Source of the DNA: Streptacidiphilus sp. P02-A3a | GTDB taxonomy: Bacteria; Actinomycetota; Actinomycetes; Streptomycetales; Streptomycetaceae | Assembly: GCF_014084105.1 (NCBI RefSeq) | Contig: NZ_CP048289.1 | Span: 7,511,922-7,575,921 of the forward strand | DNA length: 64,000 nt | Reading direction: 5' to 3' | In this document: positions 1 to 64,000 of the stretch, one piece after another | How the letters are laid out: the number at the start of each line of letters is the position of its first letter | How positions within the stretch are numbered: position 1 is the stretch's first letter | Program-made: the position numbers and the translations under genes | The notes under the pieces: generated by a model | Database searches by the model: none | Told to the model about the DNA's origin: nothing | The model's input: the letters and a program-made list of their open reading frames with translations, nothing else

Positions 1-98
1 TGAAGGTAAGGACCCTTCGCCCGGAGGGTAAGACGCCCTTACACTCTCCGCCCTCGGGATGACGGCCGTCCTCCGGAAGAGTGACCGCCAACACAAAG

Positions 99-124
99 AG
101 CCCGACCCCAGAGGGGGTCGGGCT
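99..124 (-). terminator. Hairpin terminator
   Basis: An 11-bp perfect stem (AGCCCGACCCC paired with GGGGTCGGGCT) with a 4-base loop lies 18 bases downstream of the leftward gene ending at 142. No U tract follows, which is common for actinophage and Streptomyces terminators. Confidence 0.65.
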
Positions 125-141
125 CCGCATGTGTGCCGCCG

Positions 142-501
142 TCAGCTCAGGCGGGCCGCGCACGGCTTGCAGGCCGGTATGCGCTGCCCGTAGATCACCC
201 GGACGTAGGTCTCTGCGGGCACCTGCTCCGCACGGTGCAGCAGGTTGTACTCACAGGCCCGGGTGAGGCCCGACGGCCCGTCCACGAACTCAGCGCGGTA
301 GGTGCACGCGCCGTCGATCCAAAGCGCCAGCTCGGTCACACCCTGGCGGGCCGTCCGCAGGTCGTTCGCGGCGGCAGCGTCGGCCATAAGGCTGTCTCGC
401 GCCTCATCAGTCGTGGCCAGCGCCAGCGCCATGCCGCCCTCGATCGAGTCCAGGATCTCACTGGTGACGACGTCGACGGCGTTGATGCGGGGGAGGTTCA
501 T
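142..501 (-). CDS. Hypothetical phage protein, 119 aa
   Basis: I do not recognise this protein. The ATG at 501 has an AAAGG Shine-Dalgarno about 8 bases upstream, which chooses this start over a longer frame reading into the palindrome at 571-588. The sequence has an Asp/Glu/Ala-rich N-terminal half and a CKPC pair close to the C-terminus (CxxC spacing), which could bind metal or form a disulfide. It is the last visible gene of the leftward phage transcription unit and is followed by a strong hairpin at 99-124. A small phage accessory function is likely, but nothing in the sequence identifies it. Confidence 0.6.
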   Translation of the reverse strand: MNLPRINAVDVVTSEILDSIEGGMALALATTDEARDSLMADAAAANDLRTARQGVTELALWIDGACTYRAEFVDGPSGLTRACEYNLLHRAEQVPAETYVRVIYGQRIPACKPCAARLS

Positions 502-564
502 GAGCTGGCCTTTCGGGTGGTGCGGCGAGTCCGTCCCGCCGTCGTGCTTACGTGGACAACAGTA

Positions 565-594
565 CCTCGACCTACTCACGTGAGTAGGTTGAGG
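565..594. repeat. Phage palindrome IR1 (18-bp core)
   Basis: Core 571-588, CCTACTCAC joined directly to GTGAGTAGG with no central base. The arms extend to 15 bp with a single mismatch. It lies 64 bases upstream of the ATG at 501 and 95 bases after the stop of the gene ending at 689. It is one of two copies without a centre base; the other is at 3726-3743. Confidence 0.85.
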
Positions 595-688
595 GTGGTC
601 ACGAAAACATCACTTTCCCGCACCTGGACATGACGAAGCCCCCGCCGCAGGCAGCGACGGGGGCAGCGCAGGTTTCACGGGCGGGGCG

Positions 689-877
689 TCAGCGGACCCA
701 CCCGAAAGCGTGCGAGAGGAAGGCCACGATCAGCCCGGCGACGATCAGCCCGGTGATTGTCGCAGCGACCGGGCGCACGCGCCGCCTGAACTCGACCCAC
801 CGCAGGTAGCGGCGTCGCCGCCCCGCCTCATGCGCATCCCAAATTACGGCCATTTCGGCCGGCGGCAGGCTGGGCAT
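689..877 (-). CDS. Small single-span membrane protein, 62 aa
   Basis: Unrecognised small protein with an Arg-rich middle (RRRRYLRW, RRRVRP) followed by one hydrophobic segment (ATITGLIVAGLIVAFL) near the C-terminus, so probably a membrane protein with its charged part in the cytoplasm. The ATG at 877 has a GAGGGA Shine-Dalgarno at proper distance. A GTG at 913 in the same frame would add 12 residues but has no clear ribosome site. Size and shape fit an accessory holin-like or superinfection protein; this is inference only. Confidence 0.5.
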   Translation of the reverse strand: MPSLPPAEMAVIWDAHEAGRRRRYLRWVEFRRRVRPVAATITGLIVAGLIVAFLSHAFGWVR

Positions 878-1011
878 CCGCTCGTCCCTCGCGTCGATAA
901 CGTCGATCTTCACGAACGGCAGTATGCCGCAACCCGCACAGCTGCGCGACCAAACAGGAAAATTCCTATGCCCGCCCCCGCCTCGGCTGCGCCGCATCCG
1001 AATGACTTGAC

Positions 1012-1057
1012 GCTACTTCCGAGGTAGCCGCACCTGCTACCACCTGGTAGCAGGTGC
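1012..1057. repeat. Double hairpin
   Basis: A perfect 12-bp stem (GCACCTGCTACC with GGTAGCAGGTGC, 4-base loop, 1030-1057) is preceded by a 5-bp GCTAC/GTAGC hairpin at 1012-1028. It lies upstream of the small membrane-protein gene and opens the roughly 930-base stretch without genes. It could be a terminator for a rightward transcript or a structured leader; no gene ends here. Confidence 0.55.
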
Positions 1058-1098
1058 CAATGAACCCCATCACTACCAATCAATCCCCTCACATGCAC

Positions 1099-1178
1099 GG
1101 GGACGCTCCGCCGAGACACTCACTTCCCTACCCACACCCCGCGCGTGCGGCAGCAGCCCAGGCCCCGCACAGGCATCG
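1099..1178. repeat. Imperfect direct repeat, copy 1
   Basis: Starts GGGGACGCTCCGCCGAGA, runs through a TTCCC tract and CCCCGCGCGTGCGG to CAGGCCCCGCAC and GGCATCG. The same order of blocks recurs at 1461-1606, where two extra segments are present. It lies in a non-coding part of the prophage. Confidence 0.55.
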
Positions 1179-1460
1179 TCCGCCTTAGGCCCGCCAACAT
1201 GATGCCGCCCATGCGCCGCTGCCCGCATGCGGCTCCCAGCTAGCTAGCGATAATAAACCCGCAGATGAGACAGATTACCGAGTTGACGAAGTAGTGGGGG
1301 GCCACTGGATTGTCAACTCCCATGTCTGCAGGGAGGAGCCTCAACCGGGCCCCGTACAGCAGCACGTCCGGGATCTCCCACGCGCACGGGGCGAACGCAC
1401 CGGCCAGCCGAGCGCCGAGCTTGCTTGCTTTCTTGCTAGCACACCTTTGACGGCGCGCTA

Positions 1461-1606
1461 GGGGACGCCCCGCCGAGATACTTACTTACTTCCCTCGCCG
1501 CTTCAGCGCGCCAGGCACTTAGTTACTTACTTCCCACGGTGCACCCCCGCGCGTGCGGAGAGCAGCCTGAGCCCAGGCCCCGCACGGCAGCACGCACAGG
1601 CATCGC
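1461..1606. repeat. Imperfect direct repeat, copy 2
   Basis: Longer version of the block at 1099-1178. It contains an extra ACTTACTT-rich segment (TTACTTACTTCCC twice) and an extra stretch before GGCATCG. Copy 1 may be a deleted derivative of this one. Confidence 0.55.
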
Positions 1607-1679
1607 CCCCGCATGCGCGGGGCGAACTCGGCAAGCGCACTGCGATGCGGGACAGACGGGGGCAGATACCCTCCGAGCA

Positions 1680-1945
1680 AAGCACCCTCAACCCCTTAAG
1701 CGCATGAGGCTTAAGGACTTGAGGGACTTACCGAAACTCCAAGACTCTCAAGAGTCCAAGACTCTTGAACACCTGCGGACCCAATCATGCATATCGATTA
1801 ATGTCAACCATAATCCTGAGTAGGGGTACACAGAATTACGATGGCAGGCTGCATGACACGGGGAAGCCACCGCGCGCATTCCAGGTAATAATTTACACTT
1901 TCGGTGCGCTAGATTTACGGATACGTCAGCCCGCGCAACGCAAAG
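1680..1945. other. AT-rich, hairpin-rich non-coding region (origin or regulatory candidate)
   Basis: This is the most AT-rich stretch of the phage part of the window (for example around 1788-1835 and 1884-1930). It begins with nested inverted repeats: CCTTAAG/CTTAAGG (1694-1716), the palindrome GACTCT-CA-AGAGTC (1743-1756) and the overlapping, mutually exclusive TCAAGAGTC-CAA-GACTCTTGA (1748-1768). No convincing coding frame is present. Iteron-like repeats next to AT-rich DNA suggest a replication origin; a promoter region is an equal alternative. Confidence 0.35.
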
Positions 1946-1947
1946 AG

Positions 1948-1980
1948 GCCCGGACCTACTCACCGTGAGTAGGTCCGGGC
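1948..1980. repeat. Phage palindrome IR2 (16-bp arms)
   Basis: Core 1955-1973 with central C; the arms extend by GCCCGGA/TCCGGGC to a perfect 16-bp inverted repeat. It starts 12 bases after the stop of the leftward gene at 1992, the position expected of a terminator. Confidence 0.85.
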
Positions 1981-1991
1981 CGGGGTGAGCG

Positions 1992-2225
1992 TCAGATGTT
2001 CCAGCGACGGCCGGTCGCTCCGACGGGGGCCGGGCGCTCGATCTCCGCCGCCATGGTCGTGAGGCAGGTCGCCAAGTCGCGCGCTTCGACGGGCGTCAGC
2101 TTGGTCCGGTCGGCCGGGACGGCAATCGAGATGGACCCGCGCTCCCGGTCGGACACCCATGCGAGCACGCGCCCGCCGCTCGACGTGGTCAGCGTGGCCT
2201 TGGTCTCGGTCTGAATGGTCAGCAT
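1992..2225 (-). CDS. Hypothetical phage protein, 77 aa
   Basis: Unrecognised. The ATG at 2225 has a GGAGAG Shine-Dalgarno. The protein is predicted to be mostly beta in its first half (alternating Thr/Ser/Val) with a helical segment (VEARDLATCLTTMAAEIERP) after it. It is the third gene of a small unit: sigma factor (2395-3309), a 53-aa protein (2237-2398), then this gene, closed by palindrome IR2. The 53-aa upstream protein has a similar layout (beta strands, then a T/A-rich helix), so the two may be distant paralogues. Confidence 0.6.
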   Translation of the reverse strand: MLTIQTETKATLTTSSGGRVLAWVSDRERGSISIAVPADRTKLTPVEARDLATCLTTMAAEIERPAPVGATGRRWNI

Positions 2226-2236
2226 GTGGTCTCTCC

Positions 2237-2398
2237 TCAGCGCAGGGTGTCGAGCATGGTCCGGGTGGCGGCGTCCGTGAGAACCACCGTTGCCACCGTG
2301 CGGCCGTCGGCGGCGCGCAGGTGGAGATCAAAGCGGGTCGGACTCAAGCGGGTCACAGCCACGGTGCCGCCGTCACTGGTCGGGAAGGTCTGCGTCAC
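2237..2398 (-). CDS. Small phage protein coupled to the sigma gene, 53 aa
   Basis: GTG start at 2398 overlaps the TGA stop of the sigma-factor gene in a GTGA tetranucleotide, so the two are translationally coupled. The frame runs 53 codons to TGA at 2237 and encodes an ordinary acidic/basic mix with a repeated TVAVT/TVATVVLT beta pattern. No family is recognised. Coupling to a sigma factor makes an anti-sigma or accessory role worth testing, but this is inference. Confidence 0.55.
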   Translation of the reverse strand: MTQTFPTSDGGTVAVTRLSPTRFDLHLRAADGRTVATVVLTDAATRTMLDTLR

Positions 2399-3309
2399 TT
2401 AGTGCCCCCACGGGGGCCCCGGCGGTGCAGGCTGCCCTGAGCAGCCGTCAACTCTTCGGCATGGTCGGCATCCCGGGCCGTGAGTTTGACCCAACGCCGG
2501 CCGAACGCGCGCATCCCCTTCGTGCGGGCGTCACGCACGTGGACCACGGTCGTGCCCAGGTCTGCCGCTAGCTCCTCGTCGTTATGGTCGGCTCCGTAGC
2601 CGTACAGCGGGCCGTTGATCCCGAAGGACGCCCGCAAGACGGCGGCTTGCCCGTCGCCCATGACGTCGAGCACGCCCCGGACCATCGCGTTCTTCCGGCG
2701 GCGTTCCTCGCGCCCGATGTCGTCCGAGGTGATCAGGTCGGCCGGAAGCTCAAGCGCCTCCGACAGTGCGTCCATGGACGTCGGGCAGTCATCCGCCCGG
2801 CCGGTCGGGTCGGCCCCACTGGTCGGCACGTCGAGCGACAGCGCGCCCGCCCATGCCATGCGGGCGGCGGACGCCCGGTCGACCCCGAGGCGGCGTCCCT
2901 TCGGCGGGACAGTCTGCGACAACTTCTCGGCAAGGTGGACGTCCCCGCCGGACAGTCCGAGCATCTGACCGAAGATCTTCAGCGCGTCTTTGTCAGCCCC
3001 GACTCCCCCGTACCGGGCGTCCCGGACGGCGTCGAGCAGGACGCCATCAACCGTCGAATGCACCAGCGCGAAGAACGAGTCAACGTCGTCTCCGGCGAAG
3101 CGGGGCAGCGACTCCCAGACAGCTATTCGGCCGACCTGTCGGAACTCGTCCCGGTACTCGGCGAACCGGTCGCCGGTCTCCGACATGCGCCGGGCCGCCT
3201 TGTCGGCCAGCGCGTAAACCCGGCCTTCAGTGGCAGCGATGACGGCCGAGATGCCGTCAATGTCCTGCGCCTGAGCTGCGCGGACGTCCTCAATCGTGAG
3301 CGTATCCAT
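2395..3309 (-). CDS. Phage-encoded sigma-70-type RNA polymerase sigma factor, 304 aa
   Basis: The layout matches a divergent sigma factor. An N-terminal helical part around residues 30-105 resembles region 2 (YALADKAARRM, then a DEFRQVGRIAVWESLPRF stretch like the core-binding segment). A long linker follows, and the C-terminal part (about 215-290) resembles region 4 with an HTH (DEELAADLGTTVVHVRDART). It would redirect host RNA polymerase to phage promoters. The ATG at 3309 is 42 bases downstream of a copy of the phage promoter-like motif (3351-3368), so the gene may be controlled by the regulon it serves. Assignment rests on pattern, not on a search. Confidence 0.7.
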   Translation of the reverse strand: MDTLTIEDVRAAQAQDIDGISAVIAATEGRVYALADKAARRMSETGDRFAEYRDEFRQVGRIAVWESLPRFAGDDVDSFFALVHSTVDGVLLDAVRDARYGGVGADKDALKIFGQMLGLSGGDVHLAEKLSQTVPPKGRRLGVDRASAARMAWAGALSLDVPTSGADPTGRADDCPTSMDALSEALELPADLITSDDIGREERRRKNAMVRGVLDVMGDGQAAVLRASFGINGPLYGYGADHNDEELAADLGTTVVHVRDARTKGMRAFGRRWVKLTARDADHAEELTAAQGSLHRRGPRGGTK

Positions 3310-3350
3310 GGTGATCCCTGTCTCGGGTTTGGCTCTCTCACGTGGGAGTG

Positions 3351-3368
3351 AGTGAGTCGAAAGCCCGG
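3351..3368 (-). promoter_or_regulatory. Phage promoter-like motif P1
   Basis: On the minus strand reads CCGGGCTTTCGACTCACT. It belongs to a family sharing GGCT..CGACTC(A/G)CT placed upstream of leftward phage genes. Here it precedes the sigma-factor gene by about 40 bases. Confidence 0.6.
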
Positions 3369-3660
3369 ACAGGGCTCATGGCGCGCTAAGGCCGTTGTGA
3401 CGTGGGCCACACATGGTTGAGGCCAGAGAACTGACCCCGTCCGGGATGTGTGCGTCGGACGGGGCAAAGCGCTTTGGCCTGTCGTTGCCGGAGCAACTTA
3501 GGCAGATCGGCGAAGGGGTCTCAACCGTTGATCGGACATGGAAACCACGGCGTGATCCAGGGTTGTAAATCTGGACCAAAGGCGGATTCCCCTCTCATCC
3601 CTTGGAATGAGAGGCGAGCCGCATTTATTGATCTTCGTAACCCTGGCGTGATGACGGAGA
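3366..3660. ncRNA. Structured intergenic region, possible non-coding RNA
   Basis: About 300 bases without a plausible gene but with three stable stems: CCCCGTCCG/CGGACGGGG (3435-3464, 12-base loop), GTTGC/GCAAC (near 3483-3496) and CCTCTCAT/ATGAGAGG (3591-3614, 8-base loop). The strand is undetermined. It lies between the sigma gene promoter and the two palindromes that end the polymerase unit. The segment near 3555-3575 looks like a tRNA anticodon arm but lacks the other arms. Confidence 0.3.
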
Positions 3661-3678
3661 GACCCTGAAGAACGAAAA

Positions 3679-3711
3679 CAGGGGACCTACTCACGGTGAG
3701 TAGGTCCCCTG
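3679..3711. repeat. Phage palindrome IR3 (16-bp arms)
   Basis: Core 3686-3704, central G; arms extended by CAGGGGA/TCCCCTG. It stands 13 bases from IR4, together forming a double element behind the DNA polymerase gene. Confidence 0.85.
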
Positions 3712-3723
3712 TGATCCATTCCA

Positions 3724-3745
3724 CACCTACTCACGTGAGTAGGTG
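3724..3745. repeat. Phage palindrome IR4 (11-bp arms, no centre base)
   Basis: Core 3726-3743 without a central base, flanked by CA/TG. It ends 5 bases before the stop codon of the leftward DNA polymerase gene. Confidence 0.85.
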
Positions 3746-3750
3746 CACGG

Positions 3751-5598
3751 TCAGTAGTCGGCCCCGTACAGAGAGCCCCAGGAACGGCCGCCAATCTCGG
3801 CCTCGGCGTCGATCGGGACGCCGTACAGCGGGAAGCGCATGCAGCGCTCGATCTCCCGGGCGATCTCTTCGGCCCGGTCGGCGGGCACGCTGGCCAACAC
3901 CTCGTCATGGATCGGCAGGCGCAGATACTCCGTGAGCCCGGCCTCGTCCATGTTGATCATGGCCTGCCCCAAGACGTCACGGGCCGTCGACTGACACGCG
4001 TAGTTCGTCACGGCGTACGTCCGGTCCCGGTCGAGCGGCAGCCGTCGGCCGGTCGCGCTCAGGTGGACCATGCCGGTAGCGCGCGCCTCACGCTGCCAGC
4101 GCGCGGACGCCCTCTTGATCTCCGGGTACACCCGGTCATACGCGGCCAGCGCCTCCCGGACCTCCGCCATCGGGGCACCGGTCTGCCGCTGGATGGTGTC
4201 GGCCCCGCCGCCGTACACCTTCCCGAAGCCGATCCCCTTCGCCAACTTCCGTTGTGCCTTGGTGAAGTTGGGACCGAACACCATGGCGGCGGTGAAGTCG
4301 TGCAGGTCACGCCCCCCTAGGATCGCCTCCTGCATCCGCTTGACGTCCGCCAGCGCGGCCAAGACGCGCATCTCGACGGCCGCAAAGTCGGCCGAGATCA
4401 TAACCTCGTCCTCGTCCGCCAGCAGGCAGCGCCGGATCATCTGGTCGGACGACGGAAGCGTCTGCAACGCCGGGCGAGTGATGGACATGCGGCCGGTGCG
4501 CGCTTGAAGCGTGTTGATCATCGGGTGGATTCGGCCGGCTGCGTCGACGGTGTCCAGGAACGTACTCGCGTACGTGGTCCGCCACTTGGATGCCCGCTTG
4601 GCCCGGAGGACCGCCGTAGCAAGGGGGTTGGGGGTCCGCACCCCCAACGGCTCCCACTGGAGCGACATGTCAGCCATCCCCAGCAGGACGGCCTTGTCGA
4701 CCTTGACGGCCCCGCTTGCGGTCGTCTCGGTCAGCGACTCCCCCATGCCCGCCAGTGCATCGGCGACCTGCGCAGTGGAGTTGACGTTGTCGACGCCGTA
4801 GCGGGCCGCCTCGGCGGCGAACTCCTCCGCCTCGGCCGCTAGGGCATCGTCCAGCCGTCGCGTGTGCTCGACGTCGAGCACGATCCCCCGGCGCTGCATC
4901 ACGGCACAGATGCGCGCCAACTCATGTTCGTAGTCCGACAGTTCGCGGCGCACGCCGAGGCGGGACAACTCGCGCCGCTCGATCGGCTCTATTCGCGCGG
5001 TCAGGATGACGTCGAGCCCGGCGTACAGGAGATAGGTGGGCTCCGTCAGCGGGATGCCCGCCCAGCCCGTCTCTTTGGTCAGGCCGAGGCTCCGGAAGAC
5101 CGCCGTCAGCCCGGCCTGAGTGTCCGGCGCGAGACGGTCAACCCAGTAGGCCGACAAGGGTTTCAGGCCGGTGCCTATGCCTCCCTCCTGCGGCTGGCGC
5201 GGGTCGATCAGCGCGGCCAGGATCTTCGTGTCCGTCGTGCGCGGGGCGAGCCATTCCAGCGGCACCCTGGCATGCCGGTCCAGGACCAGCCAATCGAACA
5301 TGGCGTTATGGATGAGCAGTCGGCGGATGCGCCGCAGCGCCGCCCGGACGGCCTCGGCGAACATGCCGCCCCACTCCCAGGGGATGACCCACGCCGTATC
5401 GGCGTCGCCGAACTGGACCAGCCGGAGCCGGTACCCAGGCGAGTAGATATCGAGCCCGGTCGTCTCCGTGTCGAGCGCGATCGGGCCGCGCCGGTCGGCC
5501 TCCGTGAGCCATGCGGCGAACAGGTCCAAGTCGTCGCGGTCCTGCGGGACATGAACCGTGACCAGGTCCCCCGCAATGGTGTGCCGATAGGTGAGCAT
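3751..5598 (-). CDS. Family A DNA polymerase with 3'-5' exonuclease domain, 615 aa
   Basis: Replicates phage DNA. Exonuclease domain (about 20-210) with DTETTG at 43-48 and the later HNAMFD (97-102) and YAGLDV (192-197) elements of the DEDD fold. The polymerase domain has motif A (ADFAAVEMR, 403-411), the motif B helix (RKLAKGIGFGKVYGG, 450-464) and motif C (IHDEV, 563-567). The length is that of a phage or Klenow-type enzyme without a 5' nuclease domain. ATG at 5598. It is separated from the upstream primase-helicase by palindrome IR5 and followed by IR4 and IR3. Gene content here resembles the early region of phiC31-type phages. Confidence 0.93.
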   Translation of the reverse strand: MLTYRHTIAGDLVTVHVPQDRDDLDLFAAWLTEADRRGPIALDTETTGLDIYSPGYRLRLVQFGDADTAWVIPWEWGGMFAEAVRAALRRIRRLLIHNAMFDWLVLDRHARVPLEWLAPRTTDTKILAALIDPRQPQEGGIGTGLKPLSAYWVDRLAPDTQAGLTAVFRSLGLTKETGWAGIPLTEPTYLLYAGLDVILTARIEPIERRELSRLGVRRELSDYEHELARICAVMQRRGIVLDVEHTRRLDDALAAEAEEFAAEAARYGVDNVNSTAQVADALAGMGESLTETTASGAVKVDKAVLLGMADMSLQWEPLGVRTPNPLATAVLRAKRASKWRTTYASTFLDTVDAAGRIHPMINTLQARTGRMSITRPALQTLPSSDQMIRRCLLADEDEVMISADFAAVEMRVLAALADVKRMQEAILGGRDLHDFTAAMVFGPNFTKAQRKLAKGIGFGKVYGGGADTIQRQTGAPMAEVREALAAYDRVYPEIKRASARWQREARATGMVHLSATGRRLPLDRDRTYAVTNYACQSTARDVLGQAMINMDEAGLTEYLRLPIHDEVLASVPADRAEEIAREIERCMRFPLYGVPIDAEAEIGGRSWGSLYGADY

Positions 5599-5617
5599 GG
5601 TCTCTTCTCATGCAAAA

Positions 5618-5646
5618 GGGGACCTACTCATCGTGAGTAGGCCCCC
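5618..5646. repeat. Phage palindrome IR5 (variant)
   Basis: Core 5623-5641 with one substitution (CCTACTCA-TCG-TGAGTAGG). Flanking GGGG/CCCC continues the arms past an A/C mismatch. It lies between the primase-helicase stop and the polymerase start, 27 bases after the stop. Confidence 0.8.
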
Positions 5647-5672
5647 GTGATCAACTGGGGTGGCGGCGCGGG

Positions 5673-8111
5673 TTATCGGGCGAAAATGCCCGGCCCCGGG
5701 GCGTCCGGCGACGCGTCGGCACGGCGGACGCCAACGAGGGCAATGCCGCGCTCGGTCTTCCGGCGCTGTAGTCCGCGTTCCTCCATGGCGTCGTAGAACG
5801 CCCGGCGGGTCCAGCGCTCACGACTCGGCAGGTTCTCCGCCTCGCACCAGTCCAAATAGGCACTGAATGCCTCGGAGCCGTTCAGGACGTGCTCATCCCC
5901 AGCGCGCTCAAGTACGCCCGGCAGGAAGCCCGCTAGGGCATCACTGGTCTCCCGGTACGCCCGCCCAGCGGCCGTGATGACGGACGGATCGGCGAGCCCT
6001 TCCCGGTGCCACTCGACGGCCCCTCGCACGGCCCATGCGGCAATGCCCTCCGCCTCGGCCAACAGCCGCATGTCGAGCCGGTGATCCCGCTCATGCGGTG
6101 CGAACCACCGCTGGAAAGGGATCATCTTCACTCGACGCCACAGACCCTCGTCCTGCCCCCGGAACCGAGGCTTGTGGTTGGTCGCCAGCAGCAGCAGGAA
6201 CGACGGCTTGAACTCGAAGAACTCTTGCCGGAGGAACCGCGCGGCAATGACGTCCTTGCCGGTCACGCGCTTGAGCACGCCCTCGGACATGGGCTTGCCG
6301 GACTCGCCCTCGGAGGCCAGGACGAGACGCGAACCCCTGAGCGCCGCAACATCGTTGGGGATTCCGCCGCTCGGCTTTTCCTCGAACGTCTGGAACGGCG
6401 TCGTCTTGCTGATAGCCCGGAAGACCGCCGTAAGCGTGTCCGTAAAGACCGATTTTCCATTCGCGCCCTTGCCCCACAACACGCCGAAACACTGCTCACT
6501 GGTGTGCCCCGTGATGCCGTAGCCGATCAACCGGCGCATGTAGTCAGGCAGTTCGGGATGAGCGGGGAACACCTCGGCGAGGAAGGACTCCCAGCGCGGG
6601 CACTGCGCGTCCGGCCGATAGTCCAAGTCAACGCAGTAGGTCAGCATGTCGTGTTGGCTGTGCTGGCGCAGTGCGCCAGAGCGCAGGTCCACCGTGCCGT
6701 TGCGGAAGGTCAGCGCGTCCGGGCGGGCGTCGAACTCGGCAGCGTCCACGTGCACTCCGGGCACGGACTGTAGCTCGGTCATCAGCGCGTCAATCCGGCT
6801 GGTCATGGTGAAGCCACGGGCCTCCGTGGTCTTCCCCGCCAGCACCAGCGCAGCGCCCATGCGGTGAATCTCCTGGCGCACCTTGACGCGGGACTTCTCC
6901 CACACACGGCCGGTCCACACGTAGTAGCCCAGCCCCGGCGCGTACTTGATTCGGCCGGCTGTCCAACTCACCAACGCGTGAGCGTTCATGGCGTCGGACT
7001 CGCCGTAGCGGGCGACCAGCCCGGCCAGGATGCGGCCCGCTTCGTCGCCCTCGGCCTTGGACACGGTGTCGGTGCCGGTGCGGGCGGTCAGCTCCGCCGA
7101 CAGGGCCGATGCCTTGGCCGTCTCCTCATCCTCAACGGGGCGGGCCGACTTGACGGCGCGGTGCAGGGACAGGGCGAACCCGTGCGGGTCGGACTCGCGC
7201 CACGCTGTGACGTCCTCGGCCCCGTCCGGCAGCGCCAGCGCGTAGGGCCGGATGCCGTGCGCGGACAGACCGGCCGCCAGCGCCGAGACGAACCCCCGCC
7301 CGGCCCGGTCGGCGTCGCCAGCAATGATGACCTGCGTCCCCCGGAGCCCGGCCGCCAGCTCGGCCACCAGCTCCGGCGAGGCGACCAGCGACGCGCCCCG
7401 GACGGCCACGGCGTCATAGCCGACGGCGGCGACGGTGAGCCCGTCCCCCGGCCCCTCGGTCACGATGGTTACCCCGTAGCCGCCCTGCCCCCTGAACACG
7501 CCGTAGGCGGCCCAGTGGTGCCCCTGCGGATTGCTCAACGACAGCCACCGGCCGGGGCAGTTGCCCGAAAGGTCCCGCCCCTGCAACCCGCGCGGCTGGC
7601 CGTCGAACCCGAGCAGGGGCACGGTGACGCGCGGGTAGCTGGTGAACGCCCGGGACAGGTACGGCATCGGCGGGCACGGCACGCCCGGCGCGTCCACCCC
7701 GATCAGCAGTTCGGACGCGTCACCCTCGCGCAGGCCGAAGCGGTCGAGCAGGTAGCCGCGCGCCCGCTTGGCGACGTCGCTGTCATAGTCGGTCAGCGCA
7801 AGGGCCGTTGCGTCCACGTAGGCGGCCAGCGCGGCGAGCGGCGCGGGGCCGACCAGCGCGGGGCGACCGGACGGGACTACGCGGCCGTCGCCGGTCACGT
7901 TGAACAGCGCGGACCAGTCGAGCCCGACGGCAGCGATGACGTCGGCCGTCGAGCACCCGGCGCGGCAGGTGAGCCGTGCCTTGCCGTCGTCGCCCCGCCA
8001 GATGCGGAGCGAGGGGCGCGAGTCCGGATGAGCCGGGCACAGCGCGAGGTACCCCCCGTCCTGAACCTCGGACACGTCCCCGAACTTGGCCAGCAAATCT
8101 GTAAGCGTCAT
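5673..8111 (-). CDS. Phage primase-helicase (P4 alpha/D5 type), 812 aa
   Basis: Combines primer synthesis and DNA unwinding. An N-terminal zinc-binding part (CPAHPDSRPSL at 25-35, CRAGC at 49-53) is followed by a Toprim domain (VTEGPGDGL 217-225; AGDADRAG 264-271), a D5_N-like region, and an SF3/P4-type helicase with Walker A GKGANGKS (547-554) and the downstream SEGESGKPMSEG and ATNHKP elements. The ATG at 8111 follows a GGAGG site 8 bases away; an in-frame start at 8129 lacks one. Motif P2 stands about 27 bases upstream. The same unit continues through palindrome IR5 into the polymerase gene. Confidence 0.9.
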   Translation of the reverse strand: MTLTDLLAKFGDVSEVQDGGYLALCPAHPDSRPSLRIWRGDDGKARLTCRAGCSTADVIAAVGLDWSALFNVTGDGRVVPSGRPALVGPAPLAALAAYVDATALALTDYDSDVAKRARGYLLDRFGLREGDASELLIGVDAPGVPCPPMPYLSRAFTSYPRVTVPLLGFDGQPRGLQGRDLSGNCPGRWLSLSNPQGHHWAAYGVFRGQGGYGVTIVTEGPGDGLTVAAVGYDAVAVRGASLVASPELVAELAAGLRGTQVIIAGDADRAGRGFVSALAAGLSAHGIRPYALALPDGAEDVTAWRESDPHGFALSLHRAVKSARPVEDEETAKASALSAELTARTGTDTVSKAEGDEAGRILAGLVARYGESDAMNAHALVSWTAGRIKYAPGLGYYVWTGRVWEKSRVKVRQEIHRMGAALVLAGKTTEARGFTMTSRIDALMTELQSVPGVHVDAAEFDARPDALTFRNGTVDLRSGALRQHSQHDMLTYCVDLDYRPDAQCPRWESFLAEVFPAHPELPDYMRRLIGYGITGHTSEQCFGVLWGKGANGKSVFTDTLTAVFRAISKTTPFQTFEEKPSGGIPNDVAALRGSRLVLASEGESGKPMSEGVLKRVTGKDVIAARFLRQEFFEFKPSFLLLLATNHKPRFRGQDEGLWRRVKMIPFQRWFAPHERDHRLDMRLLAEAEGIAAWAVRGAVEWHREGLADPSVITAAGRAYRETSDALAGFLPGVLERAGDEHVLNGSEAFSAYLDWCEAENLPSRERWTRRAFYDAMEERGLQRRKTERGIALVGVRRADASPDAPGPGIFAR

Positions 8112-8137
8112 GGTGTGGCCTCCTCTCACCAGTCGTG

Positions 8138-8155
8138 AGTGAGTCGAAAGCCTGG
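8138..8155 (-). promoter_or_regulatory. Phage promoter-like motif P2
   Basis: Minus-strand CCAGGCTTTCGACTCACT, identical to P1 at 17 of 18 bases. It lies 27 bases upstream of the primase-helicase ATG. Confidence 0.6.
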
Positions 8156-8156
8156 T

Positions 8157-8233
8157 TACTCTCTGTACATCCCGCGGGGGTCCGACATGTCCGCTTCTGT
8201 CAGCATTGGCGGCTTGCCAGCCTCGGGGCTTTG
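8157..8233 (+). repeat. Conserved block A (inverted partner at 13521-13595)
   Basis: A 45-base core (TTACTCTC through CCGCTTCTG) is about 90 percent identical to the minus strand of 13552-13595, and weaker similarity continues through GGCTTGCC-GCCTCG. Four of the five core differences fall at third positions if read in frame as LLSV(H/Y)PAGVRHVRFC. It is non-coding by annotation, between a nuclease gene and motif P2. Confidence 0.6.
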
Positions 8234-8234
8234 A

Positions 8235-8771
8235 TCACTCCCAGTAGTCAACGGCCCGCACGTCGGCCAGCAGCGCGGCGAACGCCTCGACGTCCGTGGA
8301 CAGGTACCAGCGGCCGGTATCCAGACTCCGCAGCGAGGGGCTGAAGGCGTACCGCTCGACCATCTGTCGGGCCGTCAGGCCGAGGATCAGGCGGACGCGG
8401 GTCCACGTGCGCACGGCGAAGAACACCCGGCCAGCGCGAGCGCCCTTCCCCCGCGTCTTGTGCACCGCGATGCCGTACGGGTACCCGGCGTGCTTCGCCT
8501 CGACGTGGGCCTGCCGCAGCCATGCCGGGACCGCCGGAGCCTTGACGTCCTTGCACTCCAGCACGAACGGCACGGCGTGCACGTCCCCCACGTCCCGCAC
8601 ACCCTCTTGCGCCGCACGGCGGATGTTCATCGGATCGGCCGGCCGCAGGAACGGCGTTACGGCGTCCCGGGTACGCCAGTCTCGCGGGTGATACAGCCCC
8701 AACTCCTCATTGAGGTAGTCGCGCACGGCGGATTCCCACGCGGTGCCGCGCGCCTTGTTCGGGTTGCTCAT
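8235..8771 (-). CDS. Resolvase-like PD-(D/E)XK nuclease, 178 aa
   Basis: Likely a Holliday-junction-resolvase-type or related restriction-fold nuclease acting in phage recombination or replication. N-terminal WESAVRDYL, a later GDVHAVPFVLECKD (D...ExK pattern, about residues 66-79) and QAHVEAKHAGYPYGIAVHK form the expected catalytic fold. ATG at 8771 with GAAAGGA upstream. It sits between the RDF cluster and the primase-helicase and is preceded by palindrome IR6. The nuclease fold is clear; the exact substrate is inference. Confidence 0.7.
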   Translation of the reverse strand: MSNPNKARGTAWESAVRDYLNEELGLYHPRDWRTRDAVTPFLRPADPMNIRRAAQEGVRDVGDVHAVPFVLECKDVKAPAVPAWLRQAHVEAKHAGYPYGIAVHKTRGKGARAGRVFFAVRTWTRVRLILGLTARQMVERYAFSPSLRSLDTGRWYLSTDVEAFAALLADVRAVDYWE

Positions 8772-8795
8772 GTGGTCCTTTCGGGAACACAAAGA

Positions 8796-8830
8796 GGGCC
8801 GGACCTACTCACGGTGAGTAGGTCCGGCCC
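8796..8830. repeat. Phage palindrome IR6 (17-bp arms)
   Basis: Core 8804-8822, central G, with the longest arms of the set (GGGCCGGA/TCCGGCCC extensions). It begins 13 bases after the stop of the leftward gene ending at 8843. Confidence 0.85.
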
Positions 8831-8842
8831 ATGGGGGTCGGA

Positions 8843-9115
8843 CTAGTCGGCGACGCCGGGCTGAATCAGGCGGACGTGTTCCGCACTGATCCACTCGGCG
8901 CGAAGGGATCGGCGGGCAGTGAACCCGCTCTCAGTGCCCGTCGGGCTCACTTTGAGCATGGGCCGAAGTCGGCCGCCCTCAAGCGAAGTAGTCACCTTGA
9001 GGATCACGGCGTCCGTGACCCTCACCCTGTTGCCCTGCCGGGCCGCGTAGGCCACCAGGTCCCCTGGATAAAGTTCCTCACCCGCGTAGTCCGTGATAAT
9101 TCCGCGCTTACCCAA
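8843..9115 (-). CDS. Hypothetical phage protein, 90 aa
   Basis: Unrecognised. The TTG start at 9115 has GGGAG 8 bases upstream and overlaps the stop of the preceding small gene. A start at 9166 in the same frame would lie deep inside that gene. The composition (ITDYAGEELYPGDLVAYAARQGNRVRVTDAVILKV) suggests a small SH3- or KOW-like beta barrel: a short-loop motif YPGDLVAY followed by beta strands. It is cotranscribed with the RDF gene. Confidence 0.6.
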   Translation of the reverse strand: MGKRGIITDYAGEELYPGDLVAYAARQGNRVRVTDAVILKVTTSLEGGRLRPMLKVSPTGTESGFTARRSLRAEWISAEHVRLIQPGVAD

Positions 9116-9278
9116 GGGGGATGCTCCCGTCTTCGTCGTCAACGCCGAACCGGCGGCGGCGCTCATGGATCACAGCGGCCCGATACTCCGTGGGCACGTC
9201 CCACAGCGGGGCGCGGACCACGTCGTCAGACACGGTCCGCAGCCACGCGGCGGAGTAGTCGCAGCGCTCAGCGCTCAT
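9108..9278 (-). CDS. Small phage protein, 56 aa
   Basis: ATG at 9278 lies inside the last codons of the RDF gene (11-base overlap), and the TAA at 9108 overlaps the TTG start of the next gene, so it fits tightly in a coupled three-gene unit. The protein has an aromatic N-terminal part (CDYSAAWLRTV), a PLWDVPTEYRAAVIHERRRRFG helix-like stretch and an acidic tail. No family recognised. Tight packing and overlaps are the evidence that it is real. Confidence 0.6.
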   Translation of the reverse strand: MSAERCDYSAAWLRTVSDDVVRAPLWDVPTEYRAAVIHERRRRFGVDDEDGSIPLG

Positions 9279-9966
9279 CGGCCACAGCCGAGTTGTACGA
9301 CTTGAGAACCTTGATCACGGGCTTCCGGTACGACACGAACCGGCCCGCCTTGGTGGTGTACTCGACCAGCTCAAGCGTGAGGCTGGCCAGCGCCTCACCC
9401 TCGACGCGGGACAGGGCCTCTTCGGCTTCGTGCAGCACCTCGGCGAGGGTCCACGCGCCGCTCTGGAAACGGAACTTGCCTAGGTCGTAATCCTCGGCGA
9501 GGCGGAAGGTCACGCTGATGGCGGGCTTCGGGCCAGCGAAGCGCTTAGCGCGTTCCTTGCGCTCGGCCAGCGTGGCGGGGCAGCCGCAGCGCATCCCCTT
9601 GTCCTCGTCCGGACTCAGGAACTCGACCCCGTCGCAGTGGTGAACGAGCTGGTTGCGGTTCCAGAGCTTCATGTCCGAGTAGATCGCCCCGGGGCCGTCG
9701 AGCACGACCAGGACCGACGGCGCGTCAGTCTCGATGTCGATGTAGTTCTCAGACGTCGACTCCGTCTCGACCGGGCGTCCGCCGAACAGCTGCGCGACGG
9801 CATCGGCGACCTCCCGGTCACCGGTCGAGAAGCGCCAGTTCTCAAGCGACACCGGCATGTTGTCGACGGCCTTGCCGGAGTGGACCCGGCCGACGGTGTC
9901 GTCCGCGAACGTGCTGCGGGTCTTCGGCTTCGCGTCGGGGTCGGTCTCGAAAATGCGCATGGCCAT
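9268..9966 (-). CDS. Recombination directionality factor, phiC31 gp3-like, 232 aa
   Basis: Converts the serine integrase from integration to excision by binding it directly. The family signature is present: N-terminal RIFETDPDAKPK, a central cysteine cluster (HHCDGVEFLSP, then CGCPATLAERK), the FRFQSGAWTLAEVLHEAEEAL segment and a C-terminal LELVEYTTKAGRFVSYRKPV. Length is close to that of phiC31 gp3. ATG at 9966 with AGGAGAG 8 bases away. It sits in the replication region about 25 kb from the integrase gene, as in phiC31-type phages. Motif P3 lies about 130 bases upstream, so the gene probably has its own promoter. Confidence 0.82.
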   Translation of the reverse strand: MAMRIFETDPDAKPKTRSTFADDTVGRVHSGKAVDNMPVSLENWRFSTGDREVADAVAQLFGGRPVETESTSENYIDIETDAPSVLVVLDGPGAIYSDMKLWNRNQLVHHCDGVEFLSPDEDKGMRCGCPATLAERKERAKRFAGPKPAISVTFRLAEDYDLGKFRFQSGAWTLAEVLHEAEEALSRVEGEALASLTLELVEYTTKAGRFVSYRKPVIKVLKSYNSAVADER

Positions 9967-10094
9967 AAGTGCGTCTCTCCTGGAGTCAGTTAGGGAGGGA
10001 CGAGCGGGCGGGTATCGGCCGTGAGGCGGGGGCGCAACTGCGCCGCTTCCGCTGTGGGCCGGGCATTACACCCGCTCGCCCCCTTACTCGGCTC

Positions 10095-10112
10095 TAGCGA
10101 GTCGAATGCCTA
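10095..10112 (-). promoter_or_regulatory. Phage promoter-like motif P3
   Basis: Minus-strand TAGGCATTCGACTCGCTA. Its first three bases are the stop codon of the RecB-like nuclease gene. It reads toward the RDF gene with a leader of about 125 bases. Confidence 0.55.
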
Positions 10113-10946
10113 CTTCGCGCGGCGCTCGGTGCCGGTCACCAGACGGCCCGCGCTCTGCGCAATGGCCCGACCGATGACGGTCTTTGAGGTCTCGCGGTCC
10201 CAGTCGAAGACGCGCCGCAGCGTCAGGAAGACATCGAAAATCTCCTGATCGGCGCGCACGGGCTTGAACGCCCACTGGTCGGGGGTGATGTGCAGGACGG
10301 CCGCGCCGTCGAGCTTGGGCATGGGCAGCGCCGTGCCGTCGGCCGTGATGATCCGGTCAGCGTGGGAGTACGCGGACATCTGTAGGGCCACGTCCGGGTA
10401 CGTCGACTTGGACGTCTTCCAGTCGCACATGATCTGCGCGTCCTCGCCCTGCTGGTCCGGCTTGCCGTCCTCGCCGAGGCGGACCGACAGGATGCCGTCG
10501 AAGCTTCCGGCGTACTTGTGCGTGTCGCTCCACGCGACGTCTTCGGCGCGTATGAGGGTCGGCTGCACCCGGTCCAGGAACTCAGCGAAGTGCACCCGGT
10601 ACGGCTCGATGTCCGGGTGGACCCGGCCGACATACTCGCCACGGATCATCCGCTCGAACAGGTCGTGGGCCTGACTACCGATGTCGGCACGGATGTTGGT
10701 GTAGCGGCGGGCAGCGCCCTTTAGGTAGTCGACGGCCCCGGCGCGGTCACGGTCGGCCATCTGCTGCACGAACGGCAGGCTGTCGACGGCCAGCTCAGCA
10801 ACCATCTTGGCCTGCCAGTAGGCCAGGAACGGCTTCGGCAGCATGCCGAGAATAGACGTCACCCCGGGGTACTTGATCGCCGGGTTCTCCGGGTCGATGT
10901 AGAAGCGCGAACCACCGCGCTGGATGGTGCGGACGGTACCGGCCAT
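10110..10946 (-). CDS. RecB/Cas4-type PD-(D/E)XK exonuclease, 278 aa
   Basis: Single-strand or double-strand DNA exonuclease for phage recombination. The catalytic core is visible: YAGSFDGIL (about 149-157), then CDWKTSKSTYPDVALQMSAY, giving the D-(D/E)xK and Q..Y motif IV. An upstream GSQAHDLFERMI helix carries the conserved His. ATG at 10946 with AAGGGGG. It is preceded by a 376-base non-coding stretch containing the 93-bp element E1, and its stop codon is part of motif P3. RecB-nuclease fold is well supported; polarity and partner are not visible. Confidence 0.8.
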   Translation of the reverse strand: MAGTVRTIQRGGSRFYIDPENPAIKYPGVTSILGMLPKPFLAYWQAKMVAELAVDSLPFVQQMADRDRAGAVDYLKGAARRYTNIRADIGSQAHDLFERMIRGEYVGRVHPDIEPYRVHFAEFLDRVQPTLIRAEDVAWSDTHKYAGSFDGILSVRLGEDGKPDQQGEDAQIMCDWKTSKSTYPDVALQMSAYSHADRIITADGTALPMPKLDGAAVLHITPDQWAFKPVRADQEIFDVFLTLRRVFDWDRETSKTVIGRAIAQSAGRLVTGTERRAK

Positions 10947-11058
10947 GTGTGCCCCCTTCGGGCTGTGCGGGCTGTCACATGGCTCTAGTGGGCCGTGAGC
11001 CCGGCCGAGGGTCGCCGACGGTGCAGAGGGGCCGCCAGGGGCCGCCAAGGGGGCACGG

Positions 11059-11151
11059 CTGACGGACTGACGAATCGGGGGTCGGATTCGGCTTGCCTAT
11101 AGGTTTTCTTACGGGAAACAGAAAAGTAGGTCTGAAACGTCAATCCGTCAG
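11059..11151 (-). promoter_or_regulatory. 93-bp repeated element E1
   Basis: Bounded by inverted repeats CTGACGGACTGACG (11059-11072) and CGTCAATCCGTCAG (11138-11151), each containing TGACG twice. The interior carries the conserved minus-strand core TAAGAA-nnn-CTATAGG-nAAnCCGAATC. A second copy of exactly the same length lies at 33916-34008. It is about 110 bases upstream of the RecB-like gene start. The remainder of 10947-11322 shows no gene. Confidence 0.6.
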
Positions 11152-11271
11152 GGATGCGGCTCTGCACCGCTGATCGCCCCTGTATGCCCGACTGCCGTCC
11201 TGCGGCGGCCACGCCGGACCGAGGGGCCGAGGGCGGGCCAGCGGGCCGCACACGGGCGCGCAGACGCGAAA

Positions 11272-11307
11272 GCGCCCCCGGCCGGCCGAAGGGCCAGACG
11301 GGGGCGC
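11272..11307 (-). terminator. Hairpin terminator
   Basis: GCGCCCCC (11272-11279) pairs with GGGGGCGC (11300-11307), 16-36 bases after the stop of the leftward gene at 11323. The loop of 20 bases contains a further CCGGCC/GGCC pairing. Confidence 0.6.
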
Positions 11308-11322
11308 GGGTAGAGCGGTAGG

Positions 11323-12495
11323 TCAGATGGTCAGCCGGAGCGCTGCCAGCGCGTCAGCGGCCTTCTGCATGTCCGCGCGGAGCGCCTTGCGCTGGACATC
11401 CCCCTTGACCTTCGGGGCGTTCCCGGTCAGCTTCTCGATCAGCTCCGTGATCTTCTCCAAGTTGTTGAACGCACGGGGCGTGCTCTCCCCCTTGTCGTCG
11501 CCGTCGTCGCCAGCGTCGCCGCTGTCGTCCGCTCCGCCCTGGTCGTCCTGGTCGTCCTCGGCCTCCGGGTCGAACGAGACGCGCTCGCCCTCGACGGCCG
11601 CCAGCGCGGCGACCACGGCCGCGCCCTCCTTCTTGTCCTCGAACGTGCCCGCCAGTGCCTTCCGCTCCGCCTCGGCGGCGGCTTCCTCCAGCGCGATCAG
11701 CTTCTTTGCCGCGCGGGCTTCCCGCATCAGCTCGGCGCGGCCCTTCCGGGGAAGGTCGTGGTAGGTGAACACGGCCTCGGACGGGGTCAGGTCCGGGTGC
11801 GCGGCAACGGCGGCAGCGAAGTGTTCCTCGACCTCTTCCGGGCTGTGGTCCAGCGCCCGGACGTAGTCGACCAGGACATCCGGGATGACGTTCTGCACAG
11901 CCTTCTGCAACTTCTCGTAGGCCGTCCGGGTGTCCTCGCTACGGTCCTCCGACTGCTCAAGAGCCGAGATGAACATGGCCCGGCTGGTCATCTTCGCCGG
12001 GTTGCCGACGGCCTTAAGGTCCGGCGCTCCGTTGTGGATCAGGTGCACGCGGGCGTCCACCAGGATGGACGCAATCTCGCGGGCCAGGGTGTTGCCAGCG
12101 GCAAACTGCTTGGCACCCTCAGCGATCTTCGCCGCGCCCGCCTCAATCAGCTCCGGCATACCTGCAACGGCCGCATAGTCGGTCGTGTCCGCAACCGTAA
12201 CCAGCTCGCTACTCTCCGTAGCATCAGCCTCGGCATCCCCGGCGGGGGCCGCGTCCTCGGCGACGGCCGGGGCAGCGGCCTGCACCTCCCCAAGCGCCAA
12301 GGTGACCGCCTCGCGCTGTGCCACCGGGATCGTCTTGATCAGCCGCGCAGCCTCGGCGGCCCACGTAGCCGCCGCTTCCGCGTCGCCCCCAGCGTTGGCC
12401 TGCTCAACGTTGGCGATGGCCGCGTAGGCAGCCTTGACCTTCTCCTCTGCGGTCTGCCTCTTCGCGGCGGGGGCGGCCTTCTTGGCGGTGGCCAT
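11323..12495 (-). CDS. Ala-rich phage early protein of unknown function, 390 aa
   Basis: Unrecognised. A Lys/Ala-rich N-terminus (ATAKKAAPAAKRQ) looks like a basic tail, followed by an Ala-rich helical region with low-complexity stretches, a central part with LIHNGAPDLKAVGNPAKMTSRAMF, a putative coiled coil (LMREARAAKKLIALEEAAAEAERKA), an Asp/Gly acidic block near 315-340 and a C-terminal helix. ATG at 12495 with GAAGGAGAG. It lies between the dNMP kinase and the RecB-like nuclease. A structural or DNA-binding accessory of replication is possible; nothing proves it. Confidence 0.6.
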   Translation of the reverse strand: MATAKKAAPAAKRQTAEEKVKAAYAAIANVEQANAGGDAEAAATWAAEAARLIKTIPVAQREAVTLALGEVQAAAPAVAEDAAPAGDAEADATESSELVTVADTTDYAAVAGMPELIEAGAAKIAEGAKQFAAGNTLAREIASILVDARVHLIHNGAPDLKAVGNPAKMTSRAMFISALEQSEDRSEDTRTAYEKLQKAVQNVIPDVLVDYVRALDHSPEEVEEHFAAAVAAHPDLTPSEAVFTYHDLPRKGRAELMREARAAKKLIALEEAAAEAERKALAGTFEDKKEGAAVVAALAAVEGERVSFDPEAEDDQDDQGGADDSGDAGDDGDDKGESTPRAFNNLEKITELIEKLTGNAPKVKGDVQRKALRADMQKAADALAALRLTI

Positions 12496-12590
12496 GTTGC
12501 TCTCCTTCGTCGTTGCTTGAAAAACCGTACATTGACGAACGTAGCGGATGCGGAACTTGGCGCGCAAGCGTTTCCGAGAGCTTCCCGGCC

Positions 12591-12613
12591 GACCTACTCA
12601 CGGTGAGTAGGTC
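12591..12613. repeat. Phage palindrome IR7 overlapping a stop codon
   Basis: Core 12593-12611, central G, 11-bp arms. The TGA inside GTGAGTAGG (minus strand, 12600-12598) is the stop codon of the dNMP kinase gene, so the palindrome encodes the last residues TYSP. Confidence 0.85.
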
Positions 12614-13233
12614 CCCGGAAGACACGAAAGCCCCCCCATGCCAGCGGCACAGTGGGGGCAGTCGGGGCAGGCCAGGGCGTCAGCTTGGGCCGCTAGATCG
12701 GCAAGGGTGCCGGTATTGCGGATGACTCGGTCGGCAGGATAGTCGTCAAGCTCGGTCTCGCTCTGATGCTGCACGCCCGTCAACTTCCGTGGACTGAACG
12801 GCCGTTCGACGCGGACGAGAATAAATCCCCTGTCACGCAGGGCGGTTGCCTCGTTGAGATACCGGCAGTCCGTGATGACCACGGGCATATTCCAGCGGTC
12901 GGCCTCGGCGACCAGGTCGAGCGCCCGCCGGAGCCAATAGTCCGGGGTGAGGTCCCGCACGCCCTGCCCGAACCGTTGCAGGGTGCGACGCACCTCGGGG
13001 ACGCGCTCCTTCGCACCGTCCCATCCCCAGCGCCGGACGACGTCGGACAGGCGGACGTCGAGATACGCGCAGCCGGCCGATTCGACGCTCACGATGGGGT
13101 CGAGCCGGAGCGCGGCGTCTTTCAGCGGCGCGGCGAACGCGACCGGGGTGTAGCCGTGAGCCGACTGGAGCCGGGCGGCAACGGAGTCCTTCCCGCTGCG
13201 CGCCCGGCCCATGAGTGCGATGTGGTGCGGCAT
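12598..13233 (-). CDS. Deoxynucleoside monophosphate kinase, 211 aa
   Basis: Phosphorylates dNMPs released from host or scavenged DNA to feed phage replication. N-terminal P-loop GRARSGKDS (9-17), then the AAPLKDAA segment, the WLRRALDL and VVITDCRYLNEA parts typical of phage dNMP kinases, and a RVERP element. A CPDC/CAAG cysteine group lies at the C-terminus. Start ATG at 13233 with an AGGG site. Its last codons and stop are supplied by palindrome IR7. Motif P4 is about 40 bases upstream, suggesting it starts an early transcription unit. Confidence 0.85.
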   Translation of the reverse strand: MPHHIALMGRARSGKDSVAARLQSAHGYTPVAFAAPLKDAALRLDPIVSVESAGCAYLDVRLSDVVRRWGWDGAKERVPEVRRTLQRFGQGVRDLTPDYWLRRALDLVAEADRWNMPVVITDCRYLNEATALRDRGFILVRVERPFSPRKLTGVQHQSETELDDYPADRVIRNTGTLADLAAQADALACPDCPHCAAGMGGLSCLPGTYSP

Positions 13234-13271
13234 GGCGACCCTTCATAGGTGGCGTGCTGTCGCACCCCTCC

Positions 13272-13289
13272 TAGCGAGTCGTCAGCTCA
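13272..13289 (-). promoter_or_regulatory. Phage promoter-like motif P4
   Basis: Minus-strand TGAGCTGACGACTCGCTA. Its TGA is the stop codon of the holin gene. It points at the dNMP kinase with a leader of about 35 bases. Confidence 0.6.
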
Positions 13290-13484
13290 CTCCCCCGCGT
13301 CGGCGGGCTCGACGGTGGTCGGGGTGTAGTTCACCCGCTGGACCAGCTCACCGGTACCGAGCACGGCAGCGACGACGGTAAGCACCAGCTCCACCGGGAT
13401 ACCCGGGGCATAGTGGGCGACCAGCGCCAGCGCGGCGACGACCACGGCGTAGATGCGGGCTGCATGGGCACGAACGAAGTCCAT
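13287..13484 (-). CDS. Holin-like membrane protein, 65 aa
   Basis: Small protein with two hydrophobic segments (IYAVVVAALALVAHYA at about 11-26 and PVELVLTVVAAVLGTGELV at about 30-48) separated by a short turn, and a charged tail. This topology and the position directly after the endolysin gene fit a class II-type holin that permeabilises the membrane for lysis. ATG at 13484 with AAAGGTAG upstream. Conserved block B fills the gap to the endolysin gene. Confidence 0.7.
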   Translation of the reverse strand: MDFVRAHAARIYAVVVAALALVAHYAPGIPVELVLTVVAAVLGTGELVQRVNYTPTTVEPADAGE

Positions 13485-13520
13485 GTGACTACCTTTCAGG
13501 TACTACGGATTGTGACGACT

Positions 13521-13595
13521 GAGGCGAGGCCGGCAAGCCACTATCTTGGGCAGAAGCGGACGTGACGGACCCCCGCGGGATATACGGAGAGTAAT
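13521..13595 (-). repeat. Conserved block B (partner of 8157-8233)
   Basis: Minus-strand copy of block A. In this copy the shared reading LLSVYPAGVRHVRFC ends with a TAG three codons later. It lies between the endolysin stop and the holin start, so it is in sense orientation to transcription here but antisense in copy A. Confidence 0.6.
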
Positions 13596-13607
13596 TGTGA
13601 CGCGCTG

Positions 13608-14387
13608 TCAGACCTTCGGAACCTTGAGCGCCGCCCAGGTCGCGCTACCGGGGATGCCGTCGGCGGCAGCGCCCCGATAGCCCTGCTTGTACTGCCACTT
13701 GGCGTAGGACGCCTGATCGGCGGACGTCCACTGTGCGCCGGGGCCGGACTTGTACGCCGAGCACCCGACGGCAACGAGCCGCTTGCCCATGGCCGTGATG
13801 ATCGGCGACTTGGGCGACTTCCGGAAGAACGCCGCTCCGGGGAACGGCTCGTAGGCCGGAGCCGGGGCAGCGGGCTTGGCCGGGGCCGGGTCACCGGCAA
13901 TGGCCTTGGCCCGCCGGACGATCTCCGGAAGCTGAGCAACGACGTTCGCGCCGGGGCAGGACGTGTGCCCACCCCATGCGGCGCCACCCATGCCATGAAA
14001 TCCAAGGCCCTTGCCGTTCGGGTCAGTTGTGGTCTGGAGCGGGACACCGTACGTCTTGTGCGCCCACGCCAGCACCTCGGCGCAGTGCTGCATCTGCGGG
14101 TCGGTGAGCGAGTCGCCCCCCTTGCCCTCGTTCTCGATGCTCAGCCACGTCCGGTTGCCCCCGGCCTGCGCCCATGCCCGGTCAGCGGTGTCGACCCACT
14201 GGTACAGCGCCCCGGCCTTGCCGGTGCCGAAGTGCGCCGAAGCCTGCGAGGAAGGGTTGTTGAACCACGCCTCGGAGCCCGCAAGGGTGCCGTCCATGAT
14301 GTGGATCACGACGCCGTGAACGGAGTCCTGCCCCCCGGCGGTGAAGTTGCGTACGGGACGCCAGGATGCGCCAGCGAATCGAGCCAT
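13608..14387 (-). CDS. Endolysin: N-acetylmuramoyl-L-alanine amidase with peptidoglycan-binding tail, 259 aa
   Basis: Cleaves the amide bond between muramic acid and the stem peptide at lysis. Amidase_2 fold with zinc ligands in VVIHIMDG (about 26-33), the central AHFGTG and IENEGKGG elements, and FHGMGG...TSCPGANV. A Pro/Ala linker (around 170-180) leads to a C-terminal helical domain with GPGAQWTSADQASYAKWQ and DGIPGSATWAAL, the PG_binding_1 pattern. ATG at 14387 follows AAGGGAA; the in-frame ATG at 14402 does not. Confidence 0.9.
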   Translation of the reverse strand: MARFAGASWRPVRNFTAGGQDSVHGVVIHIMDGTLAGSEAWFNNPSSQASAHFGTGKAGALYQWVDTADRAWAQAGGNRTWLSIENEGKGGDSLTDPQMQHCAEVLAWAHKTYGVPLQTTTDPNGKGLGFHGMGGAAWGGHTSCPGANVVAQLPEIVRRAKAIAGDPAPAKPAAPAPAYEPFPGAAFFRKSPKSPIITAMGKRLVAVGCSAYKSGPGAQWTSADQASYAKWQYKQGYRGAAADGIPGSATWAALKVPKV

Positions 14388-14406
14388 GTGTGTTCCCTTC
14401 ATGCTG

Positions 14407-14434
14407 AAGGGCCGCCCGGAAGTCCCGGACGGCC
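14407..14434. terminator. Hairpin between tail fibre and endolysin genes
   Basis: AGGGCCGTCCGGGA (plus TCCCGGACGGCCCT) forms an imperfect stem with GGGCCGCCCGGAAG around 14409-14435, ahead of the endolysin start. A degenerate promoter-like motif (14448-14462) lies just upstream, so the structure could sit in the endolysin leader rather than end the fibre transcript. Confidence 0.45.
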
Positions 14435-14463
14435 CTACGTAGTTATCTAGTGAGTGGCAGGCG

Positions 14464-16443
14464 TCATCCGCCGTAGCGGAGCACGTCCGCCACCGGCATC
14501 ACGGCCATGCCCGCCGAGGCGACGGCGGCGACGATCGCAGCGAAGTCGGACACGCGGCACTGCCCGGCGTTCGCGGGGGTGGCAGCGTCGGGGATGAGTT
14601 CGTGGAACGTCAGGATTAGCCAACTGGCGTTCGCCGCAGCCTTGGCGACGTCGCCCGTGCCCGCTGTGGTCAGCCCGGACGGCTGGTAGGCCCCGGCGTA
14701 CGTCGAGATGGACGAGATCGAGCGGAGCCGGTACGGGTCGGCCGGCGGGTACGTCTCCTTGGTCCGACTGTGCGTCGTGCGGGCGTAGTTGAAGAACCGG
14801 CGGACGACGGACGTAGTCGACTGCCCGTCGGTCGTCAGCCCGTACTGACCCAGTGGGTAGGCCGTGCCGTCGGCCCCTCGGAGCCCGACCGCCCGCAGCC
14901 ACGCTTTCTCGGCCCGCAGGTCCGCATCGAGCGCATCCGCCGTGACCCCCGTGAAGCTCAGGCCGTGGGTCGCGTCGTGCATCGTGTGCCCGGCAACGTC
15001 CCACCCGTACAGGTCTTGCAGCCGGTACAGGTCCGCCAGCGACAGGCGACCGGACCCGTCGAGCATGTCTTGGATGGTGAACGCCGAGGCGGCCCACCCG
15101 CGTGCGTCGAGCAGGGGCTTGGCCAGCGCGACGGCCGAGGCGTACGAGTCATCGAAGCAGAACGAGACGACGCCGGATGGGAACACGGCGGACCCGTCGG
15201 GGACCAACTCGACGGACTGCACGTGCAGGGCGGCCTTCGCCCCGCCGCCGACATCGATCACGTGGAACCGCACGTCAGTAAGCGCGTTGCGGGTCGGCGT
15301 GCCCGTCACGGTGGCGTCGTGCCAGGACAGCGTGACCGTCAGCCACTCCCCCGACGTAACGAAGTTGCTGCCCTGCGCCGTCCCGGAGACGGCCCACTTG
15401 TAGTAGTTGGCCCAGGTACCGCCGTTGCCGAGGTAGACGTTCAACGCGCTCATCGCCGTGATGTCGTCCACCTTGAGGCGGACCCGCAGCACCTTCGCGG
15501 TTGCGTCGGCGGCCGGAAGTCCCGTACGGGACAGGTACGTCGTCGCGGCCGTGCCGCCGGTCGTGATCTTCGCGGCCTGCGTGCCGGACACGTAGTCGGT
15601 CGTGTCGTTGAGCGTCGCCACGCCACCGGACGGCCCGCCGGAATCCATGGTGAAGCCGTGCCCCGGCTGCATGTTGGTGAGCACGGTCACCGGCTGACGC
15701 CGGGCAGGCAGCCGGAGCGTCGGCGCGAGTGCGGCCCCCGGGACGGGCAGGGCCGACAGCGGGACGAGCGTGGACACGTCGGGGGCAGGACCGGGCGGGC
15801 CAGCGGGACCGGCGGGGCCGGGCACCGTGGACGGGTTGCCGTCGGGGCCGGGGCTGCCCTGGGGACCTGCGGGGCCGGTCGGCCCGGCGGGGCCGGGCAC
15901 GGTCGAGTCAGCTCCCGCAGCGCCGGGGGCACCAGGAGTGCCGGGGTCACCCTTCGGGACGGGCACGGTCGATGCGGCACCGGCCGGCCCAACTGGACCG
16001 GCGGGGCCGGGGACTGTGGACGCGGGGCCGACGGGTCCGGCGGGACCGGGGACACCGGCCGGACCGGCGGGGCCGGGGACGGCTACGTATGTCGGGGTGC
16101 TCGGGTTCGCCGGAGCGATGTCGGATAGCTCGACCTCGTCCGGGCCGTCCGACGGCAGCGCGATGGCGTACGGGGGGCGTCCGTGCGCACCTGTAAGCGC
16201 CTCCCGAACGGTGTAGGTCCATCCGGTCGGGTTCATGCCTGCGGCGTCCGTGGCGGGCAGCAGGACGGTAAACGCGCCCGTCTCGTCCAGCGTCGCCTTG
16301 ACCGCACCGGCCAGGATCACATCCGAGCCGGGGAAGGTCAGCAGCGCGGGCGGCGTGAACAGCACGTAGCCCGCAAGGGGCGTGATGTTGTCGAGCGCCC
16401 GGTACCGGCCACGGACAAGGATCATGCGTATTGCGTCGGGCAA
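14464..16443 (-). CDS. Collagen-like tail fibre with C-terminal polysaccharide deacetylase domain, 659 aa
   Basis: N-terminal structural part (1-115), then about 105 residues of Gly-Pro-rich collagen-like triplets (GPAGPAG, GPGPDG), a beta-rich carbohydrate-binding-like region (about 250-420) and a C-terminal NodB-type deacetylase. Visible catalytic motifs are [11 protein letters not shown] (metal-binding FDD) and GHTMHDATH (a variant of HSxxH), with [10 protein letters not shown] near the end. It probably attaches to and modifies a cell-wall polysaccharide during adsorption. The TTG at 16443 has GAGGAG at 5 bases. It is downstream of the other minor tail genes and closed by the lysis genes. 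Confidence 0.82.
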
Positions 16444-16458
16444 GGGATCTCCTCACGG

Positions 16459-16481
16459 GACTTACTCACGGTGAGTAGGTC
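16459..16481. repeat. Phage palindrome IR8 (one mismatch)
   Basis: Core 16461-16479, central G, CTTACTCAC in the left arm instead of CCTACTCAC. It ends 2 bases before the stop of the gene at 16483. Confidence 0.8.
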
Positions 16482-16482
16482 A

Positions 16483-16719
16483 TCAGTTGTGGCCGAGGGC
16501 ACGGGCACCCTCGATCGCCAGCGCGCCGAGGGACGTCACAGCGGCGACGGGCAGCGCGTAGCGCCAGCGCTCAAGCGCGCGAATGCGCTCTTCGTGGTCC
16601 TGCTGTCGGGCCGTTACGGCCTCACTGGCCTGCGTCAGCGAGCGGACGTCCTCCCGGAGGCCCACGATTTCGTCGTAAATCTCGCGGGCGCTGATGGTCA
16701 CTCCCAGGGGGTCACTCAC
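16483..16719 (-). CDS. Small coiled-coil membrane protein, 78 aa
   Basis: An N-terminal helix (REIYDEIVGLREDVRSLTQA) continues into a heptad-like coiled coil and ends with one hydrophobic segment (LPVAAVTSLGALAIEGARAL). Such proteins beside tail and lysis genes are often called holin-like or spanin-like. Its GTG overlaps the stop of the preceding gene (GTGA), so it is coupled to the minor tail protein. The role is inferred from shape and place. Confidence 0.55.
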   Translation of the reverse strand: MSDPLGVTISAREIYDEIVGLREDVRSLTQASEAVTARQQDHEERIRALERWRYALPVAAVTSLGALAIEGARALGHN

Positions 16720-17255
16720 TGCGGAGTCTCCTCAACAGCCATGAGGATCGGGTCAGTCGCGTCTACGGTGCCGTCCGGCGTGGTGTCGTCCACCTGCGGC
16801 GAGTCGGGCACGTTGTAGAGCGCCCCCGGCGAGACGTACACCCGGCCACCGCTGGCGGCGAGTGCCTGCACGGTGATGGTCGCCGTGTCCCCGTAGTCGA
16901 GCCCCATGGGGGCCGAGAATGCGCACATGCCGAACGTCAGCGCGGTGCCGGAGACGCTGGCAGCGGTGCCGACAGGGACGCCGTTGACTAGCACCTGGAC
17001 CGAGCCGCCGACGGTCGCCCCGAAGGTGATCGCGGCTTGCAGGTTGGGCAGTTGAACAAGCCCGCTGCACTGGTAGATCGTCGTCCACGCGGTTGCCGTG
17101 GTGGACGGCCACGTAGTCGAGTCCTGCGGCCGGAGCGCCGGGAACGGCAGCGACGCGACGACCGCCCCGCCCTTGCTCCCGGACAACTCCCGGACGGCCG
17201 CCTCAAGTCGCCGGATTCGGTCGCTGTAGTCCTGCGGCACGGTGGCCATCGTCAT
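16716..17255 (-). CDS. Minor tail-region protein, 179 aa
   Basis: A coiled-coil-like start (YSDRIRRLEAAVRELSG) is followed by a beta-rich domain (TAWTTIYQCSGLVQLP, ITVQALAASGGRVYVSPGALYNVP) with no recognised catalytic residues. The start overlaps the previous stop (ATGA) and the end overlaps the next start, so it belongs to a compact four-gene tail unit. A small adhesin or baseplate component is most likely. Confidence 0.6.
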   Translation of the reverse strand: MTMATVPQDYSDRIRRLEAAVRELSGSKGGAVVASLPFPALRPQDSTTWPSTTATAWTTIYQCSGLVQLPNLQAAITFGATVGGSVQVLVNGVPVGTAASVSGTALTFGMCAFSAPMGLDYGDTATITVQALAASGGRVYVSPGALYNVPDSPQVDDTTPDGTVDATDPILMAVEETPQ

Positions 17256-19027
17256 ACCGCCTCTAGGTAGATTTCTGCGCTCTCTGCCGTCCCGCGCGTT
17301 GCGGCGGTCACGGCCATGCCGACGACGCGGTAAGTCGCGTCGTGGCCGTCCGGGTACCAGACGTCCCGGACGCGGAGCCGGACCGGTGCCCCCAGCAGCG
17401 CCGGACTGATCTGCCCGTCCGGCCGGACCGTCACGGCCGGGATCGCCACCGGGGCCGCAGCCGCCGCCAGGTCGGCCCGCGCGTGCGCGTTCAGCGTCGG
17501 CAGCTGGTTCACGGAGTTGTAGTCACTCGACCCGTCGAGCCGGGGCCAGCCCGCCGCCGTCGCCGTGGTCATGTAGACGCCGGACATCAGCGGGACGGAG
17601 TCGCCCGTCGTGCTCTGTGTGTCCGTCGAGCCGCGCGACTGCCACGCCGTAGCCATGCCGGTTGCATCCGTCGGCCAGGAGTAGGAGACGACGTTGCCGG
17701 GGTGCGTCAGCATGATCGGGGCGTCGCCGGTCCGGATGACGGGGTACCCGAGTTGCAGAGCCTTGGTCCGCCGGCCAGACGCCGGGTCGTGGTACGTCGA
17801 GATCCGCCACTCGAACCCGCCCTCGACGGCTGCAAGTTGGTCAAGCAGGTCCCGGACCACAGGCAGGTCAAACCGGCTGTACGTCCGGTCCCGGAGTACG
17901 CCGGAGCGCGCGGCGTCGAGTTGGATGCCGATGTCACCGCCGGGCTGCGCTGCCGCGTAGCGGAACAGGCTCCGCGCGATGGTGAACTGATCGGCCTGCG
18001 TGAACGTCTGGTCGGCGAAGATGAGCCGGTGGTCAAAGTAGCTTTCGAAGCTGCCCGCCTGGATGTCGACCTTGACGGCCCCGCGCGCGTCGCTCGACGG
18101 CGTCGCCGTCCAGAGGATGCCGCCCCACCACACGGCCCCCGCTCGCTCGACCCAGACGGCCGTACGGCCCGGGACGGTGGCGGCCCGGACCCGGCGGGCC
18201 ATGTCGGCATCCGGGACCGGCAGAGAGCCGCCCAGGGTGCCTGTCTTGCCTATCCACGTGTCGAACGTGAGCCCGGCCACTTGCAGGATGTCGATCACGC
18301 GGTCAGTCAGCAGGTCGGCGAACACGACGCGGTAAGCGGCCGGTTGGACCGGGTCGCCGTCGCCCTGGCCGTCCGGCGCGCCGTCGCCGGGCACCAGCGG
18401 GACCGAGTCGAGCGGGCCGACCACGGACACGACAGCGTCCACGTAGGCGGCGAACGCCGGGGTCCGCTGGCCCGACTCGCGCATCTTGCGGGACGTGTCC
18501 CCGTTCGGGAAGAACGATGCCCGCAGCGCCGCCGTCATCTCCAACTGCACGCCCATGCCGGACGCGTTGCGGTTGGTGATGTTCAACGGGTCGTTGCCGT
18601 TGACGTCCTCGGACGTCTGCCAGTCGACGGCGAACCCGGCCGCCGTGAGCGCCTGCCCGATGCGCGCCTTAAGGTCGGCGTCCCCGCCGCCCAGGTGCGT
18701 CACCAGGTCCGTGCCGGACAGGCCATGGTAGGAGACGGTGCGGGCCGCGTAGCGCTGCACATCGACCGTCAGCGGCTCATCGAACCGAGTGGACGTGATG
18801 TGCAACTGAGTGTTATTCGCCGACTGGATACCGACCAGCGCGGCGTACGTGCCGCCCGTGGCCGACGCGACGGCGGACGCCAGCTCGGACGTGCCCGCCT
18901 CGATCGCACCACCATGGATGGCGATGTGCGAGACACGCGACGACGTCCGGCGAACCTCCCGCCGGTAGTCGACGTTCTCGACCTTCGCGGCGGCGAGGGC
19001 CGCCCAATTGGTGTACGTGTCCGCCAT
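17252..19027 (-). CDS. Minor tail protein with N-terminal poly-gamma-glutamate hydrolase domain, 591 aa
   Basis: Residues about 1-205 match the zinc-dependent poly-gamma-glutamate hydrolase family known from Bacillus phages: HGGAIEAGTSELA, HITSTRFDEP, VSYHGLSG and GMGVQLEMT are the expected metal and core motifs. After a Gly/Asp/Pro-rich linker (about 215-235) the remainder resembles the siphovirus Gp37-like minor tail protein (LTFDTWIGKTGTLGGSLPVP, YFDHRLIFADQTFTQADQF). The protein would place a polymer-degrading enzyme at the tail tip. ATG at 19027, an AAAGGGG site 12 bases away. Domain assignment is by motif; the substrate in a streptomycete is unknown. Confidence 0.82.
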   Translation of the reverse strand: MADTYTNWAALAAAKVENVDYRREVRRTSSRVSHIAIHGGAIEAGTSELASAVASATGGTYAALVGIQSANNTQLHITSTRFDEPLTVDVQRYAARTVSYHGLSGTDLVTHLGGGDADLKARIGQALTAAGFAVDWQTSEDVNGNDPLNITNRNASGMGVQLEMTAALRASFFPNGDTSRKMRESGQRTPAFAAYVDAVVSVVGPLDSVPLVPGDGAPDGQGDGDPVQPAAYRVVFADLLTDRVIDILQVAGLTFDTWIGKTGTLGGSLPVPDADMARRVRAATVPGRTAVWVERAGAVWWGGILWTATPSSDARGAVKVDIQAGSFESYFDHRLIFADQTFTQADQFTIARSLFRYAAAQPGGDIGIQLDAARSGVLRDRTYSRFDLPVVRDLLDQLAAVEGGFEWRISTYHDPASGRRTKALQLGYPVIRTGDAPIMLTHPGNVVSYSWPTDATGMATAWQSRGSTDTQSTTGDSVPLMSGVYMTTATAAGWPRLDGSSDYNSVNQLPTLNAHARADLAAAAAPVAIPAVTVRPDGQISPALLGAPVRLRVRDVWYPDGHDATYRVVGMAVTAATRGTAESAEIYLEAV

Positions 19028-19045
19028 GTTGAGCGGCACCCCTTT

Positions 19046-20113
19046 CTAGCTGGCCGTCTCGTAGCGGACCTGAAACCGCATGTGGCACGTGGAGTTGGAC
19101 CACGTGTACCCGGCGGTGCCAACGGAGACGTACTGATGCGACGCGTTCGGAGCCCACAGAGCGACGGTGGTAGCACTCGGCTCGACAAACGTGGACACCG
19201 GCCGCCAGAGCGAATCCGCCTGGCGGAACTTCCCCGAGCCCTCCCAGCCGAGCCAGCCACCGGCCGCCAGAGCGGCCACGGGCAGACTCGCGGTGACGTT
19301 GCCCGTGCCGAGGCTCGATCCGGAGCCCCATTCCAGTACGCCGACGGCGTCCACCGTGCGGCCAACCTTTCGGTACCGCCCACGACTCACAGACGCCCCC
19401 AGGGCCGTCAGCCCGGACCACGTCGGCGTGTAGGTGGTCCACGCACCCTCGGCGTTGCCGTCGAGATAGGGCACCCAAGACGCGGACCCGTCCCAGCGCT
19501 CAAGCACGCCATTGTTGTCCCGGTACTGCCCGGCGTAGACCCCGGCCCAACTGTTCCCCCAGCCAGACGGCGTGATGCCGCCCAGGCCGACCGTGTAGCG
19601 CCGTCGATCGGCAACGCCCGTGGTCCAGTTGATGCCGCCGTTCCCGGCCGACGCCCCAGCGGGCACGGACACTTCGTAGAGCTTTTCCGCTGTGTTGCTG
19701 GCGACCGGCGCGACCGGCTGCGCGGCGGGTGTGCCCTGCACGATCTCTAGGGCGGCCTGGTACCGGCCGGACGAGTCGAACGCGCTGTCGTAGACGCGGA
19801 CCATGATCGCGTCGATACGGGGGTACGTGGCGTCCCCGTCGGCAATGGTCAGCGTCTCGACAGTGTCCTGAGCTACGGGGTAGGCACCCTGACTCGCCCC
19901 GGCCCCCATGATGAGCGCCCGGCCGTAGCCGATGGTGCACTGCATCGCACCGGACCCGGCCGTCAGAGGGAACGTCCCCGGGGACGGCAGGCAGCCCCCT
20001 CGCGACGACAGCGGGCCGTTCGGCTGGTACGTGCCGATCGGCACGACGCGGGTGTCCTGGCGCGACTGCCCGCCGCCGGGCGAGTCCCGGTTGAGTAGCC
20101 ATCCGCTACGCAT
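19046..20113 (-). CDS. Minor tail protein, 355 aa
   Basis: The N-terminal half resembles minor tail proteins with a short FPLTAGSGAMQCTIGYGRALI-like segment and the TPAAQPVAP pattern. The C-terminal half is aromatic- and Gly-rich beta structure (GNSWAGVYAGQYRDNNGVLERWDG, WTTYTPTWSGLTALG), like receptor-binding domains. ATG at 20113 with CAGGAGAT. It sits between the distal tail protein and the hydrolase-bearing tail protein. Receptor binding is an inference from position and composition. Confidence 0.65.
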   Translation of the reverse strand: MRSGWLLNRDSPGGGQSRQDTRVVPIGTYQPNGPLSSRGGCLPSPGTFPLTAGSGAMQCTIGYGRALIMGAGASQGAYPVAQDTVETLTIADGDATYPRIDAIMVRVYDSAFDSSGRYQAALEIVQGTPAAQPVAPVASNTAEKLYEVSVPAGASAGNGGINWTTGVADRRRYTVGLGGITPSGWGNSWAGVYAGQYRDNNGVLERWDGSASWVPYLDGNAEGAWTTYTPTWSGLTALGASVSRGRYRKVGRTVDAVGVLEWGSGSSLGTGNVTASLPVAALAAGGWLGWEGSGKFRQADSLWRPVSTFVEPSATTVALWAPNASHQYVSVGTAGYTWSNSTCHMRFQVRYETAS

Positions 20114-20184
20114 CTGATCTCCTGTCAGTAGTCACAACGAACCCCCCTCGGCCGGCCGAAGGGGGCGAGAATCAGGGAGGGGGC

Positions 20185-21531
20185 TCACCAGTACGCCGAC
20201 CGCCACGTGAGGGATGCGGACGCCGTGGTGCCGACGCCCCCAACACCCGTGCCTCGGAAGGCGAGCGAGGTAGCACCGGGGGTCAGCGTGAACCCGGCTT
20301 CGGGCACGCTGCGCGTCGTCGCGGCGTAGAGCCGTGAGGCGGTCCCGTTAAGGGTGACCGTGCCTGCGTACGTATCTATAACTAGTGAGTCGTCAGCCGA
20401 CAAAGGCACGTTGTACTCAAGTCGCTCCCCGGTCGCCACGTTCCGAACCGAAGGCATTGTCACCGGCCCAGTGATGGTGATCACCGGGTGCGCCGGGGCG
20501 TCCCCGAAGTTCCACGCCGTCATGTCGCCGGACGCCCCGGGGGTGCCCCAGTCGTACGGGTCCACCAGGCCCGAAGCCAGCGGGGCCGACACGAACAGCG
20601 CCGTCCGGCCGACCAGCACCCGCGCCGGGGAAGGCACGGCCGCCCACTGCATCACAGGCCGGGCATACGCGGCCGTGGGCGGGGCCGTGCCGGTGACCGA
20701 CACTCCGTCGCCGACGGTCGAACTGATGAACGTGCCCGTCGAGTCGAGCCACAGCAGCAGCAATTGAGCGCCGGTCGCACCAACTCCGCTGTAGGCCACG
20801 AACTGCGCCGTCTGCCCGGGGGCAATCGGGAATCGGTTCGGGCTCGGGACGGCGGAGTTGGCCCACACAAGCTGAGCCGGGGCCGTGATGGACGCCGCTC
20901 CGACGGTGTAGTAGAGCGCCCCGCCGGAGCCCAGCGACATCGTTCCGCCCTGCTGGTTGTACCAGTTGGACGCCGTCGACCCCAGGCCCGCAGCCTGTGC
21001 CGGGGCGAGCATCTGCACCGCCTCACTGCCGTCCGTGCCCCAGTCAATGCCGGGCTCCGGAGTCGGCAGCGTGGTGGCGACGCTCTGCGCCATCGGGTCA
21101 TAGCGGCGCGGGTCGCTGCACTCCCAGACCAGTGACCCGACGGGGTCGCCCCGGGTGTACGCCCGGTCCGCCGACAGCGCGCGCCGCACGACGCGCCCGC
21201 GCATCACTCGACGGCACCCGGCAAGCTGCACGGCAAGCCAACTCTCGGACTGCCGCACGGTCGTCGCCTGCCGCAGCACGTCGAGCACCGCCGGAAGCTG
21301 GCCGAGCGAGTCCGCCGTCACCTCGAAGTCCCATTGCAGGGTGCGGGTTGAGGCCAGCAGCGCGCCGGGCCACGCCCCCGAGAGAGAGGGCATGGCCACG
21401 GTCGAACTGTCCAGGTCGGGGAGGTCGTCCCACCCGGAGAGCGAGACGCCCGCATAGGGCGTCCCCTCGCCGAGCAGGACGCCCCGCCACTGCATCTGCC
21501 CGTCCTGCGTGATCAGATCATCTAGCGCCAT
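20185..21531 (-). CDS. Distal tail-type protein, 448 aa
   Basis: Follows the tape measure gene, as distal tail (Dit) proteins do. A first domain (about 1-150) contains TLQWDFEVTADSLGQLPAVLDVLRQ and a series of beta strands typical of Dit; a long galectin-like or carbohydrate-binding beta region follows. The ATG at 21531 uses the AGGTG of palindrome IR9 as ribosome site. Codons near 20383-20400 contain a perfect copy of the promoter-like motif, possibly chance. Confidence 0.65.
   Translation of the reverse strand: MALDDLITQDGQMQWRGVLLGEGTPYAGVSLSGWDDLPDLDSSTVAMPSLSGAWPGALLASTRTLQWDFEVTADSLGQLPAVLDVLRQATTVRQSESWLAVQLAGCRRVMRGRVVRRALSADRAYTRGDPVGSLVWECSDPRRYDPMAQSVATTLPTPEPGIDWGTDGSEAVQMLAPAQAAGLGSTASNWYNQQGGTMSLGSGGALYYTVGAASITAPAQLVWANSAVPSPNRFPIAPGQTAQFVAYSGVGATGAQLLLLWLDSTGTFISSTVGDGVSVTGTAPPTAAYARPVMQWAAVPSPARVLVGRTALFVSAPLASGLVDPYDWGTPGASGDMTAWNFGDAPAHPVITITGPVTMPSVRNVATGERLEYNVPLSADDSLVIDTYAGTVTLNGTASRLYAATTRSVPEAGFTLTPGATSLAFRGTGVGGVGTTASASLTWRSAYW
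20383..20400 (-). promoter_or_regulatory. Promoter-like motif P6 inside a coding region
   Basis: Minus-strand TCGGCTGACGACTCACTA, followed by TAG and an ATACGTA also seen after P7. It lies within the distal tail gene, where the codons read A-D-D-S-L. It could be an internal promoter for the minor tail genes or a coincidence of codon choice. Confidence 0.4.
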
Positions 21532-21538
21532 GGGTCGC

Positions 21539-21559
21539 ACCTACTCACGGTGAGTAGGT
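21539..21559. repeat. Phage palindrome IR9 (10-bp arms)
   Basis: Core 21540-21558, central G. It lies between the tape measure stop (21575) and the distal tail ATG (21531), and on the minus strand its right arm provides AGGTG for the latter. Confidence 0.85.
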
Positions 21560-21574
21560 CAGCGGTTGCCGACA

Positions 21575-24274
21575 TCAGCCCCTCGCTTTCATCTGCCACG
21601 CAAGCTCGCGGGCCACCTGTGCGGGCGTCATCGCGCCAGCGTGGAAGTTGTCAATCCGCACCGCCGGAGCGGCAGTTGCCCGTGCGCCGACGGCAACGGG
21701 TTCGGCCGGCGAGTAGACCGCCGACGCGCCGACCCAGCGGGGCAGGTCGGTAGTGATGCCGCTCAACTGCGCTCGCAGCGTGGGCACCTGGCTCTTGATG
21801 CCCTTCATGAACCCCCGCATGACCAACTTGCCGTTGGGCGTCAGGATTCGGGCGTCGAGCGGGGCAGGCCCCTTCCAATCCGTGAGCTTGGAAGTGATGT
21901 TGCCCAGGGTGGACTTCAACTCGCCGACCTTGGACGTGATGCCGGAAATGAACCCGTCGAGCAGGGACGCTCCGGCGTGCATCAGCGTCGAGCCCAGATT
22001 GCCCACGGCAGACAGTGCGCGGCCCGGGAGCCCGGCCAACCAGGACACGGCCGACGTGACGCCGTGGCCGATGGCGTTGCCCAGCGAACTAGCGGCCTCG
22101 GTTGCCTTGTTCTTGACGTAGGAACCGAACGTCACCAGCGCAGAGAGCCCGCGCGCACCCATCCCGGCGAGCCAGGAAATGGCCTCGTTGACGCCGTGCG
22201 CGACGATGCCGCCGAGCTTGCCGAACACCCCGGCCATGAACGAGAACCAGCCGGAGACGGCCTGCTTCGCAGCCGACCACGCCCCGGAGAAGTTCCCCGA
22301 CAGCAGGTCCGTTACGGCCGTCAGCGCGGGCACCACAAACGAAGTGATGTACTTCGCCAGCACGCCCGCCAAGATCGACGCAAGTTGGCCGATCAGCGAG
22401 ATGATCGGCAGCAGGACCGGCATCAGCGCGCTAAGCAGCGCGACGACCAGCTGACCGAGTGACTGGAGCAACGGGGCCGTGGCAACGAGCAGTTGGCCGA
22501 AAGCGGCGCCAATCTTGGTCAGCGCCGGAGTCAAGGCAGTGAGCAACTGCGACGCCAACTTGACGACAATGCCAATCAGTTGCGCCGCTACCAGAAGCAA
22601 CGGAGCTAGCAGGGACGGCAGTTGTGCCAGAATCGGGCCAAGCGCGCCCATCACCAACGTGACGATCTGGCCTATCAGCCCGCCGACCTGGACGAGCACC
22701 GGCCCTAGCGCGCCAGCGAGTTGGGCAACGAGGGTGGCGACGATCGGCAGCAGTACGGCTAGCGCCGAGGACAGGGACGCGACCACGGGGGCCAGCGCTG
22801 CGCCCAGTTGGCCGGCCAGCTTGGACAGGGCCGGACCGATCACGGCTACGGCTGACTGGAGCGGCCCGGCCAGCGCCTGGACCACGGCGGACAGCAGCGG
22901 CAGCAGCGCGGCCAGGGCAGCGCCCAGGACGCCGGACACGACGTGACCGATGGCGGCCAGCGTTGTGAACAACGCCGTGAAGGTCGCCTGTGCCTGCGGC
23001 GTGGCCGTCAACCGTGCGGCTGTGGCGGTCAGTTGCGACAGGACGGAGAGGAACCCGGACCCGGCCGTGACTGCGGGGCCGAAGACGTTGCCGACCGTCC
23101 GGAGGATGTTGCCGATGGTCCCGGCGAACTGCTGCACCAGTGCCACGGCTGCGTTGATGGTGCCGGTCATCGCGCCGGAGGCGAACATCCCCGACAGCTT
23201 GGCTGACAGGGCGTCGACGCCCTTGCCGACACCGGCCGTCAGCTTGTCGAAGGCCGGGGCCGCAGCGTTGCCAATGGCGACGACGCCCGCGAGGACCTTG
23301 CCGGGGACGTCCTTCAGGTTGGCCAGCGATGTGCCGACCTTCCCCAGGACAGAAGACAGTTGGCCCGTCTTGGCCAGCTCGGTCACCGCGCCGGCCGTTG
23401 AGCGCGCCATGGCGTTCAAGCTCGCCGCCGTCGCCCCCAAGCCCGTGTTCAGTGCCGGGATGGCGGCCGTCGCCATGGTCGTCATGGAGTCGCCGAGCCC
23501 GGCGAACAGGCGAGCCTGTAGGGACTGCTGCACGGCGTGCCACGCCGGGCCAAGGGCCTGCGTCGCCTTGACGAACTGCTGCGCCGCCGGAGCAAGGGCG
23601 GCCATCGCGTCGGCGTCGCCCTTAAGAGCGTCCGAGACGCCCGACGTACCGATCTTGATGGTCGCCATGGCCGACCCCATGGCCAGCATGGCGGGCACCG
23701 CCACAGCGGCAGCCGGAGCCATCTGCGCCAGACTGCCGACCAGCCCCGCCAGCGACGGCAGCGCCCCGGCCATCGAGCCGAACTTGCCGATGGTTCCCAC
23801 GAGTCCGGCGAACGAGCGCTCTGCCCCGGCAGCGTCACCGGCCAGCGCGCCAACGCCCCGGCGAGCGTCGCGCACTCCCGCCGAGTTGACGTCCATGTGC
23901 ACCGGCACGACCAGCGGAGGGCGGATGGTCGCCAACTCCCGACGGAGCCGCATCACCTCACCCGGAGCGATCCTCAAACTGACCGCGACGGTCGGCATGT
24001 TGGCTGACAGTCGCGCCCGCAGGTCCGTACGGAACGCGCGGGTCACGTCCGGGACCACCTGAACCTTCAGCTTGGCGCGGGCGGCAACCCGGTCGAGATC
24101 CGCGCGGAGCCGGGCGGAGAATTCCCCCAGGTCCGGCAGGATGCTGACCTTGATGTGTGCCCGGCGCTCGATCCGGTCTAGGTCCCGCTGTAGCTGTGTG
24201 GCGAACCCAGATGTGTTCGGCAGCACGCGAATTGATAGCCGCCCGACCTCCCGGCCGCCAGGACTTCCGGCCAT
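21575..24274 (-). CDS. Tail tape measure protein, 899 aa
   Basis: Sets tail length and carries DNA-injection functions. It is the largest phage protein, almost wholly helical, with many Ala/Leu/Val-rich repeats and several hydrophobic stretches in the middle third (LAALLPLLSAVVQALAG and related), and a C-terminal part with ITSKVGELKSTLGNITS. Roughly 900 residues would correspond to a tail near 130 nm at about 1.5 angstrom per residue. ATG at 24274 with GAGGGGGTG. It follows the frameshifted tail chaperone pair, the standard siphovirus order. Confidence 0.9.
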   Translation of the reverse strand: MAGSPGGREVGRLSIRVLPNTSGFATQLQRDLDRIERRAHIKVSILPDLGEFSARLRADLDRVAARAKLKVQVVPDVTRAFRTDLRARLSANMPTVAVSLRIAPGEVMRLRRELATIRPPLVVPVHMDVNSAGVRDARRGVGALAGDAAGAERSFAGLVGTIGKFGSMAGALPSLAGLVGSLAQMAPAAAVAVPAMLAMGSAMATIKIGTSGVSDALKGDADAMAALAPAAQQFVKATQALGPAWHAVQQSLQARLFAGLGDSMTTMATAAIPALNTGLGATAASLNAMARSTAGAVTELAKTGQLSSVLGKVGTSLANLKDVPGKVLAGVVAIGNAAAPAFDKLTAGVGKGVDALSAKLSGMFASGAMTGTINAAVALVQQFAGTIGNILRTVGNVFGPAVTAGSGFLSVLSQLTATAARLTATPQAQATFTALFTTLAAIGHVVSGVLGAALAALLPLLSAVVQALAGPLQSAVAVIGPALSKLAGQLGAALAPVVASLSSALAVLLPIVATLVAQLAGALGPVLVQVGGLIGQIVTLVMGALGPILAQLPSLLAPLLLVAAQLIGIVVKLASQLLTALTPALTKIGAAFGQLLVATAPLLQSLGQLVVALLSALMPVLLPIISLIGQLASILAGVLAKYITSFVVPALTAVTDLLSGNFSGAWSAAKQAVSGWFSFMAGVFGKLGGIVAHGVNEAISWLAGMGARGLSALVTFGSYVKNKATEAASSLGNAIGHGVTSAVSWLAGLPGRALSAVGNLGSTLMHAGASLLDGFISGITSKVGELKSTLGNITSKLTDWKGPAPLDARILTPNGKLVMRGFMKGIKSQVPTLRAQLSGITTDLPRWVGASAVYSPAEPVAVGARATAAPAVRIDNFHAGAMTPAQVARELAWQMKARG

Positions 24275-24277
24275 GGG

Positions 24278-24685
24278 TCACCCCCTCTCGATCTGCTGTG
24301 CGTGGGGATGGTTGGACAGGTCGAGCCGGGGCCGCTTCTTCCGGAGCGCGGGCACCTCGACGGGTTGCGGCGGCGGGATCTTCCCACCGGCCACCCGGAC
24401 GTTGTTGGTATCCATCACCCGGACGGCGTTGATCAGTTGGGCGAGTAGGTAGCTCTGGACCGTCCACCCCCGATGGTCCGGTCCCCCCGCCAGCGCCGCC
24501 CCGAGGGCGGACTCTTCCGGCATGTGCTCGGTCAGCGACCAGACACGGCGCGGCGTCAGCGTCCCCCGCCAGACGTCCGCAAGATCGAGCCCGTAGAACC
24601 TCTGTAGGTCGGCCCGAAGTGCTGCGCCGTGCCCGTCAGTTATCAGCTGGCCGAGTCCTGCGCTTCCCCCGACTGAGTCGCCCCC
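24278..24685 (-). CDS. Tail assembly chaperone, -1 frameshift extension (T part)
   Basis: Open frame without its own start that is reached by a -1 shift from the upstream 115-aa chaperone. Two runs of five G on the minus strand (24681-24685 and 24666-24670) precede the zero-frame stop; after either GGG codon a one-base slip gives GGC or GGA in the T frame. The extension runs about 128 codons to 24278 and includes VWRGTLTPRRVWSLTEHMP and a basic C-terminus. It parallels lambda gpG-gpGT. The exact slip position cannot be fixed by eye. Confidence 0.75.
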   Translation of the reverse strand, partial: GGDSVGGSAGLGQLITDGHGAALRADLQRFYGLDLADVWRGTLTPRRVWSLTEHMPEESALGAALAGGPDHRGWTVQSYLLAQLINAVRVMDTNNVRVAGGKIPPPQPVEVPALRKKRPRLDLSNHPHAQQIERG

Positions 24686-24990
24686 TGCCAAGCCTCGACA
24701 ACCCGGACGTACATACCCAGCGGCCAATCCTGCATTTCCTTAGCAAGGGCCTTCGGGCCGTCGCTAATCAGAAGCAGCAGGTCCCGCATCTGCGGCAGCA
24801 TGGCGGCGAAGTCGGCATCACCGTTGCCGAAGGCGTCGAGAATGACGCGGGCCGAGGTGAGCCCTTCCGGCGACAGCATCAGCAGGTTCCGCAGGTGGAC
24901 GACGCCACCGGCACGGGTCGCCAGCGGCAGCGCCGTGTACTCGGCCTCAGTCTCGGCCATCAGATCGGAGCAGGACAGGGGGGTAGACAA
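24643..24990 (-). CDS. Tail assembly chaperone (G part), 115 aa
   Basis: Binds tape measure protein during tail assembly. The TTG at 24990 has AAAGG at 7 bases and is preferred to the GTG at 25005, which has no ribosome site. Helical protein with GGVVHLRNLLMLSPEGLTSARVI. It is followed within its last ten codons by the slippery G runs. Its position between the tail tube and the tape measure and the frameshift set-up define the assignment. Confidence 0.8.
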   Translation of the reverse strand: MSTPLSCSDLMAETEAEYTALPLATRAGGVVHLRNLLMLSPEGLTSARVILDAFGNGDADFAAMLPQMRDLLLLISDGPKALAKEMQDWPLGMYVRVVEAWQGATQSGEAQDSAS

Positions 24991-25036
24991 GGTGGTGCCT
25001 TTCACTTACGAGCGGGGGAATTTGGAGCTGGGCCGG

Positions 25037-25597
25037 TCAGGATGCGGGGAGAACCTGCGCCCACTCACCGATGGCGTTGCCAATGGACGCGGAGCCCAGC
25101 ATCACGCCCTTAATCGGGAAGCTGACGAAGTCGTCCGTAGCCATGGCGACAGCGTCCGAGCCCAGAAGGGAGACACGCGGGTGCCAGAGGGGAACGAAGT
25201 TGGTCCCGTCAACCAGGATGACCAGGACGGCCTTTACCTGCGGAGTCGCAACGGCCGGGATACGGAAGGACTTGTCCGTCTGCACGGCCCCGGGCCCAGC
25301 ACCGAAGTACAGGCCGTAGGTCTGCGCGGTCGCCTGGATCGACTTGAACGTCAGGCTGTACGTCACGTCCGGCGTGGTCTGGCGAAGCTTGGCGTTCTGC
25401 CAACTCCCCTTGACGGTCGCATCGGTTCCGTCTCGACCGAACTCCGGGAGGTCATCCGCCGACGTGTGGCCGATAGACTCCCAGCCGATGCCGGGCACCA
25501 GCGGATCGGTGATCTTCGCGGGCTTGGCCGTGTCGGGGTCAGCGATGTAGATGTAGCCGCCAGCGGCAACGATGGCAGCGGAGTCGATGAGTGCCAC
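25037..25597 (-). CDS. Major tail (tube) protein, 186 aa
   Basis: Forms the tail tube. GTG at 25597 with AGGAGGTG. A beta-rich protein with WESIGHTSADDLPEFGRDG, DVTYSLTFKSIQAT and FPIKGVMLGSASIG, the usual tail-tube fold elements. Its place between the tail terminator and the chaperone pair matches other actinophages. Palindrome IR10 lies just upstream. Confidence 0.82.
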   Translation of the reverse strand: MALIDSAAIVAAGGYIYIADPDTAKPAKITDPLVPGIGWESIGHTSADDLPEFGRDGTDATVKGSWQNAKLRQTTPDVTYSLTFKSIQATAQTYGLYFGAGPGAVQTDKSFRIPAVATPQVKAVLVILVDGTNFVPLWHPRVSLLGSDAVAMATDDFVSFPIKGVMLGSASIGNAIGEWAQVLPAS

Positions 25598-25623
25598 GAA
25601 GGCACCTCCTAGCGTGAGTTGGG

Positions 25624-25646
25624 GACCTACTCACCGTGAGTAGGTC
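25624..25646. repeat. Phage palindrome IR10 overlapping a stop codon
   Basis: Core 25626-25644, central C, 11-bp arms. On the minus strand the TAG of GAGTAG (25629-25627) is the stop codon of the tail terminator gene, so the palindrome encodes its final PTHGE residues. Confidence 0.85.
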
Positions 25647-26043
25647 GGGCGGTGACTCGGTAGGTGGCGGTGAACACGAACAGGTCCGACCCCGGGGACG
25701 GCACTCCGGCACGCAGCTCAACCGGGCCAGCCGATTCCTCGACGTGCCCCAGATAGCCGTCAGCACCCCTGTACTGCGCCCGTGCGGCTGCGAGCAGGGC
25801 AGGCCGCACCTGGCGGGCCAGCAGCCCCGCAGCGGGGCGCGTAGGGGCCGCCGACTGGACATCGATCACGGCCACGTCGAGCCCGGGGCCGGGGACGGCC
25901 ACACCGGACACCCGGCGGGCCACGACCAGGGGCAGCACGTCGGCCCACTCGGCAGGCCACATGACGCGCACGGCTGCACCCGGCAGGCCGTCGCGCAGTG
26001 CGGCATGAACAAGGGACTCGACGTCGGGCAGCGGGGCCGTCAC
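25627..26043 (-). CDS. Tail terminator-like protein, 138 aa
   Basis: A small alpha/beta protein (VESLVHAALRDGL, GVAVPGPGLDVAVIDVQS, FVFTATYRVTAR) of the size and layout of siphovirus tail terminators that cap the tail tube. Its GTG overlaps the stop of the preceding gene. The last codons and TAG stop come from palindrome IR10. Confidence 0.65.
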   Translation of the reverse strand: MTAPLPDVESLVHAALRDGLPGAAVRVMWPAEWADVLPLVVARRVSGVAVPGPGLDVAVIDVQSAAPTRPAAGLLARQVRPALLAAARAQYRGADGYLGHVEESAGPVELRAGVPSPGSDLFVFTATYRVTARPTHGE

Positions 26044-26324
26044 AACCCCGCCTCGACCGCATGAATACCGGGCACGAAGGTCCCGTTCGGCGCGCGGTGG
26101 CCGTAGTTGATCGCCAACACGTCCGGGTCGGAGATGACCACGGTCGAGTCAACCGTGTGAATCTCGACCTTCGTATGGGACGCCAGCGCGCCCGTGCGGA
26201 CGTGCAGATCGACCACGGCCTGAACCCGGGCCGCGCGTTCGCGCAACTCGGTCTTGACCTCGTCCTTCACCTCACGCATGCCCGCCGTGATGCGGACTAG
26301 GTTCGGATGCAGTACAGCGGCCAT
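26040..26324 (-). CDS. Head-tail joining protein, DUF5403/HK97 gp10-like, 94 aa
   Basis: Helix-rich start (MREVKDEVKTELRERAARVQAVVDLHVRTGAL) followed by a beta part with INYGHRAPNGTFVPGIHAV, the pattern of the small connector family with a YGxxxxG motif. Order in the head-tail joining cluster supports the call. ATG at 26324. Confidence 0.65.
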   Translation of the reverse strand: MAAVLHPNLVRITAGMREVKDEVKTELRERAARVQAVVDLHVRTGALASHTKVEIHTVDSTVVISDPDVLAINYGHRAPNGTFVPGIHAVEAGL

Positions 26325-26325
26325 G

Positions 26326-26649
26326 TCACCCCCGGCGTTTGATAGTTGCGACGTCGTACGCCAGTCGACGGGGGCCGGGCCAGCGCTGCGGCTCCCCCTC
26401 GACGGCCCAGACCTCCCCGCGCCACTCGACGCGGGACCACGGTCCGGCAGGCAGCGCCGGGGCGATCAGTTGGTACCTGACGTCCTCGACGTATCCCGCC
26501 TCGGGGTGCTCGACGGCCCCGGCCGGCTGAATCCGGCAGGCGACGGCCACGGGTGCACCTGCACCCGGCAGGACACCCCCGTAGCCGTCATCAACGGGCA
26601 CCGTCGGGTAGACAGTTGCCACGTCCGGCAGGCGAGAGAGCAGGCTCAC
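26326..26649 (-). CDS. Head closure-like protein, 107 aa
   Basis: Beta-rich small protein (TVPVDDGYGGVLPG, VACRIQPAGAV, VRYQLIAPALPAGPWSRVEWRGEVWAVEG) typical of head-closure or stopper proteins, at the expected place. GTG at 26649 overlaps the preceding gene (GTGA). Confidence 0.6.
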   Translation of the reverse strand: MSLLSRLPDVATVYPTVPVDDGYGGVLPGAGAPVAVACRIQPAGAVEHPEAGYVEDVRYQLIAPALPAGPWSRVEWRGEVWAVEGEPQRWPGPRRLAYDVATIKRRG

Positions 26650-27023
26650 AGGCTCCCCCCGAGGCTGGCCACGGGCACCTGAAACAGGCCCCCGATACCC
26701 GCAGCGGCGCGGATCATCCGCGTCTCATCGGACGTCAGCCCGATGCCGGACGGGGCCGACGCCGGAAGCTGGTACTGATACGAGCCCTGCATCTCCATGC
26801 GGTACCCCTCGGGGTTCCGGACGCGCCGCTCAGCAGCCGCCAGGACGACCGACACGGCGATGTCCGGGGCCGTGGTGGCGTCGAGCCACGGCATACCGGC
26901 GACGGCCCGGACAAGGGCGGAGGCGTCCGCTAGAGCCGCCTCCGCCACGTCCGCATCCGGCCCCGCCAGCGACCAGCCCAGCCGGGTGGCCAGCGCGTCA
27001 ACGTCCGCCAGCGGGGCGGCCAT
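26646..27023 (-). CDS. Head-tail adaptor-like protein, 125 aa
   Basis: Helical adaptor: DVDALATRLGWSLAG, VAEAALADASALVRAVAG, IAVSVVLAAAERRVRNPEGYRMEMQGSY. The RNPEGYRME motif is common in phage gp6-like adaptors. ATG at 27023 shares bases with the coat protein stop. Confidence 0.7.
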   Translation of the reverse strand: MAAPLADVDALATRLGWSLAGPDADVAEAALADASALVRAVAGMPWLDATTAPDIAVSVVLAAAERRVRNPEGYRMEMQGSYQYQLPASAPSGIGLTSDETRMIRAAAGIGGLFQVPVASLGGSL

Positions 27024-27940
27024 CAGGCCCCCGTGCCCAGGTTCAGCTTGACCGCGCGGACGAGCTTCTTCGCCGCGCCGACCTTGTCGGTCATGACGTT
27101 GTACCCGGCGTAGATGTTGACGATCGAGCGGTCCCGGAGACGGGCGCTGTCGTAGTCCTTGATCCAGCGCATCGACAGGCCGTTGTAGGACTGCGAAGCG
27201 CCGAAGCTGGCACCCTGCGGGATCGCCGGGGCACGGGTGGCCAGCACGAACGCGCTCCGGGTGAACGCGTAGGCAGCGCCGGGCGCGATGGCGTTCGACA
27301 CAACCAGGTCGAACCCGGCCAGCCGACCGACGGTCGCGTCCCGAAGTGCGCTGTCCGAGCCGGAGTTGGCGACGTTCGAGATCCGGTTCGACTTGAGAAG
27401 CGCGGTCTCGACGTCCGAGCCGATCAGCAGCTTTCGGCCGCCGACGTCCACGTTCGCCTTGTTGAGGGCCGCGCGGGCGTCGATGATGCCGAAGTACGGG
27501 TCAGCCGGGTCCATGGTGGCCGTGGACGCGTAGGTAGCGCCCTCGATCATGGACGCCACACCGGTATCGATCGCGGTAGCAACCGCCTTGACCTGCGGCG
27601 AGAGAACCTGAGAGCCGAAGTCCTTGATGTCCAGGGTCAGTTCCTCGTCCGTGACGCTCACGGCCGAGTAGATGTCCTTGTTCAGGGTGACCGAGATGGA
27701 GTCCTCGGCCAGGTTGTCCAGCACGATTTCCGCCGAGCGGTCGTTGCGCCAGTCGTACTCTCGCGCGGTGAGCTGCGCCGGGATGCGGATGGTCACGGTG
27801 TCGTTCTTCGCGCCAGCGAAGTCGAAAGCGCCGTCGGACCACACCAGGTTGCCGAGGACGAGTTCGCGCTCAAGCAGGCCGAGGGCGGTGGACGCGATGA
27901 CGTCCGGCTTGAGGAAGGTGTTAGCGGCAGTGCCCGCCAT
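27023..27940 (-). CDS. Major capsid protein, 305 aa
   Basis: Main shell protein. The sequence resembles P22-like or actinophage coat proteins: an N-terminal NTFLKPDVIASTALGLLERELVLGNLV, then VTIRIPAQL, a long helix-rich middle, a DLVVSNAIAPGAAYAF segment and a C-terminal SARLRDRSIVNIYAGYNV. There is no adjacent capsid protease; the upstream gene looks like a scaffold. ATG at 27940, ribosome site GTGAGG. Confidence 0.85.
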   Translation of the reverse strand: MAGTAANTFLKPDVIASTALGLLERELVLGNLVWSDGAFDFAGAKNDTVTIRIPAQLTAREYDWRNDRSAEIVLDNLAEDSISVTLNKDIYSAVSVTDEELTLDIKDFGSQVLSPQVKAVATAIDTGVASMIEGATYASTATMDPADPYFGIIDARAALNKANVDVGGRKLLIGSDVETALLKSNRISNVANSGSDSALRDATVGRLAGFDLVVSNAIAPGAAYAFTRSAFVLATRAPAIPQGASFGASQSYNGLSMRWIKDYDSARLRDRSIVNIYAGYNVMTDKVGAAKKLVRAVKLNLGTGA

Positions 27941-28006
27941 GGTGCCTCACAGGGTTTGGAGTGAGCCCGGCCAGAGCGGCAGGGCGGGGGACGGCGTTGG
28001 CGGCCG

Positions 28007-28531
28007 TCAGCGCCGGTTGCGCGGGACCGCCGCAGCCAGCGCGGCCGGGTCGGTCGGCGTGGTCCTGGCGGACGGGTCGAGCCCGCCGCCGGGGTGACCG
28101 GGCCGGGGCACCGGGGCGACGGCGAACCGGGCAAGCGACTTGGCGTGCGCCTCGCGGGCGTCGTCGTCGTCGCCCTGGACCAGGGCGGCCAGCTCGTCCG
28201 GCAGGCTGAACTTCCGGGCCAGGCGCTCGCGGTGCAGCTCGACCTCAAGCGCCGCGCTGCGCGCTGCGGCCTCGGCGAACTCCTCCGGAGTCTTAGCGGT
28301 GGCGAGAGTCGCGCTCAGCTCACGCGACTTGACCCGGTACTTCGCAGCCTCCTTGCGCAGCGCCTCAACCTCCTTGCGCAGGGCCTCGGCGTCCGGCTCG
28401 CCACCATCGGCCGGATCGGCCGGCGCGGCTCCGACCGGGTCGGTACCGGCGGGGTCGGCCTCGGACGGTTCAGTGCCCGCCGGACCAGCCGGAGCGCCGC
28501 CCTCGGCGGGGTCGATGGGGGTCTCAGACAT
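28007..28531 (-). CDS. Scaffolding protein, 174 aa
   Basis: Acidic, Pro/Ala/Gly-rich N-terminal third, a central coiled coil (ALRKEVEALRKEAAKYRVKSRELSATLA), and a basic, Pro-rich tail. This is the usual scaffold architecture and it lies directly upstream of the coat gene. Removal during maturation would be expected; no protease is seen in the window. Confidence 0.75.
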   Translation of the reverse strand: MSETPIDPAEGGAPAGPAGTEPSEADPAGTDPVGAAPADPADGGEPDAEALRKEVEALRKEAAKYRVKSRELSATLATAKTPEEFAEAAARSAALEVELHRERLARKFSLPDELAALVQGDDDDAREAHAKSLARFAVAPVPRPGHPGGGLDPSARTTPTDPAALAAAVPRNRR

Positions 28532-28539
28532 ACGTCTCC

Positions 28540-29508
28540 CTACGTGGTGGCACGCCGCGTACGGCGTTGAGCGTCGATGTATCGGCGGTAGGCGCGGACG
28601 GCGTCCTCACCGCGTAGGCCAGCGGTCACCCGGTCCCAGTCCTTGCGGAGTTGGGCAGAATCGGGGTGCATGAAATCGTCCCGGCGGTACACGGGAACCG
28701 TCTGGCAGTGGCAGTTGTTGTGGTACTTGGTCAGCTCCATGCGGCTGACCACCGGCATGTTGTCGTAGTAGCCCGACAGGCCAGCGGCAGCGCGGGACGA
28801 GTAGACCGCCCCCCGACTTGCGAGCATCGAGCAGAACGCGCACGGGTCGCCGTCTGTGACGCGCGCCCATCCGACTGCCCGGCGGTCCTGCTGGAACGAG
28901 CCCTCGATCAACGAGCGCCCGCCCCGCAGCGCCTCACGGTCGGCGGCCCCGGCGGCGACGGCCCCGGCGTGCTGTAGATCGCTCTCCAGTGACGCGAGGA
29001 ACGCCGGGTCGTCCAACCGGCCAGGATGGCTCTCAACGGCCGTCTGTAGGGCCTCGGCGGGCCGCACGATGCCCGTCACAGCCAGCGACGCACGCGCGGC
29101 GTCGTCGTCCGCCTCGAAGTCCTCTTCCGGCCACTCGAAATCGTCCACGGGGAACGTGACCCCGTCGTCTGCCTCGGTGTGCCGGACCGTCCCCGTGTGC
29201 TCCGCCCAATCCGCGCGCAACTCGCCGAGGGTGACCCGGCCAGCGTGGTGCCCGCCGTCGAGCGGGGGCAGCGTGTGCCCCGTCTCAAGTGCCCGCTGTA
29301 GCCGGACGAATGAGGCCGAAGTCCGGCGGGACCGGGATCGGGCGGCCCGGACCACGCCGAGCATGGAGCCGAGCCACACGGAACCGTCGTGCGGGAAGGT
29401 CTGCGGGCGGACCCGTGACCAGAGCCGCAGGGACTCCCCCGCCGCCCCGGCACCGATCCGGCCCTGCGCCCGCCACAGTTGGTCAACTACCGCATGGCTA
29501 CGGCGCAC
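28540..29508 (-). CDS. MuF-like head morphogenesis protein, 322 aa
   Basis: Lies between portal and scaffold, as minor head proteins do. Its C-terminal part has GDPCAFCSMLASRG and YHNNCHCQTVPVY, the cysteine/histidine pattern of phage minor capsid (MuF/VG1) proteins, possibly zinc-binding. The GTG at 29508 overlaps the last codons of the portal gene. The central acidic part (DFEWPEEDFEADDDAARAS) is unusual. No toxin domain seen. Confidence 0.75.
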   Translation of the reverse strand: MRRSHAVVDQLWRAQGRIGAGAAGESLRLWSRVRPQTFPHDGSVWLGSMLGVVRAARSRSRRTSASFVRLQRALETGHTLPPLDGGHHAGRVTLGELRADWAEHTGTVRHTEADDGVTFPVDDFEWPEEDFEADDDAARASLAVTGIVRPAEALQTAVESHPGRLDDPAFLASLESDLQHAGAVAAGAADREALRGGRSLIEGSFQQDRRAVGWARVTDGDPCAFCSMLASRGAVYSSRAAAGLSGYYDNMPVVSRMELTKYHNNCHCQTVPVYRRDDFMHPDSAQLRKDWDRVTAGLRGEDAVRAYRRYIDAQRRTRRATT

Positions 29509-30880
29509 CGGCCGCCCCGACCTTCGCCAGCGAATCGGCCAGCGCGTTCACGGGGTCGTCCTCGGCGGCCATCTGCGACCACTCCTCAACGTCCGTGGCC
29601 GTCGTCCCGGGAATGCGCGCCCACATGGCCCGCGCGGGGACGTTGAGCATCTGCACGGCCTTCCCGAGGGCGTCCACGGTGGCCGACAGGGAACGCGACT
29701 CGGCGTCCCGCCACACAACCTGCCCGTGGCCGTCCGGGGTGCCCCCGGCGACCTGCGCACAGAGCCCCAGGACCAGTTCCCAGGCTTCGCCGAACACGTG
29801 CTTGTACTGGTCGACGGAGCGAGTCAGCGCGGATTCCGCAGCCGCCAGCGCCTCCGCCGACAGGTTGACCATCGCTCCAAGCAGGTAGTGCGGCGGGGTC
29901 TGCGACGTGGCTGCAAGATGCCGGACGCTGGCCTCAATTGAGGACAGGAACCCGGCAAGGTTCGTCTCATCGAGCTGACCGAACTTCGTGTCGGCATCCG
30001 GCGCGACCAGGAACCGGGAGGCGTCCGCCTGAATCGGGATCACCTTCGGCTTACCCGTGGTCGAGTCGAGCACGGCGTTACCGTCCGCGTCCCGCTCGAA
30101 CTCCGGTGCCAGACCGGCGATGGTGCGCACCTTGAACGAGCCGAAGGTCTGCGCCACCAGCAGATCGAACACGGTCTGATTGATCCGGTCCTGAATCGGG
30201 ATCATCGACTCGACCACGCCCCGGACCCGGCCCTCCAGGTCGAGATCCGGCGCGAACCGCACGACCGGGCAGACGCCCAGTGAATGCGGCGTGTAGCCCA
30301 GGACGACCGGCCCAGCCTTGCCGTTGATCGACAGTGCGGTCACACCCTGCGAGTCATACAGCCACGCCTTCGTTTCGACCCCGGCCTGAACAGTGACGTC
30401 CTCGACCTCAACCGCCCACACGGGCAGGGCATCCGTCGCAGCGTCGGCGTAGTACGCCCACATCCGCCGAGGCGAGATACCCCGGACTGTCGGCACGGAC
30501 GTGTCCGTCGGCGACGGCAGCACGGACACGAACGCCTGCCCGTAGGTCAGCGCGGAGCCGTGCACGGCCGTCTGTCGGCCGTCGAGCCGGTTCGCCTGCC
30601 ACGCCTGCCACTCGGCCGACGTCACGGCGTCGTCCGGTGTCGCGTCCGTCCGCCGGTAGCCCTCGACGGCGAGCGCCTGCGAGGGCGTCTTGACCAGCAG
30701 GGGAAGCCAGTTGGATATGGAGCGCTTGACGAGTAGCTGATACTCGGCCGTCGCGCTGCGCGGCGTGTACGGGCCGTCGTGCTCCCCGGACACGTACCGG
30801 TCGATCAGGTCGAGCCGGGGGCGCTCCGCCGACAGCTTGTCGAACCCGGCCTGCGCCAGGGTGAGGCGGTCATCAGGCAC
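29498..30880 (-). CDS. Portal protein, SPP1 gp6-type, 460 aa
   Basis: Dodecameric channel for DNA packaging and ejection. LVKRSISNWLPLLVKTPSQAL near the start, then RISP-like ISPRRMWAYY, a GRVRGVVESMIPIQDRINQTVFDLLVAQ stem helix and HLAATSQTPPHYLLGAMVNLSAEALAAAESAL, all typical of this family. The GTG at 30880 follows a GGGGG site. It is separated from the terminase gene by palindrome IR11. Confidence 0.9.
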   Translation of the reverse strand: MPDDRLTLAQAGFDKLSAERPRLDLIDRYVSGEHDGPYTPRSATAEYQLLVKRSISNWLPLLVKTPSQALAVEGYRRTDATPDDAVTSAEWQAWQANRLDGRQTAVHGSALTYGQAFVSVLPSPTDTSVPTVRGISPRRMWAYYADAATDALPVWAVEVEDVTVQAGVETKAWLYDSQGVTALSINGKAGPVVLGYTPHSLGVCPVVRFAPDLDLEGRVRGVVESMIPIQDRINQTVFDLLVAQTFGSFKVRTIAGLAPEFERDADGNAVLDSTTGKPKVIPIQADASRFLVAPDADTKFGQLDETNLAGFLSSIEASVRHLAATSQTPPHYLLGAMVNLSAEALAAAESALTRSVDQYKHVFGEAWELVLGLCAQVAGGTPDGHGQVVWRDAESRSLSATVDALGKAVQMLNVPARAMWARIPGTTATDVEEWSQMAAEDDPVNALADSLAKVGAAGAP

Positions 30881-30898
30881 AGTGCCCCCATGGGTCGG

Positions 30899-30925
30899 GG
30901 GACCTACTCACCGTGAGTAGGTCCC
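30899..30925. repeat. Phage palindrome IR11 (13-bp arms)
   Basis: Core 30903-30921, central C; arms extended by GG/CC. It begins 4 bases after the stop codon of the terminase large subunit gene and 19 bases before the portal start. Confidence 0.85.
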
Positions 30926-30928
30926 AAA

Positions 30929-32548
30929 TCAGAAGAAGTAGACGGCCCCTGAACGGGCGTCAGCCGGGCGCTTGCCCGACTCGACCAGCCGATGCCGCGC
31001 CAAGTCGGCCAGCAGCGCAGCCGCGTAGGCGTCGACCTTGCGACCGGACTCGCGCGACGCCTTACCGAAGGACAGGCCGAACCGATTCGGCCGGCGGCGA
31101 ACGTTCAGCACGTGGCGGCGGAGCGTCTTCCCCAGTGGGGTGCCGTCGCCACCGTGGCGGACCATGCCCGTCTCGACAGCGGAGAGCAGCCGCTCGTTCG
31201 CGGCCGTCAACTCCTGCAACCCGCCTCGCATGTCGCGCCCGATGGCGGACTTGGGCGACGCCTTGATCAGCAGCCGGTCGCGGTAGTCGTCCGACCATGC
31301 GTCGATGTAGGACTCCCACAGCGCGACGTCGGCAAAGAACCCCTGAACGGCGTACATCTCAAGCGCGTTGCGTACGACACCGTCCACGTCCCGCCGGTCT
31401 ACGGTCCAGCCGTCCCCGGCAGGGCCGTCAGGCCGCTCCCACACGCCGAGGGGCACTATCAGGCGGTCCCGGACGCGCACGGCGACCAGCGCCGTTGCAT
31501 CGTCGGTGCTGCCACCGTCGAACCCGAGCGTGATCTCATCGTCGGGCGCTAGCACGTCCTCGACGGCGAGGGCGTCCCACTCCTCCGGCGAGATCAACTG
31601 ATCCTCGGCGGTGACGAGTTGGTTCAAGAACATGCGTTGCGACCGGCTGCGGGGCATCGTGCCGCTGTAGATCGTTGAGACGATCCACTCGACATCCAGC
31701 CACACGGCGTCGCCACGGGCCGCCAGGATGCCCGCACGCAGCGCGTCAGGGTCTCCCAGGTCGACGGGCGGCGACTCAACCGAGTCGTAATACATGCCGC
31801 TGTCACGGGATTTGCCCTCGGCCACCTTGGACCAGGCGTGCCACGTCTGCTCAGCTACGGAATCCTCACCCGGCAGCGGGGCGTTGGTGATCTCCATCGT
31901 GCGGGCACCGCCACCACGGGACTTGCCGACGTTACCGGCAATGACCATGGCCATCTCATGCCCGCCGTTGGCGCTGATCCAGTGGTGCGTTTCGTTCATC
32001 ACAACGAACGTGGCGCGGCCACCCTCCAGCGCGCGAGGCGAGCTGGTCACGGCCTCGATCACGCCACCGGAAGCGCTGTAGATGATCTCTTTGCCCAGGT
32101 CGATCCCGAACTCAGCGACCATGGCAGGACTGAACATTGGGCTGAACAGCCGCATCGTGTTGCGGGTCTGGTCTTTGGAGACGGCAGCGATCTGCACCCA
32201 TGGGGCAGCGTGCCGCACGGCGAACGGCGTGCCGTCCTCCCGCCAACCGCCGAACCGGCACGGGCCGACGAACTCAACGGCCGCCAGCGCGGCTAGGAAT
32301 GGGTCCTTCCCCCACCCTTTGAGGCGGCGGATGGTCCCCTGTCGGCGGGTGAAGACGCCGGCCGAGTCAACTTCGTACCAGCGCAGGACTATTCGCACCT
32401 GCTCCGGCGTGAACTGGAACGGGGAACCGGCGTCCGGTCCGTCCGGCTGCAACAGGTGCACCGAGCACCAGTCGAGCACGTCCCACCCGAGGGTTCGGGT
32501 GGGGTCCGGGACCGTGTCCGGCCACGAACGGACGGGCTCAAGCTCCAC
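30929..32548 (-). CDS. Terminase large subunit, 539 aa
   Basis: ATPase and nuclease that packages phage DNA. The N-terminal motor contains KGWGKDPFLAALAAVEF (P-loop-like), FVVMNETHHW (Walker B-like DE variant, here NE) and the SRGGGARTMEITNA coupling segment. The C-terminal nuclease has LGFDGGSTDDAT and later YAAALLADL acidic positions. The GTG start overlaps the small subunit gene. It ends at palindrome IR11. Confidence 0.88.
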   Translation of the reverse strand: MELEPVRSWPDTVPDPTRTLGWDVLDWCSVHLLQPDGPDAGSPFQFTPEQVRIVLRWYEVDSAGVFTRRQGTIRRLKGWGKDPFLAALAAVEFVGPCRFGGWREDGTPFAVRHAAPWVQIAAVSKDQTRNTMRLFSPMFSPAMVAEFGIDLGKEIIYSASGGVIEAVTSSPRALEGGRATFVVMNETHHWISANGGHEMAMVIAGNVGKSRGGGARTMEITNAPLPGEDSVAEQTWHAWSKVAEGKSRDSGMYYDSVESPPVDLGDPDALRAGILAARGDAVWLDVEWIVSTIYSGTMPRSRSQRMFLNQLVTAEDQLISPEEWDALAVEDVLAPDDEITLGFDGGSTDDATALVAVRVRDRLIVPLGVWERPDGPAGDGWTVDRRDVDGVVRNALEMYAVQGFFADVALWESYIDAWSDDYRDRLLIKASPKSAIGRDMRGGLQELTAANERLLSAVETGMVRHGGDGTPLGKTLRRHVLNVRRRPNRFGLSFGKASRESGRKVDAYAAALLADLARHRLVESGKRPADARSGAVYFF

Positions 32549-32969
32549 CGGATGCCGCCTTACGGTAGGCGTCCATGAGCGTCACCCGGGCGGCCTCTCG
32601 CGGGTCGTCTGCGGCGTCCTCACGCTGTAGCTCGACGCGCGCCCGGCGGCGGGCCCCCTCGGTCGTCAGTAGGTCGGTCATGCCCGCCATGACGGACTGA
32701 AAGAGTTGGGCGCTGAACTTCGTCTGCCCCAGGTTCCGAGACATGGCCTCGGCGAGATAGACGGCGGTCATCCAGTCGGACGACTCGTAGAACTGCGCCT
32801 GCCCGGACTTGCGCAGCGAGTCGTACCAGCGGCGTGCGATCGGGTGCCAGTCGGCATCGGCGCGCGGGATGGCCGGAGCCTTCGCCGCAGGTGCCTTGAC
32901 AAGGGCCGGACCATCGTCCGTGTTGCGGCGTCGGCGCTGATCAGAGCGCTTCGGGACCGGTCCGGGCAT
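32538..32969 (-). CDS. Terminase small subunit, 143 aa
   Basis: Recognises phage DNA for packaging. Basic N-terminus (PKRSDQRRRRN), then WHPIARRWYDSLRKSGQAQFYESSDWMTAVYLAEAMSR as in P27-type small terminases, and a helical tail. It lies directly before the large subunit with an 11-base overlap. Confidence 0.8.
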   Translation of the reverse strand: MPGPVPKRSDQRRRRNTDDGPALVKAPAAKAPAIPRADADWHPIARRWYDSLRKSGQAQFYESSDWMTAVYLAEAMSRNLGQTKFSAQLFQSVMAGMTDLLTTEGARRRARVELQREDAADDPREAARVTLMDAYRKAASGGA

Positions 32970-33082
32970 GGTTCGTCACCTCCTGTCATCGACCTTGGAA
33001 CCCGTACAGAATTCGAGCTGCTATACGCTTGCGGGGGGTGAGAGCGCGCGCGGGGAGGCTCCCCCCAGGTCGCGCCGAAATC

Positions 33083-33394
33083 TCAGCCGGAAATCTGTCC
33101 AGGATGCGGACGTTCCGGGCGCGCTCGGCCGGGGCGCGGACGCGCGGCGCGCGCTGCGTGGCCTTCGGCAGTGGACTTGCGTGCGTGATGCCAGCGACAC
33201 AAGAGCTGCAAGTTGGTCAAGCTGTGATCATCACCAGCGATGATGTGGTCAACGTCCGTGCCCGCCTCGGTGCACCGTGCGCCGTCGGTCAGGACAGCGC
33301 AGCAGCGGTAGCCGTCACGGGCCATCACAGTCCGCCTGATGGCCTTCCAGTCGGACGGTAGACGTGAGCGCCGGTCGCTCCCTTGCCACGCCAC
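33083..33394 (-). CDS. HNH endonuclease 2, 103 aa
   Basis: HNH fold: ARDGYRCCAVLTDGARC (zinc cysteines), DVDHIIAGDDHSLTNLQLLC and HHARKS (DH...N...H). The GTG at 33394 follows AGGGGG. HNH proteins beside terminase often act with it during cos packaging. A Pro/Arg-rich tail follows the fold. It is the second of two adjacent HNH genes. Confidence 0.82.
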   Translation of the reverse strand: MAWQGSDRRSRLPSDWKAIRRTVMARDGYRCCAVLTDGARCTEAGTDVDHIIAGDDHSLTNLQLLCRWHHARKSTAEGHAARAARPRPGRARPERPHPGQISG

Positions 33395-33402
33395 ACGGCC
33401 CC

Positions 33403-33681
33403 CTAGAGCAGCAGCGTGCCGTAACCCATGTCGTCGCGCGTCTTGGCGCGGTGACACGGTCGGCACAGTGGTTGGACGTTGACCGTGACGTCGTCGCCAC
33501 CGTGCGCAAGGGGCACGATGTGATCAACGTCGAGAGCGGACGGGGGCGCTTCAATCCCGCAGCCCGCGCACGTGCCCCGGCCAGTCAGGCGGAGCGCTCG
33601 ACGCAGGGTGGCGGCGGCATCGTGGCCGCGCGCAAGCACGTCGGGGCGGCGTCGCCGAGCCAGGACAGAGACAGTGGGCAC
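33403..33681 (-). CDS. HNH endonuclease 1, 92 aa
   Basis: Short HNH protein: CAGCGIEAPPSALDVDHIVPLAHGG, VNVQPLCRPCHRAKT, with both zinc CxxC pairs. The GTG at 33681 uses AGG from palindrome IR12 as ribosome site. The gene opens the late operon behind tandem motifs P7 and P8. Confidence 0.82.
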   Translation of the reverse strand: MPTVSVLARRRRPDVLARGHDAAATLRRALRLTGRGTCAGCGIEAPPSALDVDHIVPLAHGGDDVTVNVQPLCRPCHRAKTRDDMGYGTLLL

Positions 33682-33685
33682 GGGA

Positions 33686-33706
33686 ACCTACTCACAGTGA
33701 GTAGGT
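33686..33706. repeat. Phage palindrome IR12 (10-bp arms, central A)
   Basis: Core 33687-33705, the only copy with central A. It lies between motifs P7/P8 and the first late gene, 5 bases before its GTG, not behind a stop codon like most copies. Confidence 0.85.
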
Positions 33707-33841
33707 CCGGGACCTACGGAAGTTGGGCCCGTGCGGGCTCAACCGGCCGGAGAGTGGACCGGGAGCCGCGCACGAGTGAGGGACGGTACTCGGCCCGCCG
33801 AATCCCAGTGGGGTGCGCGGTAACCCGCCCTCATACGTATC

Positions 33842-33859
33842 TAGTGAGTCGTAAGCCTG
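33842..33859 (-). promoter_or_regulatory. Promoter-like motif P7, T7-like
   Basis: Minus-strand CAGGCTTACGACTCACTA. The 12 bases TACGACTCACTA are identical to the T7 RNA polymerase promoter core. It lies 161 bases upstream of the first late gene and 28 bp from P8. Confidence 0.65.
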
Positions 33860-33869
33860 CCCAGTGCCC

Positions 33870-33887
33870 TAGCGAGTCGTCAGCCTG
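33870..33887 (-). promoter_or_regulatory. Promoter-like motif P8
   Basis: Minus-strand CAGGCTGACGACTCGCTA, tandem to P7 at 28-bp distance, upstream of the late operon. Confidence 0.62.
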
Positions 33888-33915
33888 GCCAGCGGGGCGG
33901 GGCGGTGCCCGCACC

Positions 33916-34008
33916 CTGACGGACTGACGGAACGTATGGCTGATTCGGTTTACCTATAGAGATTCTTATGGGATACCAGAAAACATAGGTGAATCGTCAG
34001 TTCGCCAG
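33916..34008 (-). promoter_or_regulatory. 93-bp repeated element E2
   Basis: Same length as E1 with the identical left arm CTGACGGACTGACG and right arm CGTCAGTTCGCCAG. The interior shares the minus-strand core TAAGAA-nnn-CTATAGG-nAAnCCGAATC. It lies immediately upstream of P8/P7 at the head of the late operon. The rest of 33707-34146 shows no gene. Confidence 0.6.
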
Positions 34009-34084
34009 TAAGTGCAGGTCAGATGGGGTGCGCTCAGGGTCGAGTGGAAGGCACTCGCCAGCGCATCGCGCCGCTGACACGCCG

Positions 34085-34109
34085 AAGGGCGGCCCCGAAG
34101 GACCGCCCG
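34085..34109 (-). terminator. Hairpin terminator
   Basis: GGGCGG with CCGCCC separated by a short loop (CCCCGAAGGA), plus inner GG/CC pairing, about 40 bases after the stop of the HTH gene at 34147. Confidence 0.5.
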
Positions 34110-34146
34110 GCTACAACTTAGGTCTACCTTAGTGACGCACGTCACA

Positions 34147-34653
34147 TCATGAGCGCTTCCCGTCCCGCACCTGGTACACCCGAGACTTCCCCCAACCTGT
34201 GATGCGCATCACTTCTCGGTAGTCCAAACCGGCCGCCATCTGTCGCCGGACACTCTCCCGGACGGCCGTCTCCCGCTCGTCCTCGACCGTCTGCGCCTCG
34301 CGCCACGCCTCGACGTCGGCCGCCAGCTCTGCGGCGCGGGGATCCGCCCCGGCAAGCCCTGACGGCCCCTCTCCGGCCCCCTCGGCTCCGCCGTGCCCTT
34401 CGGTCCAGCGGTGCCCGCGTTCAACGATCTGCACGGGCTCCGCGCCGTCCTGGTCTGTCTCCATGACGGGCAGGCTACCGAGCGTCCACGCGCCCGTGTC
34501 GGGGCACTCGCCGAGGCGCATGAACTCCACGCTCGGGACGGCCCAACAGCCGGCCGAACCCCCCTGGCGGGCGTCGCCGAGGGCGAGCCACCCAATCCCG
34601 CCCCGGTCGCTGTAGACGTCCCCTCGGCGCAGGTCTGCCACGGTCGCCAGCAC
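34147..34653 (-). CDS. Small phage protein with C-terminal helix-turn-helix, 168 aa
   Basis: Probable DNA-binding regulator next to the integrase. A GTG at 34653 with GAAAGGGG 7 bases upstream is the best start; an ATG at 34683 sits inside operator site 1. The first part reads VADLRRGDVYSDRGGIGWLALGD (a small beta domain); a Glu/Gly-rich linker follows; the C-terminus (REVMRITGWGKSRVYQVRDG) has the form of a recognition helix. Four palindromes upstream (34681-34785) suggest autoregulation. A role in the lysogeny switch or integrase control is inferred. Confidence 0.6.
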   Translation of the reverse strand: MLATVADLRRGDVYSDRGGIGWLALGDARQGGSAGCWAVPSVEFMRLGECPDTGAWTLGSLPVMETDQDGAEPVQIVERGHRWTEGHGGAEGAGEGPSGLAGADPRAAELAADVEAWREAQTVEDERETAVRESVRRQMAAGLDYREVMRITGWGKSRVYQVRDGKRS

Positions 34654-34680
34654 GGCGGCCCCTTTCGTTCCGGCGCTGGT

Positions 34681-34700
34681 CATTCCAGCGCGCTGGAATG
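34681..34700. promoter_or_regulatory. Operator-like palindrome O1
   Basis: CATTCCAGCGCGCTGGAATG, a perfect 20-bp palindrome 28-47 bases upstream of the HTH gene GTG. Confidence 0.6.
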
Positions 34701-34725
34701 GTCCTACCAGCGATAATGCCGAAAG

Positions 34726-34739
34726 TCCAGCGCGCTGGA
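34726..34739. promoter_or_regulatory. Operator-like palindrome O2
   Basis: TCCAGCGCGCTGGA, identical to the O1 core; centre-to-centre distance to O1 is 42 bp. Confidence 0.6.
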
Positions 34740-34748
34740 ATCGCCGAG

Positions 34749-34762
34749 TCCAGCAGACTGGA
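34749..34762. promoter_or_regulatory. Operator-like palindrome O3
   Basis: TCCAGCAGACTGGA, outer half-sites conserved with a changed centre; 23 bp from O2. Confidence 0.55.
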
Positions 34763-34771
34763 GTGCCTGAG

Positions 34772-34785
34772 TCCAGTGGGCTGGA
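34772..34785. promoter_or_regulatory. Operator-like palindrome O4
   Basis: TCCAGTGGGCTGGA, outer half-sites conserved; 23 bp from O3. Confidence 0.55.
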
Positions 34786-34872
34786 ATGCGCCTGTACGGC
34801 CCCCGGCGACGCCAGAGCGCCCCGTCCTAGCCGGAAGGCCAGAGAGGGGCACACAGGGGCGCACAGGGGGTG

Positions 34873-36432
34873 TCAGTCGTCGTCTCCGTTGGGCTTGGCC
34901 CAGGTGATGGTGACGCGGGCGTCGCCGTCGAAGCGCTGCCCCTGGTAGCCAGCCTTGCGGATGTCGATGCGGTCGATGGCGAGCCGCAGCAGGTCGCGCC
35001 GGAGTGGCAGCGGTGCGGCGTCCCACATGGCCCGGAGCGCGTCGTCGTCGGCGCTCAGGAACCCGGGGTGGACGGTCGGCGTGACCAGCTCATCGACGCG
35101 CGCCTGTGTCTCCATCAGCGCGGTCAGTGCCTCGCGCCGGGCGGGGCCGTAGAGCGCTTCCGCCGGTCCGTCGTAGTACCCGGCCCGCCGGTCGCCCTCA
35201 AGCCGGGCGAGGGCCGCTTGTGCCCGCTTGTGGGCTGCCTTGGCGGCGGCGTACTCCTCTGTCTCCTCCGGGGACGACAGGGCGGCCCAGCGTTCGGCGA
35301 TGGTGGCGGCCAGTTCGTCTGTCGGTTCGAGCGCGGAGACGACGGCGAGCCACGCCCCCGTGACGTACGACTCCAGCGCCTTCGTGTTGGCCCGTACCGG
35401 GGCGGGGCAGGGGCGTCCGCCGTTGATGGTCGAGCCGCACACGTAGCCGTCCCCCTTGCACGATGCCGCGCGTCCGCAGCCGACGCACCACGAGATGTCA
35501 CTCAGCAGGTGCCGAGCGTTGCCGCCGTTCCACCCCGGGTGCCGGGTGGCACCGAGGGTGGAGTGGTTCATGGCGACGCCGTAGCGGGCCGCCTCGACCT
35601 CTTCCGGCGTGACGACGCCTTCGCCGATGCTGACCGTCTCGCCCTTCTCGTTGCGGTAGACCAGCGTGCGCTTGCCGTTGTGGAACCCCTGTAGCCCCAT
35701 GTACGCCGGAGACTGGAGCAACCGCAGCAGCGGGCCGCTACTCCAGAACGAGCCGCGCGGGGAGGGGATGCCGTCGCGGTTCAGTTCGGTGGCGAGCGCC
35801 TTCCCGCTCACGCCGAACGCGAGGGCGAGCACCATCCGGCGGGCGCGCTGCCCGCGCGTCTCGGTCGCGCCGAGCGTCACGGGGGTGTCGTCCGGGGAGA
35901 CCTTCCGGGTCTTCGGGTCCACGTTGAGGCCCCAGGGTGTGGAGCCCCCGAGCCATTCCCCGGCGTCGCGCTGCGACGTCTTGACGTCCTTGACGCGGTG
36001 GGAGAGGCGGACCGAGTAGGCGCGGGCGCGTTCGGCCTCATCAATGATGCGGCCCCGGTCGCGCTCGTCCATGGAGTCGAGCCGGTCATAGTCGAATATG
36101 ACCCGGGCCTTCCCGATGACCTTTAGCACGTCCTCGGCACCCTTTCGGGAAAAGCGGTCGAGCATGTAGACCCAGAGGGCCGATGTTTCCCCGTTGAGAA
36201 GCGCTTTCATGGCTTTGTCGAAGGTCTTGCGTTCGCGGGCCGGGTTGTAGGCGGAGCCCAGTTCGACCCATTCGAAGCGGACGCGGTATCCGTTGTCGGC
36301 GGCCCATTTCCGGCCCTGCTTGATCTGCTCATCGGTCGAGACTTCGCGCAGCCGGTCGCCCTTGGTGAGGATCTTGGACTTGCGGGCGAGCAGGTCGATC
36401 GTGGGTCGGGTGTCGATCTCAGGTGTGCTCAT
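34873..36432 (-). CDS. int: Large serine integrase, 519 aa
   Basis: Integrates the phage by site-specific recombination. Catalytic domain with the nucleophile likely Ser19 in LARKS, followed by STDEQIKQ and the YMLDRFSRKG motif. A recombinase domain follows with TPWGLNVDPKTRKV and ELNRDGIPSPRGSFWSSG. Then a zinc ribbon (CVGCGRAASCKGDGYVCG ... CPAP), a coiled coil (EYAAAKAAHKRAQAALARLEG) and a C-terminal basic end. The ATG at 36432 has AGGTG 6 bases away; a GTG at 36441 is an alternative. It lies beside the attachment junction. Confidence 0.95.
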   Translation of the reverse strand: MSTPEIDTRPTIDLLARKSKILTKGDRLREVSTDEQIKQGRKWAADNGYRVRFEWVELGSAYNPARERKTFDKAMKALLNGETSALWVYMLDRFSRKGAEDVLKVIGKARVIFDYDRLDSMDERDRGRIIDEAERARAYSVRLSHRVKDVKTSQRDAGEWLGGSTPWGLNVDPKTRKVSPDDTPVTLGATETRGQRARRMVLALAFGVSGKALATELNRDGIPSPRGSFWSSGPLLRLLQSPAYMGLQGFHNGKRTLVYRNEKGETVSIGEGVVTPEEVEAARYGVAMNHSTLGATRHPGWNGGNARHLLSDISWCVGCGRAASCKGDGYVCGSTINGGRPCPAPVRANTKALESYVTGAWLAVVSALEPTDELAATIAERWAALSSPEETEEYAAAKAAHKRAQAALARLEGDRRAGYYDGPAEALYGPARREALTALMETQARVDELVTPTVHPGFLSADDDALRAMWDAAPLPLRRDLLRLAIDRIDIRKAGYQGQRFDGDARVTITWAKPNGDDD

Positions 36433-36441
36433 GTACGGCAC

Positions 36442-36490
36442 CTAGCGTGTGAACGGCCTGGTCAGGGCCGGGGTGGGTAGGGTGCACTAC
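36442..36490. other. Right attachment junction (attR region)
   Basis: Phage sequence with the integrase promoter ends here and host amidase coding sequence begins. In-frame amidase homology (TTSPEFGLPSYTES) is recognisable from about 36486. The exact core dinucleotide of a serine integrase cannot be set without attL, attB or attP. Confidence 0.7.
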
Positions 36491-37538
36491 CTCGCCCGAG
36501 TTCGGGTTGCCGTCGTACACCGAGAGCCTGGTGGCGCCCCCCGCGCGTACTCCCTGGGACCTGGAGCGGTCCGCCGGGGGCTCCAGCGGCGGCGCGGGCG
36601 CGGCGGTCGCCGCCGGGCTCGCCCCGGTCGCGCACGGCAGCGACGGCGGCGGCTCGATCCGGATACCGGCGTCGGTCTGCGGGCTGTTCGGGATCAAGCC
36701 CAGCCGCGGCCGGGTCAGCAGCGGGCCGACGCTGTACGACATCAGCGGCCTCAGTACCAGCGGTCCGCTGGCCCGCACCGTCGCCGACGCCGCCGCGCTG
36801 CTGGACGTGCTGGCCGGGCCGATGCCCGGCGACTCCGGCACCGCGCCCGCGCTGCCGACCGGCGAGACCTTCCTCGACTACGCCCACCGCGACCCGCAGT
36901 CGCTCCGGGTCGCGGTGCTGACCACCCCGCCGGTGCCGGGCGTCAGCGTGCACCCGGACTGCCTCGCGGCCACCGAGAGCGCGGCCGAGCTGCTGGCCGG
37001 GCTCGGGCACCGCACCGAGGCGCTGGAACTGCCCGCCGACGACACCCTGCGCCAGGTGTTCGAGACGGTGTGGTCGGTGATGGCGGCGCAGCGCCCGGTC
37101 CCGCCGGAGCAGGAGGAGCGGCTGATGCCGCTCACCAAGTACCTGCGGGCCGAGGGCCGGAAGGTCTCCGGTCCCGACTTCGCCACCGCGCTGTACACCT
37201 TCCGGGCGGTCGGCGCGCTGGTCGCCTCGCTCCAGGAGCAGTACGACGTGATCCTCACGCCGACCCTGGCCCGGCCCCCGCAGCTGGTCGGCGGGCTGCG
37301 CGACGACGCGGACCCGGCCCGGGAGTTCGAGGGCATCGCGGCGTTCACGCCGTTCGCGGCCCTGTACAACGCCACCGGCCAGCCCGCCGTCAACCTGCCG
37401 CTGCAGTGGAACGCGGCCGGGCTGCCGATCGGCGTGATGCTCGGCGGGCGCTACGGCGACGAGTCCACCTTGATATCGCTGTCCTCACAGCTGGAACGGG
37501 CCCGGCCGTGGGCGGACCGCAAGCCCGAGCTCTGGTAG
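36486..37538 (+). pseudogene. Amidase, C-terminal part left by prophage insertion
   Basis: Amidase-signature enzyme missing its N-terminal part (roughly 100 residues). Retained parts: PEFGLPSYTES, the GGSSGGAGAAVAAG signature with the catalytic Ser pair, HGSDGGGSIRIPASVCGLFGIKP, and a normal C-terminus to NLPLQWNAAGLPIGVML. The conserved catalytic Lys would lie upstream, in the missing part. The frame is open across the junction without a start codon in a normal position, so the prophage integrated inside the gene. Whether a truncated protein is made is unknown. Confidence 0.85.
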
Positions 37539-37657
37539 CCCGAGCTCCGGCAAGCACTGCCGAACCCGGACCGACCTGCGGCGACGGCTCATCCGACGGG
37601 CAGCCGACCCGATAGACCGGATGCGCTCGGTCTCCCGACGGTGTCTGATCGTGCGAC

Positions 37658-38433
37658 ATGACAATCGAGTTGGGCACTCCGCACGCCGACGGCCTGGGCC
37701 CCGCCGTGGACGCGCTGCGCGCGTGGCAGCGCGAGGGTTCGCTGATCCAGCTGCATCCGGGCGACCTGGGCTGGTTCTGGCGTTTCGGCACGGAGCGGAC
37801 GGCCGCCGCGGTCCGCACCTGGAGCCGGGACGGCCGGGTCCTCGCCGTCGGGCTGCTGGACGGCGAGGACCTGCTGCGGCTGACCATCGCTCCGGACGCG
37901 CGCCGGGACGGGGAGTTGACGCGGCGTCTGGCCGCGGACCTCACCGCCCCGGAGGCCGGTGTGCTGCCCCCCGGCCGGGTCTTCCTCGAAGCCCCCATGG
38001 ACGCCCTGCTCCAGGACCGGCTCCAGGCCGACGGCTGGACCCCGGACGAGCGCTGGACGCCCCTCCGCCGCGACCTCACCGAGCCGGTGGAGGTCCCGGA
38101 GGGCTGCGCGTCGAGGTGGTCGGCCGCCAGCACGCGTCCGCCCGCGCCGCCGTCCAACGCGCCGCCGTCCAACGCGCCGCCTTCGACCGCTCGACCTTCT
38201 CCGAACACCCCGGAAGGCCGGGCCTCCTCGAACCCATGGGCGTCCACCACGACCACCGGGGCCGCGGCTACGGCCGCGCCATCACCGTCGCCGCCGCGGC
38301 CGCCCTCCAGGGCCTGGGGGCCTCCAGCGCCCTCGTCAACACTCCTGCCTCCCGCGCCGCCGCCGTCGCCACCTACCAGTCCGCCGGCTTCCACCTGTTG
38401 CCCGGTTCCCGCGACCTCGCCCGCAGCACCTGA
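37658..38433 (+). pseudogene. GNAT acetyltransferase pseudogene (frameshift)
   Basis: The N-terminal two-thirds (MTIELGTPHADG to LTEPVEV, through about 38095) and the C-terminal GNAT end (GVHHDHRGRGYGRAITVAAAAAL, acetyl-CoA-binding RGRGYG) lie in different frames, a one-base-deletion-type shift near 38090-38105. In addition, VQRAAVQRAA is a 15-bp tandem duplication at about 38141-38170, and about 30 residues usually present between STF and GRPGLLEPMG are missing. Sequencing error can explain the shift but hardly both other changes. Confidence 0.75.
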
Positions 38434-38636
38434 CCCGGGGGGCAGCGGCAGCGCGGCTTCGCACGACCGCCACGCGCCCGTAACACCAGTCCATTGACCC
38501 GCTCGACCGCGCTTGCGAGCATCGGAGCATGACCTCCTCCGCGACCTGTCCCGGCCGCCGCTAGGGCCGCCGCCGTCCGTGACGGCCCGGGCCACCGGCA
38601 CCACCGCCCTGGTACGCCGCCGACCGAGGACCGCCG

Positions 38637-39836
38637 ATGCCGCTCGCGCTGATCGCCACGCCCACTCCGCCGCCCACCCCCGACCTGCCGGACGGCGCCG
38701 CCGCCGTGCTCCGCGCCACCCTCCGGGGCGGGCCGCTGGCCCGTACCGCGATCAGCAGGGAGACCGGGCTGAGCCCGGCCGCCGTGTCCCGGCACACCGC
38801 CGAGCTGCTGGCGCTGGGCCTGGTCTACGAGCCGCCCGCGGCGCAGGCCGCGCCCCGGCCGGGACGCCCGCGCGTCCCGCTGGACATCGACACCGGCTAC
38901 CACCTGGCGGTAGGCGTCCACATCGCGGTGCCGCAGCTGACCTTCTCGCTGACCGACCTGCGCGGGCGGGTGGTCGCCCAGGAGCTGGCCCCGCGCCGGG
39001 CCGCCCCGGCCGAGGTGCTCCGGGACATCGCCGGATACCTGCCGGGCCTGCTGCGGCGGCACGCGGCCGACCGCTCGGTGCTCGGCCTGGGTGTGGTCAC
39101 CGGGGGCTGGGTGGACCCGGACTCCGGCACGGTGGTCGAGAACAGCGCGCTGGGCTGGCGGGACGTCCCGGTGCGGCGGCTGCTCGGGTCGGCCACCCGG
39201 CTGCCGATCCACGTCGAGGGGCACGCCCGGGCGCTGGCCCAGGCCGAGCTGCTGTTCGGCGCGGCCCGGGGCGGCGACCTGGTGCACCTGTTCGTCGGCA
39301 ATGCCGTGGACGCCGCCATCGCCGCCGGCGGGACCCTGCTGCGCGGACGCCGCAACGGCGCGGGCGGCATCGCCCACCTGCCGGTGCCGGGCTCGACCGC
39401 CGCCTGCCCGTGCGGCGGCACCGGCTGCCTGCAGGCCACCGTCTCCGACCGGGTCTTCGCCGAGCGCGCGACCGCGCAGGGGGTGGTCCCGCGACCGGAG
39501 ATCGGCCTGCTGCTGGCCGCCGCGCGCCGGGGCGACCCGCGGGCGCTGGAGCTCTGCCGGGAGCGGCTGCGGCTGATCGCCCCGGCCGTGGCGCTGCTGC
39601 TGGACATGATCAGCCCGGAGGTGCTGGTGGTCACCGACGCGGTCACCCTGTACCTGCCCGAGCTGCTGCCGTTCCTGCACCAGCGGATCGCCGAGCGGAC
39701 CAGGCAGGCACCGGAGCAGCTGGTCCGGCCCAGTTCCTTCGGCCCGCAGGTGCTGGCGGTGGCCGCCGGTACGCCGGTGCTGGCCGCCGTGCACCGCGAT
39801 CCACTGGCGCTGCGCACCGCCGGAATGCGCGGATGA
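38637..39836 (+). CDS. ROK-family transcriptional regulator, 399 aa
   Basis: An N-terminal winged HTH (LARTAISRETGLSPAAVSRHTAELLALGLV, about 35-65) is followed by a ROK domain with ATP/sugar-fold elements (DTGYHLAVGVHI, LGLGVVTGGWVDPD) and the zinc motif CPCGGTGCLQ (about 257-266). ATG at 38637 with GAGGA at 7 bases. It precedes the organosulfur operon in the same direction, so it may control it. The inducer cannot be told. Confidence 0.85.
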   Translation: MPLALIATPTPPPTPDLPDGAAAVLRATLRGGPLARTAISRETGLSPAAVSRHTAELLALGLVYEPPAAQAAPRPGRPRVPLDIDTGYHLAVGVHIAVPQLTFSLTDLRGRVVAQELAPRRAAPAEVLRDIAGYLPGLLRRHAADRSVLGLGVVTGGWVDPDSGTVVENSALGWRDVPVRRLLGSATRLPIHVEGHARALAQAELLFGAARGGDLVHLFVGNAVDAAIAAGGTLLRGRRNGAGGIAHLPVPGSTAACPCGGTGCLQATVSDRVFAERATAQGVVPRPEIGLLLAAARRGDPRALELCRERLRLIAPAVALLLDMISPEVLVVTDAVTLYLPELLPFLHQRIAERTRQAPEQLVRPSSFGPQVLAVAAGTPVLAAVHRDPLALRTAGMRG

Positions 39837-39910
39837 CACCCGGCGGGAGCATTACTTCCACCGCGTCGGAAACCATTGCCGGGCCAGCGGCCGACCAGCA
39901 GACTGAGGAC

Positions 39911-40018
39911 ATGGAGACACAGCGGGAAGCGACGATCCGGGAGGCCGCGGGGCGGCACCCGGTGAACGTGTTCCAGCTGCACCACTTCGCCGGACTGGGC
40001 TGTTCCCACTCCCGCTGA
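39911..40018 (+). CDS. Possible leader peptide upstream of the organosulfur operon, 35 aa
   Basis: ATG at 39911, stop at 40018, encoding a peptide that ends GLGCSHSR. The ribosome site is weak (GAGG only two bases from the ATG). A single late Cys before a sulfur-uptake operon would suit a cysteine-responsive attenuator, but the family pattern of known actinobacterial Cys leader peptides is not visible. The frame also continues upstream to 39832, so it may simply be chance. The rest of 39837-40232 shows no other gene. Confidence 0.25.
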   Translation: METQREATIREAAGRHPVNVFQLHHFAGLGCSHSR

Positions 40019-40232
40019 CGGCTGACGCCGCCCTGCCCGTGTACCTGCCGGGACGCCGCACCACCTGACACCGCGCCAGCTGGCACCGCACCTCCCTGAC
40101 ACCGCCACCGCTGTGGGCCGGGCCGCCGCGCCACGCCGCGATTCCGTCCTGCCCCGATCCCGCCGCGCCCAGAATCCGCCGCGCACGCCGGTGCCGTCCG
40201 CACCCGCGTCCAGCCACCCGGAGAGCTTCCGC

Positions 40233-41573
40233 ATGTCCTCAGCACGCAGGCAACTGCACCTCAACCTGTTCCTCATGGGCGTGGGCCACCACGAAGCCGC
40301 CTGGCGGCACCCGCGTACCGACCCGTCCCGGCTGTCCGACATCCGGTACTTCCAGGAGCTCGCCGCGACCGCCGAGGCGGCGGCGTTCGACTCGGTGTTC
40401 CTGGCCGACGGCGTCGAGGGGCCGACGCCCGGGGCCAACGCCTGGGTCAGCCACTTCGAGCCGTTCACGCTGCTGTCGGCGCTGGCGGTGAGCACCGAGC
40501 GGATCGGCCTGATCGGGACGGTCTCCACCGGCTTCACCGAGCCCTACAACCTGGCCCGGCAGTTCGCCTCGCTGGACCACCTCAGCCGGGGGCGGGCCGG
40601 GTGGAACATCGTCACCTCGGCCGGTGACCGGGCGGCGCGCAACTTCGGCCGCGACCGGAACCAGGATCACGCCACCCGCTACCGGCGGGCCGCCGAGTAC
40701 CTGGAGGTGGTCGGCAGCCTGTGGGACAGCTGGGAGGACGACGCCCTGCTGCTCGACCGGGTGGCGGGCCGGGTGACCGCCCCGGACAAACTGCACGAGA
40801 TCGACCACCGGGGCGAGCACTTCCAGGTGCTCGGGCCGCTGAACATCCCGCGCGGCCCGCAGGGGCATCCGCTGCTGGTACAGGCCGGATCGTCGGAGGA
40901 CGGCCGGGACTTCGCGGCCCGCCACGCCGAGGCGGTGTTCACCGCGCAGCAGACCCTGGAGGAGGGGCAGGCGTTCTACCGCGACCTCAAGCGCCGCGCG
41001 GCGGCGCTCGGACGCGACCCCGGCGGGGTGGTGGTGCTGCCCGGGATCGTCCCGGTGCTGGGCTCCACCGAGGCCGAGGCCAAGGCGCTGGACCAGGAGC
41101 TGGACCTCCTGATCGACCCGTCCCGGGCGGTGGGCACGCTGTCCACCCTGCTCGGGGTGGACCTGCGCGACCACCCGCTGGACGCGCCGCTGCCGCCGCT
41201 GCCCCCGGTCGCCGCCATCAACGGCGCCAAGAGCCGGTTCGAGCTGGTCCGGGACCTGGCCGAGCGGGACGGCCTGACGCTGCGGCAGCTCATCGGCCGG
41301 CTCGGCGGCGGGCGCGGGCACCAGGTCCTCGCCGGGACGCCGGAGCAGGTCGCCGACCACATCGAGCTGTGGTTCGGCCAGGGCGCCGCCGACGGCTTCA
41401 ACGTGATGCCGCCGATCCTGCCCGAGGGCCTGGACCTGTTCACCGAGCACGTCGTGCCGCTGCTGCGCGAGCGCGGCCTGTTCCGGCACGAGTACCAGGG
41501 CACGACCCTGCGCGAGCACTACGGCCTGCCGCGCCCCGCGAACCGCTACACGGACCGCTACCCGAACCGCTAG
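40233..41573 (+). CDS. Flavin-dependent LLM-class monooxygenase (NtaA/SnaA/DszA type), 446 aa
   Basis: Uses reduced FMN and oxygen to oxidise an organosulfur or related substrate. Signature parts: QLHLNLFLMGVGHHEAAWRHP, LADGVEGPTPG, LGTVSTGFTEPYNLARQFASLDHLSRGRAGWN-type segment (40500s), HRGEHFQVLGPLNIPRGPQGHPLLVQAGSS and AGTPEQVADHIELW. ATG at 40233 with GGAGAG. First gene of the operon with transporter and TauD-like dioxygenase. The substrate is inferred from context: sulfonate, sulfone or similar. Confidence 0.85.
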   Translation: MSSARRQLHLNLFLMGVGHHEAAWRHPRTDPSRLSDIRYFQELAATAEAAAFDSVFLADGVEGPTPGANAWVSHFEPFTLLSALAVSTERIGLIGTVSTGFTEPYNLARQFASLDHLSRGRAGWNIVTSAGDRAARNFGRDRNQDHATRYRRAAEYLEVVGSLWDSWEDDALLLDRVAGRVTAPDKLHEIDHRGEHFQVLGPLNIPRGPQGHPLLVQAGSSEDGRDFAARHAEAVFTAQQTLEEGQAFYRDLKRRAAALGRDPGGVVVLPGIVPVLGSTEAEAKALDQELDLLIDPSRAVGTLSTLLGVDLRDHPLDAPLPPLPPVAAINGAKSRFELVRDLAERDGLTLRQLIGRLGGGRGHQVLAGTPEQVADHIELWFGQGAADGFNVMPPILPEGLDLFTEHVVPLLRERGLFRHEYQGTTLREHYGLPRPANRYTDRYPNR

Positions 41574-41654
41574 TCGAACCGCCGGGCGAACCCGCCAGGC
41601 AACGCAGTCCCGCGCACCACCGACCCGGCGCCACACCGACCCTGAGGATCCACG

Positions 41655-42719
41655 ATGCCCGACACCGCACCGCCCGCCGCCACCGCCCGGACCGCCCGCC
41701 GACTCCTGCTGCTGCCGCTGCTGCTCGCGCTGCTCCCGCTGGCCAGCGCCTGCGGCGGCAGCGCCGACGCCAGCACCGGCGGCGGCAGCGCGCAGGCCGG
41801 GGAGGTCACCCTGCGCATCGGCGACCAGGGCAAGGACGTGGAGACCCTGCTCCAGGTCTCCGGCGAGCTCAAGAACCTTCCCTACAAGGTCGTGTTCGAC
41901 CAGTTCAACAGCGGTCCGCTGGTCAACCAGGCGTTCGTGGCCGGGGACATCGACTTCGGCATCATGGGCGACACCCCGGCGATCTACGCGGCCGCCGCCG
42001 GACTGCCGGTGGACGTGGTCGGGGCCAGCCACACGGTCGGCGTCGGCTACACCCTGCTGGCCCGCGCCGGCTCCGGCATCCACAGTGTCGCCGACCTGAA
42101 GGGCCACAAGGTCGCCTACTCCAAGGGCACGGCCAACCAGGGCTTCCTGATCCAGGCGCTGGCGACGGCCGGGCTCAAGCAGCAGGACATCACCCCGGTC
42201 GACGTACCGCTGCAGAACGTCGGCGAGGTGCTGGAGTCCGGCACCGTGGACGCCGCCACCGTCGCCGCCCAGGACCTCGTCAACTACACCGCCGCGCACC
42301 CGGACGCGGTGAAGGTGATCACCGGCTCGCAGGTGTCCTCCGGCTACAGCTTCTGGCTGGCCAGCCACAAGGCGCTGGCGAACCCGGCCGAGCGGGCCGA
42401 CCTGGAGGACCTGCTGGGCCGCATCGTCAAGGCCACCGCCTGGACCACGGCCCATCCGGACGCCTGGATCAACGCCTACTACGTCGGGGTCGACAAGCAG
42501 TCCCCGGCCGTCGGCAAGGAGATCTGGCAGATCTCCGGCGAGACCACCTTCGTCCCGCTCGACCGGACCGTGGTCGACGCCCAGCAGCGGCAGGCCGACC
42601 TGTTCCTGGCCAACGGCCAGGTCCCCGGGAAGGTCGACGTCACCGGCGAGTTCCCGGCCGACGTGGTGCGGGACTTCGGCGCGGTGGTCACCAGGAACCA
42701 GGTCGCCGAGCACCAGTAG
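41655..42719 (+). CDS. Aliphatic sulfonate-type ABC transporter solute-binding lipoprotein, 354 aa
   Basis: Lipoprotein signal with lipobox LASAC (about 29-33) after a Leu-rich stretch. The mature part matches SsuA/TauA-like proteins: LRIGDQGKDVETLLQVSG, FNSGPLVNQAFVAGDIDFGIMGDTPAIYA, KGHKVAYSKGTANQGFL. It captures substrate outside the membrane for the permease and ATPase downstream. The stop codon is followed by repeated GAGCACCAGTAGCC units. Confidence 0.85.
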   Translation: MPDTAPPAATARTARRLLLLPLLLALLPLASACGGSADASTGGGSAQAGEVTLRIGDQGKDVETLLQVSGELKNLPYKVVFDQFNSGPLVNQAFVAGDIDFGIMGDTPAIYAAAAGLPVDVVGASHTVGVGYTLLARAGSGIHSVADLKGHKVAYSKGTANQGFLIQALATAGLKQQDITPVDVPLQNVGEVLESGTVDAATVAAQDLVNYTAAHPDAVKVITGSQVSSGYSFWLASHKALANPAERADLEDLLGRIVKATAWTTAHPDAWINAYYVGVDKQSPAVGKEIWQISGETTFVPLDRTVVDAQQRQADLFLANGQVPGKVDVTGEFPADVVRDFGAVVTRNQVAEHQ

Positions 42720-42828
42720 CCGAGCACCAGTAGCCGAGCACCGGCGGTCGCCGGGCACCAGCCAGTCGAGCACCAGTCAGTCGTCAACCAGTCAGTCGTC
42801 AACCAGCAAACCAGCGAACGACCTTGAG
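42705..42828. repeat. Short tandem repeats after the solute-binding protein gene
   Basis: GAGCACCAGTAGCC-type units appear two to three times and CAGTCAGTCGTCAAC twice in about 120 bases, covering the stop codon of the binding-protein gene and the leader of the dioxygenase gene. Confidence 0.6.
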
Positions 42829-42840
42829 AGGAACCCCGTC

Positions 42841-43791
42841 ATGACCAGGATCACCGTCCGTCCGGTCGCCGGGCACATCGGCGCCGACATCGGCAACGTC
42901 GACCTCGCCCAGCCGCTCACCGACTCCGACCTGCGGACCGTCAAGGAGGCCCTGCACCGGCACAAGGTGGTGTTCTTCCGGGGCCAGGCCCTGGACCACG
43001 CCGCCCAGATCGCCTTCGCCCGCCAGTTCGGCGAGTTGACCTACGCCCACCCGCACGACGACGCGCCGCCGGAGGACCACCCGGAGATCTTCACCATCGA
43101 CCCGGCCCGCTTCGAGCAGCGCTACGGCGCCGACTTCGTCGCCGAGTACCGGAAGCGCCAGTACAGCTACTTCGACGGCTGGCACACCGACGTCACCGCG
43201 GCGGTCAACCCGCCCGCCGGATCGATCCTGCGCGCCGAGCGGGTACCGGAGTTCGGCGGGGACACCACCTGGACCAACCTGGTCGCCGCCTACCAGGGGC
43301 TGTCCGCGCCGCTGCGGGCGTTCGTGGACACGCTGCGGGCCGAGCACCGCTACGGCGGCAGCCGCAGGGTCGAGGGCGACAGCGAGTACGCCAGGCGGAT
43401 CAACGACAACCTGCTGGTGGCGGTGCACCCGGTGGTCCGGGTGCACCCGGAGACCGGTGAGCGGGCGCTGTTCGTCAACCCCGGCTTCACCAGCCACATC
43501 GTGGACGTCCACCCCAGCGAGAGCAAGCGGCTGCTGGAGCTGCTCTACGCCGAGATCACCCGGCCCGAGTACACCGTCCGGTTCCGCTGGGAGCCCGGGC
43601 ACGTGGCCTTCTGGGACAACCGGGCCACCGCCCACCTCGCCCCGCGCGACCTGGCGCACCTGGACGTGGAGCGGCGGCTGCACCGGGTCACCCTGATCGG
43701 CGACATCCCGGTCGGCCCCGACGGCAGGCCCTCCGAGCTGCTCTCCGGCCGACCCTTCACCGCCGACCACCGCGTCGTCACCAACGCCTGA
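42841..43791 (+). CDS. TauD/TfdA-family alpha-ketoglutarate-dependent dioxygenase, 316 aa
   Basis: Releases sulfite from taurine or related sulfonates, or cleaves a similar substrate. Iron ligands WHTD (His and Asp) and the distal His in [10 protein letters not shown], with the 2-oxoglutarate-binding [11 protein letters not shown] at the C-terminus. ATG at 42841. It lies inside the ABC transporter operon, supporting sulfonate use. Confidence 0.88.
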
Positions 43792-43823
43792 CGTTCCGTC
43801 AGCAATAGTCCGGAAGGAGCACC

Positions 43824-44696
43824 ATGGCGACCACCGCCGCACCCCCGACCACCGCCGCGCCCCCGGAGGAGGCCCGCGCGGCCGGGCCGCTGATCGACGC
43901 CTCGACGCTGAGCCGCCCGCGCCGCACCTGGGTGCCGCTGCCGCACTGGCTGCGCCGACTGGCCGGTCCGGCGCTGGTGGTGGTCGTCTGGCAGCTCCTG
44001 GGCGCCTTCGGCGAGATCAACCAGCAGATCCTGGCGACCCCGAGTCAGGTACTGTCCGCCGGTTGGCAGTTGACCCGGGACGGCGAGTTGGAGAGCAATC
44101 TGCTGGCCTCGCTCCAGCGGGTCGGCCTCGGGCTGCTGATCGGCGTCAGCGCGGGCATCGTGCTGGCCGTGGTCGCCGGGCTGTTCCGGCTCGGCGAGGA
44201 GCTGGTCGACTCGACCATGCAGATCGTCCGCTCGCTGCCGGTGCTGGGCCTGCTGCCGCTGGTGATCATCTGGTTCGGTGTGGGCGAGGCCCCCAAGATC
44301 GCCCTGGTGGCCTTCGCCTCCGCCTGCCCCGTCTACATCAACACCTACGCCGGGATCCGCGGCGTGGACAACCGGCTGGTGGAGTCGGGCCGGGTGGTGG
44401 GGCTCGGGCAGTGGGGGCTGATCCGGCACGTCATCCTGCCCGGCGCGGTGCCCGGCTTCCTGGTCGGCCTGCGGTTCGCGCTGACCAGCGCCTGGCTGGT
44501 GATCATCATCGCCGAGCAGTTGAACGCCACCAGCGGCATCGGCTACCTGATGAACCAGGCCCAGGCCTGGTACCGGACCGACATCATCGTCCTCGGACTG
44601 CTGATCTACGGGCTGCTCGGGCTGCTCGCCGACGCGGCGGTCCGCCTGCTGGAGCGCCGCCTGCTGGTCTGGCGCCACGGATTCAACGGAGCCTGA
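43824..44696 (+). CDS. ABC transporter permease, SsuC/TauC type, 290 aa
   Basis: Six-helix inner-membrane component. Hydrophobic segments include [13 protein letters not shown] and [22 protein letters not shown]. The EAA loop is seen as [26 protein letters not shown] at 43824; ribosome site GAAGGAG. The next gene follows 2 bases after the stop. Confidence 0.88.
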
Positions 44697-44698
44697 CC

Positions 44699-45436
44699 AT
44701 GACCGTCACCACCGCCCCCGACGCCGCTCCCGACCTGGCGGTCCGGGCCGCCGGGCTGCACCGCTCCTTCGACGGCCGCGAGGTGCTGGCCGGGATCGAC
44801 CTGGACATCCGCCGGGGTGAGTTCGTCGCGCTGCTGGGCCGCAGCGGCTCCGGCAAGAGCACCCTGCTGCGCGCCATGGCCGGGCTCGACCCGGACTTCA
44901 GCGGGCAGCTGCTGGTACCCGAGCGCCGCTCGGTGGTCTTCCAGGACCACCGGCTCCAGCCGTGGAAGCGGGTGCTCGACAACGTGGTGCTCGGGCTCCC
45001 CCGGGCCGGGGCCCGCGAGGCCGGGCTGACCGCGCTGGACGAGGTCGGCCTCGCCGAGCGGGCCCGGGACTGGCCGATCACCCTCTCCGGCGGCGAGGCC
45101 CAGCGTGCGGCGCTGGCCAGGGCCCTGGTCAGGGACCCGGAACTGCTGCTGCTGGACGAGCCCTTCGGCGCGCTGGACGCGCTGACCCGGATCCGGATGC
45201 ACGCGCTGCTGCGCGAGCTGTGCGCCCGCCACCGCCCGGCGGTGCTGCTGGTCACCCACGACGTGGACGAGGCGGTCGCGCTCGCCGACCGGGTGTTCGT
45301 GCTCACCGAGGGCCGCCTGGGGCCCGCGCACGCCACCACCCGTCCGGGGCTGCGCGAGGAACTGCTGGCCGAGCTCGGGGTGGTGGCGGAGGCCGCCGCC
45401 GAGCGCCACCCGCTCGGAGCAGGCCGGGCCGCCTGA
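44699..45436 (+). CDS. ABC transporter ATP-binding protein, SsuB/TauB type, 245 aa
   Basis: Walker [10 protein letters not shown] (about 48-56), Q-loop [12 protein letters not shown], signature [15 protein letters not shown], Walker [13 protein letters not shown] and the H-loop in [11 protein letters not shown]. It powers the permease. ATG at 44699 is two bases after the permease stop. Last gene of the operon, closed by a strong hairpin at 45467-45494. Confidence 0.92.
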
Positions 45437-45466
45437 TCGGAGGAGACCGGCTCACCCGGACGGGCG

Positions 45467-45494
45467 AGGGCCCCGCGCACCGGCGCGGGGCCCT
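45467..45494. terminator. Bidirectional hairpin terminator
   Basis: AGGGCCCCGCGC pairs perfectly with GCGCGGGGCCCT (12 bp, 4-base loop) between the convergent ABC operon and the DUF3710 gene. Confidence 0.8.
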
Positions 45495-45508
45495 CACAGG
45501 TCCGACCG

Positions 45509-46330
45509 TCAGCGGATCTCGGTGATCTCCGGACCGCGGTCGAACGGGTTCAGCGGGTCGCCACCGAAGCGGTTCTCCTCCGCGGCGGCCTGCTGCGGCA
45601 GGCCGTCGGCCACCATCTGGGCGTCCTCCGGCAGCTTCAGCACGATCGGGTCGCGCGGGGCCATCGGCACGTCGCCGCGGACCACCACGGTCTCCCGGAA
45701 GACCTTCTCCAGCACCTCGGCCGCCTCCGGCTGCACCGCGGCCTGCCCGGAGATCACCCCGCGCAGGAACCAGCGCGGCCCGTCGCAGCCCACGAAGCGC
45801 ACCAGCTGGACGCCGTGGGTGCCGTCCGGGAGCTGCACCGGGACCTGGGCGCGCAGCCCCCAGCCCAGCGGGCCCTCCTCGGTGTCGACGATGCCACCCT
45901 GCTGGGTGATCCCCGAGGCGATCTCGTTGCGGACCTCGCCCCAGATGCCCTCGGACTTGGGTGCCGCGAACGCCTGCAGCTGGATGGCGCTGCTGCCCAG
46001 CACCAGCGTGGCCGCGACGATCGAGTCGCCCGCGACCTCGACCCGCAGCTCCATGCCCTCCACGCCCGGCACGAGCAGACCACCGAGGTCCACCCGGCCC
46101 TCCGCGGCGTTCTCCACCTCGGTGGAGTCCCAGGGGCCGTCGGGGCGCGGCGCGGGCGGCAGTGCCGTCCACTCCTCCTCGGCGTCGTCCTCCTTCTCGG
46201 AGCCGACACCGGCGATGTCCTCGCTGTCTGCGGAACCCGCCACGCCGTCCTCGTCCAGGGCGTCCTGGTCAAGGCCGTCGTGCTGATCGACAGCGTCCTC
46301 GCTCTTGGCGCGACGACGGAACACGGTCAC
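45509..46330 (-). CDS. DUF3710 domain protein, 273 aa
   Basis: Conserved in actinobacteria next to dut; function unknown. An acidic low-complexity N-terminal region (about 1-55, many Asp/Glu) is followed by the DUF3710 core: [48 protein letters not shown]. The GTG at 46330 overlaps the dut stop (GTGA), so it is coupled to dut. Confidence 0.88.
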
Positions 46331-46848
46331 TGTCCTTCCCGGTCGGGTACCGATGAGATTTCCTGCCCGGCCGCCGGAATGCTAACCGCGCCATGGCCGC
46401 CCGTCGACCCGAAGCCTCCTGCGGCGCGCGCCGACCCCGGAAGTTCCTCCACTTCGTGGAAGCGGACCTTCTCGACCCGCTGGACGACCAGCTGGGCGAT
46501 CCGGTCCCCACGGCGGAAGACCACCCGCTCGCGCGGGTCGAGGTTGACGACGATCACCTTGATCTCACCACGGTACCCGGCATCGACCGTTCCAGGGGCA
46601 TTCACAAGGGCAAGACCGCAACGCAGTGCGAGGCCCGAACGCGGGTGCACGAAGGCCGCGTAGCCGTCCGGCAGCGCGATGGCCACCCCGGTCGGCAGCA
46701 CGGTCCGCTCGCCGGGCGCGAGCTCGGCGTCGATCGTGGTCCGCAGGTCAGCCCCGGCGTCGCCGGGGTGGGCGTAGCCGGGGGCGGGCAGCTCCGGGTC
46801 GAGCCGGCGCAGCAGCACGTCGACGGGGTGGTTCGGAGAGCTGGTCAC
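46327..46848 (-). CDS. dut: dUTP diphosphatase, 173 aa
   Basis: Hydrolyses dUTP to dUMP and pyrophosphate to keep uracil out of DNA. All five motifs are visible: [49 protein letters not shown] and [12 protein letters not shown] at the C-terminus. The GTG at 46848 overlaps the stop of the preceding thioesterase gene. Confidence 0.95.
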
Positions 46849-47483
46849 GGGTTCACCTCGAAGGCACGGGCACGCTTGAACAGGTCGGGGTTCTCCAGGG
46901 CCGCCTTGATGTCCTCGGGACGGCCGTGGGTGGTGAAGTGGTCCAGGGTGACCTGGAGGAACAGCGCCCGGGCGGCGACCGCCAGCGGCCCGTCGGGTGC
47001 GTCCAGACGGCCCTCGGCGCTGCAGTAGATCTTGCGTCCGCGCACCGCGTCGGCCCGGGCGTGGATGAACAGGGTCGAGCCCACCGGCACCGGGCGGCGG
47101 AAGTCGGTCTCCAGCCGGGCGGTGACCGAGGCGGTGTGCAGCAGCCAGTTCAGCGTGCCCAGGGACTCGTCCAGCGCGGTCACCAGCACCCCGCCGTGGG
47201 CCAGGCCGGGGCCGCCCTGGTGCGCGGCGCCGACGGTGAACTCGGCGAGGACCTCCACCCCGTCCCCGGCCCGGGCGACCAGGTGCAGGCCGTGCGGCTG
47301 GGTCGGGCCGCAGCCGAAACAGTGCTCGTAGTGCGGCTCGATCAGCTGACCGGCCGCGGGGGCCTCCGGGTGCCGCACCGGCGCGACGGCGCCGGGGGGC
47401 GGGGTGAGCGACGCGCGCTCGACGGGGCGCTCGGTGGAACGCTCGGTGGGGCGTTCCTCGGGGCGGGACGGGTGCTCGGTCAC
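46845..47483 (-). CDS. PaaI-family (hotdog) thioesterase, 212 aa
   Basis: Hydrolyses a CoA or ACP thioester; substrate unknown. Hotdog-fold elements: [36 protein letters not shown] and [22 protein letters not shown] segment. A Pro/Arg/Glu-rich N-terminal extension of about 45 residues is unusual. GTG at 47483. First gene of the leftward thioesterase-dut-DUF3710 unit with GTGA overlaps. Confidence 0.8.
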
Positions 47484-47570
47484 GCCCGCGACCTTACAGA
47501 ATCCGGCCGAACACGCCGAACCGGCAACCCCGTGCGGAGGCTCCCAGGTTCCGCGTCCACAATGGGGTCC

Positions 47571-48035
47571 ATGTATGACGAACGCCTTACCGCACCCGCC
47601 ACGATGTGGCTGCTCCCGCTCGGCAGCGGCATCTCCTTCGGGCTGGTCTTCCTCATCTTCGGCGCGGTCCCCGGACTCGTCGGACTGGTCGCCGGAGGGG
47701 CGGCGGCGGCGATGCTGCTCAGCTCCTACGGCTCCGCGCGGATCCGGGTGGTCCAGGGCCTGCTGGTGGCCGGGGAGGCGCGGATCCCGGTCGAGGCCCT
47801 GGGCGAGTCCTTCCCGATGGACAAGGAGGAGTGCCTGGCCTGGCGTACCCACAAGGCCAACGCCCGCGCGTTCATGCTGCTGCGCTCCTACATCCCCAAG
47901 GGCATCCGGGTGATGGTGACCGACCCGCAGGACCCGACGCCGTACCTGTACCTGTCGACCCGGTTCCCGGAGCGGCTGGCGCAGGCCATCTCGGCTGCCA
48001 AGGCCGACGCCGCGGCAGCCCCGCAGACGGCCTGA
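47571..48035 (+). CDS. DUF3093 membrane protein, 154 aa
   Basis: Conserved actinobacterial family of unknown function. The N-terminus YDERLTAPATMWLLPLGSG is typical; hydrophobic segments (FGLVFLIFGAVPGLVGLVAGGAAAAMLL) form two helices; the cytoplasmic end has AWRTHKANARAFMLLRSYI. ATG at 47571. It is divergent from the thioesterase-dut unit. Confidence 0.85.
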   Translation: MYDERLTAPATMWLLPLGSGISFGLVFLIFGAVPGLVGLVAGGAAAAMLLSSYGSARIRVVQGLLVAGEARIPVEALGESFPMDKEECLAWRTHKANARAFMLLRSYIPKGIRVMVTDPQDPTPYLYLSTRFPERLAQAISAAKADAAAAPQTA

Positions 48036-48081
48036 GCAGGGACTGCCCCAGAGACCGCCTGAGCGGGGCTGTGGCGGCCGT

Positions 48082-48906
48082 TCAGGCCCAGTAGTGAAGG
48101 TCGGTGGGCTGGCGCCCGCGCAGGTCGCGACGGATCTCCTGGGCCAGTCTGGCGGTGTCGCGACGGTTGACCACCGCCCCGGCCGCGGCGCCGACCATCA
48201 TCGGCGTGAGTGTGGGCAGTTTCCTGATGCCGCTGCGGGCGAGCCTGCGGCGCAGCTGCCGACGCAGTTCGCTGCCGCCCGCGAGCACGACCACGGTCCC
48301 CGGTTTGCTGACGTCCAGTCCCCGGCGCTGGGCCCAGACCGCGAGGTAGGCGCCCGCGCGCTGGCGGGTGCTGCCGGCCGCCGGCTGGCCGTAGACCTGG
48401 TAGAGCTCGGCGATGAGTTTGACCTCCACGGCGGCCACCGCGAGCATCTCGCCGGCGATCTCCACCGCCATCGCGGGTGGGACCGGGAGCATGGCGGCCG
48501 CGCCGACCCCGGCGCCGACGACCCCGCTGGCCTTGGCCGCGGCCGAGCTGAGCCGGTCGGCCAGGTCCTCGGCGGTGCGCGCGCCCGGATGCTGGGCGCG
48601 CAGGGTGGCCAGGTCGCGCACGGGGATGCGCGGGGCCAGGTCGAGCAGATTGTCGGTGAGGGCGGCGAGCCTGCGGCCGCGAGGGGCCACAGGGACGGGG
48701 TCCGCGAGCGCGGACCCGTCCCGGACATCCAGCTCGGCGGCGACGCGGACGAACTCGTCCACCGGGTCGCCGCCGGGCTGGCCACTACGGTCGTGCGTAC
48801 TTCGGTCGTACGTACCGCTGTCGTACGTAGTGCGGTCCTGCTGGTCCTGCCGGGTCTGACGGGTCTTACCGGGTGCGGTGCGGGTTCTCAGCCGGAACGG
48901 TCTCAT
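48082..48906 (-). CDS. Conserved hypothetical protein, 274 aa
   Basis: Has a Thr/Arg/Asp-rich N-terminus with repeated TYD/STHD units, then an Ala-rich helical part with VVGAGVGAAAMLPVPPAMAVEIAGEMLAVAAVEVKL, and a C-terminal LTPMMVGAAAGAVVNRRDTARLA glycine-rich segment. This pattern recurs in Streptomyces beside DUF4193 and DUF3093 genes; no function known. A membrane-associated role is possible. Confidence 0.75.
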   Translation of the reverse strand: MRPFRLRTRTAPGKTRQTRQDQQDRTTYDSGTYDRSTHDRSGQPGGDPVDEFVRVAAELDVRDGSALADPVPVAPRGRRLAALTDNLLDLAPRIPVRDLATLRAQHPGARTAEDLADRLSSAAAKASGVVGAGVGAAAMLPVPPAMAVEIAGEMLAVAAVEVKLIAELYQVYGQPAAGSTRQRAGAYLAVWAQRRGLDVSKPGTVVVLAGGSELRRQLRRRLARSGIRKLPTLTPMMVGAAAGAVVNRRDTARLAQEIRRDLRGRQPTDLHYWA

Positions 48907-48928
48907 AGCACCCTCCTACCCGGATATG

Positions 48929-49228
48929 TCAGGCCGCGCAGTCCCGGCAGATGGGGTTGCCGTTCTTCTCGCTGGCGAGCTGGCTCCGGTGGTGCACCAG
49001 GAAGCAGCTCATGCAGGTGAACTCGTCGGCCTGGCGCGGCAGCACCCGGACGGAGAGTTCCTCGTTGCTGAGGTCCGCGCCGGGCAGTTCGAGGCTTTCG
49101 GCGGCCTCGAACTCGTCGACGTCGACCGAGCTGGTCGACTTCTCGTTCCGTCGGGCCTTCAGTTCCTCGATGCTGTCCTCGTTGAGGTCGTCATCGGTCT
49201 TGCGTGGGGTGTCGTAGTCAGTGGCCAT
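48929..49228 (-). CDS. DUF4193 zinc-ribbon protein, 99 aa
   Basis: Acidic N-terminal half with DDDLNEDSIEELKARRNEKST, then EFTCMSCFLVHHRSQL and ICRDC at the C-terminus: two CxxC pairs likely binding zinc. Strongly conserved in actinobacteria; function unknown. ATG at 49228 with a GGGGGAG site. The 450 bases upstream (49229-49683) show no gene and probably hold its promoter. Confidence 0.88.
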   Translation of the reverse strand: MATDYDTPRKTDDDLNEDSIEELKARRNEKSTSSVDVDEFEAAESLELPGADLSNEELSVRVLPRQADEFTCMSCFLVHHRSQLASEKNGNPICRDCAA

Positions 49229-49683
49229 GTCGCTCTCCCCCTTTGGGTGTCTGCGGGTATCTCCAGCGCACGTAACGCGCGGGGAGCCGGACTTGTGCCC
49301 GACCCGAGGGCGAGATTTTGCCTTACTTCAAGGCTCGTTACTCAATCGACACCCGTCCGACCCCCCGAAGGGGTGACCGGAACGGTGTTCTGCCGGGCCG
49401 GGCAGGTGGTGGGACGGTGCGCCCCGCTGGGCACTTACCGTGATCAGAGGGCCGGGAAACGTCCGCCACCACCCGGGTACCACCCTTGCGCCGCAAGGAA
49501 AGCTCCGGGTGGGACGGGTTGCCATGGCCCATCGGCCGCCGCTACTCCGAGTCACCGAGGCAGCAACGGTCACACTGGGTGATCGTCCGAAATGTTCACT
49601 CTCATGGCGGGAAATGTGACCTTCGTCACTGTTCTGAAAAGTCCGGACTTAGTCGTACAAGCCCAGCCGGTGTGACCGGGATC

Positions 49684-50649
49684 TCAGCCCTTGGCGGCCT
49701 GGTTCGCGGCCCGGCGGGCCAGCAGCGCCGCCCGGCGCTCGTCGAAGCGTACGGCCTGGGCGTCCAGCCCCTCCAGGTACATCCCGAGCTCCTGCTGCGC
49801 CTGCACGCCCTCGGGGCCGAGCCCGGAGATCTCCATGACCCTGAGGTGGCGCAGCACCGGCTGGAGCACGTCGTCGTGGTGGATCCGCAGGTTGTAGATC
49901 CCGCCGATGGCCATCTGCGCGGCGGCCCGCTCGAAGCCCGGCATGCCGTGGCCCGGCATCCGGAAGCCGGTGACCACGTCCGCGACGGCGCGCATGGCCT
50001 GGTCCGGGGCGATCTCCAGGGCGGCCTTGAGCAGGTTCCGGTAGAAGACCATGTGCAGGTTCTCGTCGGTGGCGATCCGGGCCAGCATCCGGTCGCAGAC
50101 CGGGTCGCCGGAGTGCTTGCCGGTGTTCCGGTGCGAGATCCGGGTGGCGAGCTCCTGGAAGGCCACGTAGGAGACCGAGTGCAGCATCGAGTGGCTGTTG
50201 TCGGAGGTGAAGCCCTCGGCCATGTGGGTCATCCGGGCCCGCTCCAGGGCCACCGGGTCGACCGCGCGGGCGGTCAGCAGGTAGTCGCGCATCACGATGG
50301 CGTGGCGGCCCTCCTCGGCCGTCCACTGGTGCACCCACGTGCCCCAGGCGCCGTCCCGGCCGAACATGGTCGCGATCTCGTGGTGGTAGCTGGGCAGGTT
50401 GTCCTCGGTGAGCAGGTTCACCACCAGCGAGATCCGGCCGATGTCGGTGACCGGCGACTGCTCCACCGCCCAGGCCTCGCCGCCCATGATCCCGTCGAAG
50501 TCCCGCCCCTGGCTCCACTGCACGTACTCGTGCGGCATCCACTCCTTGGCGACCCCGAGGTGGCGGTTCAGCTCCCGCTCCACCACCTCTTCGAGGGCGT
50601 GGATGAGCCGGGTGTCGGTCCAGGCGGTACTGGTGGGGGCGATGGTCAC
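49684..50649 (-). CDS. desA: Acyl-ACP desaturase, 321 aa
   Basis: Introduces a double bond into fatty-acyl-ACP using a di-iron centre. Iron ligands: the E of EDNLPSYHHEI, EEGRHAIVMRDYL and the later DENLHMVFYRN (ExxH patterns). The start is taken as the GTG at 50649 (MTIAPTSTAWT) with GAGAG upstream; a TTG at 50658 is in frame. Lies next to cutS, upstream of DUF4193. Confidence 0.9.
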   Translation of the reverse strand: MTIAPTSTAWTDTRLIHALEEVVERELNRHLGVAKEWMPHEYVQWSQGRDFDGIMGGEAWAVEQSPVTDIGRISLVVNLLTEDNLPSYHHEIATMFGRDGAWGTWVHQWTAEEGRHAIVMRDYLLTARAVDPVALERARMTHMAEGFTSDNSHSMLHSVSYVAFQELATRISHRNTGKHSGDPVCDRMLARIATDENLHMVFYRNLLKAALEIAPDQAMRAVADVVTGFRMPGHGMPGFERAAAQMAIGGIYNLRIHHDDVLQPVLRHLRVMEISGLGPEGVQAQQELGMYLEGLDAQAVRFDERRAALLARRAANQAAKG

Positions 50650-50790
50650 GGCAGCCAACTCTCGGTACGGATTTCACACACCTACGCCTCCGTAGGTTAC
50701 GCCACCGTAGGTTGTTGCGGCGAATGCTGGCAAGAGCATCCGGGTACGTGGTGACTGCATCGGTTCCACAGCGCCCGCACAGCGACGAGA

Positions 50791-50822
50791 ACCCCGCCGA
50801 CCTGGCAAAAGGCCGACGGGGT
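50791..50822. terminator. Hairpin terminator after cutS
   Basis: ACCCCGCCGACC pairs imperfectly with GGCCGACGGGGT across a short A-rich loop, 30 bases past the cutS stop on the minus strand. Confidence 0.6.
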
Positions 50823-50851
50823 GCGGCGGCGGCGGGCGGCCGCCGCGGAGC

Positions 50852-52075
50852 TCAGCCGATCGGGATGCGCACCCGCATGTCCAGGCCGCCCTCGGGCCGT
50901 CCGGAGGCCTCTATGGTGCCGCCGTGGGCCCGCACCACCGAGCGCACGATCGACAGCCCCAGACCCACGCCCTTGTCGCTGCGGGTCCGCTCCTTGCCGC
51001 TGCCGCGCCGGAACGGCTCGAAGATGTGCTCCAGCTCGTACCCGGGGACCATCTGGCCGGTATTGGACACCTGAAGCTCGCCGACACCGTCCGTGGCCCC
51101 CACCGAGACCCGCACCCAGCCGCCCTCGGCCAGGTTGTACCGGACCGCGTTCTGGATCAGGTTCAGCGCGATCCGCTCCAGCAGCACCCCGTTGCCGGAG
51201 ACCACGGCCGGTTCCAGCCGGTCCTCCAGCCGGACGCCCCGCTCGGCGGCCTCGGACCGGGTCTGCTCCAGCGCCTGCCGGGCGACCTCGGCCAGGTCCA
51301 CCGGGCGCCGGTCGACCAGCTCGTTGTCGCTGCGGGCGAGCAGCAGCAGCCCCTCGACCAGCTGCTCGCTGCGCTCGTTGGTGGCCAGCAGGGTCTTGCC
51401 CAGCTGCTGAAGGTCCGGCGAGCTCTCCGGGTCGGAGAGCTGGACCTCCAGCAGGGTGCGGTTGATCGCCAGCGGGGTGCGCAGCTCGTGCGAGGCGTTG
51501 GCGACGAACTTGCGCTGCGACTCGAACGAGCGGTCGAGCCGCTCCAGCATCTCGTCGAAGGTGTCGGCGAGCTCCTTCAGCTCGTCGTCCGGGCCGTCCA
51601 TCTCGATCCGCCGGTGCATGTCGGAACTGGCCACCTGGCGGGCGGTCCGGGTGATCCGGCCGATCGGCTGGAGCACCCGCCCGGCCATGGCGTAGCCGAA
51701 GGCGACGGCCAGGATCAGCAGCGCGATCAGCGCGCTTATCGACTTGAGCAGCAGCGTGTGCAGCGCGCTGGAGGAGGTGGCCGCCTCCCGCGCGGTCATG
51801 ATCGCGTTGTACTGGTCGCTGTTGATCTCCTGGCCGTCGGCGCCCCGCAGCTGCACGCCGGGGCCGAGCTTGAGGTACTGGGTGTGGCCGACCAGGTGGA
51901 ACGCCTGCGACACGAACACGTACATGACCAGCACCATGACCAGCCCGGCCAGCAGGAACATGCCGCCGTAGAACATGGTCAGCCGGATCCGCAGGGTCGG
52001 CCGGAACGGGAGTATCGACCGGTGGATCTCGGCCGCCGACCAGGAGCGGTCCGGTTGCGAAGGTAGGTCGGACAT
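50852..52075 (-). CDS. cutS: Sensor histidine kinase CutS, 407 aa
   Basis: Membrane sensor of the CutRS pair. Two membrane segments (LTMFYGGMFLLAGLVMVLVMYVF and LIALLILAVAFGYAMAG) enclose an extracytoplasmic loop of about 50 residues; HAMP follows. The H-box is FVANASHELRTPLAIN, the N-box ALNLIQNAVRYN and the G-box GVGLGLSIVRS. The complete protein has no cysteine. It starts 3 bases after the cutR stop. Confidence 0.9.
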   Translation of the reverse strand: MSDLPSQPDRSWSAAEIHRSILPFRPTLRIRLTMFYGGMFLLAGLVMVLVMYVFVSQAFHLVGHTQYLKLGPGVQLRGADGQEINSDQYNAIMTAREAATSSSALHTLLLKSISALIALLILAVAFGYAMAGRVLQPIGRITRTARQVASSDMHRRIEMDGPDDELKELADTFDEMLERLDRSFESQRKFVANASHELRTPLAINRTLLEVQLSDPESSPDLQQLGKTLLATNERSEQLVEGLLLLARSDNELVDRRPVDLAEVARQALEQTRSEAAERGVRLEDRLEPAVVSGNGVLLERIALNLIQNAVRYNLAEGGWVRVSVGATDGVGELQVSNTGQMVPGYELEHIFEPFRRGSGKERTRSDKGVGLGLSIVRSVVRAHGGTIEASGRPEGGLDMRVRIPIG

Positions 52076-52078
52076 GGC

Positions 52079-52732
52079 TCAGATCCGGTATCCGGAGCCC
52101 GGCACGGTGATGATCACCGGGGGCTCGCCGAGTTTGCGGCGCAGCGTCATCACGGTGACCCGGACGACGTTGGTGAACGGGTCGGTGTGCTCGTCCCAGG
52201 CCTTCTCCAGCAGCTGCTCGGCGGAGACCACGGCGCCGTTGGCGCGCATCAGCACCTCCAGCACCGCGAACTCCTTGGGCGCCAGGCCCACCGGCTCGCC
52301 CTCGCGCAGCACCTCCCGGCGGCCCGGGTCCAGGGTCAGCCCGGCGCGTTCCAGCACCGGCGGCAGCGGCGTGGTGGCGCGGCGGCCGAGGGCGCGCACC
52401 CGGGCCACGAGTTCGCTGAAGGCGAACGGCTTGGGGAGGTAGTCGTCCGCTCCGAGCTCCAGGCCCTCGACCCGGTCGCTGATGTCCCCGGCGGCGGTCA
52501 GCATCAGCACCCGGGTCGCCAGGCCCTCCTCGACGATCCGGCGCAGCACGTCGTCGCCGTGGACCAGGGGCAGGTCGCGGTCGAGCACGACCACGTCGTA
52601 CTCGTTCACACTGACCCGGTCCAGGGCGGCCTGGCCGTCGTAGACCACGTCCACCGCCATCGCCTCCCGTCGGAGTCCGGTGGCTACGGCATCGGCGAGC
52701 AGCTGCTCGTCCTCGACCACGAGAACCCGCAA
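52079..52732 (-). CDS. cutR: Response regulator CutR, OmpR family, 217 aa
   Basis: Receiver domain with acidic pocket E7-D8, phosphoacceptor D51 in VVLDRDLPLVHGD, T in MLTAAGD and K in DDYLPKPFAF. The C-terminal winged HTH has APKEFAVLEVLMR and NVVRVTVMTLRRKLG. TTG start at 52732 with AAAGGA 8 bases away. Strongly similar to Streptomyces CutR, which affects antibiotic production and the secretion stress response. Confidence 0.92.
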   Translation of the reverse strand: MRVLVVEDEQLLADAVATGLRREAMAVDVVYDGQAALDRVSVNEYDVVVLDRDLPLVHGDDVLRRIVEEGLATRVLMLTAAGDISDRVEGLELGADDYLPKPFAFSELVARVRALGRRATTPLPPVLERAGLTLDPGRREVLREGEPVGLAPKEFAVLEVLMRANGAVVSAEQLLEKAWDEHTDPFTNVVRVTVMTLRRKLGEPPVIITVPGSGYRI

Positions 52733-52886
52733 CGGAGTGGTCCTTTCGCAGAGGGCTCCCAGGGCAGGCAGTCCGGGGAGGGTGTTCCGGCGGCCCGGGC
52801 ACGGGACGCCGACTGTCGGCTCAATCCTGCCTGGTCGGTGCGTAAAGCAGTGGTAAGCGGGCGTCCGCCGGACGGGGTAGCCGCCG

Positions 52887-52917
52887 CGTCGCGGGCCCCC
52901 GCCGGGGGCCCGCGACG
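52887..52917. repeat. Strong hairpin upstream of cutR
   Basis: CGTCGCGGGCCCCC pairs perfectly with GGGGGCCCGCGACG (14 bp, 3-base loop). It lies 155 bases upstream of the cutR start, in the 395-base gap to the small gene at 53128; no other gene is seen there. It may be in the cutR leader, or end a leftward transcript from further right. Confidence 0.7.
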
Positions 52918-53127
52918 GGCCCCGGGCGGGGCGTCGGCGAACCCGGAAAAGGAGCCTGGAATTCCCAGGGATTCGGAGGTTTCCCCGTCGATGGGCAGGG
53001 GGAGGACGCTCTGTACACCCGCGACCACGCACGCTCCGCCGCGTGGGTTCGCACCCGCCCGACGTGCGACCGTCCGCACTGGGCCTCGCCCGGGGTCGCC
53101 CGACACACAGCAAGGGGGTCTTGCCTC

Positions 53128-53313
53128 ATGGACGCCTTCACCGCCGGCATTCTTCAGCGCATAAGGAAAGCCGAACTGGATCTTCTCGCGGCTCTGGAGT
53201 CGGGCGACGACTTCCTGGCCGAGGTCGAGCAGTCGGAGATCGACGACCTGCACCGCCTGGCCGCCGAACACGGCATCCAGATCACCCCGGCCATGCGACC
53301 CACAGCGGCCTGA
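53128..53313 (+). CDS. Small conserved protein, 61 aa
   Basis: Two predicted amphipathic helices (GILQRIRKAELDLLAALESGDD and VEQSEIDDLHRLAAEHGI), acidic overall, no known function. ATG at 53128 with AAGGGGG at 9 bases. Opposite in direction to cutR. Small proteins of this kind are common in Streptomyces. Confidence 0.7.
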   Translation: MDAFTAGILQRIRKAELDLLAALESGDDFLAEVEQSEIDDLHRLAAEHGIQITPAMRPTAA

Positions 53314-53491
53314 CCAGGCCCGCTGCCGGGTCCCCCACCCCGACCCGCAGCAGCAGCGCCCAGGACGGTCCCCGCGTTCCGGCGGGGCCGCGGGCGCTGC
53401 CCCCACCGCCGTACCGCTGACCCTCCCGTCGGCCCGGGTACGGCTTCCACCAGGAACTCCCCCACCGCAGGACCCGGCCGGTACGGTGCGA

Positions 53492-53548
53492 GGTCCGTAC
53501 CGGCCGGGGTCCGTACCGGCCGGGGTCCGTACCGGCCGGGGTCCGTAC
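53492..53548. repeat. 16-bp tandem repeat
   Basis: GGTCCGTACCGGCCGG repeated three times in full and a fourth time in part, with a diverged inverted copy just before it. It lies between convergent genes. Confidence 0.75.
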
Positions 53549-53553
53549 AGCGC

Positions 53554-53578
53554 GAACAGCCGCCTGGCGCGGCTGTTC
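53554..53578 (-). terminator. Hairpin terminator
   Basis: GAACAGCCGC pairs with GCGGCTGTTC (10 bp, 5-base loop) at the end of the inositol monophosphatase gene, overlapping its stop codon. Confidence 0.75.
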
Positions 53579-54401
53579 AGTCGTGCCAGGCCCCCAGCTC
53601 CTCCAGAGCCTGCTGGAGCGGCTCGAACAGCCCCGCCGGGGCGGCCAGCGTCAACTCACCGGAGGCCGGTTCACCCGGGCGTCCGCCGGTGAGCGCGCCC
53701 GCCTCGGCGGCGAGCAGCACCCCGGCGGCATGGTCCCAGGGGTTCAGCCCGCGCTCGTAGTAGCCGTCCAGGCGGCCGGCGGCGACGTCGCTCAGGTCGA
53801 TCGCGGCCGAGCCGCCGCGCCGGATGTCGCGCAGCCTGGGGATCAGCTCCCGGGCCACCTCGGCCTGCCGGACCCGGCGCTCACGCAGGTAGCCGAAGCC
53901 GGTGCCGACCAGCGCGAGCTCCATCGGCGGCGCCGGACGGCAGCGCATCGGGCGGCCGTTCAGGAACGCCCCGCCGCCGAGCACCGCGTGCGCGGTCTCG
54001 CCGCGCGCGGGCGCCTCGACCACGCCGACCAGCGTCCGGCCGTCCAGTTCGGCGGCGATGCTGACCGACCAGGCGGGCAGCCCGTACAGGTAGTTCACCG
54101 TGCCGTCGAGCGGGTCGATCACCCAGCGGACGCCGCTGCTGCCCTCGGTGGCCGCGCCCTCCTCGCCGAGCAGGCCGTCCGCCGGACGGCGTTCCAGGAT
54201 CAGCTCGGTGATCAGCTTCTCGGCCGCGAGGTCCATCTCGGTGACCACGTCCACCGGGCTGGACTTGGTCGCGGCCACGCCGAGGTCGGCCGGACGGCCG
54301 TCGCGCAGCAGCGCACCGGCCCTGCGGGCGGCCTCCAGGGCCAGTGCCAGGAGTTCCTGCCGGAGTTCCGGCGCGGGTTCCGGTGCGAGCGGGGTGGTCA
54401 T
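53577..54401 (-). CDS. Inositol monophosphatase family protein, 274 aa
   Basis: Metal-dependent phosphatase: DLAAEKLITELI, GEEGAATEGSSG, the WVIDPLDGTVNYLYGLP signature (about 93-108), and the GLNPWDHAAGVLLAAEAG C-terminal motif. Probably dephosphorylates inositol phosphate or a related sugar phosphate. ATG at 54401. Lies 11 bases after the ferrochelatase gene, likely co-transcribed with it. Confidence 0.88.
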   Translation of the reverse strand: MTTPLAPEPAPELRQELLALALEAARRAGALLRDGRPADLGVAATKSSPVDVVTEMDLAAEKLITELILERRPADGLLGEEGAATEGSSGVRWVIDPLDGTVNYLYGLPAWSVSIAAELDGRTLVGVVEAPARGETAHAVLGGGAFLNGRPMRCRPAPPMELALVGTGFGYLRERRVRQAEVARELIPRLRDIRRGGSAAIDLSDVAAGRLDGYYERGLNPWDHAAGVLLAAEAGALTGGRPGEPASGELTLAAPAGLFEPLQQALEELGAWHD

Positions 54402-54411
54402 GGCTGGCCTC

Positions 54412-55587
54412 TCAGTCGGTGGTCGCGGCGTCGGGGTCGGTCCAGTCGGCGCCCGCGGCGGCGGGCAGCGGGTTGCGCAGGGCCGGGCAGCAGTCCGCCG
54501 GGCACAGGTCGTGGCTGGCGCCGAGCGCGCCGAGGGCGCAGCGCGCCGGGTGCTCGCCGCGCGCCCCGGCCGCCCGTTCGAGCACCAGGTCCCGGATCGC
54601 GGCGGCGAAGCGCGGGTCGGCGCCGACCGTCCGGGCCCGGGACACCGGTAGGCCCAGCTTCTCGGCCTCCTCCCGGGCCTGGGTGTCGAGGTCGAAGACG
54701 ACCTCCATGTGGTCGGAGACGAAGCCGATCGGGACCATCACCACGGCCGGGGCTCCCGCGGCGTGCTCGGCCGCCAGGTGGTCGCAGATGTCGGGTTCCA
54801 GCCAGGGCGTCTGCGGGGCGCCGCTGCGGCTCTGGTAGACCAGCTCCCAGGGGCGGTCGGCCACGCCGGTGGCCGCCGCGACGGCCTCGGCGACCAGCCG
54901 GGCGGTCTCCAGGTGCTGGGCGACGTAGCCGCCGCCGGGCCGGGACCGGGCCGGGTCGAGGGGGGCGCCCGAGGTGTCCGCCAGCGCGTTGGGGATGGAG
55001 TGGGTGGTGAACGCCAGCCGCGCGCCGGAGCGTACGCCCTCGGGCAGCTCGGCCAGCGCCGCCAGTGTGTGGTCGACCATCGGCTCCACGAAGCCCGGGT
55101 GGTTGTAGAACGCCCGCAGCTTGTCCACCCGCAGCTCGGCCGCGCCCGGCGCGCCCTGCGCGCGCAGTTCGGTGAGCGCCTGGGCCAGGTTCTCCCGGTA
55201 CTGGCGGCAGCCGGAGTAGTTGACGTAGGCGCTGGTGGTCAGCACCAGCACCCGGCGGTGCCCGTCCGCCGCGATCTCGCGCAGAGTGTCGACCAGGTAG
55301 GGCGCCCAGTTCCGGTTGCCCCAGTAGACCGGCAGCTCCACGCCCGCGGCGGCGAAGTCGGCCCGCAGCGCGGCCAGCAGCTCCCGGTTCTGGCTGTTGA
55401 TCGGGCTGACGCCGCCGAAGAGGAAGTAGTGCCGGCCGACCTCGGCCAGGCGTTCCCGGGGGATGCCCCGGCCGCGGGTGACGTTCTCCAGGAACGGCAC
55501 CACCTCGTCCGGTCCCTCCGGGCCGCCGAAGGACAGCAGCAGCAGGGCGTCGTACGGGCGGGCGTCGCGGGGGTGCTCGGATGACAT
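54412..55587 (-). CDS. hemH: Coproporphyrin-type ferrochelatase, 391 aa
   Basis: Inserts iron into coproporphyrin III (actinobacterial route to heme). [26 protein letters not shown], the [12 protein letters not shown] segment, [12 protein letters not shown] with the catalytic His, and [16 protein letters not shown]. The C-terminal [18 protein letters not shown] cluster matches the [2Fe-2S] ligand pattern of actinobacterial enzymes. ATG at 55587 with AGGA upstream. Precedes the inositol monophosphatase gene. Confidence 0.93.
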
Positions 55588-55702
55588 GGGAATGATCCTG
55601 CCACCGCTCATCACCCCGGCGGCGGACCCCCCGGCCCACTGATTATCTGCTTGCGCCGCCACGTAAGCTGTGAAGATTCGCAACGTCCCTTACGGAGCTC
55701 TC

Positions 55703-56941
55703 GTGCTGTCCACCTACCGCCGGATCTTCGACGCGCCCGGAAGCCTGGGCTTCTCCTCGGCGGGCTTCATCTCCCGGATGCCGCTGTCGATGACCGGTAT
55801 CGGCATCGTCACCATGCTCTCCACCCTGCGCGGCGACTACGGCCTGGCCGGGGCGGTCTCGGCCACGCTGGCGCTGTCCGCCGCCGCGCTCGGCCCCCAG
55901 GTGTCCCGGCTGGTGGACCGGTTCGGGCAGGCCCGGGTGAGCCTGCGGGCCACCGGGCTGACCGTGGTGGCGATGGGGGTGCTGCTGCTCTGCGCCCGCT
56001 GGAACGCGCCGGACTGGACGCTGTTCGCCAGCGCCTCGGTGGCCGGCTGTATGCCGAGCATGGGCTCGCTGGTGCGGGCCCGCTGGGCGCTGATCTACCG
56101 GGGCTCCCCCGCGCTGCACACCGCCTACGCCTTCGAGTCGGTGCTGGACGAGATCGTCTTCATCATCGGCCCGATCCTCTCGGTCGGGCTGTGCACCGCG
56201 GTCTTCCCCGAGGCCGGACCGCTGGTGGCGATGGTCTGCCTGGCGGTCGGGGTGCTGCTGTTCGCCGTCCAGCGCGGGACCGAGCCGCCGCTGCACCCGG
56301 CCGCCCGGCAGGGCGGCGCGACCTCGGCGATCCGCACCCCCGGGCTGTGGGTACTGGTGCTGACCTTCGTCGGGGTCGGCGCGATCTTCGGCTCGGTGGA
56401 CGTGGTGACCGTGGCCTTCGCCGACCACCTGCACCACAAGCCGTTCTCCAGCGTGGTGCTGGCGGTCTACGCGCTCGGCTCCTGCGTCGCCGGGATCGTC
56501 TTCGGCACACTGCGGCTGCACGGCCCCTTGTCCCGGAGGTTCCTGGTGGGGATCATCTGCATGGCGGTGAGTATGCTGCCCCTCCTATTCGTGAGGAACC
56601 TCGTGGCCCTGGCGGCGGCTCTGTTCGTCGCCGGGCTGTCCATCTCCCCGACCATGGTCACCACCATGGGGCTGGTGGAACGGATCGTCCCCGCCTCCAA
56701 GCTCACCGAGGGGATGACCTGGACCACCACCGGCCTGGCCGTCGGCGTCGCCTTCGGCTCCTCGGCCGCCGGGTGGGTGGTGGACGACGCGGGCGCATCG
56801 GCCGGTTTCCGGGTGACCGTGGCCGCCGCCGCCTTCGCCGCCGCCACGGCGTTCCTCGGGGCACGCCGACTCAGGTCGGCACCGGAACAGCAGGAGCGTG
56901 CACATGTCGACGACGACCAGTGGCAGCACCAGCCCGGCTAG
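55703..56941 (+). CDS. MFS transporter, 412 aa
   Basis: About 12 hydrophobic segments of the major facilitator superfamily with an intervening acidic/His-rich loop. MTGIGIVTMLSTLRGDYGLAG near the start and RLVDRFGQARV (MFS loop motif) in the first half. The GTG at 55703 has GGAG at 5 bases and is preferred to the GTG at 55670. The last 13 codons overlap the next gene. Substrate unknown. Confidence 0.82.
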   Translation: MLSTYRRIFDAPGSLGFSSAGFISRMPLSMTGIGIVTMLSTLRGDYGLAGAVSATLALSAAALGPQVSRLVDRFGQARVSLRATGLTVVAMGVLLLCARWNAPDWTLFASASVAGCMPSMGSLVRARWALIYRGSPALHTAYAFESVLDEIVFIIGPILSVGLCTAVFPEAGPLVAMVCLAVGVLLFAVQRGTEPPLHPAARQGGATSAIRTPGLWVLVLTFVGVGAIFGSVDVVTVAFADHLHHKPFSSVVLAVYALGSCVAGIVFGTLRLHGPLSRRFLVGIICMAVSMLPLLFVRNLVALAAALFVAGLSISPTMVTTMGLVERIVPASKLTEGMTWTTTGLAVGVAFGSSAAGWVVDDAGASAGFRVTVAAAAFAAATAFLGARRLRSAPEQQERAHVDDDQWQHQPG

Positions 56942-58250
56942 CGGCGCTGCCGACGGCGCCGCCTGGACCAACTGGGCGGGCAACCAGAGCACGCGCCCGC
57001 GCCGCAGCGTGGCCCCGGCCTCGACCGAGGAGCTGGCCGCCGCGATACGCGCCGCCGCCGAGGACGGACTGCCGGTCAAGGCGGTCGGCTCCGGCCACTC
57101 GTTCACCTCGGTCGCGGCCACCGACGGGGTGCTGGTCCGCCCGGACCGGCTGACCGGCATCCGCGGGATCGACCACCGGGGCGGCACGGTCACCGTCGAG
57201 TCGGGGCTGCCGCTGGAGCGGCTGAACCTGCTGCTGGAACACGCCGGTCTGGCGCTCACCAACATGGGCGACATCATGGTGCAGACCGTGGCCGGAGCGA
57301 TCGGCACCGGTACCCACGGCACCGGTCGCGCCTCGGGCTCGCTGGCCGCCCAGGTCCGCGGCCTGGAGCTGGTGCTCGCCGACGGCACGGTGACCACCTG
57401 CTCGCCGACCGAGAACCCGGAGCTGTTCGCCGGGGCCCGGCTCGGGCTCGGCGCGCTCGGCGTGATCAGCGCGGTCACCTTCGCCGTCGAACCGGCGTTC
57501 CAGCTCACCGCGCACGAGCAGCCGATGACCTTCGACCAGGTCACCGGCCGGTTCGAGGAGCTGGCGACCGAGAACGAGCACTTCGAGTTCTACTGGTTCC
57601 CGCACACCGAGGGCTGTAGCACCAAGCGCAACAACCGCAGCCGGGGCCCGCTCGCGCCGCTGCCGCCGTTCAGGCACTGGCTGGACGACGAGTTCCTGTC
57701 GAACACCGTCTGGGAGGGGGCCTGCCGGGTCGGGCGGCGCTTCCCCGGGGTGATCCCCGGCCTCGCCCGGATCGCCAGCAAGGCCTGGTCCGAGCGGACC
57801 TACACCGACGTCTCCTACAAGGTGTTCACCAGCCCGCGCCGGGTGCGCTTCACCGAGATGGAGTACGCGGTGCCGCGCGAGGCCGCGACCACGGTGCTGC
57901 GCGAGCTCAAGTCGCTGGTGGAGCGGAACGACTGGCAGATCAGCTTCCCGGTCGAGGTGCGGGTGGCGCCCGCCGACGACCTGTGGCTGTCCACCGCCAA
58001 CGGCCGCGACAGCGCGTACATCGCGGTGCACCTCTACCGGGGCACCCGGGACCAGGGGTACTTCACCGAGGTCGAGCGGATCATGACCGCGCATCAGGGC
58101 CGACCGCACTGGGGCAAGCTGCACACCCGCGACGCCGACTACCTGGCCGGGGTGTACCCGCACTTCGCCGACTTCACCGCGCTGCGGGACAAGGTCGACC
58201 CGGAGCGCCGCTTCGGCAACGACTACCTGCGCCGGGTGCTCGGGGCCTGA
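56904..58250 (+). CDS. FAD-linked sugar-lactone oxidase (D-arabinono-1,4-lactone oxidase type), 448 aa
   Basis: VAO-family flavin enzyme. An FAD-binding domain with KAVGSGHSFTSVAATDGVLV, GTGTHGTGRASG and LGALGVISAVTF; a C-terminal ALO domain with HFEFYWFPHTE and WGKLHTRDADYL, DKVDPERRFGNDYLRR. ATG at 56904 (GGAG 7 bases away); a GTG at 56898 is too close to the ribosome site. It starts inside the MFS gene, so the two are coupled. Confidence 0.88.
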   Translation: MSTTTSGSTSPASGAADGAAWTNWAGNQSTRPRRSVAPASTEELAAAIRAAAEDGLPVKAVGSGHSFTSVAATDGVLVRPDRLTGIRGIDHRGGTVTVESGLPLERLNLLLEHAGLALTNMGDIMVQTVAGAIGTGTHGTGRASGSLAAQVRGLELVLADGTVTTCSPTENPELFAGARLGLGALGVISAVTFAVEPAFQLTAHEQPMTFDQVTGRFEELATENEHFEFYWFPHTEGCSTKRNNRSRGPLAPLPPFRHWLDDEFLSNTVWEGACRVGRRFPGVIPGLARIASKAWSERTYTDVSYKVFTSPRRVRFTEMEYAVPREAATTVLRELKSLVERNDWQISFPVEVRVAPADDLWLSTANGRDSAYIAVHLYRGTRDQGYFTEVERIMTAHQGRPHWGKLHTRDADYLAGVYPHFADFTALRDKVDPERRFGNDYLRRVLGA

Positions 58251-58264
58251 CCGCTCCCCGCCGC

Positions 58265-59092
58265 TCAGGGTGCCGACGACGGGCCGCCACTCGGGGTCGG
58301 CGCCCCGCTCGGGGTGGCGCCCGGCCCGGCGCTGGGGCTGTCGCTCGGCTCGGCACTCGGCGCACCGCTCGGCTCGGCGCCGGGTTGTCCGCTCGGGTCA
58401 CCGCTGGGCAGCGCGCTCGGCGCGCCGCTCGGGCTGACGCCCGACACCGGGCCGGGCGAGCGGTCGGCGGGCGTGCCGCCGGGGGTGGCGCTGTCGCCGG
58501 AGGGCGCGGTCGTCGGGGCGCCGCCGCCGGGGCGGCCACCGGCCGTGCCGCCGAAGGAGGTGCCGCTGCCCGGCTCGTTCCTGACGATCGCGGCCACCGG
58601 CTTGCCCGCGACCAGCTCGACCGCGGTCACCGTGCCCATGGCAAGCCCGAACACCAGCACGGACATCAGCGCCCAGCTCCGCCACCGGCGCGGCCTCCAG
58701 CTACGGCGGCCCCGGTAGACGGCGACCGACCCGGCTTCCGGCGGGGCGACCGCCGCCAGCATCCGGGTGTACTCGCCGCCGGGGTCGAACGGATCGAAGG
58801 GAACCGCCTCGGCGTCCGCCCGCTGACGCCGCGCCGGGTCCACCGGGACGGGGGTACCGGCCCGCCCGCGCAGCTGTTCGCCGGTCCGCCGGAAGGCGTG
58901 CTGGAACAGCGCACCACCGACGGTCGCACCCGCGCTGACCACGGCCGCGCCCAGAATGGTTCCGTAGACGCCCAGTTCGGAGGCGAGCACGGCACCCGCC
59001 ACGGCGGCCATCGAACTCGCCGCGACCTGCGTGACACTCAGGTCCACGGATCGCCGCCGTGACGACCGGTCCGAATTATCCAGATCCTCCAT
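58265..59092 (-). CDS. Membrane protein with Ser/Pro/Gly-rich tail, 275 aa
   Basis: The N-terminal part has a glycine-rich segment (AAVAGAVLASELGVYGTILGAAVVSAGATVGG), a charged linker, one hydrophobic helix (WALMSVLVFGLAMGTVTAVELVAG) and then about 90 residues of PSGAPS/EPS/DPS repeats. The tail probably lies outside the cell, as in wall-spanning linkers. ATG at 59092 with GAGGGG. Opposite to sepH. Function unknown. The roughly 500 bases upstream (59093-59607) show no gene; they hold the divergent promoters. Confidence 0.72.
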   Translation of the reverse strand: MEDLDNSDRSSRRRSVDLSVTQVAASSMAAVAGAVLASELGVYGTILGAAVVSAGATVGGALFQHAFRRTGEQLRGRAGTPVPVDPARRQRADAEAVPFDPFDPGGEYTRMLAAVAPPEAGSVAVYRGRRSWRPRRWRSWALMSVLVFGLAMGTVTAVELVAGKPVAAIVRNEPGSGTSFGGTAGGRPGGGAPTTAPSGDSATPGGTPADRSPGPVSGVSPSGAPSALPSGDPSGQPGAEPSGAPSAEPSDSPSAGPGATPSGAPTPSGGPSSAP

Positions 59093-59607
59093 CAATGCCC
59101 CTCGATATACACCTTTCCCATCTTGCACGAAGAACGACTAATCGAAAAAATGTCTGGTTCCAACCGGCCAGTAGATGTGAAGATGATCACTGTCCATCGA
59201 TCGGTCCGCCACCATCGGAGTGGCGGCCCTTGAGATTCCGGTGATTCGGGGCACACTGGAGCCACGAGCTGCCCCACCTGGATGCCACAAATGGAGTACC
59301 GTTCATGGAGCCTGGCTGCGGGCCGCCTCGGCGTGCCACCGGACTGGTGGACATCAGGAGACGGGCGGAGCGACTGCGACGCTCGTCCGGCGGCGTCGCC
59401 AGGTTGGGACGCGACCGGGGCTTGACACGCGGTGCCGAAATCCGGCAGTGCGCAAAGAGATAACCGTGCCACAACGGTGGGTCGAGGATAAGGGCCGACA
59501 CACCGGGTAACTCTGCAATGCTGTGGTCCGTCGCCCATCGGCGGGCCACACTCGTAACGGGAGCAGCGACGCAGGTGACGTCGGCAGGCACCACCCGGGA
59601 GGTAACC

Positions 59608-60720
59608 GTGCCCGAACTGCGTGTCGTGGCTGTCAGCAATGACGGCTCACGACTGGTGCTCAAGGCCGCCGACTCGACGGAATACTTCCTTCCGATTGAT
59701 GAGCGGTTGCGCGCCGCCGTACGCGGCGACCGCCCCAGGCTCGGCCAGATCGACGTCGAGAGCCACCTTCGCCCCCGGGACATCCAGGCGCGGATAAGGG
59801 CGGGCGCCAGCGCCGAAGAGGTCGCCCAGCTCGCCGGGATCTCCGTGGAACGGGTCCGCCGTTTCGAGGGACCGGTGCTGGCCGAGCGTGCCTTCATGGC
59901 CGAGCGCGCCCGCAAGACCACGGTCCGGCGGCAGGGTGAGAGCACCGGACCCCAGCTCGGCGACGCGGTCGCGGAGCGGCTGCTGCTGCGCGGCGCGGAG
60001 AAGGACAGCTCGGTGTGGGACTCCTGGCGACGGGACGACAACACCTGGGAGATCGTGCTGCTGTTCCGCGTCGGCGGACAGCCGCAGCAGGCCCGCTGGA
60101 CCTACGACCCGCCGCGGCGACTGGTGCAGCCGGTCGACGACGAGGCGCGCGCGCTGATCGGCGAGACCCCGGAGCGCCCCGGCGAGGAGCCGACCTTCCC
60201 GTTCGTGCCGAGGATCGCCCGGCTGCCCGGAGCGGACCGGGGCATGGGCATGCGCCCGATGGCTCCGGAGCGGCCCCCGGTGGGTCGGCTGAGCCCGCCC
60301 GAGCGGATGACCGCGGACCGGATGAACGCCGAGCGGATCGCCCCGGACCGGCTCAGCCCGGAACGGGTCGCCCCGGACCGGCTGGTGGAGCCGCCCGCGG
60401 TGGCCGCGGCCCCGGCCGCGACGACGGTCACCGCGGTCGAGCGCGACCCGCTGACCAGCCTGATGGACGTGGTCCCCTCCCAGCCGGGCGTGCCCGACGA
60501 GGAGCAGACGGCCGAGCCGGAGGCCCCGGCGGCGGCGGTCGGCGCGGGTTCGGCGTACGCCGACATCCTGATGCCGCGGACCACGGCCCCGCACCGGGAC
60601 CGGCTGATCGGCTCCACCGACCGGCAGGCCGAGGCGGACGGCGTCCGCCCGGGTCGCCGTGCGGCGGTGCCGAGTTGGGACGAAATCGTGTTCGGCACCC
60701 GGCGCAAGAAGCAGGAGTGA
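59608..60720 (+). CDS. sepH: Septation protein SepH, 370 aa
   Basis: FtsZ-binding cell-division protein of actinobacteria. An N-terminal DUF3071 domain: ELRVVAVSNDGSRLVLKAAD, FLPIDERLRAAVRGDRPR, then an HTH-like ASAEEVAQLAGISVERVRRFEGPV. A long Arg/Pro/Met-rich unstructured part follows (APERPPVGRLSPPERMTA) and a short conserved C-terminus (WDEIVFGTRRKKQE). GTG at 59608 with GGGAGG at 7 bases; the longer open frame upstream lacks a ribosome site. Confidence 0.92.
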   Translation: MPELRVVAVSNDGSRLVLKAADSTEYFLPIDERLRAAVRGDRPRLGQIDVESHLRPRDIQARIRAGASAEEVAQLAGISVERVRRFEGPVLAERAFMAERARKTTVRRQGESTGPQLGDAVAERLLLRGAEKDSSVWDSWRRDDNTWEIVLLFRVGGQPQQARWTYDPPRRLVQPVDDEARALIGETPERPGEEPTFPFVPRIARLPGADRGMGMRPMAPERPPVGRLSPPERMTADRMNAERIAPDRLSPERVAPDRLVEPPAVAAAPAATTVTAVERDPLTSLMDVVPSQPGVPDEEQTAEPEAPAAAVGAGSAYADILMPRTTAPHRDRLIGSTDRQAEADGVRPGRRAAVPSWDEIVFGTRRKKQE

Positions 60721-60745
60721 CGGACCATCAGCTGAATCCGCTCCG

Positions 60746-60767
60746 CCCGCCGTCCAACGACGGCGGG
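60746..60767. terminator. Bidirectional hairpin terminator
   Basis: CCCGCCGTC pairs with GACGGCGGG (9 bp, 4-base loop) between convergent sepH and the rhodanese gene; TTT follows on the plus strand. Confidence 0.75.
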
Positions 60768-60789
60768 TGGAGCTGTTTCTGACTGCTGG

Positions 60790-61638
60790 TCAGCCGTGCT
60801 CGGGGCCGGTGGCCACCGGGCGGTCGGGTCGGCTGGACCACTCGCTCCAGGAGCCCGGGTAGAGCGCGCCGTCGATCCCGGCGAGGTGCATCGCCAGCAG
60901 CTGGTGGGCGGCGGTCACCCCGGAGCCGCAGTACACGCCGACCTCGCTGCCCGGCTTCACGCCCAGCGCGGCGAACCGCTCGGCCAGTTCGGCGACCGGT
61001 CGGAAGCGCCCGTCCGCCGTCACGTTCTCCATGGTCGGGGCGCTGGCCGCGCCCGGGATGTGCCCGGCGCGGGGGTCGATCGGCTCGGTCTCGCCCCGGT
61101 ACCGCTCGCCCGCGCGGGCGTCCAGCAGCACGCCGGTCCGGGCCAGCGCCGCCGCCTGGTCGGCGTCCACCGTGGGCAGCGCGCCGGGCTCGGGCCGGAA
61201 GTCGCCCGGCTCCGGCGCCGGGGTCTGCCGCTGCGTCGGCAGCCCGGCCGCGCCCCAGGCGGCGAAGCCGCCGTCGAGCACCCGCACCCGGCGGTGGCCC
61301 GACCAGCGCAGCAGCCACCAGGCGCGCGCGGCGGCGGCGGAGCTGGCGCCGTCGTAGACGACGACCTCGCGGTCCGCGCGCACGCCCGCGCGGCGCAGCG
61401 CCGCGCCCAGCGGTTCCGGGTCCGGCAGCGGGTGCCTGCCTCCGTCGGCGCCGCCGGCGGGTGCGGCGAGGTCGCTGTCCAGCGCGAGGAAGTGCGCGCC
61501 GGGGATGTGGCCGGCCGCGTACTCCTCCGCCCCGGGCGGACCGCCGAGCTGCCAGCGGACGTCCAGGACGGCGGGCGGATCGGCCTCGGCGAGCGCCGCC
61601 GCGAGCGCGGGCGCGGTGATCAGCGTTGTGGTCTCCAT
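60790..61638 (-). CDS. sseA: Thiosulfate or 3-mercaptopyruvate sulfurtransferase (two-domain rhodanese), 282 aa
   Basis: Two rhodanese domains: EYAAGHIPGAHFLALDSDL in the first, DPRAGHIPGAASAPTMEN in the second. The active-site loop of the second is YCGSGVTAAHQLLAM, with catalytic Cys and the CGSGVTA loop of mercaptopyruvate-type enzymes. The ATG at 61638 is chosen; an ATG at 61647 in the same frame is nearly as likely. Convergent with sepH. Confidence 0.87.
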   Translation of the reverse strand: METTTLITAPALAAALAEADPPAVLDVRWQLGGPPGAEEYAAGHIPGAHFLALDSDLAAPAGGADGGRHPLPDPEPLGAALRRAGVRADREVVVYDGASSAAAARAWWLLRWSGHRRVRVLDGGFAAWGAAGLPTQRQTPAPEPGDFRPEPGALPTVDADQAAALARTGVLLDARAGERYRGETEPIDPRAGHIPGAASAPTMENVTADGRFRPVAELAERFAALGVKPGSEVGVYCGSGVTAAHQLLAMHLAGIDGALYPGSWSEWSSRPDRPVATGPEHG

Positions 61639-61718
61639 GGGGGACATTGTCGCCGACGACGCGCGAGCGCTCAGCGCTTCGGCGGCGAAGGTGGCAGCAT
61701 CTGCCCAGGAGGTCCACC

Positions 61719-62483
61719 ATGACCGGCACCGAACCGCCCCCCGCACAGGGAACCCCCTGCTGGGCAAGCCTGGCGGCGTCCGACCTGGACGCCGCCCAGG
61801 AGTTCTACGGCCAGTTGCTGGGCTGGGAGTTCACTCCCAGCCTGCGCGACGTCGGCCCGTACTCGCGGGCGCTGGCCGACGGCCGTCCGGTGGCCGGGAT
61901 CGGTGAGCTCCCCTACCGCTCGGGGCTGCCGGTGGACTGGATCACCTACTTCGCCGCCGACAGCGCGGACGACGTGGCGCAGCGGATCCGGGACCACGGC
62001 GGGACGGTGGCGGTCGGACCGCTCGACTCCGGGCAGGCCGGACGGCTGGCGGTGGCGGCGGACCCGCAGGGCGCGGTCTTCGGCCTCTGGCAGGCCCGGG
62101 AGCTGCGCGGCTGGCCGGGCTGGCGCGGGGCCGGAGTCCCGGTCTGGAGCGAACTGGTGACCCCGGCGCCGGACCGGGCGGCCGACTTCTACCAGGGCGT
62201 GTTCACCACCCGGTCACTGGTCACCGGCGGCGCCGAGCCGGGGGCGGTGACGCTGGGCGTGGACGGCCGACCGGTCGCGGGCCTCGGCCCCTGCCCGGCC
62301 CGGGGCGATCGGGCGCACTGGCGGATCCACTTCGCGGTGGCCGACGCGGACGCGGTGGCGCACCGGGCCCTCGCCCTCGGCGGGCAGGTCGACCTGCCCG
62401 CCCGGGACACCGCGCACGGCCGGGTCGCGCTGCTCCGCGACCCGCAGGGCGGCCCGTTCGCGGTGGCCCGGCCGCATCGTTGA
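61719..62483 (+). CDS. VOC-superfamily protein with two glyoxalase-like domains, 254 aa
   Basis: Two tandem VOC modules (CWASLAASDLDAAQEFYGQLLGWEF and WSELVTPAPDRAADFYQGVF). Metal ligand positions are not complete as in glyoxalase I, so a binding or resistance protein is possible. ATG at 61719 with AGGAGG. The partner of this gene is not obvious. Confidence 0.82.
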   Translation: MTGTEPPPAQGTPCWASLAASDLDAAQEFYGQLLGWEFTPSLRDVGPYSRALADGRPVAGIGELPYRSGLPVDWITYFAADSADDVAQRIRDHGGTVAVGPLDSGQAGRLAVAADPQGAVFGLWQARELRGWPGWRGAGVPVWSELVTPAPDRAADFYQGVFTTRSLVTGGAEPGAVTLGVDGRPVAGLGPCPARGDRAHWRIHFAVADADAVAHRALALGGQVDLPARDTAHGRVALLRDPQGGPFAVARPHR

Positions 62484-62515
62484 CGCAGCGTCAAACTACC
62501 TGCGGAGCAGGGATG

Positions 62516-63685
62516 TCAGCGCCGCACCTGCAACAGCGGGACCAGTTGCTCGACCGGGGTCATCGAGCCGTGCAGGCCGACCATGCCGGACTCGCCGGGC
62601 TCGCGGCGGGAGGCGATCACCGCCAGGTCGTCCCGCGCGGCGGCCACCACGTCGCCGATCCGCTGGTACACCCGGTCCTCGACCACCGGTCCGAACCAGC
62701 CCTGGGCGATGGCCTGGTCGCGGGTGGCGACCCACATCCGGTCCCCCAGCCGCTCGCTCCACACCGCGAACACGTCGCCCTCGGCCTTCGGCACCGCGTA
62801 GACGTGCCGTGCCCGGCCCTCGCCGCCGAGCACGGCGACGCCCGCGCGCAGCTCGGCGTCCTGGTCGAAGTCGATCCGCTGCTCGGGCGCGATGTCGATC
62901 ATGCCGTGGTCGGCGGTGACGTACAGCGCCGAGCGTGGCGGCAGCTGCTCGGCGAGCCGCTGGGCGAGCCGGTCCACGACCATCAACTGGCCGCGCCAGG
63001 CATCGGAGTTGACGCCGTAGCGGTGGCCCATGGCGTCCAGCTCGCTGTAGTACGTGTAGACCAGCGTCCGGTCGGCGCTGGCCAGCCGGTCCGCCGCCAG
63101 GTCCATCCGCTCCTCGCCGGACAGCCGGCCGAGGAAGAGGCCACCGGACAGGGCGACCTCGGTGAGCGGGGTGTACTGGAACTTGGGCGAGGAGACCTGG
63201 AAGGTCGCCACACCCGCCCGGTCGGCCAGCTGGAAGACCGTGGGGTACGGCTGCCAGGTGCGCGGGGTGACATGCGGCTGCCAGCGGAGCTGGTTCATCA
63301 GCCGTCCGTCGCCCGGTATCCGCACGGTGTAACCGGCCAGACCGTGCGCCCCCGGCGGCAGGCCGGTGCCGACCGAGGCGAGGCTGGTGGCGGTGGTGGC
63401 CGGGAAACCGGCGGCGAGCGGGCGACCGGTGCCCGCGAGCGAGCTGGGCAGCAGCGAGTTCAGGAACGGCGCCTCGTCCGGGTGCGCCCGCAGCAGCTCC
63501 CAGCCGAGGCCGTCGACCAGGAAGACGCAGACCCGGTCGGCCGGGGGCAGCACCAGGCCGGTCTCCGGCAGGCCCGGGACGCCGAGGCCGCCGACGACGG
63601 CGGGCAGCAGGTCGCAGAGCGAGGCGCTGCCGTAGGCGGGGGCGGGCGCCGTGGCAGGGTCGAGCGTCGTGGCGGGGGATGTCAT
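62516..63685 (-). CDS. Alkaline phosphatase-superfamily (nucleotide pyrophosphatase-like) protein, 389 aa
   Basis: Phosphodiesterase-type metal enzyme. VFLVDGLGWELL (first Asp), PATTATSLASVGTGLPPGAHGL (nucleophile Thr and surrounding), YTYYSELDAMGHRYG and TADHGMIDI (metal Asp and His). Common in actinobacteria near DUF5998 genes. ATG at 63685. Confidence 0.88.
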   Translation of the reverse strand: MTSPATTLDPATAPAPAYGSASLCDLLPAVVGGLGVPGLPETGLVLPPADRVCVFLVDGLGWELLRAHPDEAPFLNSLLPSSLAGTGRPLAAGFPATTATSLASVGTGLPPGAHGLAGYTVRIPGDGRLMNQLRWQPHVTPRTWQPYPTVFQLADRAGVATFQVSSPKFQYTPLTEVALSGGLFLGRLSGEERMDLAADRLASADRTLVYTYYSELDAMGHRYGVNSDAWRGQLMVVDRLAQRLAEQLPPRSALYVTADHGMIDIAPEQRIDFDQDAELRAGVAVLGGEGRARHVYAVPKAEGDVFAVWSERLGDRMWVATRDQAIAQGWFGPVVEDRVYQRIGDVVAAARDDLAVIASRREPGESGMVGLHGSMTPVEQLVPLLQVRR

Positions 63686-63778
63686 CTGGCTCTTCTTCGA
63701 GTCTTCGGGTTCGAGGCAGCGCGTTGTCGCGGCAGCGCGGGACGGCTCCGTGGGCGGTGGACCGGTGGGTGGCGCCGG

Positions 63779-64000
63779 TCAGGCGCCCGCCGCCACCGTC
63801 GCCTCGGACAGCGCGTGGGCGAAGCTGAGCGCCTGGGCCACCGTCTCCGGTCCGTCACCGGCCTCGCTCACCCGCAGCGACAGGTCGTCGGCGGTGGCGG
63901 AGCCGGTGTAGCCGTGGTCGGCCTCGCAGTTGGGGTCCCCGCAGGCGGCGGGCTCCAGGTCGATCCGGGAGACCGCGCCCCAGCCGATGGTCAGCACCAC
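63779..64000 (-). CDS. DUF5998 family protein, C-terminal part
   Basis: Runs past the right edge, so the N-terminal part is missing. The visible end has GWGAVSRIDLEPAACGDPNCEADHGYTG, with a CxxxxC pair, and an Ala-rich helix. Matches the C-terminus of an actinobacterial family of unknown function that often neighbours the phosphodiesterase above. Confidence 0.8.
   Translation of the reverse strand: MVLTIGWGAVSRIDLEPAACGDPNCEADHGYTGSATADDLSLRVSEAGDGPETVAQALSFAHALSEATVAAGA

Follow-up and report, generated by a model that had tools for sequence, protein, structure and literature searches.

Predicted phage-specific promoters of a phiC31-related prophage in Streptacidiphilus, with a phage-encoded sigma factor as their probable reader

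The prophage in the window, as we call the whole 64,000-nt stretch of Streptacidiphilus sp. P02-A3a analysed here, is a relative of phage phiC31, and the motif family that it carries is real. We consider these repeats to be, quite probably, phage-specific promoters that would be read by the prophage's own sigma factor, with its domains sigma4, sigma3 and sigma2 on successive parts of the element. A sequence comparison of about 100 related phages points to a joint, module-wise divergence of promoter and sigma factor. The early promoters of phiC31 have been studied experimentally and are known as active in the lytic cycle only. To our knowledge phiC31-type promoters are phage-specific, and we know of no factor that reads them; the comparison names a likely one. 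Among the papers listed in literature searches, PMC5311408 and PMC11302927 (on Samy, a phiC31-like prophage of S. ambofaciens) included, we recognised none that names a reader.

The repeat family and its phiC31-type setting

Seven minus-strand copies of the motif had been claimed in an earlier note on this DNA, and all seven are present. Five match GGCTNNCGACTCRCT exactly (starts at 3351, 8138, 20384, 33843 and 33871) and two with one mismatch (10096, beginning GGCA, and 13273, beginning AGCT); four of the seven starts had been given one base too low. On both strands of the 9.33-Mb genome there are five exact matches, all within the prophage, and 27 with one mismatch; of these 27, only those at 10096 and 13273 belong to the prophage. 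When three mismatches are allowed, 69 matches are found versus 66.1 expected, a count reached in 38 of 100 shuffles. This is chance level, and the signal therefore lies only in the exact and one-mismatch copies.

The predicted promoter blocks, all on the minus strand like the genes that they precede, bear out the genes assigned to them before. The same sequence, GGCTTTCGACTCACTCAC, stands upstream of the sigma gene (block 3348-3365; gene 2395-3309, the ortholog of phiC31 gp12 and proposed reader, PHROG 15865 at E 8.9e-87) and of the primase-helicase gene (block 8135-8152; gene 5673-8111, ortholog of phiC31 gp9a with 62% identity, start ATG at 8111 taken from the sequence), where the ribosome-binding site starts 29 nt past the first G. 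The block GGCATTCGACTCGCTAGA (10093-10110) lies upstream of the recombination directionality factor (RDF, gp3; 9268-9966, PF18897 at E 3e-13), and AGCTGACGACTCGCTAGG (13270-13287) upstream of the deoxynucleoside monophosphate (dNMP) kinase, the ortholog of phiC31 gp52 (12598-13233, ORF family 6). Ahead of the late genes two predicted promoters follow in tandem, GGCTGACGACTCGCTAGG upstream (33868-33885) and the T7-like copy GGCTTACGACTCACTAGA downstream (33840-33857). An eighth, degenerate copy with two mismatches (10987-11001, predicted block 10984-11001, GGCTCACGGCCCACTAGA) precedes the exonuclease gene gp1 (10110-10946, PHROG 298 at E 1.3e-56, start ATG at 10946 again from the sequence); in phiC31 a degenerate copy likewise precedes gp1. 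The copy at 20384 (block 20381-20398, GGCTGACGACTCACTAGT) forms codons of a 451-aa ORF (20185-21540), within which it lies and which encodes a tail protein carrying a Dit-type domain. This copy may be a promoter or a coding coincidence, and it was left out of the covariation tests. The minus strand further encodes a DNA polymerase (3751-5598, phiC31 gp11 ortholog, ORF family 1) and a phiC31-type repressor c (11323-12567, start uncertain, PF25746 at E 6.8e-42).

Five of the genes (primase, repressor, RDF, sigma factor and dNMP kinase) belong to the phiC31 family, and both phiC31 and phiBT1 (Lomovskayavirus) have a counterpart motif ahead of the same genes. The prophage repeat stands in one orientation before gp52, gp1, gp3, the primase gene, gp12 and the late genes, which is the early-promoter arrangement of the phiC31 family; gene positions, orientation, the core CGACTC and the location of gp12 are all shared. 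The motifs themselves differ, being GGCT-nn-CGACTC(A/G)CT in the prophage, GGTTGCCGACTCCCTT in phiC31 and mostly (A/G)GT(C/A)ACCGACTCCCTT in phiBT1. A phiC31-related system, which the earlier note had kept as its alternative, fits these observations, and a search in related phages, set beforehand as a check, finds the motif upstream of orthologous genes. That the repeats form a family of phage promoters is very probable; a kinship with the T7 promoter, to which a resemblance had been noted, is unsupported.

Sequence comparison makes the gp12 ortholog the likely reader of the motif. The gp12 family profile matches sigma factors, also when searched against solved structures, and a gp12 model matches sigma structures; with phiC31 gp12 alone, a sigma factor is not among the matches listed by phmmer for solved structures. 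Pfam finds sigma70 region 2 in 49 of 61 gp12-family members (E 0.01), and regions 3 and 4 are found in the family as well. The prophage protein's own Pfam matches are all under the cut-offs, that to region 2 (E 0.019) included, and phiC31 gp12 lies above this cut-off.

Divergence of the motif with gp12 and its domains

Motifs were searched at 108 of 109 loci (L082 was excluded, its upstream stretch being too short) and kept at the 94 loci that exceeded shuffled regions by at least one match. For the prophage itself the de novo search scored no better than shuffles (12.40 versus 12.60), so its seven sites, with the copy at 20384 left out, were entered by hand, giving 95 loci. An initial search with loose mismatches found mainly coding repeats and was dropped. 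Seventy-eight of the 95 loci have gp12 and four control genes, and 66 remained after dereplication; the main tests include three phiSASD1-like loci whose register is doubtful, and the filtered-set retest excludes them.

Across the 66 loci, motif distance follows gp12 distance (rho 0.681, partial 0.614; 0/500 permutations). The corresponding partials of the control genes are 0.03 for primase (148/500), 0.115 for polymerase (23/500), -0.059 for gp3 and -0.109 for gp1. If only gp1 and gp3 sites are used (62 loci), gp12 has 0.597 (0/200), gp1 -0.008 and gp3 -0.045. Partials of 13 other ORF families, given gp12 and primase, range from -0.24 to 0.17, and gp12 keeps 0.57-0.78. The polymerase residue is small, with 0.188 for the gp1 site alone (0/200) and 0.111 for gp52, gp1 and gp3 sites together (6/200). 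Palindromes served as positive control (38 loci), with 0.283 for repressor c (0/300) and 0.051 for gp12 (75/300). The prophage has 12 of them, which we take to be of the repressor-operator (CIR) type: one unstranded palindrome at 33680-33709 and 11 others with cores starting at 571, 1955, 3686, 3726, 5623, 8804, 12593, 16461, 21540, 25626 and 30903. The consensus of the locus with the gp12 nearest to that of the prophage (L030, 58%) agrees at 15 of 18 motif positions, and that of the locus with the nearest primase (L097, 72%) at 8 of 18. In nearest-neighbour prediction gp12 beats the other genes, and the preference for the matching domain is weak. Of the distant loci searched (nine, Arthrobacter and others), L114 alone matched gp12, and only weakly.

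The links resolve by domain. In the main set, the upstream positions 0-6 go with sigma4 (0.303), the middle positions 7-11 with sigma3 (0.562) and the downstream positions 12-17 with sigma2 (0.206), each with 0/1000; at gp12 identities below 70% (45 loci) the values are 0.339, 0.607 and 0.264, each with 0/500. In the filtered sets sigma3 contributes a little to positions 12-17 (0.090-0.133; 27, 11 and 11 of 500), and among 25 loci lacking the A8-C9 core, compared without permutations, the pattern blurs. Natural relatives that differ mainly in one sigma domain have their motif change mainly in the matching part. The motifs of L064 and L065 (primase 90%, sigma2 93%, sigma3 92%, sigma4 32% identity) disagree at six of the seven upstream positions, at one of the five middle ones and at none of the six downstream ones, with one tie; those of L060 and L073 (sigma2 87%, sigma3 95%, sigma4 35%) disagree at four upstream, one middle and one downstream position. 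L058 and L168 (primase 95%, sigma4 85%, sigma3 63%, sigma2 32%) are identical at positions 0-11 and read GCTAGC versus GACAGA downstream. About four of the seven sigma4-swap pairs count as independent, and one of these (L081/L102) is altered in the middle too; seven pairs differing in sigma2 have a mean downstream change of just 0.11. Per-residue covariation gives mixed columns, and sigma3 column 182 is the sole plain one in the table: with lysine there, the middle part starts with GA in 37 of 38 loci, with methionine in 0 of 18, 14 of which start with CT. These phages supply a natural series of sigma factors with matching predicted promoters that allows sigma2, sigma3 and sigma4 preferences to be told apart. 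Some close relatives in the series differ chiefly in a single domain and in the corresponding part of the promoter.

A hold-out set, based on 2 of 8 scans of viral_contigs, was drawn from 80 gp12 loci, 31 of them on previously unused contigs; 29 were kept and yielded 16 motifs, 6 weak ones and 7 cases with too few regions. The test comprised 15 loci (L189 was left out, having no primase overlap), with motif register set by similarity to the first set. The only link that replicated here is that of sigma3 with positions 7-11 (0.705, 0/500). Positions 0-6 go with sigma3 (0.369, 1/500) and not with sigma4 (-0.199), and sigma2 with positions 12-17 is unreplicated at 0.063 (146/500). Prediction in the hold-out set is right at 86-90% of positions from gp12 versus 71-84% from primase, a modest gain.

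Geometry of the element and other readings

Within loci, no conservation was seen upstream of the block (54 loci with at least five sites), so that the canonical sigma70 arrangement, in which the -10 is preceded at about 17 bp by a -35 element, was not found. Between the parts tracked by sigma4 and sigma2 the distance is about 11-12 bp, half of what is usual. At positions 25/26 there is a pyrimidine-purine step together with a drop in thymine. Ribosome-binding sites start as early as 25-29 nt past the first G, the four lowest rows (25-27 nt) having doubtful sites or starts; because they start so early, the block was ruled out as a -35 box.

We propose that the gp12 ortholog (2395-3309) directs the host RNA polymerase core to the replication genes, the late genes and its own gene, the last of which would constitute positive feedback. 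The element would measure about 16-18 contiguous bp and lack a separate -35 box, with sigma4 reading positions 0-6, sigma3 positions 7-11 and sigma2 positions 12-17. Transcription is predicted to start about 26 nt past the first G, and the block would therefore span about -26 to -9, with sigma4 some 12 bp nearer to sigma2 than usual. On balance we lean towards a more general idea: sigma4, sigma3 and sigma2 would read neighbouring stretches of a single 18-bp promoter element that has no gap, sigma4 would be about one helical turn nearer to the start than it is when bound to a -35 box, and phages would acquire new specificities by swapping sigma domains with one another, their promoters changing accordingly at all sites.

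The unusual length and gaplessness of the element, and a sigma4 near -23, would also be accounted for if gp12 acted with a second phage activator on the upstream part and sigma4 kept its usual -35 place. The hold-out set, which taken by itself has no sigma4 link, points the same way. We nevertheless judge this unlikely, since the upstream part follows sigma4 in the main set, nothing is conserved upstream of the block, and, in the stretches analysed around the primase, not one of 13 further ORF families tracks the motif as gp12 does. An operator or mRNA element in place of a promoter is very unlikely: the copies lie on one strand (at least three minus-strand matches in 22 of 108 loci), the motif parts follow the sigma domains in order, and the step and thymine drop at positions 25/26 fit a promoter, although some copies seem, judged by eye, able to pair with downstream bases.

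The copy at 33842 had been claimed to match the T7 core over 12 bases, and does so at 33842-33853; with one mismatch allowed, two T7-like sites are seen versus 0.06 expected from shuffles. The geometric part of the idea holds as well, as the prophage motif, like a T7 promoter, is short, contiguous and near the predicted start, with no conserved -35 box. However, the T7 letters are lost in many relatives: of 95 consensus motifs, 11 agree with the T7 core at 10 of 10 bases and 31 at 5 or fewer, because of which the likeness looks coincidental. The motif moreover follows a sigma70-type protein, its likely reader, and a Pfam scan of the larger proteins, other than primase and DNA polymerase, revealed no RNA polymerase domain; a genome search with PF00940 gave no match, but neither did its control, so that this search carries little weight. 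We regard it as extremely improbable that the repeats are T7-type promoters for a single-subunit RNA polymerase, whether that enzyme is encoded in the prophage or in another part of the genome.

Comparison with known sigma systems

Extended -10 sigma70 promoters, sigma54 promoters of the -24/-12 type and the SPO1 gp28 and T4 gp55 systems are known for comparison with a promoter read by gp12. With a start at position 26, the sigma2 part would occupy about -14 to -9 and the sigma3 part about -19 to -15, as in extended -10 promoters; the phage element, in contrast, extends uninterrupted to -26, and this extension tracks sigma4. Should this spacing be right, sigma4 would occupy an unusual place within the initiation complex. 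Two contact zones about 12 bp apart recall sigma54, yet gp12 matches sigma70-family proteins and the sigma54 family is absent among the matches listed. SPO1 gp28 and T4 gp55 are likewise phage-encoded sigma factors serving the phage's own genes, whereas SPO1 middle promoters keep an ordinary spacer and T4 late promoters have a -10 box only.

A phage promoter family of the phiC31 type

The repeated block of about 18 bp, whose positions are numbered 0-17 from the first G, occurs on the minus strand in all seven copies described in the earlier note, five of them exact to GGCTNNCGACTCRCT and those at 10096 and 13273 carrying one mismatch each. Exact copies in the whole 9.33-Mb genome number five, every one in the prophage, and one-mismatch copies 27, of which 2 are in the prophage; with three mismatches allowed the count is no better than chance (69 seen, 66 expected). 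Six copies lie before leftward genes as proposed (sigma gene, primase, RDF, dNMP kinase and, as a tandem pair, the late genes), the seventh (20384) falls within a tail gene, and an eighth, degenerate copy precedes the gp1 exonuclease, as is likewise seen in phiC31.

The prophage primase shares 62-67% identity with the primases of phiC31, phiBT1, Rowa and others, its repressor matches the phiC31 repressor family, and phiC31 counterparts exist for its RDF, exonuclease, dNMP kinase, DNA polymerase and sigma factor. Ahead of the same genes phiC31 has the counterpart motif GGTTGCCGACTCCCTT and phiBT1 mostly (A/G)GT(C/A)ACCGACTCCCTT; hence, the motif of the window is another variant of the phiC31-type phage promoter. 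It is nearly certain that the motif family represents phage promoters of this type, which the earlier note had named as the alternative to its T7-like reading.

A motif search in relatives, also suggested there, covered 109 loci (103 fetched primase-centred loci, phiC31, phiBT1, Rowa, phiSASD1, Tutumahutu and the window). Of the 108 loci searched, 94 yielded a repeat ahead of orthologous genes that beat shuffled regions by at least one match. The window's own repeat search was not above shuffles (12.40 against 12.60), and the window was entered by hand with its seven verified sites, giving 95 consensus motifs. The layout is common to all phages, and the motif version is particular to each phage. 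The resemblance to the T7 promoter did not extend to many of these relatives: the T7 core is matched at 10/10 in 11 of the 95 consensus motifs and at 5/10 or less in 31. Among the larger proteins that were scanned, none showed an RNA polymerase domain.

gp12 as the probable reader of the motif

The phage protein gp12 is a sigma70-type factor on several grounds: it belongs to PHROG 15865, 49 of 61 family members contain Pfam region 2, its profile matches RpoS across 14-264, and for its model (pLDDT 89.5, pTM 0.61) the structures listed as similar are sigma factors or complexes containing them. The gp12 protein of the window (2395-3309, minus strand) lies below Pfam cut-offs. gp12 was detected in 94 of the 109 loci. 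Arthrobacter phages (L110-L113 and L016) have motif-like repeats ahead of the same genes, but the gp12 queries used had no match in them; in Tutumahutu a DNA-binding protein occupies the gp12 place.

Motif distance follows gp12 distance in 66 dereplicated loci (rho 0.681; partial correlation 0.614, reached by 0/500 permutations), with control-gene partials of 0.03 for primase, 0.115 (23/500) for polymerase, -0.059 for gp3 and -0.109 for gp1. With gp1 and gp3 sites only, the motif still tracks gp12 (0.597, 0/200) and neither gp1 nor gp3. A small polymerase residue appears in some site subsets, for example 0.188 (0/200) for the gp1 site alone, and 13 other ORF families contribute little. As a control of the method, repressor-type palindromes of 38 loci track the repressor (0.283, 0/300) and not gp12 (0.051, 75/300). 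In 29 further hold-out loci a motif was obtained in 16, and the nearest gp12 predicted 86-90% of positions per part correctly, compared to 71-84% for the nearest primase. gp12 is likely to be the reader of the motif.

Sigma domains and promoter geometry

With four genes and the remaining two sigma domains controlled for, motif positions 0-6 track sigma4 (0.303), 7-11 sigma3 (0.562) and 12-17 sigma2 (0.206), each with 0/1000, while the six off-diagonal values range from -0.064 to 0.083 (largest sigma2 with 7-11, 41/1000). The three parts were chosen by eye while nine stretches were tried; sliding three-base windows give the same domain order. The pattern persists when the doubtful loci resembling phiSASD1 are removed and when gp12 identity is under 70%, where sigma3 also contributes slightly to 12-17 (0.133, 11/500), and blurs among 25 loci without the A8-C9 core. 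When sigma3 column 182 is lysine, the middle part starts with GA in 37/38 loci; when it is methionine, in 0/18.

Natural swaps were also compared. Seven pairs (about four independent cases) in which sigma2 and sigma3 are each at least 70% identical but sigma4 less than 55% have a mean difference of 0.44 upstream, against 0.10 in the middle and 0.05 downstream; L064 and L065 differ at 6/7, 1/5 and 0/6 positions, respectively, and L060 and L073 at 4, 1 and 1. Seven pairs differing in sigma2 change most downstream, by just 0.11. The later-collected L189 resembles L064 in sigma2 and sigma3 (94%, 93%) and L058 in sigma4 (93%), and its five sites start with GGTAACC like L058 and finish with GACAGA or GACAGG like L064. 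L168 and L058 (primase 95%, sigma4 85%, sigma3 63%, sigma2 32% identical) have motif positions 0-11 in common and diverge beyond. Among the 15 hold-out loci usable in the domain test, sigma3 was the sole link replicated: positions 0-6 track sigma3 (0.369, 1/500) and not sigma4 (-0.199), and sigma2 with 12-17 gives 0.063. In the pooled 78 loci, with primase as sole control gene, all three links reach 0/500. A colinear code from sigma4, sigma3 and sigma2 to successive motif parts seems likely, a strength we lowered because two of the three links did not appear in the small hold-out alone.

Within-locus conservation spans about position -2 to 20 in 54 loci, with none upstream of the block. A pyrimidine occupies position 25 in 75% and a purine position 26 in 89%; thymine is scarce from 26 onward, even at gp3 sites distant from the start codon, and also at 17-20, and ribosome-binding sites start as early as 25-29. 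Transcription therefore probably starts near position 26. Regardless of start site, the centres of the sigma4- and sigma2-tracked parts are about 11-12 bp apart, whereas the corresponding distance in ordinary sigma70 promoters is about 23, and we lean slightly towards a displaced sigma4.

Other elements of the prophage

Upstream of the gp1 and late promoters lies an element of about 93 nt with inverted ends CTGACG...CGTCAG (11059-11151 and 33916-34008, minus strand); in phiC31 the corresponding two places hold a similar pair (21649-21768, 40428-40547). An inverted pair of 93 nt with 74% complementarity (8156-8248 and 13502-13594) has one copy immediately upstream of the primase promoter. Twelve repressor-type palindromes, ACCTACTCAC-(one base)-GTGAGTAGGT, are spread over 571-33709, with an odd centre in 10 and an even one in 2, and the flanks of several lengthen the pairing. 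Two genes situated about 2.6-4.5 kb beyond the window's left edge (L010:15460-17423), one for a JmjC/cupin protein and one for an HTH protein, are host-like in appearance, so the prophage may not extend far past that edge. The late promoters adjoin a serine recombinase (34873-36441, minus strand; PF07508, PF00239), probably the integrase. A tail-region protein (17252-19039, minus strand) has a poly-gamma-glutamate hydrolase domain (PF05908, E 3.1e-54) and perhaps degrades a host surface polymer.
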